A stretch of DNA of 64,000 nt from Hexactinellida sp. DTS-2022 (taxonomy: Eukaryota > Porifera > Hexactinellida). Where the stretch lies: NCBI GenBank assembly GCA_028753945.1, contig JAPNXP010000002.1:4588001-4652000 (forward strand). Direction: 5' to 3'. Position numbers and translations under genes: made by a program. Below, piece by piece: positions 1 through 64,000 of the stretch; positions within the stretch are counted from its first letter, which is position 1; each line of letters begins with the position of its first letter. The notes beneath the pieces were generated by a model. It ran no database searches. It had not been told where the DNA came from and saw only the letters and a program-made list of their open reading frames with translations.

Positions 1-842
1 ATTCCGAAATACTTAATGAATAATAAACTTACTTCAATTCAACTTTCACAATCAAGTTTACAATCAAGTTTGCATGAGATATTTATACATAAGTTACGAT
101 TTAATAATTTTGATGTTTGTAGTATAGTTGTGTATTGAAGTATGTACTATTACAATAGCAAACATTCAGCATGATAGGAGCATAATAAATTATAGTGCAT
201 TCACATAAACATAACTCACAATTTCAAAAAAAAGAAAAAATACTCGTAAACAATGCAAATTTTAACTCATCAGCTCTTTTGTTAATTAGTTGGAAGGAGG
301 AGGGACTGGTGGCCACGGGAGTGACGGAAGTGGAAGTGTCACGGCGGAGACAAGAATTTCCCATAGCTATTTGAGAATGTATTTACTCATAGACTTGAAG
401 TATGTATTATTACTATAGTGGTTATAACAGGTAATTGTGATTCGAAATGAAATACAATGTAAACTCCGAAAAAGGAGTATTACTTCTGGAACGCGGTCTC
501 GCTTTTTTCACTAAGGAATAATAAATAATTACATTCCACAAGGCCAGTCTAAGTTAGCTCCCATTATTTTCTAAACTGCCAAACAACTTAATTCGAAACC
601 TCAAGGGAAAATATATTTGTTCGAAATTCGACAAAAACATTCCAATTAGAAGTTAAAGATGAACTGAAAGCGCATATTTTGAGAACACACAGGATGCAGA
701 ATTATTTGACACAGGAAGTGGTGTCTACAGTTTTGACATGGGCGTTCATGAGGTATATACTTGAAACAAATGTCAAGGATCACACGATGCTAAAAAATTA
801 AAATAATTGGATAACAAAAACAACAAATCCAACACAGAGGGG
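1..842. other. AT-rich sequence, nothing recognised
   Basis: No open frame of useful length or recognisable protein and no terminal repeats. A short G-rich stretch lies near 294-350 (a GGAGGAGGG-like run). I see nothing else to annotate. Confidence 0.5.
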
Positions 843-844
843 TG

Positions 845-976
845 TTTTGACTGAAATGGACCCCCCTACAGATTTGGACCGGGGGTCCATTTACGTCAAA
901 CACTATCTATATTTTACATATTTGACGGAAATGGATCCCCGGTCCAAATCTGTAGGGGGGTCCATTTCCGTCAAAA
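845..976. repeat. Nested foldback (hairpin of hairpins)
   Basis: Two arms of about 56 bp (845-900 and 921-976) are near-perfect reverse complements around a 20-bp AT spacer. Each arm is itself an inverted repeat: it opens with TTTTGAC.GAAATGGACC and closes with GGTCCATTT.CGTCAAA, with a GATTTGGACC core. This is typical of a short foldback miniature transposon. No target duplication was identified. Confidence 0.75.
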
Positions 977-1167
977 GAGGGAACTGGACTTTTAGTAAAT
1001 GAAAAGGTGCAATATTATTGTATTGATAGACAATTGATTAAAAGGTGAAACAATGTGAATAATAATACTATTCCATTGCCTACTCTATATAAGGCCTACC
1101 ATCAAATGTACCATGGATGAAGTAGTGTACGATCAGATTGATTTTAGAAATTAATCTGTTATAATAA

Positions 1168-1221
1168 ATAATTCTAGTAAATTAATAGATTTTCTCTATT
1201 GAGTCTTTATTGCTTACTTAA
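1168..1221 (-). repeat. TTAA-bounded block shared with 35331-35387
   Basis: Read on the minus strand, this starts TTAAGTAAGCAATAAAGACT and matches 35331-35387 almost base for base over about 54 bp. The sequences upstream of the TTAA differ at the two loci. It contains an AATAAA polyadenylation-type hexamer. It may be one end of a TTAA-inserting element or a shared transposon 3' region. Confidence 0.5.
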
Positions 1222-1317
1222 CAACAATGATAAGAATACATAAATAATAATGTGGGTTCAAATAACAATAATAATAACAAAAATAATAATAGAAGAGTAG
1301 CCTTCTGGTGTATTTCA

Positions 1318-1671
1318 TTAATGTGAAAACTTCTTCAGTTTTCGCTTTTCTATACCTTTAGATGCAACAGCGGAGTTATAATTATTAACCTTGATAGCTA
1401 GTAAACAGTTGGCACAAGTGAAAATAAGATTTTTTAGGATAGTAAAAATAGAGACACCATAGGAAATGCAACCCAATTTAGCAATCGCATCAGTCTCTTC
1501 TAAGAATATGAAGGTTACTTTCACAATAATCTTTCTGGATGATCCTTCCCTCAATATCGCCAACAAGTTTTCTTTGCTTTCAATTGCAATTAACGTCTTC
1601 CATAAAGTTACTATAGATTCGAGGATAAACTCAGATGGATACTTTAGGCCACCACGGTCAGTTAAGGTTCA
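1318..1671 (-). pseudogene. C-terminal fragment of a DNA transposase
   Basis: The minus-strand frame from about 1671 to the TAA at 1318 reads through DRGGLKYPSE, then an ILESIV helix, a run of basic and hydrophobic residues, and ends in KRKLKKFSH. From memory, the D-R-G-G-L-x-Y-P-S-E motif followed by a helical tail is the usual C-terminal zone of several animal DNA transposases (THAP/P-like and Mutator-like groups). I cannot say which. The frame is interrupted by a TGA just upstream of the motif and no N-terminal domain is present. The AATAAA-bearing block about 100 bp downstream could be its 3' region. Confidence 0.45.
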
Positions 1672-1865
1672 GGTATCCTCTAGAGTACTTCTACCATAAG
1701 TATTTACACGAATGAATTAATTTTTTTACAGCGGATTTACTTCATCCTCAGGATGCCAAAAATACAATAATATTGGCAAATAAACTAATAGAGGAAAAAA
1801 CCTTTTTTAAATTTTGCCATTTTTGCGGAATAGATCAATCAGAAAAGATTAACAATACCAAGAAT

Positions 1866-2662
1866 CAGAGGGGCTGGATGGATTATGGATTATGGATTTC
1901 ATGGATTTATGATCCATCAAATCCATAATCCATGGATTTTGGATGGATTTGGATTGACAAATCCCAAACTCATGGATATCGGGTGGATTTGGATTCTCCA
2001 AATTCCAAGGAAATCCGTGAAATCCATGAGATCCATCAGATCCATGAGATCCACGAGATCCATGAAATCCATCCGTCAGTACCATTGCAGGCACTATCAG
2101 TATTTATGTTGGGCGATTATAGTGCCTGCATGGTACTGACGGAGGCACAGGTGGTAATTAGGATTTATTTCAACGGTTATTATCAATTGAACTAACAGAA
2201 TACACGAATCAAATTCGATGTAATCAATACGCCTATTCAAATCTACAACATAATAGAAAATCCATTTCGTAACTAACACATTGTACCAGAACGTATGTGT
2301 GATACTAGATTATATTGAAAAGAATTCTAACAAGTAAAGTGAGAAGAAATCAATTAGAAAATTGAAACAAGGATATCGCATTACATAATAATAATTAAAG
2401 TTTATACATACTGGATTTGATGGATCTTATGGATTTCAAGGATCTTATGGATTTCATGGATCTTATGGATTTCATGGATCGGATGGATTTCATGGATCTG
2501 ATGGATTTCATGGATCTGATGGATCTGATGGATTCATGGATTGGACATGGATTTGATATCAGTATTCTATATGGATATGGATTGGATTTGGATCTATATT
2601 CCTGTGGAAAATGGATTACTGAATGGATTTGGATTATGATTTTGATCCATCTGGCCCCTCTG
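1866..2662. mobile_element. hAT-type non-autonomous element, 797 bp
   Basis: The ends are CAGAGGGGC...ATGGAT and its reverse complement (right end ATCCAT...GCCCCTCTG). The element is flanked by a perfect 8-bp target duplication, CCAAGAAT (1858-1865 and 2663-2670). An 8-bp duplication plus a TIR starting CA is the hAT signature. The subterminal zones are arrays of ATGGATTT/ATCCAT-type motifs in opposite orientation at the two ends (about 1876-2072 and 2411-2560), the arrangement expected for hAT transposase binding sites. There is no coding capacity; long Met-Asp-Leu frames here are translations of the array. Confidence 0.9.
2073..2142. repeat. Near-perfect 24-bp stem-loop inside the hAT element
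   Basis: The left arm 2073-2097 begins CCGTCAGTACC and ends GGCACTAT. The right arm 2119-2142 is its exact complement apart from one extra T in the left arm. The loop is 21 nt. The total of about 70 nt resembles a microRNA precursor in size, but it may equally be a remnant of a small inserted foldback element. Confidence 0.7.
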
Positions 2663-2670
2663 CCAAGAAT

Positions 2671-4781
2671 ATTATTGATAAAATGTGTTTTGCTGGATGT
2701 AATATAACTTTTGAGTACAGGAATTGTGAATATCTACATTTTTCTGGATTTCAAATACTATTATGTGATGTCGATTTTCAAATGAAGATTTTCCTTATCA
2801 AAAATCAAAAAACAGATGAACTATTCATATTAGACTAAATCGCAGCACTGAAAAGTTGTATCATTACGAGATCTCTCCGAAACCGTTGAGTTTTTGATTC
2901 TACGACCAAAATTGACAAAATGACTTCTTCCGCAATTCTGAAAATGTTAGTTTTGAGATAGCGGCTTTTGAAAAAAAAATTTATAGCAATTATTCCTAAA
3001 TTGAGGTGACCAAAGTGTGTCAAACTGGAAAAATAATAGGAATCTTTCTTAGAAATCTCTTGAGAGTACTCATTGGTATCAATACAATCCCAAAATGCAA
3101 TAAAAGAGAAATAGACAATGATTTGGATTTTATCTAAATATTCGAAATTTGTAGAGTATACCTGAACCTTAATTGCAAAAGCCTGAACTCGGGTTGTGAT
3201 TCTTCATCAAAGATAAAGTCTTTGTCAATGGTCAAAAGATCAATGCAAACATGACATGGATGAGTTTTTAAAATATATTTATCCAGCAATAAAAGCTAAT
3301 GAGTGAAGAGTCTGTAAACTACATTCAATGGAAGCTAGATCATCAATTTCACCCCAGACTAGTTGGACATCGATTTCATCGCCATTATTCGTATCAAGGG
3401 ATGAGTATGAATCAATAAATGTCTGATTTGAATATAAGCCACAATCTTGTTGTGCTTTAATATGTTAGATATCTTGAGGCGGCGTTCAGTTTCAAGGATT
3501 TGAAGATACGAGATATGATAGTTTGAACCTGACATCATAAGATATGATTCAACCAGTTGTTTCAAATACTTTTCAAAATGTGCACTATTCAAAAGTAACA
3601 TAGAGTTTTCTTTTAGTATCAGAAGGGTGTGGCACACTAGTCTCTAACTGTTTAGTTGGAGAAAATAACTTGAATAAGTTCACGTTTAAAGGGTAATTGT
3701 CGGTAGAAATAATCTGTACTTTCAAACCGCAAGATTCGATATCCAAAATACAAGACTTAATTATTGGAAAGGTATTCAGCAGATATAGATGCGCAAGGTA
3801 TCAAACGAGAAATACTGGACCATTTTTTGTGTAAACTAGAAACAATGATAGCAAATACAGTTCTTATGGGGTATTCAGGGGATAAGTTAGGACAAATATT
3901 TTCCCACCCTTCCCACCCTTCAGACTTAAGTTAACGTGGATCTCATCCATCTGAATAATTACATTCTTCTCTTGAGAACTTAAAGAAGAAGTTACCTGGC
4001 TAAGGTAAGTACAAGAGTCGTTTTCCAACGCAACTGTCCTATTGGTCGCAAGAGGAAGGTCGATGAATTGATCGAGTGTGACCTATGTGACAGCTTGTCC
4101 CATGATAGATGTGTAGGTGTCAAAAAGGTACTGTATACAACGATTCGCGCTTATTTTGTCCTACTGTGAAGAGTCTTCATAAGGTTCTCTTCTCAATTCA
4201 TAGTATTATAGTTTCTCTATGTATTCTGTAGGAAAATGAGAAAATAAAAGTCCTTGTGCTTTGAATGAGTTTATCTCTGTAACATAATACATAGCACCAC
4301 ACGATTTTAACTGTAGACTGCCTAACTGATACACGTTGTAACAGGAGGGAAACAGGTCGAACAATTAATAAAAATTTCAAGAAAATTCGGATTTAGACAT
4401 TGTTTTGTACTCTCTATCGATTTCATTCAAAAAATCAAAATTTTAAGAAATTACAATGATGACGTAGCATAAAAGTGTTTGCCCGCCACTTGCTTTTGTA
4501 AATTCTAAATGTTATAATTTCACGTAGAAATACCCGAAAGAAGATATTAGACTAAATAATATCTATTTAGTATAATTGGATTGGCTTTACAGAGTTGTAA
4601 TAGATATAACTCAAATATAGGTATTTTTCGTAATCCATGGTTCATCAAATACATATATGTCAATTTTTTAAAAATGTTCTAACCTTTGTTTACTAAATCG
4701 GATTTATTCAATTTTTGAGATCTGATAACTAATAAGATAGTCGTAAATGTTCAGGTTTAGAAACAAAGGATTACTTACATG
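2671..4781. other. No gene or repeat recognised
   Basis: Two kilobases of AT-rich sequence with only short frames and no recognisable motif. There is a small direct repeat (TTCCCACCC twice) at about 3900-3918. Confidence 0.45.
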
Positions 4782-4785
4782 TTAA

Positions 4786-4982
4786 CGGCGTTATATCGAT
4801 TTAAAGAGAAAGTATGTGTCACCACTTTATGTCGAAATCCTCCAATAAATTTAAAAAAAAAATCTGGAATGTTGATATATCATTGTGCTCTAGTTTGATT
4901 TCAAATTAATGGGTTCTATATATTAAATACAAAGAACTACAGGGTATTCTATTTTCCTGAAAAACACTCCGGCAGTCTACGG
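4786..4982 (+). repeat. M4 repeat, 197 bp, TTAA-flanked
   Basis: Starts CGGCGTTATATCGATT and ends CTCCGGCAGTCTACGG, with TTAA immediately on both sides (4782-4785 and 4983-4986). The copy at 6257-6453 has exactly the same length and the same flanking TTAA. The ends are not good inverted repeats, so this may be a fragmentary or solo-type element, but the shared boundaries at TTAA are clear. Confidence 0.65.
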
Positions 4983-4986
4983 TTAA

Positions 4987-5728
4987 AAGATCAGTTTTGG
5001 GATATTTTCTTAATATAGAATACTGAGATCTGGAACATAGCACTATAATATGAGACTAAAACCATTTACATTTTCCGTATGTCCAAATTTGGCCTCAGTT
5101 ACAAACTGGAGGCTTTTGTCAGCAAAGATTTGGCTCAAATATGTGAAAACCGTCCGTTCGGAAGAAAATTGCACAAACCTGAAGAAGATTTGACATTTTG
5201 ATATTAAAAACTTGGTGGGATAACTCAAGGGGATATGGTAGAATAGCATCGACCGAATTTCATGACATTTGTGTTTTTAACATTTCCAGAACTAAGCTTT
5301 TAGTACAATATTAATTCTATGGGAGCTTAAATATAGAATTTCACAAAAGATCAGTACTTAGAAGCCATATATTAGAGTTCTCGTAGTCCTCAAATAGCTT
5401 ACATATATTGCCAGTATGGATCTGAAAGTATTAGCTTACTATAATCAACGAGTAGTGTGAATATATATACTCATTCCATGCATTTGAGCGTGAACAGCGT
5501 TATCAAGTTACAATGTTATTCATTTGCTGGTCACCGCGCCTTCAAACTTTATTTATACACTAAGCGGCCAAAAGTATTTGAACAGCAATAATTTGTATTC
5601 AGACTAGAGGTTATACCAGCATAATAACATTAGGAGATGCTATAAAATGGCTATTTACATGAAACCATATGTAAAGTAAAATAAAACAGGAAAATCTTCG
5701 AATTTAAAATTTTTGGAGGCGTTAAGGC
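4987..5728. other. No gene or repeat recognised
   Basis: AT-rich sequence with only short frames, and no motif I can assign. Confidence 0.4.
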
Positions 5729-5885
5729 GTTTTGTATTAGCCAAATTTTTAAACCCACAAAAAATAAAAAGAACAATATATATAGACAATTTATTTTTGG
5801 CTTATTGCATTCAATTGTATAATGTATTATGTCTCACAAGTACAGATTGATGCAAGAAAAAAGTCTTTTCTGCCGTAATCTAACC
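5729..5885 (+). mobile_element. M1 fragment (right end, diverged)
   Basis: Aligns with the last about 160 bp of the M1 copy at 10155-10875: GTATTAGCCAAAT, then ACAAAAAATAAAAAG, then ACAGATTGATgCAAG, ending in a degraded TAATcTAACC. The left part of the element is missing. It is more diverged than the other M1 copies. Confidence 0.65.
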
Positions 5886-6252
5886 TTATCGCAAAAACAA
5901 GTAAATGTTTCTCGACTCTCTAACTGAGAAACAAAAAGAAACTGTTAAAAAAAGAAACTGTTAAAAAGTTTTTAGGTTTAAAAATTATTCACACATCATA
6001 TTGGCAAGGATCATTGACAGGAAACAATTGTTGGAAACTTTGTGAGTTCGCATCCAGATTAAGGCTACCTACAAGGGCTGAAAAGTATAGATCTGTATTA
6101 CAGGCTAAATAAGTGTAAAAAAATCATGCTATGGTTCTCAATTGCTTGAATGATATCAGTCTAATATCGAGTCTTTTGCCGGAGCATGGCTTCGTTCTGG
6201 AATGAGTATAACTTGTAAAGTTCATGTTTTAATTACTCATGTAATACTTTAC
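5886..6252. other. No gene recognised
   Basis: Contains a small tandem duplication (AAAAAGAAACTGTT twice, about 5933-5963) and otherwise unassigned AT-rich sequence. Confidence 0.4.
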
Positions 6253-6256
6253 TTAA

Positions 6257-6453
6257 CGGCGTTATATCGATTTAAAGAGAAAGCATGTGTCATCACTTTT
6301 TGTCGAAATCCTCTTGTAAATCTTTTCAAAAATTCTAGCATGTTGAAATATTATTGTGCTCTTGTTGGATTTCAAATCAATAGGTTCTAAATATTAAATA
6401 CAAAGAACTACAGGGTAAGCTATTTTCCTGAAATTCACTCCGGCAGTCTACGG
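6257..6453 (+). repeat. M4 repeat, second copy, 197 bp, TTAA-flanked
   Basis: Same boundaries and length as 4786-4982, with TTAA at 6253-6256 and 6454-6457. By eye the copies are roughly 80-85% identical, so the pair is not recent. Confidence 0.65.
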
Positions 6454-6905
6454 TTAAGTCCAAAAGATTGATAAAGCTTTTCTAAGGTAAGGAAGTGTGA
6501 AAGACATAAACAAGGTTTAGATGTAGACAGGGGCCCGCTAGGTATTTTCACTGGGGGCGCATAGGGGTGCAGATTAAAATTCATCAAAAAGTAGGAACTT
6601 TTTCAATTGCTTGGTGTTTATGCTCCATTGCCATATAAATAAGGGTCGCGTATGTACATTCGGTATTAGAGGTATTAGAGGAGCTAGGCTGGTGAGAAAA
6701 TACATAATTTTCACATAAAATTGACTCAAGCAGTCGAGTATCACTTATAGAGCATGTTAAATCATTCGAATATCAAATTTTCTAATAAATAGTTGCAATT
6801 TCATTTACAACATAACAATTACCTACTAAAGGCCTTCTTTTTTTTGCCACCTCCTCCTCCTCCATCCTCCTTTAGGCCCTCCACCACCACCTCCGTCATC
6901 CTATC

Positions 6906-6996
6906 CCTTGAAGGGGGGCCTACCGGCTACCTCTCATTCGGAGGAATATTCCTCCGAATAAGAACCCTAGATGTAGGTAGACCACCCCCTTCAAGG
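6906..6996. repeat. GC-rich inverted repeat with perfect 22-bp palindrome
   Basis: The outer arms are CCTTGAAGGGGG.GGCCTACC (6906-6924) and its complement at 6976-6996. Between them, 6937-6958 is a perfect 22-bp palindrome centred on GGAATATTCC. It sits in an otherwise AT-rich stretch just after a CCTCCTCC-rich run (6845-6875). It is probably a foldback element remnant. Confidence 0.7.
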
Positions 6997-7120
6997 TGGC
7001 CTTCACATGCCAGTTATCGGCTACAGGATTTGCAAATAAAATATTGAGTTCAAATTTTTTCAGTCAAACAAAATTAACACTCTCTTCATCTCATATACCT
7101 TCAATTCCTCGAATTTTGGT

Positions 7121-7172
7121 TCGGAGGTCCTGGTTCGCCCGCTGTAGCTCCTAGCAAACCAGGCACCTCCGA
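7121..7172. repeat. Hairpin near the start of the duplicated segment
   Basis: TCGGAGGTCCTGGTT (7121-7135) is complementary to AACCAGGCACCTCCGA (7157-7172) with one bulge. It begins 10 bp after the first duplicated base. It has no cloverleaf or box A/B, so it is not a tRNA gene. Confidence 0.65.
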
Positions 7173-7560
7173 TGCTGTTCGATGAACATTTTCATTAGCT
7201 AATAATTTATAGTTGAAAGTATAAATATTAAAAACGATGCAAAGTTGGAAGGAAGCTATATCAACGTTATTATCTGTGACTGAATATAATGTAACACATC
7301 ACTTGAGATAAGGTATGAATATGATTGAGTGAATATTTAGGTTGCTCTCTAATTTCATGTAGCGTTTCAGATCTGTATTCTCTCATTCACTTGTGACAAA
7401 ATATGAAATATGCTATAAGAATTTTATGATCGAAGATACTTCGAAATTCTCTAAAATTAATTCTTCTGGCATCACTTAGTATGTAGAATTAATTAATAAT
7501 TATGATTATCCATAGCGGACCACCAAACTATAAAGATATTTGAAACAAATTTCGAAATTA

Positions 7561-7700
7561 GAACTAAGAAACCACTATATAACAATGATATTTGAAGCTA
7601 TTGCAATTTGAACTAAGAAACCACTATACAACAATTATATTTGAAACCTATTACAATTAGTACCAATAAACCACTATACAACAATGATATTTAATTCCAA
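7561..7700 (+). repeat. About 50-bp tandem repeat, 2.8 copies
   Basis: Units start with GAACTAAGAAACCACTATA or a close variant at 7561, 7610 and about 7660, each followed by AACAATgATATTTGAA-type sequence. The array lies upstream of the decayed transposase at 7816. An identical copy is at 21457-21596. Confidence 0.7.
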
Positions 7701-7815
7701 TCAACAACTAGAATATGTGAAACCACACTTGATATTTGGGAAAGTGTAAAAGTATTCTAAAGTGCACTGGTAGATAAAATTGGGCAACTGAAAATTCCGA
7801 TCTTTGTTTGATATT

Positions 7816-8985
7816 ATGGCATCAAGAGATATTGATTACGAGAGTTATTTGGAAAAAGATATTCCCGAACCATTAGAGTCTTTTAGGTCATCAGACCTAC
7901 CTATCATTTCAAACCCATCTGCCTACGATTCTGCCGAATCTTCCTCAAGCAAGTCCGAAAACACTGAATCTGCGTTTGGTCCCTCAACACCAACAACTTC
8001 GGCGAGTACATCGACGTCATTGGGGGCTGCTTTCACTTTTGTCGGGTTGTAGTCACAAACCTCTGACGATCTGTTATCTTCGACAAGTAAACCTAAGAGG
8101 AAGAGACTCGTGAAACGCAAATACCCTTTCAAAAAAGGAGTCTCACAATTCTACTTGCTCAGCTCGAAAAGTCCAGAAAATAGTCAGTCAAAGTCATTCG
8201 CCAAACTTAGTCCCTATGCAATAACATTCATTTTGAAAAGGAGACAAGGGTGTACAATATAAAACTCAGCTCGAATGGATTAGAATATTCTAAAAATCTA
8301 TTACCTGCAAACAATAACCAGATTGTCAAACTAGCCATCCTGAATCACGTGTTTTCTTTCTGAGCTGCGTGGATAATACCTACAGAGGGAAGACACGCTT
8401 ATATGGGCAACTTTGGAGGACGGACTACAAAAATTCCTACTCTTAAAGATGAACTACTTTCATAATGTTGTTGCAGAATTTCAAGCGTCTTGCCGATTGG
8501 AGTTCCTGCAGACAAATGTGTAAATAACAAAGCAATTCGTCTTCGAGGCCATAGGATTTGAATCTGCGTTCATTGCTAGCAGTACACACAACATCGAAAA
8601 TCTGGAAAGACTTTCGACACACGTGTAGTTTCCTGGAATTGAAAGTTCCGGCAAGTACAATCTCCTGGCGTCACATGAAAAACTTCGTTGAGTCAACCAG
8701 ACCGGTTGTCTCGAAGTTGATGGAACTATCAGATAACCACGTCCATTCTTCTACCACTATTTACTGATCATCTTCCAGAAAACCTCCGAAATTACTGTAA
8801 GCTTCGACGCATCGTGGGACCTTAGAGGCCATTTTCCCACTAAATGTTTTGCAGCGGCAATTGATTCGGATTATGGCAAAATCCTTGATTACCAACTCTA
8901 CGACAAAGTATACTACCTTTGTTCCAAATGGCCCGAACAACGGAAGGAGAATAATCCAGAAGATTATGAGGCATACTGGAGTATA
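7816..8985 (+). pseudogene. Decayed Mutator-like DDE transposase
   Basis: From the ATG at 7816 the frame encodes an acidic, Ser-rich N-terminus, meets TAG at 8050-8052, and continues in frame into a basic stretch (KPKRKRLVKRK) followed by Phe/Lys-rich residues. After further breaks, frames at 8600-8767 give a helical region (FLELKVPASTISWRHMKNF). A last open block at 8788-8985 reads EITVSFDASWDLRGHFPTK, then DYGKILDYQ and LCSKWPE...NPEDYEAYW. The S-F/Y-D-x-S/T-W-x-x-R-G-H motif, the G-x-(I/V)-(L/I)-D-Y strand and a later P-E-x-x-E-x-W are hallmarks, as I know them, of the Mutator-like transposases common in insects and other invertebrates. The order N-terminal acidic region, nuclear-localisation-like basic patch, linker, catalytic core fits. 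The second and third catalytic acidic residues would lie beyond 8985, where similarity stops. An identical copy is at 21712-22881. Confidence 0.7.
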
Positions 8986-9499
8986 GAGGCGGCTTTAGAG
9001 TGGGAGCAGGGTGCGCAGCTGCACCCCCTAATCAAAATCAAGCGACCCTTATAGGTGGGCAAAACTTTGAGCAATAGTTATGTTAAAATTTGTGATTTCA
9101 CTTCTATGTATTTTGGCTTAGAAATCTTTTTGATAATTATTGTATCATAAATTATAGACTAAAGTTTCTTATACAAAATACACTTTTTTAGTGTGCTTCT
9201 TCTTATAAAAACGTTATAGTAAAGTTTTATACTATATTCAGGCGCGGCATACTCGGTGCGTAGGTACGGGGAGCGCACTACCACTTTCAAGTGTGTTCCG
9301 GCGTTTTCGCACCTTACTTTCAAAAGATTTCCAAATATCGGTGGCTTTATCACACAATTCTAAAATTAAATGGACTGAAATCGCTAAAAACAAGTACAAA
9401 TTCATGTGTGGTGCAACTGATACGGATGCTACGATCATCAATTGAAAGATTAAAGTATTATCAAATAATAGTCAACAGATTTTGTGCAAATTAATTGGT
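8986..9499. other. No gene; possible degraded element ends
   Basis: A short GC-rich stretch (GTGCGCAGCTGCACCCCC, near 9012-9032) resembles ends often seen in degraded hAT elements, but no duplication or opposite end could be matched. The rest is unassigned. Confidence 0.35.
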
Positions 9500-9507
9500 G
9501 TTTCATC

Positions 9508-10124
9508 CAGTGTTGTAAATCAAATCAAATATTTCAAATATTTGATTTGATTTGATTTGATTTGAAAGAATTTGAATTCTCAAATGATTTGATTTGATTT
9601 GATTTGAAATTATTTGAATCCTCAAATGATTTGATTTGATTTGATTTGAAAATATTTGAATTCTCAATGATTTGATTTGATTTGATTTGAAATTATTTCA
9701 AATCATTTTCAAATCATTTTCAAATCATTTTCAAATCATTTTCAAATCATTTTCAAATCATTTTTCAAATCATTTCCAGATCATTTTCAAATCTTACTCT
9801 TTAAATCATTTTAAAATCGTTTCCAAATCGCTTTAATATAATTTCACGTCATTTTCAATTCAATTTCAAATATATAAGATCATTTTCAAAATTTTTATAC
9901 GTTTTGACAGTGATTCGGAAATGATTTGAAAGTTTCAAATATTTCAAATATTTGATTTGATTTGATTTGAAATTATTTGAAATTTCAAATATTTGATTTG
10001 ATTTGATTTGAAATGATTTGAAATCTCAAATGATTTGAAATGATTTGATTTGAAATAATTTTAAATCAAAAATGATTTGATTTGATTTGATTTGAGAAAA
10101 AAAAATGATTTATTTACAACCCTG
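9508..10124. mobile_element. hAT-type miniature element built of GATTTGATTTG repeats, 617 bp
   Basis: The left end is CAGTGTTGTAAAT and the right end is the complement of CAGGGTTGTAAATAAAT. The flanks are a perfect 8-bp target duplication GTTTCATC (9500-9507 and 10125-10132). Almost the whole interior is GATTTGATTTGAAAT/CAAATCATTTT simple repeat, TGATTTGAT-type on the left and right and the complementary CAAATCATTTT array at about 9690-9790. It could be mistaken for a plain microsatellite, but its ends and duplication show it is a transposed unit. An identical copy is at 23404-24020. Confidence 0.9.
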
Positions 10125-10154
10125 GTTTCATCTCGGTATAGAATCCTTAATTAA

Positions 10155-10875
10155 GGTTAAATTACGGCAGATTCGGGCAAAAAAACACATAAATTTCGTT
10201 TTGAAGTTAGGTGTTTGATTTTCACATATATGTTAGAAGACATTATAGGTAGATCCAATCTGAAGACGAAATTACATTATCTTCTATAATCTCGATTTCA
10301 TGGGCAGTGCAGTTTTATGCTAATACAAAAGTACCCTAGGGGGATTTCTTAGGACTCCACTTGATAGAAAAGTGGTTTTGGGAATCAATATTTGTTATGG
10401 ACATATTCTGAGCTATGTATCACATAGATCATCGTTATGGGCGGTTGGTGACTGGTTTAGAATTTTGATTTGACCTATTTCAAAAAAATTGCGACCTTTT
10501 GAAGGCAAAGAAATGAATAAAATGTCAACCTTTATATGCGATATTTTATGAAATGTTTGAAAAAAATAATTTGGAGTCTTAATTCTGAAATGTAAACCGT
10601 CTACCAACTCCGTACGCATATAATCTTTCAATATTGATTCTGATAACAAACATTGATGGCCGCATTGCCAAAACACCGCATAATATCTACCCCTACTTTT
10701 GGAAATCGCCCTATGAGAGATTTGTATATGCCAAATTTTGAAACCGACAAAAAATAAAAAGTATAATGGATAGAGACATTTTCTTTTCGCTTTATTGCAT
10801 TGTATAGTACAGGGATATATTTCTCACAATTACAGATTGATACAAGAAATTTCATTCACCTGGGGTAATTTAACC
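10155..10875 (+). mobile_element. M1 TTAA element, 721 bp, older copy
   Basis: Flanked by TTAA (10151-10154 and 10876-10879). The terminal repeats are GGTTAAATTAC on the left and its complement on the right. Next to the left TIR is GGCAGATTC and next to the right TIR is CACCTGGG. It is non-coding and noticeably diverged from the M1 group at 11320, 16973, 42403 and 50492. It lies in inverted orientation to the M1 copy only 444 bp away at 11320-12039. TTAA duplication occurs in piggyBac and Kolobok families; the terminal GG does not decide between them. Confidence 0.85.
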
Positions 10876-11044
10876 TTAACCTACGTTCGATTAATCAATT
10901 AAATTAAATTCATAATTTGCAATAATTAATCGAATTCCTTGCAAGTTCCAGCCATATTATCCGAGTCCGCTTTCTTTTGGGACATCCTTTTAGGAAATAA
11001 TTGTGGGATAACGTCGTGATAAATTTTGTAATGTATATTATATG

Positions 11045-12227
11045 CAAGGTTGAAACCGGCTCAACCTGATATCAGTATTCGTGAATATCTGTCTTACCTG
11101 ATATCAGTATTCGTGAATAGTTCCTTCACCGAATATATTTGGTCAACCGAATATATTTGGTCAACCGAATATATTTGGTCAACCAAATTTATTTGATCAA
11201 CCGAATATATTTGGAACAGAACCAAACAACTAGTGTATATTTATTCTGGTTAATCGAGCCAACACCTTTATTCCCCTTAATCGGGTCAAAATGACCTGAT
11301 CACGACGTGATCCAATTAAGGTTAAATTACCCCACGGGAATGAAATCTCTTGTATTAATCTGTAATTGTTAGAAATAGATCAAGGTACGATACAAAGCAA
11401 TAAACAAAAAAGAAAATGTCTCAATATATTATACTTTTTATTTTTTGTCGGTTTCAATATTTGGCTAATACAAATCTCCCATAGGGCGATTTCAAAAAGT
11501 GGTGGTCGATATTATAGTGTAATTTGGCAATGCGGCCATCAATGTTTGTTATCAGAATCAATATTGAAAGATTATAAGCGTACGGAGTTGGTAGTCGGTT
11601 TACATTTTTGAATTATGACTCTGAAATTAATTTTCAAACATTTTATCAAATATCTCATAAAAAACATGACCTTTTTAATGATTTCTTTAGTTCAAAAGGT
11701 CGCAACTTTTTTTATTTAGGTCAAATCAAAATTCTAAACCAGTCACCTACAGCATATAACGATGATCTATGTGATATATCGCACATAATATGTCTTTAGC
11801 TAATAATGATCTTGAGATCGACACACTTATCAGGTGGAGTCTGAAGAAATCCCCCTATGGGACTTTTGTATTACCATAAAACTGCACGCCCCATAAAATC
11901 GAATTTATTCAAAATAATTCGATTTCGTCTTCAGTTTCGATATAGCTATAATGTCTTCTATTATATATGTGAAAATTAAACATCTTACTTCAAAACGAAA
12001 TTTATGTGTTTTTTTACATGAATCTGCCGTAATTTAACCTTAAGCTGAGTCGATTGTTTATAAATATATATTATATTACTCCGTTGACCAAATATATTCG
12101 GTTGATCAAATATATTCGTTTGCAAACAGAATACCAAATACTGATATTCGGAATATAACCAAATATTGTACTATTTGGCGAATATATTTGGTCAAACCGA
12201 ATATTGAACTATTCGGTTGCAACCTTG
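11045..12227. mobile_element. hAT-type miniature element (about 460 bp net), carrying an inserted M1
   Basis: The ends are CAAGGTTGAAACCGG and the complement of CAAGGTTGCAACCGAA. The flanks are a perfect 8-bp target duplication ATTATATG (11037-11044 and 12228-12235). The subterminal zones carry about five tandem GAATATATTTGGTCAACC units on the left (11128-11213) and inverted versions on the right (12080-12215). M1 (11320-12039) is inserted inside, so this element is older than that M1 and younger than the M2-like host fragment. An identical copy is at 24941-26123. Confidence 0.85.
11320..12039 (-). mobile_element. M1 TTAA element, 720 bp, young copy
   Basis: TTAA at 11316-11319 and 12040-12043. 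The TIR is GGTTAAATTAC, with the GGCAGATTC end on the right. It is almost identical to the copies at 42403-43122 and 50492-51211. A central CCCATAGGG.GATTTC block occurs in both halves in inverted order, suggesting the family began as a long foldback. The 81- and 63-residue frames shared by all young copies reflect recent copying and do not resemble proteins. Confidence 0.9.
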
Positions 12228-12350
12228 ATTATATGTCTCACTAGTTAGGATACAGTAAGTATATACTAAATATATAAGAATTGAGTGAATATATGAAAAA
12301 GTCAATCAAGCTATGATAATGCAATGTGAAAAGGAATATTATATGCAGAA

Positions 12351-12412
12351 CAGGAATTGGAACCCAAGATCTACTTATTGTTGGCCATATATGCTAACCA
12401 CTGAGATATATC
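12351..12412 (-). ncRNA. tRNA-like module (degenerate) in M2-like fragment
   Basis: Read on the minus strand there is a box A/D-arm-like TATCTCAGTGGTTAGCA (12392-12408) and, about 30 bp on, a box B/T-arm-like GGGTTCCAATTCC (12353-12365). Spacing and motifs match a tRNA-derived RNA polymerase III promoter. It is not a functional tRNA, because the acceptor stem does not pair. Confidence 0.55.
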
Positions 12413-12547
12413 GGCTTATTAATTTGGGGTTTATATTATTTAATGTTAAGATTAAAAAAAGTATAAAACATCTTATTTTACACGTGTTTGCTGTAATTTT
12501 AAAAGCAAAAAGTATCCAAGAGATAAATAGGATTTTCGTAGGATTAA

Positions 12548-13804
12548 GGATGCTTAGGGTGAAATTTAGTGTTTTTTGTACAAAATTGAAATCTGATTTT
12601 ATACTGTGAAATGAATCTAATGTATCATAAAATTATGTGAGAAGTGAAATTTTTAAAAAAAATATTCTGCAAAGTCTTCAAAATGTCAATTTATCATGTC
12701 ATTATTGATGATGTAGCTTTTATTATTATCTCAATTGACATTCCTTGGTTTTATATGTACAATATCGTTCACTTATATACTTTATGTATTTAAACTAACA
12801 TTTATATGCGCAAATATCTCAGTGATTAGCTTATATTGCCAAAACCAGTTGATAATGGGCTAGAAATTCTGATCTGCATATTTTTTGTATTTTTTATACA
12901 TCACCAACAGATTAATTTACTATATTATATAATTCAACTCAATTGTCATATATATTAGTATATTCATACTGTATCCCAACTAGTGTAGACATATTATACA
13001 CATTAGAGCATTAATCACTACGGTTGCAATGATTTAATCGCTGAAAATGATGTCCCAAAAGAAAGCGGACTCCATTAGTATGCCAGAAACTTGCACAGAA
13101 TTTGATTTAATCAAGTCGTTTGTTTACTATGATGTTTCAATACATATTTAGTATATAGTATGAAAATTATCTAGTATATTGAAACTAAATCCGGTTATAA
13201 TACGGACAAATTTAATAGTACAAATGCATTTCCCATTAAAAAAACCTCAGCCTTCAATTACTCAATTATTGTTTTTATGACATATCCCGAATTTTATCTA
13301 TTAAAGTTCATATGGGATTGCTTTCAAAAATTCTTATATAGTTCTTAATGGTATAAAGATCATTTTGCAAGCTCATTGATGCGAACTAACGATTAGTGTC
13401 TGAGTAGAGACCAAGCAAGGAGCAAAAATACCACTTTTTGGCCTCTTTTTTGACGAATTTTAGGTTTCGTAAGTTAAGAATTGGTTAAACTTGGGATAGG
13501 AGTCTGGTGAGCTAAGCAAATGTAGTGCTAATAGTACTGATCAATCATACAAATTTTTGGAGCTATAGAGAATATACTTTATAATATTTAATTAAGTGAA
13601 ATCTAATAAAACAGTATTACCCCTATGGGGAGGCATTTCCTAAAGAATTTAATGCTACTCGAAAAATTGTTTGGACTTAGACATGCTGTATACATTTTAT
13701 GCTTAGTTATGCAATTACAGAGCAGATTGGAGAATTACACTTCAATATCTACAAAGACGCTAAAACCACCCATACCGCTAATACATTTTTCACCCTAAGC
13801 ATCC
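12548..13804 (+). mobile_element. M2 TTAA element, 1257 bp
   Basis: TTAA at 12544-12547 and 13805-13808. The TIR GGATGCTTAGGGTGAAA is matched by its complement on the right. It contains the tRNA-like module (12813-12878), about 265-330 bp from the left end and reading inward, and the GTCCCAAAAGAAAGCGGACT block at about 13050-13072. The inner subterminal motif GTATTAGCGGTATGGGT (as complement, near 13765-13785) recurs in the other M2 copies. No coding capacity. An identical copy is at 26444-27700. Confidence 0.9.
12813..12878 (+). ncRNA. tRNA-like module inside M2
   Basis: A-box-like TATCTCAGTGATTAGC at 12815-12830 and a weakened B-box-like GGGCTAGAAATTC at 12857-12869. Position and orientation relative to the M2 end are the same as in the copies at 39421, 50138 and 62040. 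Confidence 0.5.
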
Positions 13805-13868
13805 TTAAGTAATATTTTATCTATACAGTATTATAATGATACTGTCAGCTCCAGTTTAGTGGAATTAA

Positions 13869-14881
13869 GGACATAGCCCCTAGAAGAAGAAAATTCATTG
13901 ATTTCAAGTTTGATAGCGTTTTTGGACTTTACTATGTAGTAGTAGTTTACCTGGAAAATAGAATTTAATTAGCTTGTATTACTATACAGTTATTGACTAT
14001 AATATAATTTATCCTATATGAATCCATATAGCCGTTGCCTAGTGATATCTATACAACAGTAAACAGTCAACTTAGTTTGAGGTTGTATTTCAACTCTAAT
14101 AGTATTTGATTGAAAGATACTTGGAAGCTTTTGTGGAATTTCTACTTATTTCATTTTTTATGTAGATTTTTCCTAATATATCTTTTATTGGTGGAATATT
14201 TTTATGACCAAATTATTATCAATTTTTCTATCTTTAAAATGTGAATTCTGAAACTAGTATCTTACTCTACATACGAAAAGGGACAACTTTGCAATTGATT
14301 TAGAGTATCTATCTTTATATTTTTTGAGATAACCCTTGGCAACGACCATCTTTTGGGGTGAAATTTCTTTTGGACAAGATGAAGACACTGGATCACTTGT
14401 GAATAATTTCGTCACCCAAAATTGATCTACGTCACCCAAAAATTTTCGGATTGAGATTTACGCCATATTCGGGAATTTTATACATGTATGTTTAACCGTC
14501 TTGAACTGCGCTTAGGAGACTACATATATCATTTTTGATAATGCCATTCAGTATACAGCTACCGATCACTCTATATGTCAATAATACTTCATTGGAGTCT
14601 ATCTAGCATAGTTTTCCTACTTCCACTTACACCCCTGAATATGCCCACTGTTATAAGGGCCCCCAGGAGGCCCAAATAAAACTATTAGCCCAAATTAGGG
14701 ACCTCCCAAGGGGGCCCTAGCGGGGATTCCTCGCTGGCTTGTATGGCTAGGACGCCCATGGGAAGTACTTATATATAGTGAACAAATAATAAGTTTTAAT
14801 TAGTTCAACAATTAATCGCACATGTACAACCCTTAGTTGAATATTTTTTTAATTTTCGGTCAAATCGAAGGGGCAATCTCC
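13869..14881 (+). mobile_element. M3 TTAA element, 1013 bp
   Basis: TTAA at 13865-13868 and 14882-14885. The left end is GGACATAGCCCCT and the right end is the complement of GGAGATTGCCCCTTCGA, an imperfect TIR. A second copy spans 45865-48133 and shares the internal sequence (TTGATTTCAAGTTTGATAGC near the left; the CTACATACG..AAGG..CAACTTTGC zone near the right). Non-coding. An identical copy is at 27765-28777. Confidence 0.8.
14656..14718. repeat. GC-rich hairpin within M3
   Basis: AGGGCCCCCAGGAGG (14656-14670) pairs with CCTCCCAAGGGGGCCCT (14702-14718) apart from a two-base bulge. It is absent from the other M3 copy as far as I can see, so it may be a small insertion. Confidence 0.6.
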
Positions 14882-14885
14882 TTAA

Positions 14886-15813
14886 TTTGCTCTATACCTA
14901 TCTAGTAAATATCCATAATACTAGAAGTTGCGAATTCATATATCCTCGGTTATAGTTTAATCAAATTTCTATACTATACTGATCCATACTAGCCAAGAAA
15001 AATGTATTCACTATCTAGAATTATTTTTTCGAATAGTAACATCAATTATGAATCGTTCCTTACTCTATTCATCTGTTCCCATAGGAAGTACAATTTTGAT
15101 TTTATAACTCCATTTTTATAAATTTTATTTAGTATTTTTGTTGAAAATTATATTTATTTTTCACTAAGAAATATTTCTCTGTTTGAAATTATTAAAATCG
15201 AAATTCTGCTCCCAATGGGATCTAGTACTGGTACATATATGCCTTTTTGCAATATATGTCTGTTTCAAAAATTTATAGATTTCTCTGGATCATCTTTCTG
15301 AAAAGTGTTTAATATTATTTTGAAATTTACTTATTTTATAATAATTCAGAATCATAAACAACAACATTTGTGGCATAAATTTTTTTTGTCAATTTTTTCC
15401 GAAAAGCGACCACAAAGGTGATTTTTTTAAAAAAATTCCAGATTCGTTTTCTTGACATATTTTTGGTCTTTATCTATTACTTGCGCGCTTCGCTTGCTAG
15501 GTCGCTTCGAGGCAGAACACAACCACACACCCACCGCTTATCGGTTATTGTGGTTTAGAATGCGTAAATAGGCCTAAATAGTCAAATTTACAATTGTGAA
15601 ATATAAGGATTACGTCATCTTGCGATAATGACTGCGTATATTGTGGGCGATCTGGTCTAACGAACCTGTCCGCATCATTACTGTGAATGTTCTATTAAGT
15701 AGTAAGTTGTTTTGTCCGACAGGGGCCATTACACTTGGAACTGAATACTAAAGTAATTGATTAATTTCAAAAATATATGCATTATTGTTACAATAGAGTG
15801 GATCTATTTTTAA
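14886..15813. other. No gene or repeat recognised
   Basis: AT-rich sequence apart from a short GC-rich patch near 15483-15515 (GCGCGCTTCGCTTGC). Nothing else to assign. Confidence 0.4.
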
Positions 15814-15815
15814 TA

Positions 15816-18113
15816 CAGTCGACTCCGCTTAAGGGTGTCCATGGAAGGAGAATAATGGGAAATTTCCGCAAGAAATACACTGAATTCAATTTTTTATTTA
15901 ATGACCAAGCACGGCAGAAGGACGATAACTAACGTTTGTACATGGTTTAGAATCTCTTCCAAGCGTATATTCAGAGTTATGAGCTATTTTGTACAGCGGA
16001 TCACTGGTTTCACCTCTTTTAACGATTATCTCTACTGTATTCCTCAACAATGGTAGGATTGGTGATATCATTACTCTATCCAAGCAATCACTGACGAAAA
16101 TAATCAACAATTGATCAAAAAAAATAATTAAAAAGTGAAAATTAAGACTTTTATGGCCTATAATCACATTCGAGGGTACGTTTTCTTCTCAATTTTCTAT
16201 CTCAGACGCCCGAGGTGCTAGGAACAAAAAAAACGTCTCAAAATACTCGCAATACCCGACTTCCTATCCGTCAATAATACATTTCGTGACCCTAATACGC
16301 ACCGTTTTCAAAATGTTCCCTATATGGGCATGTAATGTGCCCATTTTTGATGACACAGCAAATATCCTCTCTCCTAAAGTATAAACTCTAGAACTTAGTA
16401 CTAAACATCTAATCACATCAATATCCCAATACAAACTCATTGGAAGAACGCATGAGACCATTATCCAATTGGTTACATTCCTGTAAATTCACATACCCAT
16501 ATATGGTGGTGTCCTTTCAGCAGTGTGCCCATAAACCCTCAAATTAATTAATATGCTAGAGCTTAGCTCTAACTTCCCAGAAATATCAATAATCCATCGC
16601 AAGTTTGAAGGTAAAGTTTTATAAGGTATAAAACTATTTTCCACAAAATTGCAACCCCTCTTTACCATTTTTCCTGGAATATTTGGATTGACCAGATGCC
16701 TGACTAAATGCCAGACTTTTTTGAGAAAGATACAACCGATTAAGACTCAAAAATTTTTATACACAATGAATGATACTTACCTTCAAACCAGGTTTTTTTT
16801 TTTCGCAGAAATCAGCAATAATTCATGGTTATAATGCGCTTACATTGAAATTTCGATGATAATATATACTTTTTCGGACTCCGGAGCCTTCATAATTAAT
16901 TATTGCCTCATGAAAGTAATTAATCGCATCCTGAGTCAACGGGGCGGTAATAATAGACCTATTAGAAGTTAAGGTTAAATTACCCCACGGGAATGAAATC
17001 TCTTGTATTAATCTGTAATTGTTAGAAATAGATCAAGGTACGATACAAAGCAATAAACAAAAAAGAAAATGTCTCAATATATTATACTTTTTATTTTTTG
17101 TCGGTTTCAATATTTGGCTAATACAAATCTCCCATAGGGCGATTTCAAAAAGTGTTGGTCGATATTATAGTGTAATTTGGCAATGCGGCCATCAATGTTT
17201 GTTATCAGAATCAATATTGAAAGATTATAAGCGTACGGAGTTGGTAGTCGGTTTACATTTTTGAATTATGACTCTTATTTTTCAAACATTTTATCAAATA
17301 TCTCATAAAAAACATGACCTTTTTAATGATTTCTTTAGTTCAAAAGGTCGCAACTTTTTTTATTTAGGTCAAATCAAAATTCTAAACCAGTCACCTACAG
17401 CATATAACGATGATCTATGTGATATATCGCACATAATATGTCTTTAGCTAATAATGATCTTGAGATCGACACACTTATCAGGTGGAGTCTGAAGAAATCC
17501 CCCTATGGGACTTTTGTATTACCATAAAACTGCACGCCCCATAAAATCGAATTTATTCAAAATAATTCGATTTCGTTTTCAGTTTCGATATAGCTATAAT
17601 GTCTTCTATTATATATGTGAAAATTAAACATCTTACTTCAAAACGAAATTTATGTGTTTTTTTACATGAATCTGCCGTAATTTAACCTTAAGTATTGAAT
17701 TAGAACATTCTAGTACAAGTATGAATCAGTTTACGAATGCATAAAAACTATGCTATATACATAGACGCTCCTATTCTAATATAGAAAGAATCTATACTTA
17801 GCGACAAAAATTTGTTCTAGATGTATATTAATGACTTCTAAGTTATGCTCACCCCAGCCCTCAGTGATACTTCACTAATGGAAATAAATGCTCATTTGGA
17901 TAATCCTTTCATTAATAAAAAATACCCATCCTTGGACACCGTTAATAGAGTCACCTCGGGACCAGGTTGTTTTGACCCAATTAAGCGGAGAAACCGATTA
18001 ACCGAAGATATTGTAAGCCAAAATGTAATTCTGTCCTATAAATCCTGTGAAATTTTGTCCCGATTAAGCGGAGAAACCGATTAACCGGTGGCTCTATTAA
18101 GCGGAGTTGACTG
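15816..18113 (-). mobile_element. pogo/Tigger-type non-autonomous element, 2.3 kb with nested M1
   Basis: The ends are CAGTCGACTCCGCTTAA and the complement of CAGTCAACTCCGCTTAA, flanked by TA (15814-15815 and 18114-18115). TIRs of the CAGTCxACTCCGC type with TA duplication are typical of pogo/Tigger relatives of Tc1/mariner. Inner ATTAAGCGGAGAAACCGATTA motifs repeat near the right end. No transposase frame survives. M1 (16973-17687) is inserted within. Its left 1 kb matches 38240-40480 in reverse orientation. An identical copy is at 29712-32009. Confidence 0.8.
16973..17687 (-). mobile_element. M1 TTAA element, 715 bp, young copy
   Basis: TTAA at 16969-16972 and 17688-17691. It differs from the copy at 11320-12039 by a five-base deletion after GACTC and a few substitutions. 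It is inserted in the pogo-type element. Confidence 0.9.
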
Positions 18114-18474
18114 TACATTATTTATACCTATGTACAGTGGAAACTACTAGTTAATAATAACGACCACCCAAGGGACTGACCAAAGATAACCGTTATATAC
18201 AGGTTGTTCATGCGAGAAATCATGTGGACCTATTCTATCTACGTGGCAGTCATAGCAGGTTCTAATGTAGCCATATTATATACCTTTATGATCTTTGTAC
18301 TCCAAAATATCATTTTCTAAATATAGTATTATGCCAATTCTTTCAAGAGTTAAACAAGTATTCAGGAATCTCTTAAAAACGGGAGGCGAGCCCCCCCGCC
18401 CCCCCCTGAACCTGACGCCCCTGGGATACAGCACTAACAAAAGAGACTAACTTGCATAACATTATTAGAGAAAT
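18114..18474. other. Spacer with hAT-like end
   Basis: A poly-C rich patch ends in ACGCCCCTG at about 18414-18422. Its complement, CAGGGGCGT, is the usual start of many hAT elements. No opposite end or 8-bp duplication was found. The rest is unassigned. Confidence 0.35.
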
Positions 18475-19960
18475 CACAGTGGCACGAAACGGCAATTTGG
18501 TGGTTTGAGTATTTATGTAAACTTTAAGGCTATAAAATGCATTATTGACCTATAGGTTATCGAACCTAAAAAGTCGATTGACATATTCAGATAATTTGTA
18601 AAGCTTATGGTTCACAAGTTATGACGTCATGGGAGTTATGCTACAATTTCCAAAAAGTATAAATACAACATATCCAATAGATGAGATTTTTTAATCAAGT
18701 TCTGGTAACAGAAGTGAATTAACAAGCAGTTCTTGATTACTAATATCTTCTTCTAACATTCAATTATGTGGTACTGGTTTCTTTAGCTTTCTATTGAGTA
18801 AGAGGACTGGGTCGCTTTGACATAACATTCGAGTAAAAACATCCTTAATATTATCTTCAAAACTGAACTTACGAGATAAGCGTTCTCTATATCTACGGAT
18901 TAACTTATTACTCGCCTCAAGACGTTCTTCAGATAGTTGTTCCAGCCCTAGTCCATTATTGAAAGCTGAGATTATATTAGGTGCATGTGCCAACACTTTG
19001 TGTAACGTAGGCGTAATATTTGCCCAAGGAAAAGAATTCAAAATCAAGATATATAGTTTCTGGCATACTACCGTTAGTTCTTCTGTGTCTATTCGTCTTC
19101 CACAATTATACACTCTCAAGATAGCTCCGAGGTAGGTATGAATGTCGATTATAGCCTCTTTGGATTCTGTCGGTATTGTTGACAGCACCCATTATAAGAA
19201 ATCCTTCTCACTGTTATTTTTTCGTACTAAACATCGCCTAGCTACATTTCCTGTGGTTGAAGTTCCGCATTGTGAAGAAGCAAAATCAATCATGATATTT
19301 AACTTTTCTTTTAGTAATCCACAGAGAAAATTCTTCGCACTATGGACTTTCGGTGAACTAGGTGACCATTTTCTAACTCCGGCACTCAGATGACCTAACA
19401 AATGCATTAACCAACTAAAACATCGAAGATATGCGTGTAAAGGTGAACTGGGAATTATGTCTATGTCAGATAACGGGACATGAGTGAGATTAAAACGTTG
19501 GTCAGTAGTTAGCGAGAGGAATTGTTCTTCGTTTAATTCTTGGAATATAACCTTAGCATCACTAATAAACCTATTAATTGGAAAAACATCTCTGACGATA
19601 TCTACATCATGGATCTGTTTGATTGTGGCAGTACAGAACTGGCAGGACGCACCTCCAGCACCGCTAAGAATTCCGGCCATTTTACCATCCAACTGTGAAC
19701 GTAAGATCACTACGCTGGCATGATGACTATTAATTAAATCAAGTCCATTTGCTTCAATATCAGCAGTTTCTTTGTTGATCATTGTTTTCATAAGAAAACT
19801 CACATTTTCCTGGTTTTCTGGAAGTGCAAGAATTGTGACTGGTCTAATAGAGAAGGGAGAGTTGGGTACAGAGTTTTTCCATACAGTATTATTCTTTTCA
19901 TCCGAAATAGTTAAAACTTTAAAACCAAAGATGATAAAATTCTTCGTAGTGATATCTGGA
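18475..19960 (-). mobile_element. Transib element, 5' end lost
   Basis: This spans from the 3' terminus (CACAGTGGCACGAAACGGCA, 18475-18494) to the junction with the LINE near 19960. Transib termini begin CACWRTG in published families; this one reads CACAGTG, the same heptamer as vertebrate recombination signals. The 5' third of the gene and the other terminus are absent from the window: the LINE 3' end abuts the transposase in opposite orientation. An identical copy is at 32371-33856. Confidence 0.8.
18760..19960 (-). pseudogene. Transib transposase (RAG1 core relative), C-terminal two thirds
   Basis: Two stretches of one frame (19998-19192 and 19191-18760) are separated by a single TAA. The first about 15 codons of the upper frame are antisense LINE, so true homology starts near DITTKNF. 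In order are RPVTI; QLDGKMAG with the second catalytic Asp (residue 104 of the upper frame); the CQFC zinc pair 15 residues on; SPLHAYLRCFSWLMH; and GTSTTGNVARR. After the stop come LHKVLAHAP and LSEERLEASNKLIRRYR, with the third catalytic Glu. These correspond to RAG1 YDEKL, CTLC, GNFARK, YFHKTLAHVP and ASEGNESGNKLFRRFR, and are closest to Transib forms (DGKV, GNTARR, SEEAQEARNK). The first catalytic Asp would lie upstream and is lost. With one nonsense codon and no N-terminus it cannot be active as it stands. Since only one stop breaks about 400 codons, the loss looks recent. Confidence 0.88.
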
Positions 19961-20427
19961 TGAGGTACTGCTTGTTGATATGGCACAGCATACAACATAT
20001 TCTTCGGAAACTACATTGGCTACTAGTTAATAAACGTATTTTTTTCAAACTCCTCCTTATAGTATATAAGTCTCTCAGTGGACTTGCACCTGCATACATA
20101 GATGATCTACTGATAACTTATATTCCAACAAGGACATTAAGATCAAGCACACTCAGGCTCCTTGCAATACCTTCTGGAGCATGTAGTTGCTCAGGGTATG
20201 GTGACAGGGCTTTTTCTATTGCTGCACTGAGAGAATGGAACAAATTGCCTGTTTCTTTGAGAAGAGCTCAAAGTGTAGAAACTTTTAAGACACAGCTAAA
20301 ACGTATCTTTTCAATGTATAAACGCTGTTCACGTTTTAACCCAATTCCTGCACATATACTTACTTCTGCACTGTTTCTTGTACATAGTATATATTATTTG
20401 AACTGTTTGTATGTATTGTTATTGTAA
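19960..20427 (+). pseudogene. CR1/L2-type LINE reverse transcriptase, C-terminal end
   Basis: The frame ending in TAA at 20425-20427 reads QHILRKLHWLLVNKRIFFK, then SLSGLAPAYIDDLL, then GYGDRAFSIAALREWNKLP and ETFKTQLKRIFS. This HW-LPV / LAP-Y--DLL / RAFS-AA--WN-LP / F---LK series is the conserved tail found after the reverse transcriptase thumb in many animal CR1/L2-type LINEs. Only about 150 codons remain, as expected for a 5'-truncated insertion. The first residues overlap antisense Transib, so the true junction is near 19960-19978. The 3' tail ends in ATTATTATT repeats (20468-20490). An identical copy is at 33856-34323. Confidence 0.85.
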
Positions 20428-20490
20428 ATCGCACTGAGGTTGTTTCAACGTGGGGCGTTTACATAAATCAAAATTATTATTATTTATATT
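20428..20490 (+). repeat. LINE 3' UTR and ATT tail
   Basis: CGCACTGAGG followed by AAATTATTATTATTTATATT is a short 3' tail made of ATT units, as usual for this LINE group. It marks the right edge of the insertion. Confidence 0.7.
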
Positions 20491-20530
20491 ATCTGAACAG
20501 CATTTCGATAATACAACTGTGCACTCATGA

Positions 20531-20906
20531 TATTTATCACATTCGCATAGGTTAGAAGTAGCTAGAGGGGTAGCAGATACATCTGTAAATGCTTATTTCT
20601 ATGATCAATTTGATTATGTGGAGAACACAAACTTAGCACTTAATTATGGTAACCTAAAAAAGGTTAGAAGTTCTGCAGTACTGCGAAATGCTAAATTTCA
20701 TTTGTCTAGTTTACATTGGTATTCTAATGATAACTGGCCTGAGTTAATTAGCTTACAACAGTATTATAGAAATAGTGTTATTGGTCTTCATGTTAGAGGT
20801 TACATACAGTCACTAAGTTATAATCCATTTATTGTACATATGTACACTGAAGATCAAATAATAATATTGAAATTGTTTAAAGATACAAGAATTGTTCTTC
20901 ACTTAG
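20531..20906 (+). pseudogene. Mutator-like transposase, truncated by assembly gap
   Basis: The first 125 codons are identical to the copy beginning at 34427, and the sequence runs into the N gap at HLD of the HLDATG motif. See 34427-35334 for description. Confidence 0.65.
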
Positions 20907-21006
20907 NNNNNNNNNNNNNNNNNNNNNNNNNNNNNNNNNNNNNNNNNNNNNNNNNNNNNNNNNNNNNNNNNNNNNNNNNNNNNNNNNNNNNNNNNNNNNN
21001 NNNNNN
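20907..21006. other. Assembly gap, exactly 100 N
   Basis: One hundred N is the common placeholder for a scaffold join of unknown size. It lies exactly between the end of copy 1 and the start of copy 2 of the 13.8-kb segment. Confidence 0.98.
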
Positions 21007-21711
21007 GAATTTTGGTTCGGAGGTCCTGGTTCGCCCGCTGTAGCTCCTAGCAAACCAGGCACCTCCGATGCTGTTCGATGAACATTTTCATTAGCTAATA
21101 ATTTATAGTTGAAAGTATAAATATTAAAAACGATGCAAAGTTGGAAGGAAGCTATATCAACGTTATTATCTGTGACTGAATATAATGTAACACATCACTT
21201 GAGATAAGGTATGAATATGATTGAGTGAATATTTAGGTTGCTCTCTAATTTCATGTAGCGTTTCAGATCTGTATTCTCTCATTCACTTGTGACAAAATAT
21301 GAAATATGCTATAAGAATTTTATGATCGAAGATACTTCGAAATTCTCTAAAATTAATTCTTCTGGCATCACTTAGTATGTAGAATTAATTAATAATTATG
21401 ATTATCCATAGCGGACCACCAAACTATAAAGATATTTGAAACAAATTTCGAAATTAGAACTAAGAAACCACTATATAACAATGATATTTGAAGCTATTGC
21501 AATTTGAACTAAGAAACCACTATACAACAATTATATTTGAAACCTATTACAATTAGTACCAATAAACCACTATACAACAATGATATTTAATTCCAATCAA
21601 CAACTAGAATATGTGAAACCACACTTGATATTTGGGAAAGTGTAAAAGTATTCTAAAGTGCACTGGTAGATAAAATTGGGCAACTGAAAATTCCGATCTT
21701 TGTTTGATATT

Positions 21712-22881
21712 ATGGCATCAAGAGATATTGATTACGAGAGTTATTTGGAAAAAGATATTCCCGAACCATTAGAGTCTTTTAGGTCATCAGACCTACCTAT
21801 CATTTCAAACCCATCTGCCTACGATTCTGCCGAATCTTCCTCAAGCAAGTCCGAAAACACTGAATCTGCGTTTGGTCCCTCAACACCAACAACTTCGGCG
21901 AGTACATCGACGTCATTGGGGGCTGCTTTCACTTTTGTCGGGTTGTAGTCACAAACCTCTGACGATCTGTTATCTTCGACAAGTAAACCTAAGAGGAAGA
22001 GACTCGTGAAACGCAAATACCCTTTCAAAAAAGGAGTCTCACAATTCTACTTGCTCAGCTCGAAAAGTCCAGAAAATAGTCAGTCAAAGTCATTCGCCAA
22101 ACTTAGTCCCTATGCAATAACATTCATTTTGAAAAGGAGACAAGGGTGTACAATATAAAACTCAGCTCGAATGGATTAGAATATTCTAAAAATCTATTAC
22201 CTGCAAACAATAACCAGATTGTCAAACTAGCCATCCTGAATCACGTGTTTTCTTTCTGAGCTGCGTGGATAATACCTACAGAGGGAAGACACGCTTATAT
22301 GGGCAACTTTGGAGGACGGACTACAAAAATTCCTACTCTTAAAGATGAACTACTTTCATAATGTTGTTGCAGAATTTCAAGCGTCTTGCCGATTGGAGTT
22401 CCTGCAGACAAATGTGTAAATAACAAAGCAATTCGTCTTCGAGGCCATAGGATTTGAATCTGCGTTCATTGCTAGCAGTACACACAACATCGAAAATCTG
22501 GAAAGACTTTCGACACACGTGTAGTTTCCTGGAATTGAAAGTTCCGGCAAGTACAATCTCCTGGCGTCACATGAAAAACTTCGTTGAGTCAACCAGACCG
22601 GTTGTCTCGAAGTTGATGGAACTATCAGATAACCACGTCCATTCTTCTACCACTATTTACTGATCATCTTCCAGAAAACCTCCGAAATTACTGTAAGCTT
22701 CGACGCATCGTGGGACCTTAGAGGCCATTTTCCCACTAAATGTTTTGCAGCGGCAATTGATTCGGATTATGGCAAAATCCTTGATTACCAACTCTACGAC
22801 AAAGTATACTACCTTTGTTCCAAATGGCCCGAACAACGGAAGGAGAATAATCCAGAAGATTATGAGGCATACTGGAGTATA
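21712..22881 (+). pseudogene. Decayed Mutator-like transposase, duplicate
   Basis: Identical to 7816-8985, including the TAG stop (here 21946-21948) and the SFDASWDLRGH block. Confidence 0.68.
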
Positions 22882-23403
22882 GAGGCGGCTTTAGAGTGGG
22901 AGCAGGGTGCGCAGCTGCACCCCCTAATCAAAATCAAGCGACCCTTATAGGTGGGCAAAACTTTGAGCAATAGTTATGTTAAAATTTGTGATTTCACTTC
23001 TATGTATTTTGGCTTAGAAATCTTTTTGATAATTATTGTATCATAAATTATAGACTAAAGTTTCTTATACAAAATACACTTTTTTAGTGTGCTTCTTCTT
23101 ATAAAAACGTTATAGTAAAGTTTTATACTATATTCAGGCGCGGCATACTCGGTGCGTAGGTACGGGGAGCGCACTACCACTTTCAAGTGTGTTCCGGCGT
23201 TTTCGCACCTTACTTTCAAAAGATTTCCAAATATCGGTGGCTTTATCACACAATTCTAAAATTAAATGGACTGAAATCGCTAAAAACAAGTACAAATTCA
23301 TGTGTGGTGCAACTGATACGGATGCTACGATCATCAATTGAAAGATTAAAGTATTATCAAATAATAGTCAACAGATTTTGTGCAAATTAATTGGTGTTTC
23401 ATC

Positions 23404-24020
23404 CAGTGTTGTAAATCAAATCAAATATTTCAAATATTTGATTTGATTTGATTTGATTTGAAAGAATTTGAATTCTCAAATGATTTGATTTGATTTGATT
23501 TGAAATTATTTGAATCCTCAAATGATTTGATTTGATTTGATTTGAAAATATTTGAATTCTCAATGATTTGATTTGATTTGATTTGAAATTATTTCAAATC
23601 ATTTTCAAATCATTTTCAAATCATTTTCAAATCATTTTCAAATCATTTTCAAATCATTTTTCAAATCATTTCCAGATCATTTTCAAATCTTACTCTTTAA
23701 ATCATTTTAAAATCGTTTCCAAATCGCTTTAATATAATTTCACGTCATTTTCAATTCAATTTCAAATATATAAGATCATTTTCAAAATTTTTATACGTTT
23801 TGACAGTGATTCGGAAATGATTTGAAAGTTTCAAATATTTCAAATATTTGATTTGATTTGATTTGAAATTATTTGAAATTTCAAATATTTGATTTGATTT
23901 GATTTGAAATGATTTGAAATCTCAAATGATTTGAAATGATTTGATTTGAAATAATTTTAAATCAAAAATGATTTGATTTGATTTGATTTGAGAAAAAAAA
24001 ATGATTTATTTACAACCCTG
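23404..24020. mobile_element. hAT-type GATTTG-repeat element, duplicate
   Basis: Identical to 9508-10124, with the GTTTCATC duplication at 23396-23403 and 24021-24028. Confidence 0.88.
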
Positions 24021-24050
24021 GTTTCATCTCGGTATAGAATCCTTAATTAA

Positions 24051-24771
24051 GGTTAAATTACGGCAGATTCGGGCAAAAAAACACATAAATTTCGTTTTGA
24101 AGTTAGGTGTTTGATTTTCACATATATGTTAGAAGACATTATAGGTAGATCCAATCTGAAGACGAAATTACATTATCTTCTATAATCTCGATTTCATGGG
24201 CAGTGCAGTTTTATGCTAATACAAAAGTACCCTAGGGGGATTTCTTAGGACTCCACTTGATAGAAAAGTGGTTTTGGGAATCAATATTTGTTATGGACAT
24301 ATTCTGAGCTATGTATCACATAGATCATCGTTATGGGCGGTTGGTGACTGGTTTAGAATTTTGATTTGACCTATTTCAAAAAAATTGCGACCTTTTGAAG
24401 GCAAAGAAATGAATAAAATGTCAACCTTTATATGCGATATTTTATGAAATGTTTGAAAAAAATAATTTGGAGTCTTAATTCTGAAATGTAAACCGTCTAC
24501 CAACTCCGTACGCATATAATCTTTCAATATTGATTCTGATAACAAACATTGATGGCCGCATTGCCAAAACACCGCATAATATCTACCCCTACTTTTGGAA
24601 ATCGCCCTATGAGAGATTTGTATATGCCAAATTTTGAAACCGACAAAAAATAAAAAGTATAATGGATAGAGACATTTTCTTTTCGCTTTATTGCATTGTA
24701 TAGTACAGGGATATATTTCTCACAATTACAGATTGATACAAGAAATTTCATTCACCTGGGGTAATTTAACC
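24051..24771 (+). mobile_element. M1 element, duplicate of 10155-10875
   Basis: Same sequence and flanking TTAA. Confidence 0.85.
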
Positions 24772-24940
24772 TTAACCTACGTTCGATTAATCAATTAAAT
24801 TAAATTCATAATTTGCAATAATTAATCGAATTCCTTGCAAGTTCCAGCCATATTATCCGAGTCCGCTTTCTTTTGGGACATCCTTTTAGGAAATAATTGT
24901 GGGATAACGTCGTGATAAATTTTGTAATGTATATTATATG

Positions 24941-26123
24941 CAAGGTTGAAACCGGCTCAACCTGATATCAGTATTCGTGAATATCTGTCTTACCTGATAT
25001 CAGTATTCGTGAATAGTTCCTTCACCGAATATATTTGGTCAACCGAATATATTTGGTCAACCGAATATATTTGGTCAACCAAATTTATTTGATCAACCGA
25101 ATATATTTGGAACAGAACCAAACAACTAGTGTATATTTATTCTGGTTAATCGAGCCAACACCTTTATTCCCCTTAATCGGGTCAAAATGACCTGATCACG
25201 ACGTGATCCAATTAAGGTTAAATTACCCCACGGGAATGAAATCTCTTGTATTAATCTGTAATTGTTAGAAATAGATCAAGGTACGATACAAAGCAATAAA
25301 CAAAAAAGAAAATGTCTCAATATATTATACTTTTTATTTTTTGTCGGTTTCAATATTTGGCTAATACAAATCTCCCATAGGGCGATTTCAAAAAGTGGTG
25401 GTCGATATTATAGTGTAATTTGGCAATGCGGCCATCAATGTTTGTTATCAGAATCAATATTGAAAGATTATAAGCGTACGGAGTTGGTAGTCGGTTTACA
25501 TTTTTGAATTATGACTCTGAAATTAATTTTCAAACATTTTATCAAATATCTCATAAAAAACATGACCTTTTTAATGATTTCTTTAGTTCAAAAGGTCGCA
25601 ACTTTTTTTATTTAGGTCAAATCAAAATTCTAAACCAGTCACCTACAGCATATAACGATGATCTATGTGATATATCGCACATAATATGTCTTTAGCTAAT
25701 AATGATCTTGAGATCGACACACTTATCAGGTGGAGTCTGAAGAAATCCCCCTATGGGACTTTTGTATTACCATAAAACTGCACGCCCCATAAAATCGAAT
25801 TTATTCAAAATAATTCGATTTCGTCTTCAGTTTCGATATAGCTATAATGTCTTCTATTATATATGTGAAAATTAAACATCTTACTTCAAAACGAAATTTA
25901 TGTGTTTTTTTACATGAATCTGCCGTAATTTAACCTTAAGCTGAGTCGATTGTTTATAAATATATATTATATTACTCCGTTGACCAAATATATTCGGTTG
26001 ATCAAATATATTCGTTTGCAAACAGAATACCAAATACTGATATTCGGAATATAACCAAATATTGTACTATTTGGCGAATATATTTGGTCAAACCGAATAT
26101 TGAACTATTCGGTTGCAACCTTG
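24941..26123. mobile_element. hAT-type element, duplicate of 11045-12227
   Basis: Same ends and ATTATATG duplication; contains the M1 copy 25216-25935. Confidence 0.84.
25216..25935 (-). mobile_element. M1 element, duplicate of 11320-12039
   Basis: Same sequence and flanking TTAA. Confidence 0.88.
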
Positions 26124-26443
26124 ATTATATGTCTCACTAGTTAGGATACAGTAAGTATATACTAAATATATAAGAATTGAGTGAATATATGAAAAAGTCA
26201 ATCAAGCTATGATAATGCAATGTGAAAAGGAATATTATATGCAGAACAGGAATTGGAACCCAAGATCTACTTATTGTTGGCCATATATGCTAACCACTGA
26301 GATATATCGGCTTATTAATTTGGGGTTTATATTATTTAATGTTAAGATTAAAAAAAGTATAAAACATCTTATTTTACACGTGTTTGCTGTAATTTTAAAA
26401 GCAAAAAGTATCCAAGAGATAAATAGGATTTTCGTAGGATTAA

Positions 26444-27700
26444 GGATGCTTAGGGTGAAATTTAGTGTTTTTTGTACAAAATTGAAATCTGATTTTATAC
26501 TGTGAAATGAATCTAATGTATCATAAAATTATGTGAGAAGTGAAATTTTTAAAAAAAATATTCTGCAAAGTCTTCAAAATGTCAATTTATCATGTCATTA
26601 TTGATGATGTAGCTTTTATTATTATCTCAATTGACATTCCTTGGTTTTATATGTACAATATCGTTCACTTATATACTTTATGTATTTAAACTAACATTTA
26701 TATGCGCAAATATCTCAGTGATTAGCTTATATTGCCAAAACCAGTTGATAATGGGCTAGAAATTCTGATCTGCATATTTTTTGTATTTTTTATACATCAC
26801 CAACAGATTAATTTACTATATTATATAATTCAACTCAATTGTCATATATATTAGTATATTCATACTGTATCCCAACTAGTGTAGACATATTATACACATT
26901 AGAGCATTAATCACTACGGTTGCAATGATTTAATCGCTGAAAATGATGTCCCAAAAGAAAGCGGACTCCATTAGTATGCCAGAAACTTGCACAGAATTTG
27001 ATTTAATCAAGTCGTTTGTTTACTATGATGTTTCAATACATATTTAGTATATAGTATGAAAATTATCTAGTATATTGAAACTAAATCCGGTTATAATACG
27101 GACAAATTTAATAGTACAAATGCATTTCCCATTAAAAAAACCTCAGCCTTCAATTACTCAATTATTGTTTTTATGACATATCCCGAATTTTATCTATTAA
27201 AGTTCATATGGGATTGCTTTCAAAAATTCTTATATAGTTCTTAATGGTATAAAGATCATTTTGCAAGCTCATTGATGCGAACTAACGATTAGTGTCTGAG
27301 TAGAGACCAAGCAAGGAGCAAAAATACCACTTTTTGGCCTCTTTTTTGACGAATTTTAGGTTTCGTAAGTTAAGAATTGGTTAAACTTGGGATAGGAGTC
27401 TGGTGAGCTAAGCAAATGTAGTGCTAATAGTACTGATCAATCATACAAATTTTTGGAGCTATAGAGAATATACTTTATAATATTTAATTAAGTGAAATCT
27501 AATAAAACAGTATTACCCCTATGGGGAGGCATTTCCTAAAGAATTTAATGCTACTCGAAAAATTGTTTGGACTTAGACATGCTGTATACATTTTATGCTT
27601 AGTTATGCAATTACAGAGCAGATTGGAGAATTACACTTCAATATCTACAAAGACGCTAAAACCACCCATACCGCTAATACATTTTTCACCCTAAGCATCC
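26444..27700 (+). mobile_element. M2 element, duplicate of 12548-13804
   Basis: Same TIRs and TTAA, with the tRNA-like module at 26709-26774 (plus). Confidence 0.88.
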
Positions 27701-27764
27701 TTAAGTAATATTTTATCTATACAGTATTATAATGATACTGTCAGCTCCAGTTTAGTGGAATTAA

Positions 27765-28777
27765 GGACATAGCCCCTAGAAGAAGAAAATTCATTGATTT
27801 CAAGTTTGATAGCGTTTTTGGACTTTACTATGTAGTAGTAGTTTACCTGGAAAATAGAATTTAATTAGCTTGTATTACTATACAGTTATTGACTATAATA
27901 TAATTTATCCTATATGAATCCATATAGCCGTTGCCTAGTGATATCTATACAACAGTAAACAGTCAACTTAGTTTGAGGTTGTATTTCAACTCTAATAGTA
28001 TTTGATTGAAAGATACTTGGAAGCTTTTGTGGAATTTCTACTTATTTCATTTTTTATGTAGATTTTTCCTAATATATCTTTTATTGGTGGAATATTTTTA
28101 TGACCAAATTATTATCAATTTTTCTATCTTTAAAATGTGAATTCTGAAACTAGTATCTTACTCTACATACGAAAAGGGACAACTTTGCAATTGATTTAGA
28201 GTATCTATCTTTATATTTTTTGAGATAACCCTTGGCAACGACCATCTTTTGGGGTGAAATTTCTTTTGGACAAGATGAAGACACTGGATCACTTGTGAAT
28301 AATTTCGTCACCCAAAATTGATCTACGTCACCCAAAAATTTTCGGATTGAGATTTACGCCATATTCGGGAATTTTATACATGTATGTTTAACCGTCTTGA
28401 ACTGCGCTTAGGAGACTACATATATCATTTTTGATAATGCCATTCAGTATACAGCTACCGATCACTCTATATGTCAATAATACTTCATTGGAGTCTATCT
28501 AGCATAGTTTTCCTACTTCCACTTACACCCCTGAATATGCCCACTGTTATAAGGGCCCCCAGGAGGCCCAAATAAAACTATTAGCCCAAATTAGGGACCT
28601 CCCAAGGGGGCCCTAGCGGGGATTCCTCGCTGGCTTGTATGGCTAGGACGCCCATGGGAAGTACTTATATATAGTGAACAAATAATAAGTTTTAATTAGT
28701 TCAACAATTAATCGCACATGTACAACCCTTAGTTGAATATTTTTTTAATTTTCGGTCAAATCGAAGGGGCAATCTCC
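27765..28777 (+). mobile_element. M3 element, duplicate of 13869-14881
   Basis: Same ends and TTAA; GC hairpin at 28552-28614. Confidence 0.78.
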
Positions 28778-28781
28778 TTAA

Positions 28782-29709
28782 TTTGCTCTATACCTATCTA
28801 GTAAATATCCATAATACTAGAAGTTGCGAATTCATATATCCTCGGTTATAGTTTAATCAAATTTCTATACTATACTGATCCATACTAGCCAAGAAAAATG
28901 TATTCACTATCTAGAATTATTTTTTCGAATAGTAACATCAATTATGAATCGTTCCTTACTCTATTCATCTGTTCCCATAGGAAGTACAATTTTGATTTTA
29001 TAACTCCATTTTTATAAATTTTATTTAGTATTTTTGTTGAAAATTATATTTATTTTTCACTAAGAAATATTTCTCTGTTTGAAATTATTAAAATCGAAAT
29101 TCTGCTCCCAATGGGATCTAGTACTGGTACATATATGCCTTTTTGCAATATATGTCTGTTTCAAAAATTTATAGATTTCTCTGGATCATCTTTCTGAAAA
29201 GTGTTTAATATTATTTTGAAATTTACTTATTTTATAATAATTCAGAATCATAAACAACAACATTTGTGGCATAAATTTTTTTTGTCAATTTTTTCCGAAA
29301 AGCGACCACAAAGGTGATTTTTTTAAAAAAATTCCAGATTCGTTTTCTTGACATATTTTTGGTCTTTATCTATTACTTGCGCGCTTCGCTTGCTAGGTCG
29401 CTTCGAGGCAGAACACAACCACACACCCACCGCTTATCGGTTATTGTGGTTTAGAATGCGTAAATAGGCCTAAATAGTCAAATTTACAATTGTGAAATAT
29501 AAGGATTACGTCATCTTGCGATAATGACTGCGTATATTGTGGGCGATCTGGTCTAACGAACCTGTCCGCATCATTACTGTGAATGTTCTATTAAGTAGTA
29601 AGTTGTTTTGTCCGACAGGGGCCATTACACTTGGAACTGAATACTAAAGTAATTGATTAATTTCAAAAATATATGCATTATTGTTACAATAGAGTGGATC
29701 TATTTTTAA
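28782..29709. other. No gene recognised (duplicate of 14886-15813)
   Basis: Same unassigned AT-rich sequence as in copy 1. Confidence 0.4.
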
Positions 29710-29711
29710 TA

Positions 29712-32009
29712 CAGTCGACTCCGCTTAAGGGTGTCCATGGAAGGAGAATAATGGGAAATTTCCGCAAGAAATACACTGAATTCAATTTTTTATTTAATGA
29801 CCAAGCACGGCAGAAGGACGATAACTAACGTTTGTACATGGTTTAGAATCTCTTCCAAGCGTATATTCAGAGTTATGAGCTATTTTGTACAGCGGATCAC
29901 TGGTTTCACCTCTTTTAACGATTATCTCTACTGTATTCCTCAACAATGGTAGGATTGGTGATATCATTACTCTATCCAAGCAATCACTGACGAAAATAAT
30001 CAACAATTGATCAAAAAAAATAATTAAAAAGTGAAAATTAAGACTTTTATGGCCTATAATCACATTCGAGGGTACGTTTTCTTCTCAATTTTCTATCTCA
30101 GACGCCCGAGGTGCTAGGAACAAAAAAAACGTCTCAAAATACTCGCAATACCCGACTTCCTATCCGTCAATAATACATTTCGTGACCCTAATACGCACCG
30201 TTTTCAAAATGTTCCCTATATGGGCATGTAATGTGCCCATTTTTGATGACACAGCAAATATCCTCTCTCCTAAAGTATAAACTCTAGAACTTAGTACTAA
30301 ACATCTAATCACATCAATATCCCAATACAAACTCATTGGAAGAACGCATGAGACCATTATCCAATTGGTTACATTCCTGTAAATTCACATACCCATATAT
30401 GGTGGTGTCCTTTCAGCAGTGTGCCCATAAACCCTCAAATTAATTAATATGCTAGAGCTTAGCTCTAACTTCCCAGAAATATCAATAATCCATCGCAAGT
30501 TTGAAGGTAAAGTTTTATAAGGTATAAAACTATTTTCCACAAAATTGCAACCCCTCTTTACCATTTTTCCTGGAATATTTGGATTGACCAGATGCCTGAC
30601 TAAATGCCAGACTTTTTTGAGAAAGATACAACCGATTAAGACTCAAAAATTTTTATACACAATGAATGATACTTACCTTCAAACCAGGTTTTTTTTTTTC
30701 GCAGAAATCAGCAATAATTCATGGTTATAATGCGCTTACATTGAAATTTCGATGATAATATATACTTTTTCGGACTCCGGAGCCTTCATAATTAATTATT
30801 GCCTCATGAAAGTAATTAATCGCATCCTGAGTCAACGGGGCGGTAATAATAGACCTATTAGAAGTTAAGGTTAAATTACCCCACGGGAATGAAATCTCTT
30901 GTATTAATCTGTAATTGTTAGAAATAGATCAAGGTACGATACAAAGCAATAAACAAAAAAGAAAATGTCTCAATATATTATACTTTTTATTTTTTGTCGG
31001 TTTCAATATTTGGCTAATACAAATCTCCCATAGGGCGATTTCAAAAAGTGTTGGTCGATATTATAGTGTAATTTGGCAATGCGGCCATCAATGTTTGTTA
31101 TCAGAATCAATATTGAAAGATTATAAGCGTACGGAGTTGGTAGTCGGTTTACATTTTTGAATTATGACTCTTATTTTTCAAACATTTTATCAAATATCTC
31201 ATAAAAAACATGACCTTTTTAATGATTTCTTTAGTTCAAAAGGTCGCAACTTTTTTTATTTAGGTCAAATCAAAATTCTAAACCAGTCACCTACAGCATA
31301 TAACGATGATCTATGTGATATATCGCACATAATATGTCTTTAGCTAATAATGATCTTGAGATCGACACACTTATCAGGTGGAGTCTGAAGAAATCCCCCT
31401 ATGGGACTTTTGTATTACCATAAAACTGCACGCCCCATAAAATCGAATTTATTCAAAATAATTCGATTTCGTTTTCAGTTTCGATATAGCTATAATGTCT
31501 TCTATTATATATGTGAAAATTAAACATCTTACTTCAAAACGAAATTTATGTGTTTTTTTACATGAATCTGCCGTAATTTAACCTTAAGTATTGAATTAGA
31601 ACATTCTAGTACAAGTATGAATCAGTTTACGAATGCATAAAAACTATGCTATATACATAGACGCTCCTATTCTAATATAGAAAGAATCTATACTTAGCGA
31701 CAAAAATTTGTTCTAGATGTATATTAATGACTTCTAAGTTATGCTCACCCCAGCCCTCAGTGATACTTCACTAATGGAAATAAATGCTCATTTGGATAAT
31801 CCTTTCATTAATAAAAAATACCCATCCTTGGACACCGTTAATAGAGTCACCTCGGGACCAGGTTGTTTTGACCCAATTAAGCGGAGAAACCGATTAACCG
31901 AAGATATTGTAAGCCAAAATGTAATTCTGTCCTATAAATCCTGTGAAATTTTGTCCCGATTAAGCGGAGAAACCGATTAACCGGTGGCTCTATTAAGCGG
32001 AGTTGACTG
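29712..32009 (-). mobile_element. pogo/Tigger-type element, duplicate of 15816-18113
   Basis: Same TIRs and TA flanks; nested M1 at 30869-31583. Confidence 0.78.
30869..31583 (-). mobile_element. M1 element, duplicate of 16973-17687
   Basis: Same sequence and flanking TTAA. Confidence 0.88.
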
Positions 32010-32370
32010 TACATTATTTATACCTATGTACAGTGGAAACTACTAGTTAATAATAACGACCACCCAAGGGACTGACCAAAGATAACCGTTATATACAGGT
32101 TGTTCATGCGAGAAATCATGTGGACCTATTCTATCTACGTGGCAGTCATAGCAGGTTCTAATGTAGCCATATTATATACCTTTATGATCTTTGTACTCCA
32201 AAATATCATTTTCTAAATATAGTATTATGCCAATTCTTTCAAGAGTTAAACAAGTATTCAGGAATCTCTTAAAAACGGGAGGCGAGCCCCCCCGCCCCCC
32301 CCTGAACCTGACGCCCCTGGGATACAGCACTAACAAAAGAGACTAACTTGCATAACATTATTAGAGAAAT

Positions 32371-33856
32371 CACAGTGGCACGAAACGGCAATTTGGTGGT
32401 TTGAGTATTTATGTAAACTTTAAGGCTATAAAATGCATTATTGACCTATAGGTTATCGAACCTAAAAAGTCGATTGACATATTCAGATAATTTGTAAAGC
32501 TTATGGTTCACAAGTTATGACGTCATGGGAGTTATGCTACAATTTCCAAAAAGTATAAATACAACATATCCAATAGATGAGATTTTTTAATCAAGTTCTG
32601 GTAACAGAAGTGAATTAACAAGCAGTTCTTGATTACTAATATCTTCTTCTAACATTCAATTATGTGGTACTGGTTTCTTTAGCTTTCTATTGAGTAAGAG
32701 GACTGGGTCGCTTTGACATAACATTCGAGTAAAAACATCCTTAATATTATCTTCAAAACTGAACTTACGAGATAAGCGTTCTCTATATCTACGGATTAAC
32801 TTATTACTCGCCTCAAGACGTTCTTCAGATAGTTGTTCCAGCCCTAGTCCATTATTGAAAGCTGAGATTATATTAGGTGCATGTGCCAACACTTTGTGTA
32901 ACGTAGGCGTAATATTTGCCCAAGGAAAAGAATTCAAAATCAAGATATATAGTTTCTGGCATACTACCGTTAGTTCTTCTGTGTCTATTCGTCTTCCACA
33001 ATTATACACTCTCAAGATAGCTCCGAGGTAGGTATGAATGTCGATTATAGCCTCTTTGGATTCTGTCGGTATTGTTGACAGCACCCATTATAAGAAATCC
33101 TTCTCACTGTTATTTTTTCGTACTAAACATCGCCTAGCTACATTTCCTGTGGTTGAAGTTCCGCATTGTGAAGAAGCAAAATCAATCATGATATTTAACT
33201 TTTCTTTTAGTAATCCACAGAGAAAATTCTTCGCACTATGGACTTTCGGTGAACTAGGTGACCATTTTCTAACTCCGGCACTCAGATGACCTAACAAATG
33301 CATTAACCAACTAAAACATCGAAGATATGCGTGTAAAGGTGAACTGGGAATTATGTCTATGTCAGATAACGGGACATGAGTGAGATTAAAACGTTGGTCA
33401 GTAGTTAGCGAGAGGAATTGTTCTTCGTTTAATTCTTGGAATATAACCTTAGCATCACTAATAAACCTATTAATTGGAAAAACATCTCTGACGATATCTA
33501 CATCATGGATCTGTTTGATTGTGGCAGTACAGAACTGGCAGGACGCACCTCCAGCACCGCTAAGAATTCCGGCCATTTTACCATCCAACTGTGAACGTAA
33601 GATCACTACGCTGGCATGATGACTATTAATTAAATCAAGTCCATTTGCTTCAATATCAGCAGTTTCTTTGTTGATCATTGTTTTCATAAGAAAACTCACA
33701 TTTTCCTGGTTTTCTGGAAGTGCAAGAATTGTGACTGGTCTAATAGAGAAGGGAGAGTTGGGTACAGAGTTTTTCCATACAGTATTATTCTTTTCATCCG
33801 AAATAGTTAAAACTTTAAAACCAAAGATGATAAAATTCTTCGTAGTGATATCTGGA
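32371..33856 (-). mobile_element. Transib element, duplicate of 18475-19960
   Basis: Same CACAGTG terminus (32371-32377) and LINE junction. Confidence 0.78.
32656..33856 (-). pseudogene. Transib transposase, duplicate
   Basis: Identical to 18760-19960, with the same in-frame TAA (33088-33090). Sharing the same single stop with no other difference supports one locus assembled twice rather than two ageing copies. Confidence 0.86.
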
Positions 33857-34323
33857 TGAGGTACTGCTTGTTGATATGGCACAGCATACAACATATTCTT
33901 CGGAAACTACATTGGCTACTAGTTAATAAACGTATTTTTTTCAAACTCCTCCTTATAGTATATAAGTCTCTCAGTGGACTTGCACCTGCATACATAGATG
34001 ATCTACTGATAACTTATATTCCAACAAGGACATTAAGATCAAGCACACTCAGGCTCCTTGCAATACCTTCTGGAGCATGTAGTTGCTCAGGGTATGGTGA
34101 CAGGGCTTTTTCTATTGCTGCACTGAGAGAATGGAACAAATTGCCTGTTTCTTTGAGAAGAGCTCAAAGTGTAGAAACTTTTAAGACACAGCTAAAACGT
34201 ATCTTTTCAATGTATAAACGCTGTTCACGTTTTAACCCAATTCCTGCACATATACTTACTTCTGCACTGTTTCTTGTACATAGTATATATTATTTGAACT
34301 GTTTGTATGTATTGTTATTGTAA
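33856..34323 (+). pseudogene. LINE C-terminal end, duplicate of 19960-20427
   Basis: Same sequence; 3' tail with ATT repeats to 34386. Confidence 0.83.
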
Positions 34324-34426
34324 ATCGCACTGAGGTTGTTTCAACGTGGGGCGTTTACATAAATCAAAATTATTATTATTTATATTATCTGAACAGCATT
34401 TCGATAATACAACTGTGCACTCATGA

Positions 34427-35334
34427 TATTTATCACATTCGCATAGGTTAGAAGTAGCTAGAGGGGTAGCAGATACATCTGTAAATGCTTATTTCTATGA
34501 TCAATTTGATTATGTGGAGAACACAAACTTAGCACTTAATTATGGTAACCTAAAAAAGGTTAGAAGTTCTGCAGTACTGCGAAATGCTAAATTTCATTTG
34601 TCTAGTTTACATTGGTATTCTAATGATAACTGGCCTGAGTTAATTAGCTTACAACAGTATTATAGAAATAGTGTTATTGGTCTTCATGTTAGAGGTTACA
34701 TACAGTCACTAAGTTATAATCCATTTATTGTACATATGTACACTGAAGATCAAATAATAATATTGAAATTGTTTAAAGATACAAGAATTGTTCTTCACTT
34801 AGATGCCACAGGTCATTTGTCAGGAAAATAGAACCCTCAGTAAAGAAAGTATTCTATTACGCTCTTACTGTAAGACATCCTACTTACTCCACTAGTCCAA
34901 TTCCACTAGCAGAAATGATTAGTTCAGGTCACACCAGTGCTGAAATAAGTTATTTTTTACACAAATGGTCCAGTGATGCAATGAAAATACTGGGCGATCT
35001 AAACATTTCACAAGTTGAAATAGATTTCAGCTTAATTCACAGTTCTTGTAGTATTTTCCTCAAGTGTGATATAGATACTTATCTCCATAAGTGTTGGAAT
35101 ATGGTAGATGTAAATTCTGCAGTTAATGAAAAGGACTTTAAAGTAATTCTTCTCTTATGTTCGGCTCATTTAATACACAGCATAGGATTTCATATAAATA
35201 AAAAATTTACACAACAAAAAGATGTGAGAAAACTGTTTTTTCATTGTATCAGATTTATTGTACGCGCTGTTGAAATGACAAGTGTCAATAATTTATTCCA
35301 ATCTTTATGCATTGTATTTATGAGTAGTTCTTAA
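34427..35334 (+). pseudogene. Mutator-like transposase, N-terminal and catalytic region
   Basis: The frame is open from 34427 (no clear start; preceded by the LINE tail) through LEVARGVADTSVNAYFYDQF, then IVLHLDATGHLSGK, and ends at TAG (34829-34831). One base lower, the frame resumes with VKKVFYYALTV, SPIPLAEMIS, HTSAEISYFLHKW, VEIDFSLIHSSCSIF and LLCSAHLIHSIGFHI, and stops at 35334. The LDATG, ExDFS and C-S-A-H-x-x-H-S blocks match, from memory, the two catalytic Asp sites and C/H motif of a Mutator-like family widespread in aphids and other invertebrates. The break falls in an A run (GGAAAATAG, about 34821-34830) and one missing A would restore one frame. The C-terminal part is missing. 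It ends at a TTAA, where the block shared with 1168-1221 begins. Confidence 0.68.
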
Positions 35335-35387
35335 GTAAGCAATAAAGACTCAATAGAGAAAATCTGTTAATTTACTAGAATTATTAA
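35331..35387 (+). repeat. TTAA-bounded block with AATAAA, shared with 1168-1221
   Basis: Starts TTAAGTAAGCAATAAAGACT. Similarity to the inverted copy at 1168-1221 stops where the TIR element at 35388 is inserted. It could serve as the polyadenylation region of the truncated transposase just upstream. Confidence 0.5.
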
Positions 35388-36795
35388 GGCCCGTCTTTAC
35401 TCAAGATGGAAATCGACATTAGAGTGTTTTTGGATAGTATCCAGTATCGTCTAGCTGCACTGAAAATTTCAGGTGAATCTGACCTCTACTTTTTCAGTAT
35501 AGACTATTTTAAAGCATAGGAATGTGTACATCATCACCCAAAGGTCACTTTTCAAATGAAATAAAAATTCCGGGAGCGCGCCCGGTCACAGTTTTGATCC
35601 AAATTTGTTGAAACCAAATTTAAACTAAAGAATACATATGATCTGAGGTAAGGAACCTTGATATATTCTTTACAATCTAAACTTTCAAAGTTATTGACCT
35701 TTGAAATTCAACTTTGACTGCCATTTTTCATAATTTTGACGAATTTTGAAGAATTTATTGGCTTGGCAGTTAAAGTCTGACTTCAAAAGGCTGGGATTTT
35801 GAAAGTTTGAATTGTAGAGAATAAATCAAGGTTCCTTACCTCAGAACATATGGATTCTTCAGTTTAGACTTGGTTTCAACCAATTTGGACCAAAATTGTG
35901 ACCGGGCGCGCTCCCGGGATCTTTTTTTAAATTTACTTTTCGCACTATTTGAACATGATCAGAATGAATTTATTTTGTTGCAATCATTAGGATAATGGTT
36001 CAATTTGTTCTTCCAGTGTGTTTGCAATACTATATGGGTGATATTAGAAATTTAATGCTAGAATCTAGAGTTTATTTATCAGGAGTTGTAGATTTGCTAA
36101 ATCATCAAAAATTGGCACATTTATATGCCCATATATGGTCATTTTGAACCCGGAGTTAGTTAGGCTCACAAAATGTATTATGGACGGACAGGAAGTCGGG
36201 TAGTGCGAGCATTTTGCACACAAAATTGTAATTGTATGTCCACGGGTTTGTGAGAAACCATAATATAAAATCACACGTCCACCCAATGAGATGAACATTT
36301 TGAAAAGATTATTTGTTGCAAGGGTCACAGATTTGGTCAAAATTTAATGAAATCAAGTGTGAACTATTAAATACACTTCTATTTAGGGAATGATCCTAAC
36401 TCTAAGCTTCAAAATGCAAATTTTCAAAGTTATAGCCATTTGAAGTTAGATTTGTCAACTTGGCAGTCGAAATCTAAGTTCAATTGGCTATAACTCTGAA
36501 AATTTGAATTGGAATGGTATAAATTTTGGTATACACCCAAATTACATATGCAATTATGCTAATGTATGAATAACAACGTGAATGATTGAAAATTGAGACT
36601 GTGCGAGCCTACAAAACTCTAAACATTTGAAAAAAACACCTTTCATGATGACCTGCACATTCCAGGCACATATAATGGTCACTACAGCAAAACGAGATAT
36701 CAGATTCACCTGAAATTTGAAATGTAGCTATACTTTATAGGGTGTTATCCAAAAACAATCAAATCTCAATTTCTCTGAAGAGCATTGTAGGGCTG
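35388..36795. mobile_element. Long-TIR element (same family as 46206-47769), right end unclear
   Basis: The left end GGCCCGTCTTTACTC is followed by GAAATCGACATTAGAGTG and TTTTTGGATA. The matching complement on the right (TATCCAAAAA, AATCTCAATTTC, ending TGTAGGGC near 36795) gives degenerate terminal repeats of about 70 bp. It interrupts the TTAA block at 35331. The candidate duplication on the left is ATTATTAA, but no partner was found on the right, so the right end is degraded or cut. Non-coding. Confidence 0.6.
35570..35917. repeat. Large imperfect palindrome, about 166-bp arms
   Basis: The arms begin CCGGGAGCGCGCCCGG (35570-35585) and end CCGGGCGCGCTCCCGG (35902-35917). Between them, CAAATTTGTTGAAACCAA, GAGGTAAGGAACCTTGAT, ACTTTCAAAG and the TTTGACTGCC zone each recur inverted, with a spacer of about 15 bp near 35735-35750. 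A weaker version of the same fold is present in the relative at about 46390-46720. Confidence 0.75.
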
Positions 36796-36966
36796 GAAAT
36801 TGCTAACACTGAATTTGGCAAGATAACAGAGATTTTTCCCTTTCACATTGCCATGCCATCTAGGTCCAATCTTTCGAAATACTACAGATTCTCCATTAAT
36901 TAGTGTAATACTTTTCCATTCCATTCCACTTAGCAAAAATTCACCACAGATTTCCTCACTAAACAC
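36766..36966 (-). CDS. Short open frame, unrecognised
   Basis: A 66-residue frame starting VFSEEICGEFLLSGMEWKS and ending in NALQRN, on the same strand as the frames at 37340 and 37803. The residue composition (Trp, Cys, mixed charge) is more protein-like than its surroundings. I do not recognise it. It may be an exon or remnant of one transposon gene with the two upstream frames, with stops between them. Confidence 0.2.
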   Translation of the reverse strand: MFSEEICGEFLLSGMEWKSITLINGESVVFRKIGPRWHGNVKGKNLCYLAKFSVSNFQPYNALQRN

Positions 36967-37339
36967 GGATTGTTCAACTATGCTTCATTATCCAGAGTAC
37001 TGTCATCTACTGATGGACTAGCAATTTGGACTCAGGGATATTGGAGGTATTTCAATTTCAGGTTGCGGGTCATCGGTTGGTGACAATACCGGGACTTGTT
37101 GATCAGAAGAAGAAGAGGTATGATGCAATTTAGGGACAAAGATTCATGAAATGAGCTTAAAGTATCTGAACTTTCTCGACAGGCTAGAATAAAGCTAGTG
37201 AATATATCTGGTTGTTTGACTGTGATAGCTATATATGTATTCCAAAATAGCTCTAATATCCTTCAACTAAAATCAATGCTTCCACTAAGTTACAATTTCG
37301 CCTGATTAGTCGAATCCATTGCATTGACTCCATTAGACA

Positions 37340-37540
37340 CTAACTAGACTTTTCCGACTGGTCGTGGAGTTTGTCATCCACTAGCATGAACTCACCACTA
37401 ACAAGCGGACACTCGAAGCTGAAAAATTTAATTGCATCTAACCATATACAATTATTACAGTTTACGAATGACCAAAAATGGCTATCAGTCCTCCCTGTTT
37501 GGGGAGGAGAAGAAGATATCTTAGACATCAGACCGTACAC
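37340..37540 (-). CDS. Short open frame, unrecognised
   Basis: A 66-residue frame containing SHFWSFVNCNNCIWLDAIKF and ending DQSEKSS. It could be the middle piece of a broken gene with 37803-37928 and 36766-36966. No family assigned. Confidence 0.2.
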   Translation of the reverse strand: MYGLMSKISSSPPQTGRTDSHFWSFVNCNNCIWLDAIKFFSFECPLVSGEFMLVDDKLHDQSEKSS

Positions 37541-37802
37541 ATGCCATTAAACGTAGCAAAATGTTATTCGTAAAACTGATATCGAACTCCTTCAAAATCA
37601 TCTTACTGAGCTATACGGTGTCAGGATATGAGCTAACAGATATCTACTGAGTACTGATATGCTCTACTGCCAATTGGGATACATTAATGGGAATGATAGA
37701 CTTACGCGTACTGATCATTTGCTTCACGAGATGCTGAAAGTTTCTCCATTTGGAGCTTAGAGAATCGCGCTTGGTAGCCTTGTTTTTTCCAAAAAGAAGA
37801 AT

Positions 37803-37928
37803 TTAAAATTTTCCCCCGACAGATTTTGGCTTATGTTTGTCTCCTTTGTTCAAAGCATCTCTTACGCTATCGAAACTTTCATAGCCGAGTTTCTGGAGAG
37901 CTTCGACGAATTGCTCTATTGAAGTCAT
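37803..37928 (-). CDS. Small ORF (41 codons) beginning MTSIEQFVEALQKLGYESF
   Basis: The ATG (37926-37928) opens a 41-residue frame with an amphipathic helix pattern, SIEQFVEALQKLGYESFDSV, then RDALNKGDKHKPKS, reminiscent of small helical N-terminal modules. It is followed by TAA at 37803-37805. A TTTCAG splice-acceptor-like sequence lies just upstream on this strand (about 37933-37938). No homologue is recognised. It may be a first exon of a decayed gene running toward 36766. Confidence 0.3.
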   Translation of the reverse strand: MTSIEQFVEALQKLGYESFDSVRDALNKGDKHKPKSVGGKF

Positions 37929-38515
37929 TACTAGCTGAAATAATAATAATCATTTTAATTATTAAATCAGTAAATTCTTTGTCTGAAGATTGAATATTTT
38001 AAATATAGAATATTAGCGTCTATCCTATATAACACTATTCATATTTATTGGAAAATATATTATACTTGTTCTAGAATGTTCAAATTCACAACATTGCTTC
38101 AACTATGTCTACTGTAATTATTCTACGTTCTCAATAATTTATTTTTTGCTTTTCGGTCCCAATATTTATTTATCAAGCCTCCGGCGACAGAAAAAGTGTA
38201 TATTTTGCTCAATCTGACAATGTTTCCTTATTATCTCTGTAAATAATGCAGATTTATGAATTAAAAAACCTGCGATCTTTAAGATAAGTATCATTTATTG
38301 TGTATAAAATTTTTTGAGTCTTAATCTATTGTATCTTTCTCAATAGAGTCGGGCATTTAGTCAGGCTTCAGACAATCCAAATATTCACAGAAAAATGGTA
38401 CTGACCGGTTGCAATCATTTAGAATATTGTTTTATAGCATATTAAACTTTTCCATTGGACTTAAAATGGATTATTGATATTTCTAGGAAGTTAGAGCTAA
38501 GCTCTAGCAAATTAA

Positions 38516-39743
38516 GGATGCTTGCCGCCAAAAGTGTATTAGCCCTATGGGTAGTTTTACGATTATTTTGGATATTGAGCTGAAATTCTCCATTATTGCC
38601 TGTAATAGCCCAACTAAGCATATAATCATGACTTTTGAACTTTTTATGAGCAATTTTCAGAATTCCATCATATTACGTGGCGGATGGCTTCCTATCTCCG
38701 TAATACTAAATATTGTATAGGCGTAGAATATTATCATAAAAACTGTCAGAGCTCAAGTTCTAAAATTTGCTGAGTATATACAGCACTACTATAGGAAGAA
38801 AATTGACCATTTTCAGACTGATCCATTCACAAAAATTTATTTTGGATATAAATACCCAAAACATGCGGACATTAGTTCGAAAAGATCGATTTTTAGCCAA
38901 TTTTTCTTGGACATGTCACGCAATATAAGTTCGTTTTGTTCAATCAAGGTCAAATATATAGTAACCGTTATATACTAACATGTGCCAAATTTTTGGCGAC
39001 TTTTGATATGTATTTTATAAAAAACAATTGGTCAAAGGTCAGAAATCTCTGTTTTGAGTTATTAAGGGTCAAAGTTTTTCCGAATAAAACACTCTCTAAC
39101 TAAGATATTACAAGGTGTTTCATCCCTGTATGGAAGGAGTATGTAAGCTTTTATTCGTACGATAAGCTTTACATGTATTCAGTCATTGTTCGTAACTAAA
39201 TGACTTGATATATATCCATTTATGCAAGTCCACTTTATTTTGGGACACCAGCTGGAAAAGGAATTTGATGTAATTGGCTGTGAGAATCGTTCGAAATTCA
39301 ACAGAAAGTTCATTCCAGCAATATTTTGAACTACTATGTATATGCACCATTTATATGTGTGGAATCTTTCAATTGAATTGCTGTATATCCCAGAATAAAT
39401 AAAATGATAGTCACCATAGAGATTCAAATCCATAACCTCAAATATACATTCTCCATATGCTTTCCACCGTGCCGTTGATACATATTAGTAATATATGAAC
39501 TGATATTAGTATCAAAATGCACATAAATAACCATCAATGGTGATAAATGTGAGGAATGTTCACATAATCACCGATGTCATCAAAAATGACGTCACTAATA
39601 ATGCACTTTTGAGCAAAAATATTCTAGATTTTTGAAAATTTGCACTTCCAACAGAATTCCGGGTTATTTTTGCATGTTATTTCACAATAATCGACACTTA
39701 AATTTTTGAAGTTAAATACCGGATAATTTGGCGGCAAGCATCC
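38516..39743 (-). mobile_element. M2 TTAA element, 1228 bp
   Basis: TTAA at 38512-38515 and 39744-39747. The TIR GGATGCTTGCCGCCAAA is exact at both ends. Subterminal GTGTATTAGCCCTATGGGT and the inner GTCCACTTTATTTTGGGACA block (39227-39246) are shared with other M2 copies. The related pogo-type copy at 16538-16580 shows the same site without the element and a single TTAA, confirming the insertion. Confidence 0.92.
39421..39475 (-). ncRNA. tRNA-like module inside M2 (degenerate)
   Basis: On the minus strand, a box-B-like GGTTATGGATTTGAATC (39421-39437) lies downstream of a degraded D-arm zone GGTGGAAAGCATAT. It is 268-322 bp from the M2 right end, the same place as in the other copies. It is the weakest of the set. 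Confidence 0.4.
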
Positions 39744-40616
39744 TTAATTAATTTCAATGTTTATGCTCACATCACTGGAATGACACCACCTTATATGGGC
39801 ATATGAATTTATAAGATTGTGACCTTTTGGATAATGGTCTCATTTTTTCTTCCAATGTGTTTGCAATGGGATATTGATGTGAATAGATAGTTAGAGCTTA
39901 GCTCTAGAGTTTCAACTTCAGGAGAGAGGAAATTTGCTGCGTCATCAAAAATGGGCACATTACATGGCCATATATGGAACATTTTGAAAACGGTGCGTGT
40001 TAGGAGCACGAAATGTATTACTGACTGATAGGAAGTCGGGTATTACGAGTATTTTGAGACGTTGTTTTGATTCTAGCACCTCTGGTGTCTGAGAAAAAAA
40101 ATTGACAAGAAAACGTACCCTCGAATGGGATTATATGCCATAAAGATTCAAATTTTCACTTTTTAACTATTTTTTTTTATCAATTATGGTTTATCTTCGT
40201 TATTGATTGCTTGGATAAATTAAAATTACCACCAATCCAACCAATGTTGCGGAATTCAATCAAGAGAATCGTTCAAAGTGGTGAAACCAGTGATTCGCTG
40301 TACCAAATAGCTTATAACTCTTAAAATACGGTTGGAAGAGACTCAAAACCATGTACAAATGTTTGTATGTTCCTTTTGCAGTAATTGTCCAAGAAATAAA
40401 AAATTGGGTTCAGTGTACATTTATGTAGATTTCCCATTATTTTCCTTGCAAGGACACCCTTAATTAATACGAACACGGTTAATTAATACGAATTTCCTGA
40501 CAAGAAGAACAGTTCCACAAAATCAGGTCCCTCCAATGGCGATCGAATGGGTATTACTCCGGTGAATACGAACCCGGGTAAGCGAACAAATATTTATCGT
40601 CCGTTGGTATCGACTG

Positions 40617-41716
40617 CTTATAGTAATATTATATAATTATGTTAGTATTCTAGGCAGGAGGTATTTCCTTCCGCCGGCCTTGGGCATCCAAACCTTGACG
40701 GCCACGATATTGTAAATTAAATTTTAGATTTGATCCTTCAAAATGTAGTGGTAAAGATATCGGTCCGGCCATGGCCTGCCCTGGTATTATTAATAAACTA
40801 AAAGTAGCTAAGGAAATTAAATAAATAAACTCACTTGAATTGGAAGAATCGACTAGGAGGAATAAAGAAGAGAGCAGAAAATGTAATGAGGAGAAAATGG
40901 AGAAGAGAAATATGCTGTAAAGTCAATCAGATGTCTGGCCAAAGTGAAAATGTGAGTTTGAAAAAAATGAAAATATATCTGAAGAAAATCAAGTAGAAGA
41001 AAGGCAGTGTATATTTATTGTGGAAATCATTGAATTATAAACAAAGGGCATAATAAATCAATAGTATTACGTATTACAGCTGACAACATATTCTACATTA
41101 TGGATATTGGATAGGTATGCAAATTATCAGTGTAATTGATTTAGTGAAATTTATATTATTAAAATATATTTTCAAAAATGAATATTTTGTTTTGAAATTT
41201 ACATGACAGGTTGTCATAGGTAAGATAGACATGTGACAAAAAGGAAGATTTTATATAATGAATATTTACGGAAAAATCGAGGTCTAAATTTGAGCGAAAA
41301 TTGCTAAGTCATCTTAAGCTAGTCTGGAAGTCAATTCTAATATTTTACAAACTTGTTTGACTATATTGTCAATAACAATAACAAGCATTAACAACAATAA
41401 ATATATGTATTAGAAATTTGTGTGTTTCAAATTCGTAGTCAGCTTACTTTTTACCTAGCATAAACATTTGGAAGTTAACAAATAACTGGATTAGATCTGG
41501 AATATAATCAATTTTTAACAACTCATAATATTAAGTTAAACATTTTCTATAAGTATGACTCAATCTCGCCTCAAACTTAATTTCGCCTGCGACATATAAA
41601 ACAAAGATTTTGCCCGTATCCCAAATCCATTAATTTGCTTTCTGAGGACAGATATGAGTTTAACTCAAGATATTTTTACTGTGGCGACAATGATGTAGTA
41701 TACTGGTGCAGTTCAA
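40617..41716. other. No gene or repeat recognised
   Basis: AT-rich sequence with a short GC-richer stretch at 40660-40800 (GCCGGCC, GGTCCGGCCATGG). No frame or motif assigned. Confidence 0.4.
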
Positions 41717-41720
41717 TTAA

Positions 41721-42402
41721 GGTTTATTTACGGCAGCTTCTGACAAAAAAACACATAAATATCGTTTTGAAGTTAGGTGCTTGATTTTCACATATGTGAT
41801 GGAACACATTATAGCAAGATCCAAATTGAAAACGAAATCAAATTATCTTTCTAAAATCTCTATTTTCAGGGCGTGCACTTTCATGCTAATACAAAGTCCC
41901 ATTTGTGGATAACTTCAGACTCCACTTGATAGAAAAGTTGATTTGAGAATCTCTATTTGCTAAAGACATATTCTGAGCTTTTTATCACATAGATCATCGT
42001 TATGGGCGGTTGGTGGCTGTTTAGAATTTTGATTTGACCTAAATATAGATATTTTGCTACCTTTTGAACGAAGAAAATGAACAAAAAGGTCATCTTTTAT
42101 GTGATATTTGTTAAAATTTCTGAAATAAAAAATTCTGACTCGTAATTCAAAAACTTAACCCAAACAAACTCCGTACGCTCAGAATCTTTGAATATTGATT
42201 CTGATATTAAACATAGACAGCCACATTACCAAATTTTCCCATATAAACGACTGTGGGAGATTAGTATTGATGAATTTTGAAACCTATAAAAAATATAAAG
42301 TTTATATGATAGAAATTTGATTTATTGCTTTGCATCGTGTAGGGATCCTTTTCTCACAAGTACAGATTTCTACCAAAAATTGTTAAATCTGCCCTAATTT
42401 AA
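41721..42402 (+). mobile_element. M1 TTAA element, diverged copy, host of a nested M1
   Basis: TTAA at 41717-41720, then GGTTTATTTACGGCAG. The body aligns with the 10155 copy, with substitutions and small indels. Its right TIR is interrupted after ...TAATTTAA by the young M1 at 42403-43122. The last bases of the old TIR (CC) resume at 43127. Confidence 0.8.
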
Positions 42403-43122
42403 GGTTAAATTACCCCACGGGAATGAAATCTCTTGTATTAATCTGTAATTGTTAGAAATAGATCAAGGTACGATACAAAGCAATAAACAAAAAAGAAAAT
42501 GTCTCAATATATTATACTTTTTATTTTTTGTCGGTTTCAATATTTGGCTAATACAAATCTCCCATAGGGCGATTTCAAAAAGTGGTGGTCGATATTATAG
42601 TGTAATTTGGCAATGCGGCCATCAATGTTTGTTATCAGAATCAATATTGAAAGATTATAAGCGTACGGAGTTGGTAGTCGGTTTACATTTTTGAATTATG
42701 ACTCTGAAATTATTTTTCAAACATTTTATCAAATATCTCATAAAAAACATGACCTTTTTAATGATTTCTTTAGTTCAAAAGGTCGCAACTTTTTTTATTT
42801 AGGTCAAATCAAAATTCTAAACCAGTCACCTACAGCATATAACGATGATCTATGTGATATATCGCACATAATATGTCTTTAGCTAATAATGATCTTGAGA
42901 TCGACACACTTATCAGGTGGAGTCTGAAGAAATCCCCCTATGGGACTTTTGTATTACCATAAAACTGCACGGCCCATAAAATCGAATTTATTCAAAATAA
43001 TTCGATTTCGTTTTCAGTTTCGATATAGCTATAATGTCTTCTATTATATATGTGAAAATTAAACATCTTACTTCAAAACGAAATTTATGTGTTTTTTTAC
43101 ATGAATCTGCCGTAATTTAACC
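42403..43122 (-). mobile_element. M1 TTAA element, 720 bp, young copy nested in an older M1
   Basis: TTAA at 42399-42402 and 43123-43126. It differs from 11320-12039 at only a few bases that I can find. It is inserted in the terminal repeat of the 41721 copy, at the TTAA that the M1 TIR itself contains (GGTTAAATT). Confidence 0.92.
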
Positions 43123-43209
43123 TTAACCTCTAGTGTTCATTTCAATTAAGGTTATTTTTGAGTGACAATTTCAATCATTACAAGTGATGACTTGGGAATT
43201 AATGCTTAC

Positions 43210-43595
43210 TACTAAATTTTTACACGCCTTAATTTTACTTGCCTTAATTTTTACACGCCTTAATTTTTACACGGTTAATTTTACTCGTCTTAATTTTTTA
43301 CACGCCTTAATTTACTCGCCTTAATTTACTCGCCTTAATTTTACTCGCCTTAATTTTTACACGCCTTAATTTTTTTCCATCTAATATAACTATTTACTAG
43401 CCTTAATTTTTTTAGTTGCACTCCTGAATAATTTTACTCGCCTAAATTTTTTGTTCTTGCACTCCTGAATAATTTACTCGCCTAAATTTTTAAATTTCGC
43501 ATTTTTAATTTATCCTACTTGCCATACTATTTTTTCATAAAAATAAAAATAACAAGGCTTATGGCGAGTAAAAATTTATGGCGTGTAAAACCCTG
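43210..43595. repeat. ACTCGCC/ACACGCC-TTAATTTT minisatellite with hAT-like right end
   Basis: About 15 irregular units of TTAATTTTTACACGCC and TTAATTTTACTCGCC fill 43215-43480. At 43560-43595 the inverse form GGCGAGTAAAAATTTATGGC and GTGTAAAACCCTG appears. CAGGGTTTTACAC (complement) is a typical hAT end, and inverse subterminal arrays fit the other hAT elements here. A matching left CAGGG and an 8-bp duplication were not found. Confidence 0.55.
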
Positions 43596-43699
43596 GTACC
43601 ACATCCCTCGTGAGGTAGTACTCCCCTTTCCACGCCTATCCCCTACCTGTCATGCAAACAAAGGGAGAAAGTCCACACATAAAATAATTCACAATCCGA

Positions 43700-44281
43700 T
43701 CATACCAGCAGGGGACTGTATTTCTGTAGTTCATTGTCGTCAGTATTGTGCCATATACCGCAGGAAGGCACTGGATCAGGCGGGTATACTACGCAGGTAG
43801 GTGGCGTCTGTACCGAGGGTACAAGAACTATCGGGGAGAGTTCGAAGAAGGGAGTGGTCTCACATCCAATCTGTGGGCGCACATTCATGTCGTTTGAATC
43901 CTCGTAAGAGTCCACATCTAAGCACGAGGGTGGGTTAAGAAGGGGAGACCCAGTTGGTGAATCGTTATCTTGGCTACTTCCAGCTTGCTGTGAGTCTAAG
44001 AGAAAGGTATCAGAGGGGCAATCGTTAGCATCTAGGTCATAGGAGCAAGTAGGCAGCGAGAAACTGGATTCAGGTGGCGGCGCAGTAGCACCTAGCATAT
44101 CCGCTTCACTAGGTGACTCCTGCAAGGATAGATGTGACAGTGGGATGAGACTGGGTGAAGGTAGAGCTGTGGGCGTAGCAGAGTCCTGAGAGGCATTCTC
44201 AATCACTTGTCTGCTATTGAGGGCTTGTTCCAGTTGGTCCTCTGTCTCTAGTGGCTGGACTACTTCCCTGGGTAGTGACAT
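43700..44281 (-). CDS. Open frame, acidic Ser/Pro-rich protein of unknown function
   Basis: This is a 193-codon frame from ATG at 44281 to TAG, in a stretch with clearly higher GC than the surroundings. The residues are Ser/Pro/Asp/Glu-rich and look disordered (LPSPSLIPLSHLSLQESPSE; SSQDNDSPTGSP), ending in CGIWHNTDDNELQKYSPLLV. Composition and GC resemble the disordered N-terminus of the piggyBac transposase at 57511, so it could be the N-terminal relic of another transposase, but I see no direct sequence match. It lies head-to-head with the gene at 44285, only a few bases apart, which suggests a junction between two inserted fragments rather than a designed pair. Confidence 0.35.
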   Translation of the reverse strand: MSLPREVVQPLETEDQLEQALNSRQVIENASQDSATPTALPSPSLIPLSHLSLQESPSEADMLGATAPPPESSFSLPTCSYDLDANDCPSDTFLLDSQQAGSSQDNDSPTGSPLLNPPSCLDVDSYEDSNDMNVRPQIGCETTPFFELSPIVLVPSVQTPPTCVVYPPDPVPSCGIWHNTDDNELQKYSPLLV

Positions 44282-44284
44282 GTC

Positions 44285-44866
44285 CAAACTGAGATCTGGC
44301 GGCGTTCGCCCAAATACACAGAATGGGGAGTGGTATTAATTAAGCAATTTGTAAAAGCTCTTAACAAGGAAGGTGATTGTTTTAAATACCTTCGCTCACG
44401 ATTCCATAGGCTGAGCGATGAAAAAGTCAAATCTGGTATCTTCAATGGGCCAGATATTCGAAAATTGATGAAAGATCCGGAATTCATTGCGAATATGATG
44501 GATACTGAGCATGATGCATGGCAATCCTTTGTCTTGGTTGTGAAAGGCTTCTTAGGGAATAGAAAGGACCATAATTACGCGTATTTGGTCAATTGTATGC
44601 TTGAAAGCTTTCATAATTTGGGATGTAACATGAGCATCAAGGTTCATTTTTTGCATAGCCACTTAGATGAATTCCCAGCAAACCTTGGAGACGTCTCGGA
44701 TGAGCAGGGAGAACGATTTCATCAGCACATTCAAACAATGGAAGAGGGTTATCAAGGAAGGTATGACACAAAAATGTTGGCAGATTACTGTTGGAGCCAG
44801 AAACGGGATTGTATTGATGTTCAATACACTAGAAAATCTAATAAGAGGAAGTTTTTGAAGTCCTAA
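44285..44866 (+). CDS. Conserved transposon-associated protein (GERFHQ...YQG family), N-terminus missing
   Basis: The frame is open from 44279 (a TGA lies just upstream) with no in-frame ATG near its start, so this is the C-terminal part of a longer protein. It reads WRRSPKYTEWG, FVKALNKEGDCFKYL, GIFNGPDIRKLMKDPEF, AWQSFVLVVKGFLGNRKDHN, MSIKVHFLHSHLDEFPANLG, then DEQGERFHQHIQTMEEGYQG and LADYCWSQKRD, ending KRKFLKS. From memory, the S-H-L-x-x-F-P-x-N-L-G / E-Q-G-E-R-F-H-Q / Y-Q-G-R / D-Y-C-W series belongs to a multicopy family of unknown function in arthropods and other invertebrates, usually linked with mobile DNA. No catalytic site is known to me. AATAAATAAA at 45052-45061 could be its polyadenylation signal. 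The frame is intact over 190 codons, so it is young or constrained. Confidence 0.65.
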   Translation, partial: QTEIWRRSPKYTEWGVVLIKQFVKALNKEGDCFKYLRSRFHRLSDEKVKSGIFNGPDIRKLMKDPEFIANMMDTEHDAWQSFVLVVKGFLGNRKDHNYAYLVNCMLESFHNLGCNMSIKVHFLHSHLDEFPANLGDVSDEQGERFHQHIQTMEEGYQGRYDTKMLADYCWSQKRDCIDVQYTRKSNKRKFLKS

Positions 44867-45051
44867 TGTAGTTTCTCATGAATATTTGTAGAATAACACA
44901 AAATATATGTATGTCATTTCCTAAGTAGAAGTATGTACTCACAAGAAATAATATATTTAATTATATTTACACCTATAATTTAATGTTTGGGAAAAGTAAA
45001 TTAATCACTTTAATTAATGACAAATGGATTTTTCTAAAACAACTTATGTCC

Positions 45052-45061
45052 AATAAATAAA
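45052..45061 (+). promoter_or_regulatory. Candidate polyadenylation signal
   Basis: Two overlapping AATAAA hexamers 186 bp after the stop codon of the gene ending at 44866. This is plausible, but the region is AT-rich enough for chance occurrence. Confidence 0.35.
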
Positions 45062-45179
45062 ATCGTGAGGTGGTGGCCATAAACTGATGCGTTTTTCAAC
45101 CTCAGCACGAAAAGTTGTGTACGAAATGTGGGATAACTCCGTTTGTGTACGGAAATAATATAATTCTGTAGCCCTGTGT

Positions 45180-45645
45180 TATAAGCGTACGGAGTTGGTA
45201 GACGGTTTACATTTTTGAATTATTACTTGGAATTTTCTTTTTCAAAGTTTTTATGAAATTTCTCTTAAAAAGATGACCTTTTTATCCATTTTTTGGTTTC
45301 AAAAGGTCGCAATATTTTTTATATACATTTTATCTAAATTCTAAACCGCCCACCTACCGCCCATAACGATGATCTATATGTTACATCACACAAAATATGT
45401 CTTTAGATAATAATGATCTTGCAAACCACACTCTTATCTGGTTTAGTCTGAAGAAATCCCCCTATGGGACTTTTGTATTACAATAAAACTGCATGCCCCA
45501 TAAAATTAAATTTATAAAGATAATCAGATTTCGTTTTCAGTTTCGATATAGCTATAGTGTCTTCTATCATATATGTGAAAATCAAACACCTAACTTCAAA
45601 ACGAAATCTATGTGTTTTTTTGCATGAATCTGCAGTAATTTAACC
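45180..45645 (-). mobile_element. M1 element, truncated copy
   Basis: Starts inside the element at AAGCGTACGGAGTTGGTAGA and runs to the GGCAGATTC-side terminus (here CTGCAGTAATTTAACC, ending 45645). The other half is missing. It is diverged from the young copies. Confidence 0.75.
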
Positions 45646-45724
45646 TTGAGAAGTTTAGTGAATAAGGCCCCTGTTAAATAATTTCAAATTAATTCAACTA
45701 ATTTAAAACAGATTTAACAAATGA

Positions 45725-45855
45725 CTCCGCTTAATTAATAGAGTCACCTCGGAACTAGGTTACTCTGACCCGATTAAGCGGAGAAATCTGTTAATTAACC
45801 GAAAATATTGTAAGCCAAGCTGTCATTCCGTCCTATAAATCCTGTGAAATTTTCA
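45725..45855. mobile_element. Fragment of pogo-type element
   Basis: CTCCGCTTAATTAATAGAGTC, CCCGATTAAGCGGAGAAA, AATATTGTAAGCCAA and CCTATAAATCCTGTGAAAT match 17950-18060 of the pogo-type element. It has no terminus of its own. Confidence 0.6.
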
Positions 45856-45864
45856 GCCTTGTAA

Positions 45865-48133
45865 GGAGATAGCCCCTTGAAAAAGAAATGTTAATTGATT
45901 TCAAGTTTGATAGCGTTTTTGGACTGTACTATGTAGCAGTAGTTTACTTGGAAAATAGAATTGATTTACCTTGAATTATTATAGAGTTATTTACTATAAT
46001 ATAATTTATCTTATATGAATCCATATAGCCGTTGCCCAGTGATATCAATTCAACAGTAAACAGCTAACTTAGTTTGTGGTTGTATTTCAACTATAATAGT
46101 ATATGATTGAATGACCATAGTAAGCTTTTGTTGAATTTTAAATTAATTAATTTTTTATGAAGATTTTTCATAAATATGTGTAATATTGATGGCCAATTTC
46201 ACTAAGGCCCCACTATACTCAAGAATGACATTGAGATTAGTGTGTCTTTGGATAGTTACCTGTAAAGTATACCAGTGTACAAAGTTTCAGGTGAATCTGA
46301 ACAATACTTTTGTTGTAGCGACCATTTTAGAGCTTAGGAATGTGCACATCATCATCAAAAGGTCAATTTTCAAACGTCGTCCAATGTTCTTTAGTCTAGA
46401 TTTTGTAAATTTGTCCCAAATTGGTTAGAACCAAGTGGAAATAACAGAGTGCATATCTGGGTTTATAGAAACACGAATATCTAACATTTTGGATCTAAAC
46501 ATTCGGAGTTACAACATTTTGAAGTCAAAATTCAACCTCAAAACGTCAACAATTCGCAATTTGGGAGTCGAGGTTTGACTTCAAAGGGATGTAACTCTGA
46601 AAGTTTCCAAGTGAAATCTTAGTTTTTCGTGTTTATATAAAACTACATATGATATCAGTTATTTACACTTGGTTTCAACCAAATTGGACTAAAATTGCGA
46701 AATCTATACTAAAGAACATTTATTATTTATTCACATTTCCCACTATTTTGAATAAAATGAGGCAAATATATAGGATTGCAACCATCAGGATAATTGATTC
46801 AATAATTCCGCATATGACATTGTAATAATGTGAAGATGTGTTTAGGAATTTAGTGCTAAGCTCTAGAGTTTATAGTTCTCGAGATAAAAATTTGCTAAAT
46901 CATCAAAAATGGGCACACTTTATGCCCATATATGGTCATTTGGAAAAACATTTCGAGTTATGGTCATAAAATGTATTATGGAGGGATAGGAAACCGGGTA
47001 TTGCGAGCATTTTGCACTAAAAAATTTCTTTATTGGTCAACGGGTTTTTGAGATTCAAAATAGAAATGTGAAAGGACCACCCAATGAGCTGAAAGGTCAG
47101 AAAGGTAAAATTGCTAGATCTTTCACAGTTTTTATCCAAATTGTTTGAAACCAAGTGTAAACTAATGGATATATATTTAATTTGGGAATGACCTTGATCT
47201 AAACTTTACAATGTGTACTTTCATAGTTCCAGCCCTTTGAAGTCAGACTTGGCACATTGACAGTCCAAAACTGACTTCAAATGACTATAACTCGGAATTT
47301 TTAAATTGAAATGTTGAAAATTTTGTTTACACCCTAAATATATATGGTAATACACTAATCTATGAATAACAACGAAATTGAACGAACAATATGGCTGTGC
47401 CAGCCTACAAACCTTTCAACCCATTTGAAAATGTCACCCTCCATGATGTCCATCACATTCCCGGATCTTATAAAGGTCGCTACAGCAAAACTATTGCTCA
47501 GATTCACTTGAAATTTGAAATGTAGGTGTACTTTAGGGGGTACTATCCAAAAACAATCGAATCTCAATATATCTGTCGACCATTGTGGGGCCGTAATTTG
47601 AACTTTCGTCCGAAATTGTCTATACTATATCATAGAATTCCTTGTTTACAGAGCCCTACTGACTTCAAATCATCTCAATTTTAAAAAGAATTTGCGAGAT
47701 TATCTACCAGGGTGAAACAAACAGGAAAACGAATTTAACTCAATTTCTCATTTGCAGTATAGTGCGGCCTTCACTAACTCAATTATTATCAATTTCTATT
47801 TCTTTAAAATGTGTGTTCTAAAACTACTATCTTACTCTACATACGATAAGGAGCAACTTTGCAATTGATTTTGAGTCTCTATCTTTTATATATTTTGAGA
47901 TATCACTGGGCAACGACCATCTTTTGAGGGCGAAAATTTCTTTGGACAAGATGACGACACTCACCCACTTCTGAGGACTTTCGTAAACCAAAAATTGACT
48001 TACGTCACCAAAAATTATCGGATTCAAATTTTACTTCATATTCGAGAGGTTTACACATATATGTATAATTGCACAGGTACAACCCATATTTGAACAATTA
48101 TTAATTTTTGGTCCGATCGAAGGGGCAATCTCC
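45865..48133 (+). mobile_element. M3 TTAA element, split by the TIR element 46206-47769
   Basis: The left end GGAGATAGCCCCTTGAAAAAG is preceded by GTAA (one change from TTAA). The right end CGAAGGGGCAATCTCC is followed by TTAA (48134-48137). The body matches the 13869 copy up to 46197 and again from 47778. Removing the insert and one duplication gives about 700 bp of M3. Confidence 0.75.
46206..47769. mobile_element. Long-TIR element with 8-bp target duplication, 1564 bp
   Basis: Flanked by perfect TTCACTAA (46198-46205 and 47770-47777). The left terminus is GGCCCCACTATACTC and the right terminus is the complement of GGCCGCACTATACTG. A second, longer match to the left end lies inside at 47527-47594 (complement of GGCCCCACAATGG, then TTGAGATTCGATTG, TTTTTGGATAGTACC), so the right end looks doubled. 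The 8-bp duplication and GG-starting TIR fit Merlin or Mutator-like groups; I cannot choose. Non-coding. Related to 35388-36795. Confidence 0.75.
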
Positions 48134-48137
48134 TTAA

Positions 48138-48873
48138 AAGTCGATCCTATGTTGTCATTAATGTTAGAATTCCGTTCATGCAGATTTAGTGGTAATGTTC
48201 AGCAAAATTACGTTTATGTAGGGCATTGAGATTTCAATTCGATTCCGAATCAACAAAACTAAGTTTCTTGTTTAACCGTACACGGCCCGCCATATTTTTT
48301 AGAAATATGTGGAATATTAAACTCGCTCAAACTTTCATGTTATAAATAATTGGGTTTAGTTAATTGGCAGATATATTTATATATATATCTTCTATTTGGA
48401 TTTTCACCCCTCTGAATATTTTTATCATCAAACTAATCCAATTATAACGTAAACTTGTGAAAACGAAAACCCCCTTAATTCAGTGAATAATTCACTTTTA
48501 TAATATTTTTTTGAATAAATATATAGAACGTCGTTCAATGTTTGTTTGGTGATTATATCATGCAATTCAGATATATATATTTCCCAATAATAGGAAAAGT
48601 CTGAACGTATTATTTTGATTTTTGAATCTCTCCATTGTGATCCTTGGTTCATAATACCCCTTTTCTATCATCCATGGTTTAAATTTTCGCTAGTGCCCTC
48701 GAAAAAATTTAGTTATAAAATTTTATATAAGTTGCATTCTTATTGTACGTATTCTTAATTTCTGATCTGTAAGAAAATACAATTTTTGTTTCTATTTCTA
48801 TAATATTCACTTGGCTCTAAGGCCTTTCATGTCAACCTTATTTGGATTTAGTATGATAATTCTGAATAATTCA
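48138..48873. other. No gene recognised
   Basis: AT-rich sequence with short TATATATA runs near 48375 and 48560, and no assigned motif. Confidence 0.4.
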
Positions 48874-48881
48874 CTCTAGAT

Positions 48882-49000
48882 CAGTGGTCTTCAAACTTGG
48901 GTACGCGTACCCTAGGAGTACGCGAGGCTTCTCATGGGGGTACGCGTAATGTTAAAAAATAGCCAGGGGGTAGGCTGAGAAAAAAGTTTGAAGACCACTG
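48882..49000. mobile_element. Tiny hAT miniature element, 119 bp
   Basis: Perfect 17-bp TIRs, CAGTGGTCTTCAAACTT, with a perfect 8-bp duplication CTCTAGAT (48874-48881 and 49001-49008). The centre holds GGGTACGCGTACCC, a palindrome. The CAGTGGT.TCAAACT end is typical of Charlie-like hAT elements. Confidence 0.95.
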
Positions 49001-49235
49001 CTCTAGATTATATATATATATATCCTTTCATTCATTCTGATAATGGTTTCTAAAATATTTTTTGATATTTATAACTACTTTATTCTGATTATTCTTGTTT
49101 TGAATTGGCGATGATATTTTTGGCTTCTAATCAAGGAATTTCTCCTTATTTTGGATGACGAATTTTCATGGTAACTAAGGTATTTCACTCGATACACGTT
49201 TAGCTAACTTGTGAGAGACATTCATTGTTGGTTAA

Positions 49236-50487
49236 GGATGCTTGCTTCAAAAGTGTATTAGGGGTATGGGTAGTTTCACCAATAATGTGAAAAGTGAAGT
49301 GTTAGTGGTGAAACATAAATTTTAATTCACCAACTAAGATTATAAGCAAACTTCAATAACTTGCTTAGATCTATTTTTGGCATGCTATTGAATAACTTGA
49401 ACTTTGGCTTCCCATGTCAGTAACACTGTAGCATCAGAATTGACTGAATTCTTTCTACTTGAAATATGATAGGTGTAACTCCAAGAATTACAGTGATTAA
49501 TCATTACTACAAGTACTAAATTATGCAAGCACTTCAGAGTTAAAAAATGTTTAGAACATATTCTTTTATTTGATGCAACAGAAATTGTCAAAAAAAGGTC
49601 AAAAATTGACATTTTCACCTTCTTCCCCATGTAGCACATACACCAATTGTTCATTATGTCCAAAGTGCTTGCAAAATAAAGTTTATACCATATATATATA
49701 AGCCTGGAATTTTTGGAATGTTTGCTTCAGTACTTCAACATTAAACAATCCATCGTTTGTCAATAAATCCCGTTTTGAGTAAATTAAGGTTAAAGATTAT
49801 CGGAAATATTCTAGCTAATATGCACGAATCAAATGTGTATTATGTAATAGTATCCTTAGTATAGACTAATATAATACTCGACGATAGTTTTTAACATTGT
49901 ATTTTGAATAATATGTAGTTTTTGGCATGAATTGGAAGAGTTTATTGCAGTCCACGTTCTTTTGGGACACATTTTAAAGCAAAATATAATAAAATAATTA
50001 TCTGAAATTGTTATTGTTGTCATCATACATGTCTGTTTACCTTTGGTTATATATACATGGTCCATACTGTATAAGATTATATGAATAAAGCTTATGGGTT
50101 TATCATATTATAGTTGATTGACAAAAAGATATGCCAGGTTTGGGCATCGAAACCAGGAACACTTGCATACTGTTCCGATATGCTACCAACTGAACTACTG
50201 GTACTTCTAAATAATATAAAATGTATTATATTCCATATAAATGGGATATAGAATATAAAACACGTAAATAAATGTCAATAAATTTGAAAAAATGTATATA
50301 TATATTCATTTAATTGCCAAAACATCAATAATGACGTCACTAAAATCCCCAATGTAGGGAATGGAGTACTGATTTTTGAAAATTTTCAATTCCAGGATAA
50401 TTCCATGATATAGTTGTAATATATTTCACACTAATCTCGAAATTTCACATTGTTGATAAATTCCTCAGAATTCCGAAGCAAGCATCC
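49236..50487 (-). mobile_element. M2 TTAA element, 1252 bp
   Basis: TTAA at 49232-49235 and 50488-50491. The ends are GGATGCTTGCTTC and its near complement. GTGTATTAGGGGTATGGGT lies near the left, GTCCACGTTCTTTTGGGACA at 49950-49969, and the best-preserved tRNA-like module at 50138-50204. Its right-hand TTAA is shared with the M1 element that follows. Confidence 0.9.
50138..50204 (-). ncRNA. tRNA-like module inside M2 (best preserved)
   Basis: Read on the minus strand: box A/D-arm CAGTAGTTCAGTTGGTAGCA (50181-50200) and box B/T-arm CCTGGTTTCGATGCCCA (50140-50156), spaced as in a tRNA. D-loop and T-loop motifs are close to canonical, while the acceptor stem pairs poorly. It lies 284-350 bp from the M2 right end and reads inward. 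This looks like a tRNA-derived SINE head fixed within the DNA element. Confidence 0.65.
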
Positions 50488-50491
50488 TTAA

Positions 50492-51211
50492 GGTTAAATT
50501 ACGGCAGATTCATGTAAAAAAACACATAAATTTCGTTTTGAAGTAAGATGTTTAATTTTCACATATATAATAGAAGACATTATAGCTATATCGAAACTGA
50601 AAACGAAATCGAATTATTTTGAATAAATTCGATTTTATGGGGCGTGCAGTTTTATGGTAATGCAAAAGTCCCATAGGGGGATTTCTTCAGACTCCACCTG
50701 ATAAGTGTGTCGATCTCAAGATCATTATTAGCTAAAGACATATTATGTGCGATATATCACATAGATCATCGTTATATGCTGTAGGTGACTGGTTTAGAAT
50801 TTTGATTTGACCTAAATAAAAAAAGTTGCGACCTTTTGAACTAAAGAAATCATTAAAAAGGTCATGTTTTTTATGAGATATTTGATAAAATGTTTGAAAA
50901 ATAATTTCAGAGTCATAATTCAAAAATGTAAACCGACTACCAACTCCGTACGCTTATAATCTTTCAATATTGATTCTGATAACAAACATTGATGGCCGCA
51001 TTGCCAAATTACACTATAATATCGACCACCACTTTTTGAAATCGCCCTATGGGAGATTTGTATTAGCCAAATATTGAAACCGACAAAAAATAAAAAGTAT
51101 AATATATTGAGACATTTTCTTTTTTGTTTATTGCTTTGTATCGTACCTTGATCTATTTCTAACAATTACAGATTAATACAAGAGATTTCATTCCCGTGGG
51201 GTAATTTAACC
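50492..51211 (+). mobile_element. M1 TTAA element, 720 bp, young copy
   Basis: TTAA at 50488-50491 and 51212-51215. It is in the opposite orientation to the 42403 copy and nearly identical to it. It is inserted exactly at the TTAA that ends the M2 element. Confidence 0.92.
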
Positions 51212-51269
51212 TTAAGTACTCGTATGGTGTCCATGATTCACGGTTAGCTAACACAATCTTATATATTGC

Positions 51270-51660
51270 TATTTACCGGTTACCTGGCCGAATAATATTA
51301 TAATATTTATGCGATCAGCCAAACCCTCTATATAATTACGGGTAACCTGGCAGAATAGTAATATTCTAACATTTACACGATCAGCTAATCCCTATATATA
51401 TATATATACAGCAACATCCGGTAACTCGACTGCCCGTTAACTCGAACATTCGCTATCTCGAAAGGATTTTTCATTCCCCTGAGGGTTCGAGTTACCGGAT
51501 GTTGACTGTATATATATATATATATAATATACATACGTATTCCGGTTACCTGGCCTAATAATATTATAATATTTATACGTTCAGCAAAACCCTCAATACA
51601 TTATTTACGGGTACCTATTCGAATAGTATTGTGTATATTCGGTCAGGTACCTCCACGCCC
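51270..51660 (+). repeat. Dispersed direct repeats of a GGTTACCTGGCc-AATA unit
   Basis: Units with CCGGTTACCTGGCC, AATAATATTATAATATTTA and CGaTCAGC.AA.CCCT recur near 51275, 51350 and 51540, and a shorter form near 51620, broken by (TA)n tracts and the 100-bp element at 51409. A C run follows at 51659-51671. Confidence 0.55.
51409..51508. mobile_element. 100-bp pogo-type miniature element in a TA microsatellite
   Basis: The ends are CAGCAACATCCGGTAACTCG and the complement of CAGTCAACATCCGGTAACTC, flanked by TA inside (TA)n tracts. A TIR starting CAG with TA duplication is the pogo/Tigger pattern. Confidence 0.8.
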
Positions 51661-51700
51661 CCCCCCCCCCCAAGAAAATCATAATATTTATTGAGTTCGC

Positions 51701-52065
51701 CGTTCGAAATATTGATTATATTTTTTCGGTCAACTAAAGGTTTTCCCGGACGCACTAAAAATTGCATTTAGCGAGTTATCCTTTCCAAAATTGGATTTAT
51801 ATTCATACGGGCACCTATACCCTTCGCCCCCTCTACTAAAAGAATTATATTTCTACAGCTATCCGTTCAAAATTTCGATTATATTTTTTCTGTCAACTGA
51901 AAGTTTTTTCGCACGCACTAAAAATTTCATTTAGCGAGTTATCCTTTCCAAAATTGGATTTATATTCATACGGGCACCTATACCCTTCGCCCCCACTACT
52001 AAAAGAATTATATTTCTACAGCTATCCGTTCAAAATTTTCATTATATTTTTTCAGTCAAGTGATG
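51701..52065 (+). repeat. 163-bp tandem repeat, about 2.2 copies
   Basis: The marker CGTTC.AAAT starts at 51701, 51864 and 52027, exactly 163 bp apart. Each unit carries TTATATTTTTTC.GTCAA, GCGAGTTATCCTTTCC and CATACGGGCACCTATACCC. Neighbouring units are over 90% alike by eye. Confidence 0.85.
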
Positions 52066-54852
52066 GAGCAGTGATGGCATCATGGAGCACCCTTAGTGTG
52101 CATGAATTATTAGTCAGCCTGACTAGTCGCTGCAGATCAATTATATGCGCTTGCATAGTGTTTAGGAATTTTCTAGTCGGCTTGATAATATATATTGCCG
52201 AATACTTGTCAATGTGGGATGTCAAGAAATACCTATTTCTGGACTGAGTCTCAACACGTGATAACACGTGATTTGATAATTAAAAAAGACTAAGGAGTTC
52301 AAATTCCATCACCATTCTATTTGATTAAAATAATATTCCATTGAGCACGATAAACGCTTTTTCTGAATGTTTTATATCTATATTACCACTTACATATATT
52401 CTATTCTAGCCCATAATTATTTTTTATATATCTGGTTTGGGACTTTACTTCCTTATATCTCTATCAAGCATTGCTATCTTATTCAACTCATTGTTCAGAA
52501 ACATTTCTCTATTCAATTTTCTTTTTCCTATGACTCTTATTGACAATTACTCCTTGCTCTGAGGTTCTGATAACATTCCTTGGTAACAAAGGTCACTCCT
52601 GTCTCGCTTTGCGGCCAAGTGCTATTGCACAGGGACTTTATCGCGTGCTTCTAACCCAACCTGACTGACAGTATACCACTATAAACACTGATTACTCATG
52701 TTAGATGCTCCTGTACCTCACCCTGTCTGGTTTCCGGCCAAGTCCTTGTACACAAGAGCTATATCGAGAGTTTATAACCCAACCTGACTGACACTATACC
52801 TCCTCTTAGAACCATTCACTCAGCGTTCAAAGCTAGAGATAGTTTTTGGCCCCCATTGGCGAAATGTGTATCTTTTGTATCGCTTCCCGACTCTATTTGA
52901 TTTATAAATCTGCTCATCCTTGAGTGGAGGACATTCCCCTGTCTGCCGGTGTGTTCCCACTGTTGATTATGTAAACTGATGGGCCACCACATTAGCCCTA
53001 GTCTTGCTCTACCCCCTGCTTTTAAATCTCAACCCAGACCCTTCTCTCTCAAGTTTATTTCTCGAAACTCTGATAGGGCGCTCATCCCTCCATCCATCTG
53101 CCTTCTCTGCCCACTATATACCCTCGCCACGAGCTTTGATGAGCAAATCTATTATCTCTACTAGCGTTTTGTCATACAATTCATCTCAATTTCGTAATTG
53201 TGAAATTCCACTTTAGTCCTCCTTATTCGGGGACTTGTATATATGATATCTCAATCCCCACGCAAGATCTTCTAATTGACTGGAACTAAACTATCAATTA
53301 TGTAATATTTACTCTGTTGACATATTATTCATAATACTCTTTTATGTGCTTTTAGCAATGTGCAATTGTTAGCCCTAAGTTTTTATCCTGTAATCTTGCT
53401 ATGTTATACTTGTACTTACATATATAATGATTGGAATTAGACAACTCATTTTGCTTTGGGGGTTTGGAAATATAGCGAACCAGTCAATTTACAGTATGTA
53501 CATATATTTGTCAGCTATATTGCTAAAGCGAAGTCATCCATTTCAATAGGGAACACTCTTATAGATGGCTCGTTCGAAAATTCTGCACGTTCACAATTCA
53601 GATTCATATGGATGATCGTAAAAATACGTTTATTGGCACGCACTAATTCGAACATCTGTATATGGTAAGCCTCAACCGTGTTATCAATACTCTTGTTCGT
53701 TTTTGGTCCCAAAATGGTGAAATGAGTATAAATTTTGTATTTGCCCGTGTATATGAGAGTTAGATTTCTGTTTGTAGAGCACCTTGTGAGCCTTGTGAGA
53801 TAGTATCTCTTTTGTGGTGTAATTGTACTCCCAATTCGAATAATTATGATTGTCACCTATAGTATTGACACAGGTGACCGGTTTGCGCCGTAACAGGTTA
53901 TCTAGTTGGGGAGTAAGTCTATTCCTGACAAGTTTAGGTTCGTATCACACTTTATGCTATTTCTGCTGTCACTACATTGCATCAGCCTACTATACAGAGG
54001 CACACATCCGGCACCATCCTCCCTAGGAATGTTACCATTTGGTAACAGTTTCAGTCTGGTATTAGAATGCATATAACTTTGTGTGTCTATTTCCCCCGAG
54101 TATATGGGTGCCAATTAGATATGCGATGAATGTTGGGTGACGGATCCAGTCCTGATCGGAGGGTGTGCCACCGTAGACGAGAGCTGCTTGACAAAGCGTA
54201 GCCGCTTGACGGGATAAAGAACCTGGCTGTGTCTAATTTGCTGTCATTACATTGACTGTGGTTTGCAAATGTGTCCCATTCATGTCTCTCAACAGTGTGG
54301 GAGCATCTACCTCAGCAATCAATCTTGGCAGGTGACACCTCTGACAGTTTATCATCCAATTGGGCACGTGTGTTGGTGAGTTATGATTATTTTGATTGTG
54401 CTCTCGCTAATGATATATTATTGTTACGATTCGTATGTGAACCAGACTCCTCCGAATGTTGGCCTTGTCCAGAGTGTAAATTGAGGCACTTAGATCATAA
54501 GTCAGTTTTTTAATGATCTCATGATAGACTTCTGGCAGGCTTGTTTGTCTCTTTGGGGAATTTCGAAAAACTGAGCTCGCTATATGTATACCTGTTACCT
54601 CTATCCCCTATCGTAACATTCAGTGAAGATACAGTTTGCTTGTGTATTTATTCAAATATTTCTGATAGACAATTACAATATACGTACGTTTAGGTATAAT
54701 GAGTTAATGCATACTGTACTAATAAATCCTACTACTATACAGACTACTGAAATAATTTATGATACGACTGAATCCAATCTCTAAATGGGTCAGCTGGCGA
54801 TCGTCCATTGGTTCCCGCGTGAAGTCAGTGTTCTTCTCGCGAGCGTGACCAG
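52066..54852. other. Unassigned, moderately higher GC; possible piggyBac 3' flank
   Basis: No frame here resembles a known protein; the longest (53515-53856, minus) has no recognisable motif. Two related blocks with CGGCCAAGT and AACCCAACCTGACTGACA occur at 52601-52677 and 52725-52796, about 124 bp apart. GC is nearer that of the piggyBac gene than that of the AT-rich surroundings, so part of this may belong to that element. I found no piggyBac terminal repeat to prove it. Confidence 0.4.
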
Positions 54853-57511
54853 CTAATATTCGAAGTCATCATCGGGTGAATCAGGATCATTTTCGCTGGA
54901 GCTCAGACCCTCGGGTTGAGTGAAGGGTTCGTTTGGCGGCGGCACTATGACTTGTTCCTGGGATCCGGTTTCAGTCGCCTCCTTTGTGTGTTGCTCTAAA
55001 AGTTCCACGAGATGCTGTCTACCGCATTCGTAACAGTAAATTGTTGACACTTGATGCAGGCTGTACGCTGTAATTTTCTGCAAATGAGACACCTCCCGAC
55101 TTGTTTGTCTTCGAACTCGGGTATATTTTTGGTCGGTTGTATCTGATGCTGTACTATGTTTCCCAACGAATCAATGGGTAAGAGTGGCTTTGACAACTGG
55201 ACGGTTGATGTCACTTTCCGAGATGTATAATTACCACAGAGAGATAGAATGACACACTCTTTGAACCATGCCAATGTGTGTCTACGTTCTGCAGCTGTAT
55301 TCCACATACCTTGTGCCTTCTTAGCTGTTTTGAATAGGATCCAGGCGTTGACCATCGCTGAGTCTAATATGTGGAAGAATATCTTGATATATCCGCGTTT
55401 GGATGTGAGAGGAATTGCATGTTGTCCCACGAGTCTGTCATGCCTGTCGACCCCTCCCATTCTATAATTGTATACTTTGACAATAGGTGGACTCGCTATA
55501 AGCTTTCGGGTGTAATTTCCGTCTTCGTCCCGGATGTTCTTTCGGTGGCATTGAAGTTCCGGATCAGTTGGAATAGCGGGTAAGCAGTTAGTGATGAAAA
55601 CCACCTTTTTGTCGATGGTGCGATACTTCTTGTCATACCACACGAGTAAGCACACCGGCTCTTCAGCCTGAAGTTTTCGTTCTTCACCTTGCCTTGTACG
55701 ATGCCGGTTTGTCGTGAGCGAAGATAAGCCGCCAGGTCGAGATGGGAGAAGAACCTATCGCAGTAGATGACATGACCCTTTTCTAAGTAGGGTTCGGCTT
55801 GTTGTAGCACCACATCTCGCCCTCCCACTGACAGTACACTGCTTCCGAAGTAGATGTTCTGGGTGAGGGAGTATCCGCACATGCACAGGCAACTGCCCAT
55901 AACTTTATTCCGTATTTATGCGGCTTAGCGGGCATGTATTGACGCAGCACACTCCTTCCGTAGAACTTTACCATCATTTCGTAAATGGAGAGTGCTCTTT
56001 GCAGGGGTAATAAGTTTAGCGGAGTTACGATTGACATCGGTGAGCTGGTCGGCGAGTTTTGCCTCAAAACGTTTCGCTGTGCTGAGGTCTTGATATAGTG
56101 TTTGATTGTCGTTGAAGTGTAAACATGGTTATCAGCTGCTCAAAACGATTCCGCGATGTGTGTGCTTGGAAATGTGGCAGATTGTAGATTTCTGATTGAT
56201 GGAAATAGGCTCGACGATTTGGGAACTTTGCCAGCGATGTCCAAAGGAGGAGTCCTATGAAGCAGCGCATCTCGTTGTAGGTGGGCACTTGCCAATTGTG
56301 TAACCCCTTTTGGTTGCCGTATAGTATGGTCTGCTGGAGAATGGTCTCGATTTGGTGTGGCGTATAGATGGCATCGAAAAATTCCACCGGTTCATTACAT
56401 TTGAGTAGGTACTGTCCTTGTTGAGACAGTTTGTGCTGCTGGGAGGGTGGATCAGGGTGTAGCTGATTGAGTGGCTCAGGAATGGCTGGTGCTACCTTGG
56501 GGATATTACCCAGTGAGTTTCTGTCCACTGATAGAGCATCTTCATATGGCTCCTGGAAGAAAGGCAGTGCTTGGAGATATTCTGTGGATTTGATCGAACT
56601 CCCTATGAGCTGTTTGTGCTCTGCGTCCCAGATCTCAGGATAGAATCGTTCAATTGGGGTGTTTCTTAGGGTCAATAGTCTTCGATACTTTTCTTTTCAC
56701 ATTGTGACTTTGTTTCCGTGTTAGCATCAATAGCGTATACATAGAGATCTACACGTGGTAGTCCTGTGGGTGATTTTAGATTGGTATCGGGCTTGAAGAT
56801 GGGCCGGTGTTCCCAGATTTTGGATTTTTCCGGATAGTAGGCGGGCATTCTATAATTATCATCATCATCATCAGGATTGTAGGTTCGCATTGTGAATATT
56901 TGTGGACTTGGCTGGGGGCTAGTTTGCAGTTGCACCTGTTCAGCGATGTAAGTGACGGCTGTAACGGGTTTGACTGGTTGGGATTTAGGATTGTAGCGGA
57001 AATCTTTGCGTTTTGTTTTGCTGCTGAGTGCGGATGGGCTTGAGCTCCGCTTTCCTATGGCCCGTGTATCGAAAGATGTTTGAGCAGGAGGAAAGGTAAA
57101 GTGTTGTGTGGTTCCCACATCTGTCTGAGGGGTCGAGCTGATGTGTAACTGTGGCAAGGTCACACCAGCTAATTGGCTAGCTCGACTGAACAAGGGGCTG
57201 CTGGCTGTTAGTAATTCCTCTGACACATCCTCGCTAGCGAATGATAGGCTAAGTATCGGGTCAGTTGTCGAGGCTATCGTCGTAGTATTTGAGCTGAGAG
57301 TTGGGTCAGTTGGATGGGCCTCCTGTAATAGACCGTAGAGTTCATCGTCGTCCCCACTATCCTCCGATAAAGGTGACTCATCGTAGGAATCATTCTGATC
57401 AATGGGTTGTGTGGCAGTGCCCGGTTCAAGGCTGAGATTGGCATCAGCTTCCAGCTGATCGTCGTCTTGGTCCCATGTTGAGTGTGTGGGAAGGTTGGAT
57501 TTACTTACCAT
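54853..57511 (-). pseudogene. piggyBac-family transposase, near full length, six frameshifts
   Basis: About 880 codons in consecutive minus-strand frames. An acidic disordered N-terminus (57511 to about 56675) is followed by the DDE region: EPVEFFDAIYTPHQIETIL, PTYNEMRCFIGLLLWTSLAK, FNDNQTLYQDLSTAKRFEAK, SIYEMMVKFYGRS-LRQYMP, HVIYCDRFFSHLDLAAYL, then YNYRMGGVDRHDRLV and the FHILDSAMVNAWILF helix. The C-terminus has a Cys-rich zinc domain (GRCLICRKL...CIKC...CYECG) and an acidic tail. In piggyBac the catalytic residues are D268, D346 and D447. Here the second (CDRFF) and third (GGVDRHD) are present, but the first, normally SIDE, reads SIYE. One-base shifts lie near 56675, 56120, 56000, 55878, 55657 and 55038 (four losses, two gains). 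No in-frame stop codon exists inside any block, so recent decay or sequence error are both possible. piggyBac inserts at TTAA. I could not find its terminal repeats. Confidence 0.88.
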
Positions 57512-57626
57512 TTGATTGGTTAGAGTTGTAGTTGCAGATGTTACTTGAGGTTGAACTGTTGAGTGACTGTAATTGGCAATGTTTGCAAATAATGATCCTC
57601 TATATATAGGAGCTGGGACACACTAC
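57512..57626. promoter_or_regulatory. Upstream region of the piggyBac gene
   Basis: Contains TATATATAGG (57601-57610), placed about 90 bp upstream of the start codon on the minus strand. It could serve as a TATA element (complement CCTATATATA). No other motif. Confidence 0.3.
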
Positions 57627-58035
57627 ATCCACCATGCAAGTGGCTACATTGGTGAATTCAGATTCAATGATTGTGGTAGGAATCCAATTTCATTCTGACA
57701 ATTTTGTCCAAATAAGGTAATATGCAAATTAGTTTGGAAATTTGTGCCCAAATATGGTAATAGAACTGAACAGTGGAGCCACCATTCAAGTGGTTACACC
57801 TTGTTAATTGAGATTCAATGATTGTTGTAGGAATCCAATTTCATTTTTATAATTATGTCCATCTAAGGTAATCTGCAATTTAGTTTGGAAATTTGTGTCC
57901 AAATATGGTAATACAACTGAACAGTGTAGCCATTATTCAAGTGGTTACACCTACTGAATTCAGATCCAATGATTGTTGTAGGAATCCAATTTCATTTTTA
58001 TAATTATGTCCAACTAAGGTAATCGGCAAATAATT
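57627..58035 (+). repeat. 150-bp tandem repeat, about 2.7 copies
   Basis: Units carry CAAGTGGcTACA, TTGAGATTCAATGATTG, GTAGGAATCCAATTTCATT, TTAGTTTGGAAATTTGTG and CCAAATATGGTAATA. The starts near 57633, 57783 and 57934 give a period of 150-151 bp. It directly precedes the piggyBac gene, so it may be its subterminal or regulatory region. Confidence 0.85.
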
Positions 58036-58128
58036 ATCAATGTTCTTATTCTATCCATCAATCAAAGAGATCATGGATTTATGATTATCCATTTCGTTTC
58101 AGAAACTCTCTATTGCTTATTTTGAATA

Positions 58129-58270
58129 CAGTAAACCCTCGTTGGTACGAACACGGTTCGGCGAATTTACAGATAAGACGGGCAAATATTTCCACCAAAA
58201 CAGGTCCCTTAAATGGCTATTGAATTGGTATCACCGTATCACTCCTGTAAATACCAACACTTGTCATGCG
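58129..58270 (+). mobile_element. pogo/Tigger-like left terminus
   Basis: CAGTAAACCCTCGTTGGTAC, preceded by TA, is a classic pogo/Tigger end. The following sequence (ACGAACACGGTT, CAGGTCCCTTAAATGGC) matches the end region at 40480-40560. No right terminus or transposase frame was found. Confidence 0.55.
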
Positions 58271-58556
58271 ACCAATGCGAAATGATAAACCAAAACGTGT
58301 TGCGGAGTTCAATGTCAGATGCCCGTCTCACATGGTTGGCAGTATGTGCCATCCATAAAGATGAGCTGGATAGTTTGGAGCTCGAAAAAGTGGCCAATGT
58401 AATCATAAATATAAAACCTGGTAGAGAAAAGGTGTTCGGTAGATTTTAAGTTATATTTTCGGTAGATTTTTGATTCAGTTATCAATGATTTTTGAGTTGT
58501 GTTATAGTTATTGATTATTATGGTAGTTTGTTAGTTAATTTTGAGTCATATTTTTT

Positions 58557-58630
58557 TTGGGGGAAAAATTGACCGGAGCAACGGGTGCACCGTGCACCCG
58601 GTGCACCCGTGCCGCCGGCGCCCTAGAAGG
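58557..58630. repeat. GC-rich palindromic island
   Basis: After TTTTTTTTGGGGGAAAAATT comes CGGGTGCACCGTGCACCCG (58582-58600), a 19-bp palindrome around a central C, overlapping a second one (GTGCACCCGGTGCAC), then GCCGCCGGCGCC. It stands out sharply from AT-rich surroundings. It could be a degraded element end. Confidence 0.55.
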
Positions 58631-58817
58631 TTCTACTGTAGATGGTTCAAATTGCGAATTTCAGAACACTTTGGATAAACACAACGTAGTTCAAAGGGGC
58701 GAAATTACTCTAGGTGGGCGCAAAAGCGACTATTGCTCTTTGTATCGAATTTGTTTAGACAGCTATGTATTACAGGGTTTGGTGTTGCTATCCCGTCAGG
58801 ATCTACAAATTATTTGA

Positions 58818-60584
58818 ACAAACCAGGCTTTTCTAAGTAGTGGCATGCATTAGATGATATCCAGCTGGGCAACCGGGCCAACTGTCGTTAGTTCTTTGTC
58901 TGATGGTTCGCAAATCTCCAAGCTAAGAACAATCACTAATTAGTTTCGTTCATGATATTATATAATGTATGCAAATCAGAGAATAATTGTTCTCTTTCTA
59001 GTAATTTTGAACTGGACACCTTATATTGCTGCTTGTGAATACCTAGTCGTGCTGTAATATCCAAATTATTTGCCTACCCACAACAAGAACACGCACTGTC
59101 TAGTCTCTCCGATATATTTCCTGTTTGAAATATTTATAGGGACCCGCGATATAAAGGAAACTGCAGTTGCCATCCCAATTATGAATCGACCGAGGGCCGA
59201 ATTATGCCCGGGTCGGGGCCGGGGTCGGGGTGGAATAATTTTGTCCAGGCCGGGGTTAGTCATGATGCTAATTAATTGCACCTATGGAGGAGAGGAGTAG
59301 TTGTTGCCTTTCAAAACTACAAAGTATGAACATATGTCAATTTTCCGCTTCTCCCATTTTATACAGTCCCTACTGACTGCTGACAAGTAATTTTCAAATA
59401 TGATTATGAGGTGATGTTTTGAGTATGCTTCGTAGGGGGATATCTTCTCAATGTTTGGCTCCTGACCAAACATTGACAAGCTGTTATTCCTCACTTATGA
59501 TCCCCGAGCTATTTGTTTTGGCTCATTCAAATTACCTCAACCACCACTTGAAGTAACTCTTCCGAAGCTAAAGTAGTATAAGACCAAGAAAGTGATTGGG
59601 GGAGTTGGAATTTCTTAACCAATTGAGTAGTATATTGCTAGTTAAAAAGTTATAATGTATTAGATATTCACTCTAAATCGAAATATATTAGTTGTCTTTG
59701 AGGCAGTACTTGTTTACTTTGTAAACAAGTTTTAGCATTTGTTTTTCGACACAAATAGTCCCCGGCTAGTTTAAGTGCTTTTGGCCGGGGCCAGGGTAGA
59801 AGTAGAAGTAGAAGTAGCAGCTTTTTGCCGGAACCGTGGCCGGGCCGGGTTCCCTATCGATCCCTAATCCCAATGCACCACATCAGTTCCTGTCTCAATA
59901 CAGACGAAATATCCAATCATTGCTTTTTATCCAGTTCATTGTATTTGTTTTTTGTAAGAGATACACATATTATTTTCAAATAGATTTTGTTGTTTTCAAA
60001 AATATCAACGAACACGATTATACTATGCAGTGCGATTCCCAAACTATTATTTTCCATGTGATATATGAATGCTTGCTGTTTGGTAAATGAATTTCTGTAT
60101 TAGCAATTGTGGTTAGGAGTGGCCACAAGGCAACATGCGCTAATCGTGCTCTACAGCAAATGTTGCTTCGGGCGGCATTATTCAACCATCACGTTGTCTC
60201 GCTCATGTCAATTCTATTGACATAATATTGAACCAATCGCGTTGGAAGCCCGTTTCATGCTGACTTCAACACGAAAATTTGCATTGACACTAATTTCATG
60301 GCTGCCAAATTGGTGCTCAGGATACTCGTTACCTATATTAATTTTTGAACAGTTCGGCTCTATTTTATTTCACGTAGTAATGCCATTGGTATTACTAGAT
60401 TTCTAACTCATCTCCAATTTTGTTGCTCTACCTCTACTTGGCATTTATTCCGAGGAACGCGTAGATAAATGTGTTATACTATATTGGCCATGGTCTTTGT
60501 ATAGTGTGTTACGTAGAACTTCCCTATTATGCGAACACGTGAGTTCATATTTAGATACAACCATTAATCAATGAATAAATTAAT
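58818..60584. other. No gene; two GC-rich low-complexity patches
   Basis: Patches of CCGGGTCGGGGCCGGGGTCG type lie at 59208-59240, and of GGCCGGGGCCAGGG, (GTAGAA)n and CGTGGCCGGGCCGGGTT type at 59785-59862. They might be the two ends of one degraded element, but I could not align them as inverted repeats. Short frames in between are not convincing. Confidence 0.4.
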
Positions 60585-60586
60585 TA

Positions 60587-60845
60587 CTGTATTTCCCCGA
60601 ATAAGCGCCCCGGCGCTTATTGTTTTCGTGGGCCAAAATTATCCTGAGATTTTGTTAAAAATCCAGAATATAATACTTAGGTCCATTCTAATGGTTTCCA
60701 CCAACAGTATACCCACCGAAGTTGCCAAAATCAATGAAATAACATTGCAGTGATCAACTAATGTCTATAAATTTTAACATTACAATGTCATTTTGATTGA
60801 CACGGCGCTTTTTCAAGTCTCCGGCGCTTATTCGGGGAAATAAGG
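60587..60845. mobile_element. TA-flanked TIR miniature element, 259 bp
   Basis: The left end CTGTATTTCCCCGAATAAGC and the right complement CCTTATTTCCCCGAATAAGC match over 18 of 20 bases and continue GCC.CGG. TA flanks both ends (60585-60586 and 60846-60847). Probably a Tc1/mariner-pogo miniature element. Non-coding. Confidence 0.8.
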
Positions 60846-61194
60846 TATGTAACTGGTAGTTAGTGCTATTAATATATTGATGTAGATTTAGTGGTATGCG
60901 TCCGAATCGTTTGAAATATGTTATTCAAAATGGAATATTATGGCTCCACATGATGTAGTTTTCAAAGTAAGACTAACTTCCTATATTCTCAGGATATTTC
61001 GTTTCAAGGAAAAATTGTTTGTCACCATTTTTGGGACAAAACATTGAACAAAATTTTGCAAAAAATTTTAAATGTCGACAAAATATGAATGTCTTGATGA
61101 CTTTTGAATATATAAGTTCATTCTTTTTATTCAAAAGTAGTGAATTAGAAATTCATGAAAACCCTTTCGGCAGTATTCAGTTAAGGATGCTTCG

Positions 61195-62369
61195 GTCGAA
61201 GTTTGTATTATCGACACGAGGGGATTTTTTACATTGCAATATTCTAAGGAGTTATCTCAATCAATTATGTTGTGAAAGTGCTCCCGTAATCGTAATGGTA
61301 ACGTAATCAATATCTCCAGACTTTTATCTAAAAAAATATCGAACCGATTGCTCCCAAAATTGTTGCAGCTATTCATTGTAACTAGAGTAAAAAATGCATG
61401 CAACTTGGGATATGTGAAATGTGTACTTTGACTTTTGTGATGCCATATCCGGCCAATAGGGGAAAAAGGCACCAAAAAGCCGAATTTTCAAATTGAAAGT
61501 GTCCGAAGGGTGGGATAACTTAGTTGGAATGTCCCTAAGTTGCATGATTCTGTCTGCAACTATGTAAACTTGGTTGCCTCAAACTTTCAAACACTTATGC
61601 TAAAGATTTTTTGAGATAAAAGTCGGAGAATGCAAAAAATATTTGATTTTAGATAAAGGGGGTTAAAAATATATTGATATGAGTCATATGACTATGCATA
61701 ATAATCAGCTAATTTGATGAAATGAGGCAAACTTATCTTTGATTGTGTTTTGTTTAAATGTGCTTGTACTGTCTGCATTAAATAATGAAGTCAATATATA
61801 TCGTTAATGGATTTTCAATGCAATATGCCACCCTATATACATTGTGCTCGCTCTTTTGGGACATCTTTTCCGGGAATATTTCAATGATTTAGTTCAAATT
61901 GATGTTGTATTCAATTAATGTTTTTGTCCAATGCTATTTACAGTATTATGCATCTAATATACAATGCAATAGAGTTGATAAATATGATATAGCCAATCAA
62001 TAAGTTGATGGTGCATTAAGTATACAAATCGATGGGCAGATCAGGGATTCCAACCCATGATCAACTGATTGTCGGCCATATAAGCTAACCCCTGAGATAT
62101 ATGTGCTTAATAATGTTAGTTTATTTAATTGAAGTATTTAAATGCACAATATATTACATATAAAACAAAGGAAAGTCAATTGCAATAGTTAAAAAAAGCT
62201 AAATCATCAATAATGACGTCACCAAATTGACATTCTGAAGACTTTGCAGAATATTTTTTCAAAAAATTTAACTTCTCACATAATTTTATGATATATAGCT
62301 TCATTTCAAAGAATAAACTCGCATTTCAATTTTGTCAATCAAAAACCTAAAATTTCACCCGAAGCATCC
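61195..62369 (-). mobile_element. M2 TTAA element, 1175 bp
   Basis: TTAA at 61191-61194 and 62370-62373. The ends are GGATGCTTCGG and the complement of GGATGCTTCGGGTGAAATTT. It carries the GCTCGCTCTTTTGGGACATC block at 61846-61865 and a tRNA-like module at 62040-62101. Its right 150 bp is close to the left end of the 12548 copy. Confidence 0.88.
62040..62101 (-). ncRNA. tRNA-like module inside M2
   Basis: On the minus strand: box-A/D-arm TATCTCAGGGGTTAGCTT (62082-62099) and box-B/T-arm GGGTTGGAATCCC (62044-62056), 26 bp apart. It is 268-330 bp from the right end and reads inward, as in the other M2 copies. Confidence 0.6.
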
Positions 62370-62373
62370 TTAA

Positions 62374-63162
62374 GGAGACATAAAGTTAAATATGGCCAGT
62401 TTCTATAGAACGTCTCTACAAAGTTAATCAGAACACTCCAATTTTTATATCAGCATGACTGGAAGCACATAAAAAGTCATCAAAAAAATTTCTAGACGAT
62501 TCTGATGTATATTCTTGTTTGGGCGATTATTGATTTCAAGCCCCATTTAGTAGGCCGGATCAAGAAAAGTACAATTGGTCGGATCAACTTGTACCTAAGG
62601 GAAAAGTTGCCTTTACTCCTTTCTAGGATTATATGAAATTTAGATCCGAAAAATATATTGATTTGACCCTTGCGGTTTAATAGTTTTGCTGTGTCACTTT
62701 CACATAATTGACCTTAAATCCTCCGAATTTTCAAAATCCTTTGACTTAGCCCCTTTAAATGTATTAATTAGTAATAGTAAGTCGCCTATTTGCTGTCGAA
62801 TAGTATATAAAGCTAATCTCCATCTATTAGGATACTAAAGTTATGAAGAAATTCTTTGTATTTTCGATCATACCCTAATAATATCACCCTCCCCCCCTCC
62901 TTCCCTCCTTCTTTCCCAAAATTTGAAAATGCATAACACTAGCTTTATAATTGTCAAACATAGTTGATTTCTGTGTCTAAATCTAAATTCATCATTAAAT
63001 TGGTTTAAAGATATTTCATACACATTCCTTAACCCATGCATTTAACTTAGTTACCATTTATCTAATATGGAATTTATGGTTAATTATTGTATCTTCATAA
63101 ATACTCTGATCAGATCAACCCTTTAGAGTATTTTTATTCCTATAATTTATTGATCTTTGAAT
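62374..63162. other. No gene recognised
   Basis: Unassigned AT-rich sequence with a CT-rich run (CCCTCCCCCCCTCCTTCCCT) near 62887-62915. It forms the 5' flank of the gene at 63163. Confidence 0.4.
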
Positions 63163-64000
63163 ATGGCAGAATACACGCGTGGTAAAATAATTCATCCTGT
63201 GTTCGGTTACCCTGGACCTATACCAGAAAATCAACTCCCAACAAAACTAGATCTGTATAATCATTACAGAATGCTTAGAAATGAAAATTCGAAATTCACT
63301 AGAGACGATATTGCGAAAGAACTTACACAAATAATAGTGCGCATCTATGAAAAGTCTTCTATACCAACAATATCTGAGATCAAAATAAAACAATACATCA
63401 ATTCTGGTATTATTGAGAGAGCTAAATACCACGGAAAAAGTATCCAAAACAAGCAACAACCTGACCGTGTCCAACCTATAATTTCCGAATTCAATGTTCT
63501 GTTCGACGTCTCGAGTTGTAAATGCCCGATTGAAGAAGGCAAATGTTTTTGCTCTTTCGATAAAAAGATACCAAGCCGCGAGTGGCCATTTCTCCTTGAT
63601 CAGCGAAACGCTAGAAAATTATTTTTATCCAGCTTGGATCGCTCGACCACCTCCAAAAATATTGCTGCTCAAAAGAGAAAAGAGGCACAATATGAAAGAG
63701 AAGAAAGCGAACTGAAGAGACAACAACCTGATCAACCTTCGCAGGAATTTTTGAATGTGACCTTGAAGAGTTTGAATCTTACGACCCAAATACATCGAAT
63801 AATCACAAGCATACACGTAATCATAATCAATTGCGAAATTTAGCCATAATGTGTGATATATATCAGATAAGCGATCGCGCAGGCGCAGCTATAGCCAACG
63901 CAGTACTCCAGGATTACGGTATTATCACACCAGATGAAAATAGTCTAATTATTGATAGAAACAAACTACGTAGATCGAGATTTTCAGTGAGAAGGGTTCT
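63163..64000 (+). CDS. Conserved transposon-associated protein, one frameshift, runs off the window
   Basis: The ATG at 63163 (MAEYTRGKIIHPVFGYPGP) starts a frame with ENQLPTKLDLYNHYRMLR, FTRDDIAKELTQIIVRIYEK, PTISEIKIKQYIN, then a Cys cluster (SSCKCPIEEGKCFC) and REWPFLLDQRNARKLFL. Near 63748 the frame shifts by one base in a T run and continues as ECDLEEFESYDPN and NLAIMCDIYQISDRAGAAIA, then AVLQDYGIITPDENSLIIDR, to the window end. From memory this matches a multicopy family in arthropods (LPTK-DV-NHYRYLR, SSCKC, FLLDQR, ISDRAGAAIA) found in mobile DNA contexts, of unknown function. The only break is the T-run shift; without it the frame would stop at 63843. The C-terminal end lies beyond the window. 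Confidence 0.65.

Follow-up and report, generated by a model that had tools for sequence, protein, structure and literature searches.

A perfect 13.8-kb repeat on both sides of a 100-N gap: probably a false duplication made by two overlapping contigs

False duplications are reported among the commonest assembly errors in the passages of PMC8081667 that deal with them, and those of the homotype kind are described there as often lying at contig boundaries and as being about one read long. According to the corresponding sections of PMC9516828, false duplications usually have a gap between their copies; heterozygous k-mers are the criterion of the heterotype kind, which is marked by half of the read depth on each copy, and the homotype kind is described with a depth below half. 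Assembly gaps and breaks are also known to cluster at long and highly identical true duplications, as stated in the parts of PMC10234299 and PMC7545148 that concern such sites. In the portions of the literature covered, nothing on point was found about overlapping contig ends associated with 100-N gaps.

The stretch of DNA that was analysed here (64,000 bases in the whole, hereafter the window) carries one run of N and, on either side of it, one copy of the same segment. The features needed below are the following.

7111..20906, plus strand: copy 1, with which the left contig ends (13,796 bases), identical to 21007-34802 with 0 differences
18760..20010, minus strand: putative Transib/RAG1-like transposase pieces, two adjoining ORFs of copy 1, with Pfam RAG1 and PDB 6pqn matches
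20531..20906, plus strand: frame of copy 1 that the gap interrupts, still open at base 20906
20907..21006, no strand: placeholder gap of 100 N; the window has no other N run
21007..34802, plus strand: copy 2, with which the right contig begins (13,796 bases), identical to 7111-20906 with 0 differences
32656..33906, minus strand: putative Transib/RAG1-like pieces of copy 2, identical ORFs in an identical segment, not to be counted again
34427..34831, plus strand: same frame in copy 2 (stop-to-stop reading), which crosses the overlap edge 34802/34803 and ends in a stop

A preliminary description of this DNA had reported a perfect 13.8-kb duplication around a 100-N gap. The base-by-base comparison of 7111-20906 with 21007-34802 (offset 13,896 throughout) bears this out with 0 differences at 13,796 of 13,796 positions, and self-BLAST of the window gives the pair as a single match of 13,796 bases at 100.000%. 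The inner ends of both copies abut the N run exactly (20906 and 21007); a run of 100 N is the convention for a gap whose length is not known. The suffix of the left contig is the prefix of the right contig, which together form a dovetail overlap. Leftward of 7111 the left contig continues, and copy 2 has only the gap on that side, in line with the earlier statement that copy 2 begins at the gap with no left flank; beyond 34802 it is the right contig that continues, and copy 1 has only the gap there. The exact identity of the dovetail and the position of the gap are direct observations. Because the segments are identical, the same frames, tandem arrays and dispersed repeats are found in both copies, as had been described; for example, the tandem array at 9540-10115 recurs at 23436-24011. 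The last and first kilobases at the contig ends have a GC content of 0.332 and 0.348 (0.343 for the window), and nothing in this ordinary composition suggests unreadable sequence.

The pair is set apart from the other long repeats of the window. When copy 2 is disregarded, exact repeats of the whole window, direct or inverted, reach 553 bases at most, so that a perfect match of 13.8 kb is far beyond chance; a chance repeat of this length is ruled out. By its coordinates, the 553-base repeat falls within a dispersed family of about 730 bases, which has four copies without copy 2 (11316-12044, 16969-17692, 42399-43126 and 50487-51215), 98.9-99.7% alike pairwise among the matches listed. These copies are the least diverged of the other long repeats, with pairwise differences of 0.28-1.1% among the matches listed. 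Such a divergence would lead one to expect 38-151 differences over 13.8 kb, against 0 observed, although this yardstick consists of dispersed elements of undated origin and does not alone exclude a younger event.

The copy at 16969-17692 has perfectly complementary ends of 15 bases that start with TTAAGG, and the 730-base family looks like a young family of non-autonomous elements with TTAA-type ends. Its more diverged relatives are found at 10151-10879, 41717-42381 and 45179-45650, and a short one at 5731-5888. On the minus strand, the overlapping frames of 54996-56696 look like one broken transposase; the part of it that was scanned (54996-55754) matches Pfam DDE_Tnp_1_7 with an E-value of 4.3e-09, which we take to be a piggyBac-type domain. 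Two further tandem repeats were seen at 51700-52063 (163-base unit, 2.2 copies) and 57629-58031 (151-base unit, 2.7 copies).

The Transib/RAG1-like transposase predicted in the segment is broken into pieces. The ORF at 18760-19191 matches Pfam RAG1 with an E-value of 6.3e-05 and 21.7 bits, under the curated cut-off of 25. The adjoining ORF at 19192-20010 matches no Pfam family (0 found) and is related to PDB 6pqn, a "putative DNA-mediated transposase" that is presumably a Transib (E-value of 1.7e-11, best stretch at residues 40-140 of the 272 of the query). The Pfam scan took in 10 of the 26 listed ORFs of the window, and two of these 10 matched at E 0.01. No tRNA gene was found (0), nor any known structural RNA at the gathering thresholds (0).

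A duplication junction placed at the observed outer edges of the overlap would have 0 bases of microhomology on both sides and, among the best 20 alignments within 3 kb on either side of the two outer edges, the top one is inverted (E-value of 0.11) and the top direct one has an E-value of 1.3. Nothing therefore hints at a recombination substrate, since microhomology is absent and the edges share no convincing similarity; tandem duplications often, though not always, have microhomology or flanking direct repeats where they begin and end. When 1 kb around each edge was compared with the window (blastn and tblastx, E of at most 0.01), the left edge gave 6 rows and the right one 0, none of which crosses an edge, these counts excluding rows at 100% identity, so that a short perfect match would drop out too. 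The edge 7110/7111 lies in sequence without any ORF of at least 110 aa.

At the other edge, the frame of copy 2 gains 9 residues beyond the overlap, the first codon straddling 34802/34803 and the stop lying at 34829-34831. The edge 34802 thus breaks no frame, as expected if the left contig merely happened to stop there. Copy 1 had been said to end mid-gene: the stop-to-stop frame from 20531 is indeed open to the gap, but it is an ORF without any Pfam family, probably part of a mobile element, rather than a demonstrated gene. It is followed in copy 2 by a further ORF in another frame (34777-35334), and no Pfam family was matched by either. The two overlapping frames of 34427-35334 may belong to one protein, which would probably be derived from a mobile element. 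Relatives of the frame crossing 34802/34803 were sought in viral and prokaryotic collections: none of 22 pattern matches in viral_contigs and none of 78 in genome_contigs was confirmed, and there was no match in phages at E 1e-5. Exact strings across the edges likewise gave 0 matches (26 bases across 7110/7111 in genome_contigs and in viral_contigs; 23 bases across 34802/34803 in viral_contigs). Absence from such collections is uninformative for an apparent eukaryote.

Taken together, the dovetail geometry at the gap, the perfect identity, the presumably read-scale length and the edges devoid of microhomology or clear flanking repeats argue for two overlapping contigs laid end to end. The pair is very probably a homotype false duplication, an ordinary assembly artefact and not biology; the end-to-end placement put forward in the preliminary description is strongly supported, short of proof. 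Its formation could be pictured as follows. The genome would consist of the left flank, one 13,796-base segment and the right flank. The assembler would have stopped the left contig at 20906 and started the next one at the base equivalent to 7111, so that the two contigs would share an overlap of read-scale length. The scaffolder would then have ordered and oriented the contigs, left the overlap unmerged and put in 100 N, and this nominal gap would stand for minus 13,796 bases. We infer in this way the single genomic copy, the origin from read overlap and the negative length of the gap. An overlap of 13,796 bases fits long reads, "read-scale" being an assumption about the platform and the read length. 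Given the perfect agreement of the copies, the two contig ends may well derive from a common set of reads, or else from reads of very high accuracy.

The alternative that survives best, albeit an unlikely one, is a real and very recent tandem duplication with a unit of at least 13.8 kb. It would include a broken Transib along with several other repeats, no base of it would have changed, and its inner ends would be hidden in the gap because the assembler could not cross the join. A gap covering both inner ends would yield the same dovetail. Inner ends lying at the gap, which had been presented as the pattern of contigs placed end to end, are not diagnostic alone, since every duplication with its inner ends concealed by a gap must show them. 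If a rate of 2.9e-9 per site per generation is assumed, the absence of any difference in 13,796 bases permits an age of as much as about 37,500 generations (95%), the limit being about 109,000 generations at 1e-9 and about 11,000 at 1e-8 (assumed rates likewise). Simple repeats change faster than other sites, which lowers these limits by an unquantified factor. The earlier argument that independent copies would differ in their simple repeats was nevertheless too strong, as a duplication dating as far back as some 10^4 generations could still be identical throughout. That assemblies break at long identical duplications, including true segmental ones (PMC10234299 and PMC7545148, in the parts cited above), is a counterweight to the artefact reading. 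Against a tandem duplication stand the 0 bases of microhomology and the lack of evident direct repeats flanking the edges as observed (these could lie elsewhere if the hidden unit were larger), as well as the divergence of at least 0.28% between the least diverged other long repeats (among the matches listed). It would also have to be extremely young and, in addition, to have its assembly break fall in the join; false duplications, by contrast, count among the commonest assembly errors in the relevant passages of PMC8081667.

A heterotype (haplotypic) false duplication, in which contigs from the two parental chromosomes would both have been kept, often accounts for duplicates that adjoin each other next to a gap, as far as the sections of PMC8081667 and PMC9516828 on this type go. 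It would require 13.8 kb to be homozygous to account for 0 differences, whereas heterozygous k-mers are the criterion published in PMC9516828 (same sections). Haplotypic duplication is disfavoured by this lack of differences and appears very improbable. Half depth on each copy had been proposed as a confirming sign of the artefact; in these sections of PMC9516828, it marks the heterotype kind and the depth of the homotype kind is lower.

It is scarcely credible that a long identical repeat occurs at two distinct places and that contigs ending in it were wrongly joined, their flanks not being neighbours: the overlap alone proves shared sequence and not that the flanks belong together, but the order and orientation given by the scaffolder are presumably independent evidence of neighbourhood. 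A circular element overlapping itself is ruled out, as the two outer flanks differ.

If the pair is a homotype false duplication, its significance is one of quality control only. The window with the segment counted once has 50,104 bases, versus 64,000 raw. The artefact would double the count of Transib-like pieces in the window (2 raw, 1 corrected), in agreement with the earlier advice to count the segment once, Transib included. It would also lift the close copies of the 730-base repeat from 4 to 6, the corrected starts being 11316, 16969, 42399 and 50487 among the matches listed, and would make one frame appear twice, once truncated and once longer. Copy counts for the scaffold, gene gains and repeat ages (where identity is read as a very recent move) should be based on the 50,104 bases and not on the 64,000. 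The heterotype reading, if true, would have the same practical outcome, i.e. the segment would be counted once.

Comparison with the described systems points in the same direction. At the observed edges, the pair displays neither the microhomology nor the flanking direct repeats associated with true tandem duplications, although edges inside the gap may differ. It resembles the heterotype type, as treated in the passages of PMC8081667 and PMC9516828 consulted, in that the duplicate adjoins across a gap, but copies of that type differ by haplotype, unlike the present ones (0 differences). The diagnosis relies on read depth and k-mer copy number in PMC8081667 and the cases of PMC9516828 come with discordant read pairs and coverage, in the same passages; the pair described here was judged from the assembled sequence. 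As in the cases given there in PMC9516828, a gap lies between copies on one scaffold and a frame is truncated in one of them. Its closest counterpart is the homotype type as characterised in PMC8081667: the pair lies at a contig boundary, its inner ends abutting the 100-N run, it has no haplotype-specific variants between its assembled copies (0 of 13,796 positions differ) and its length of 13,796 bases would fit that of a long read.
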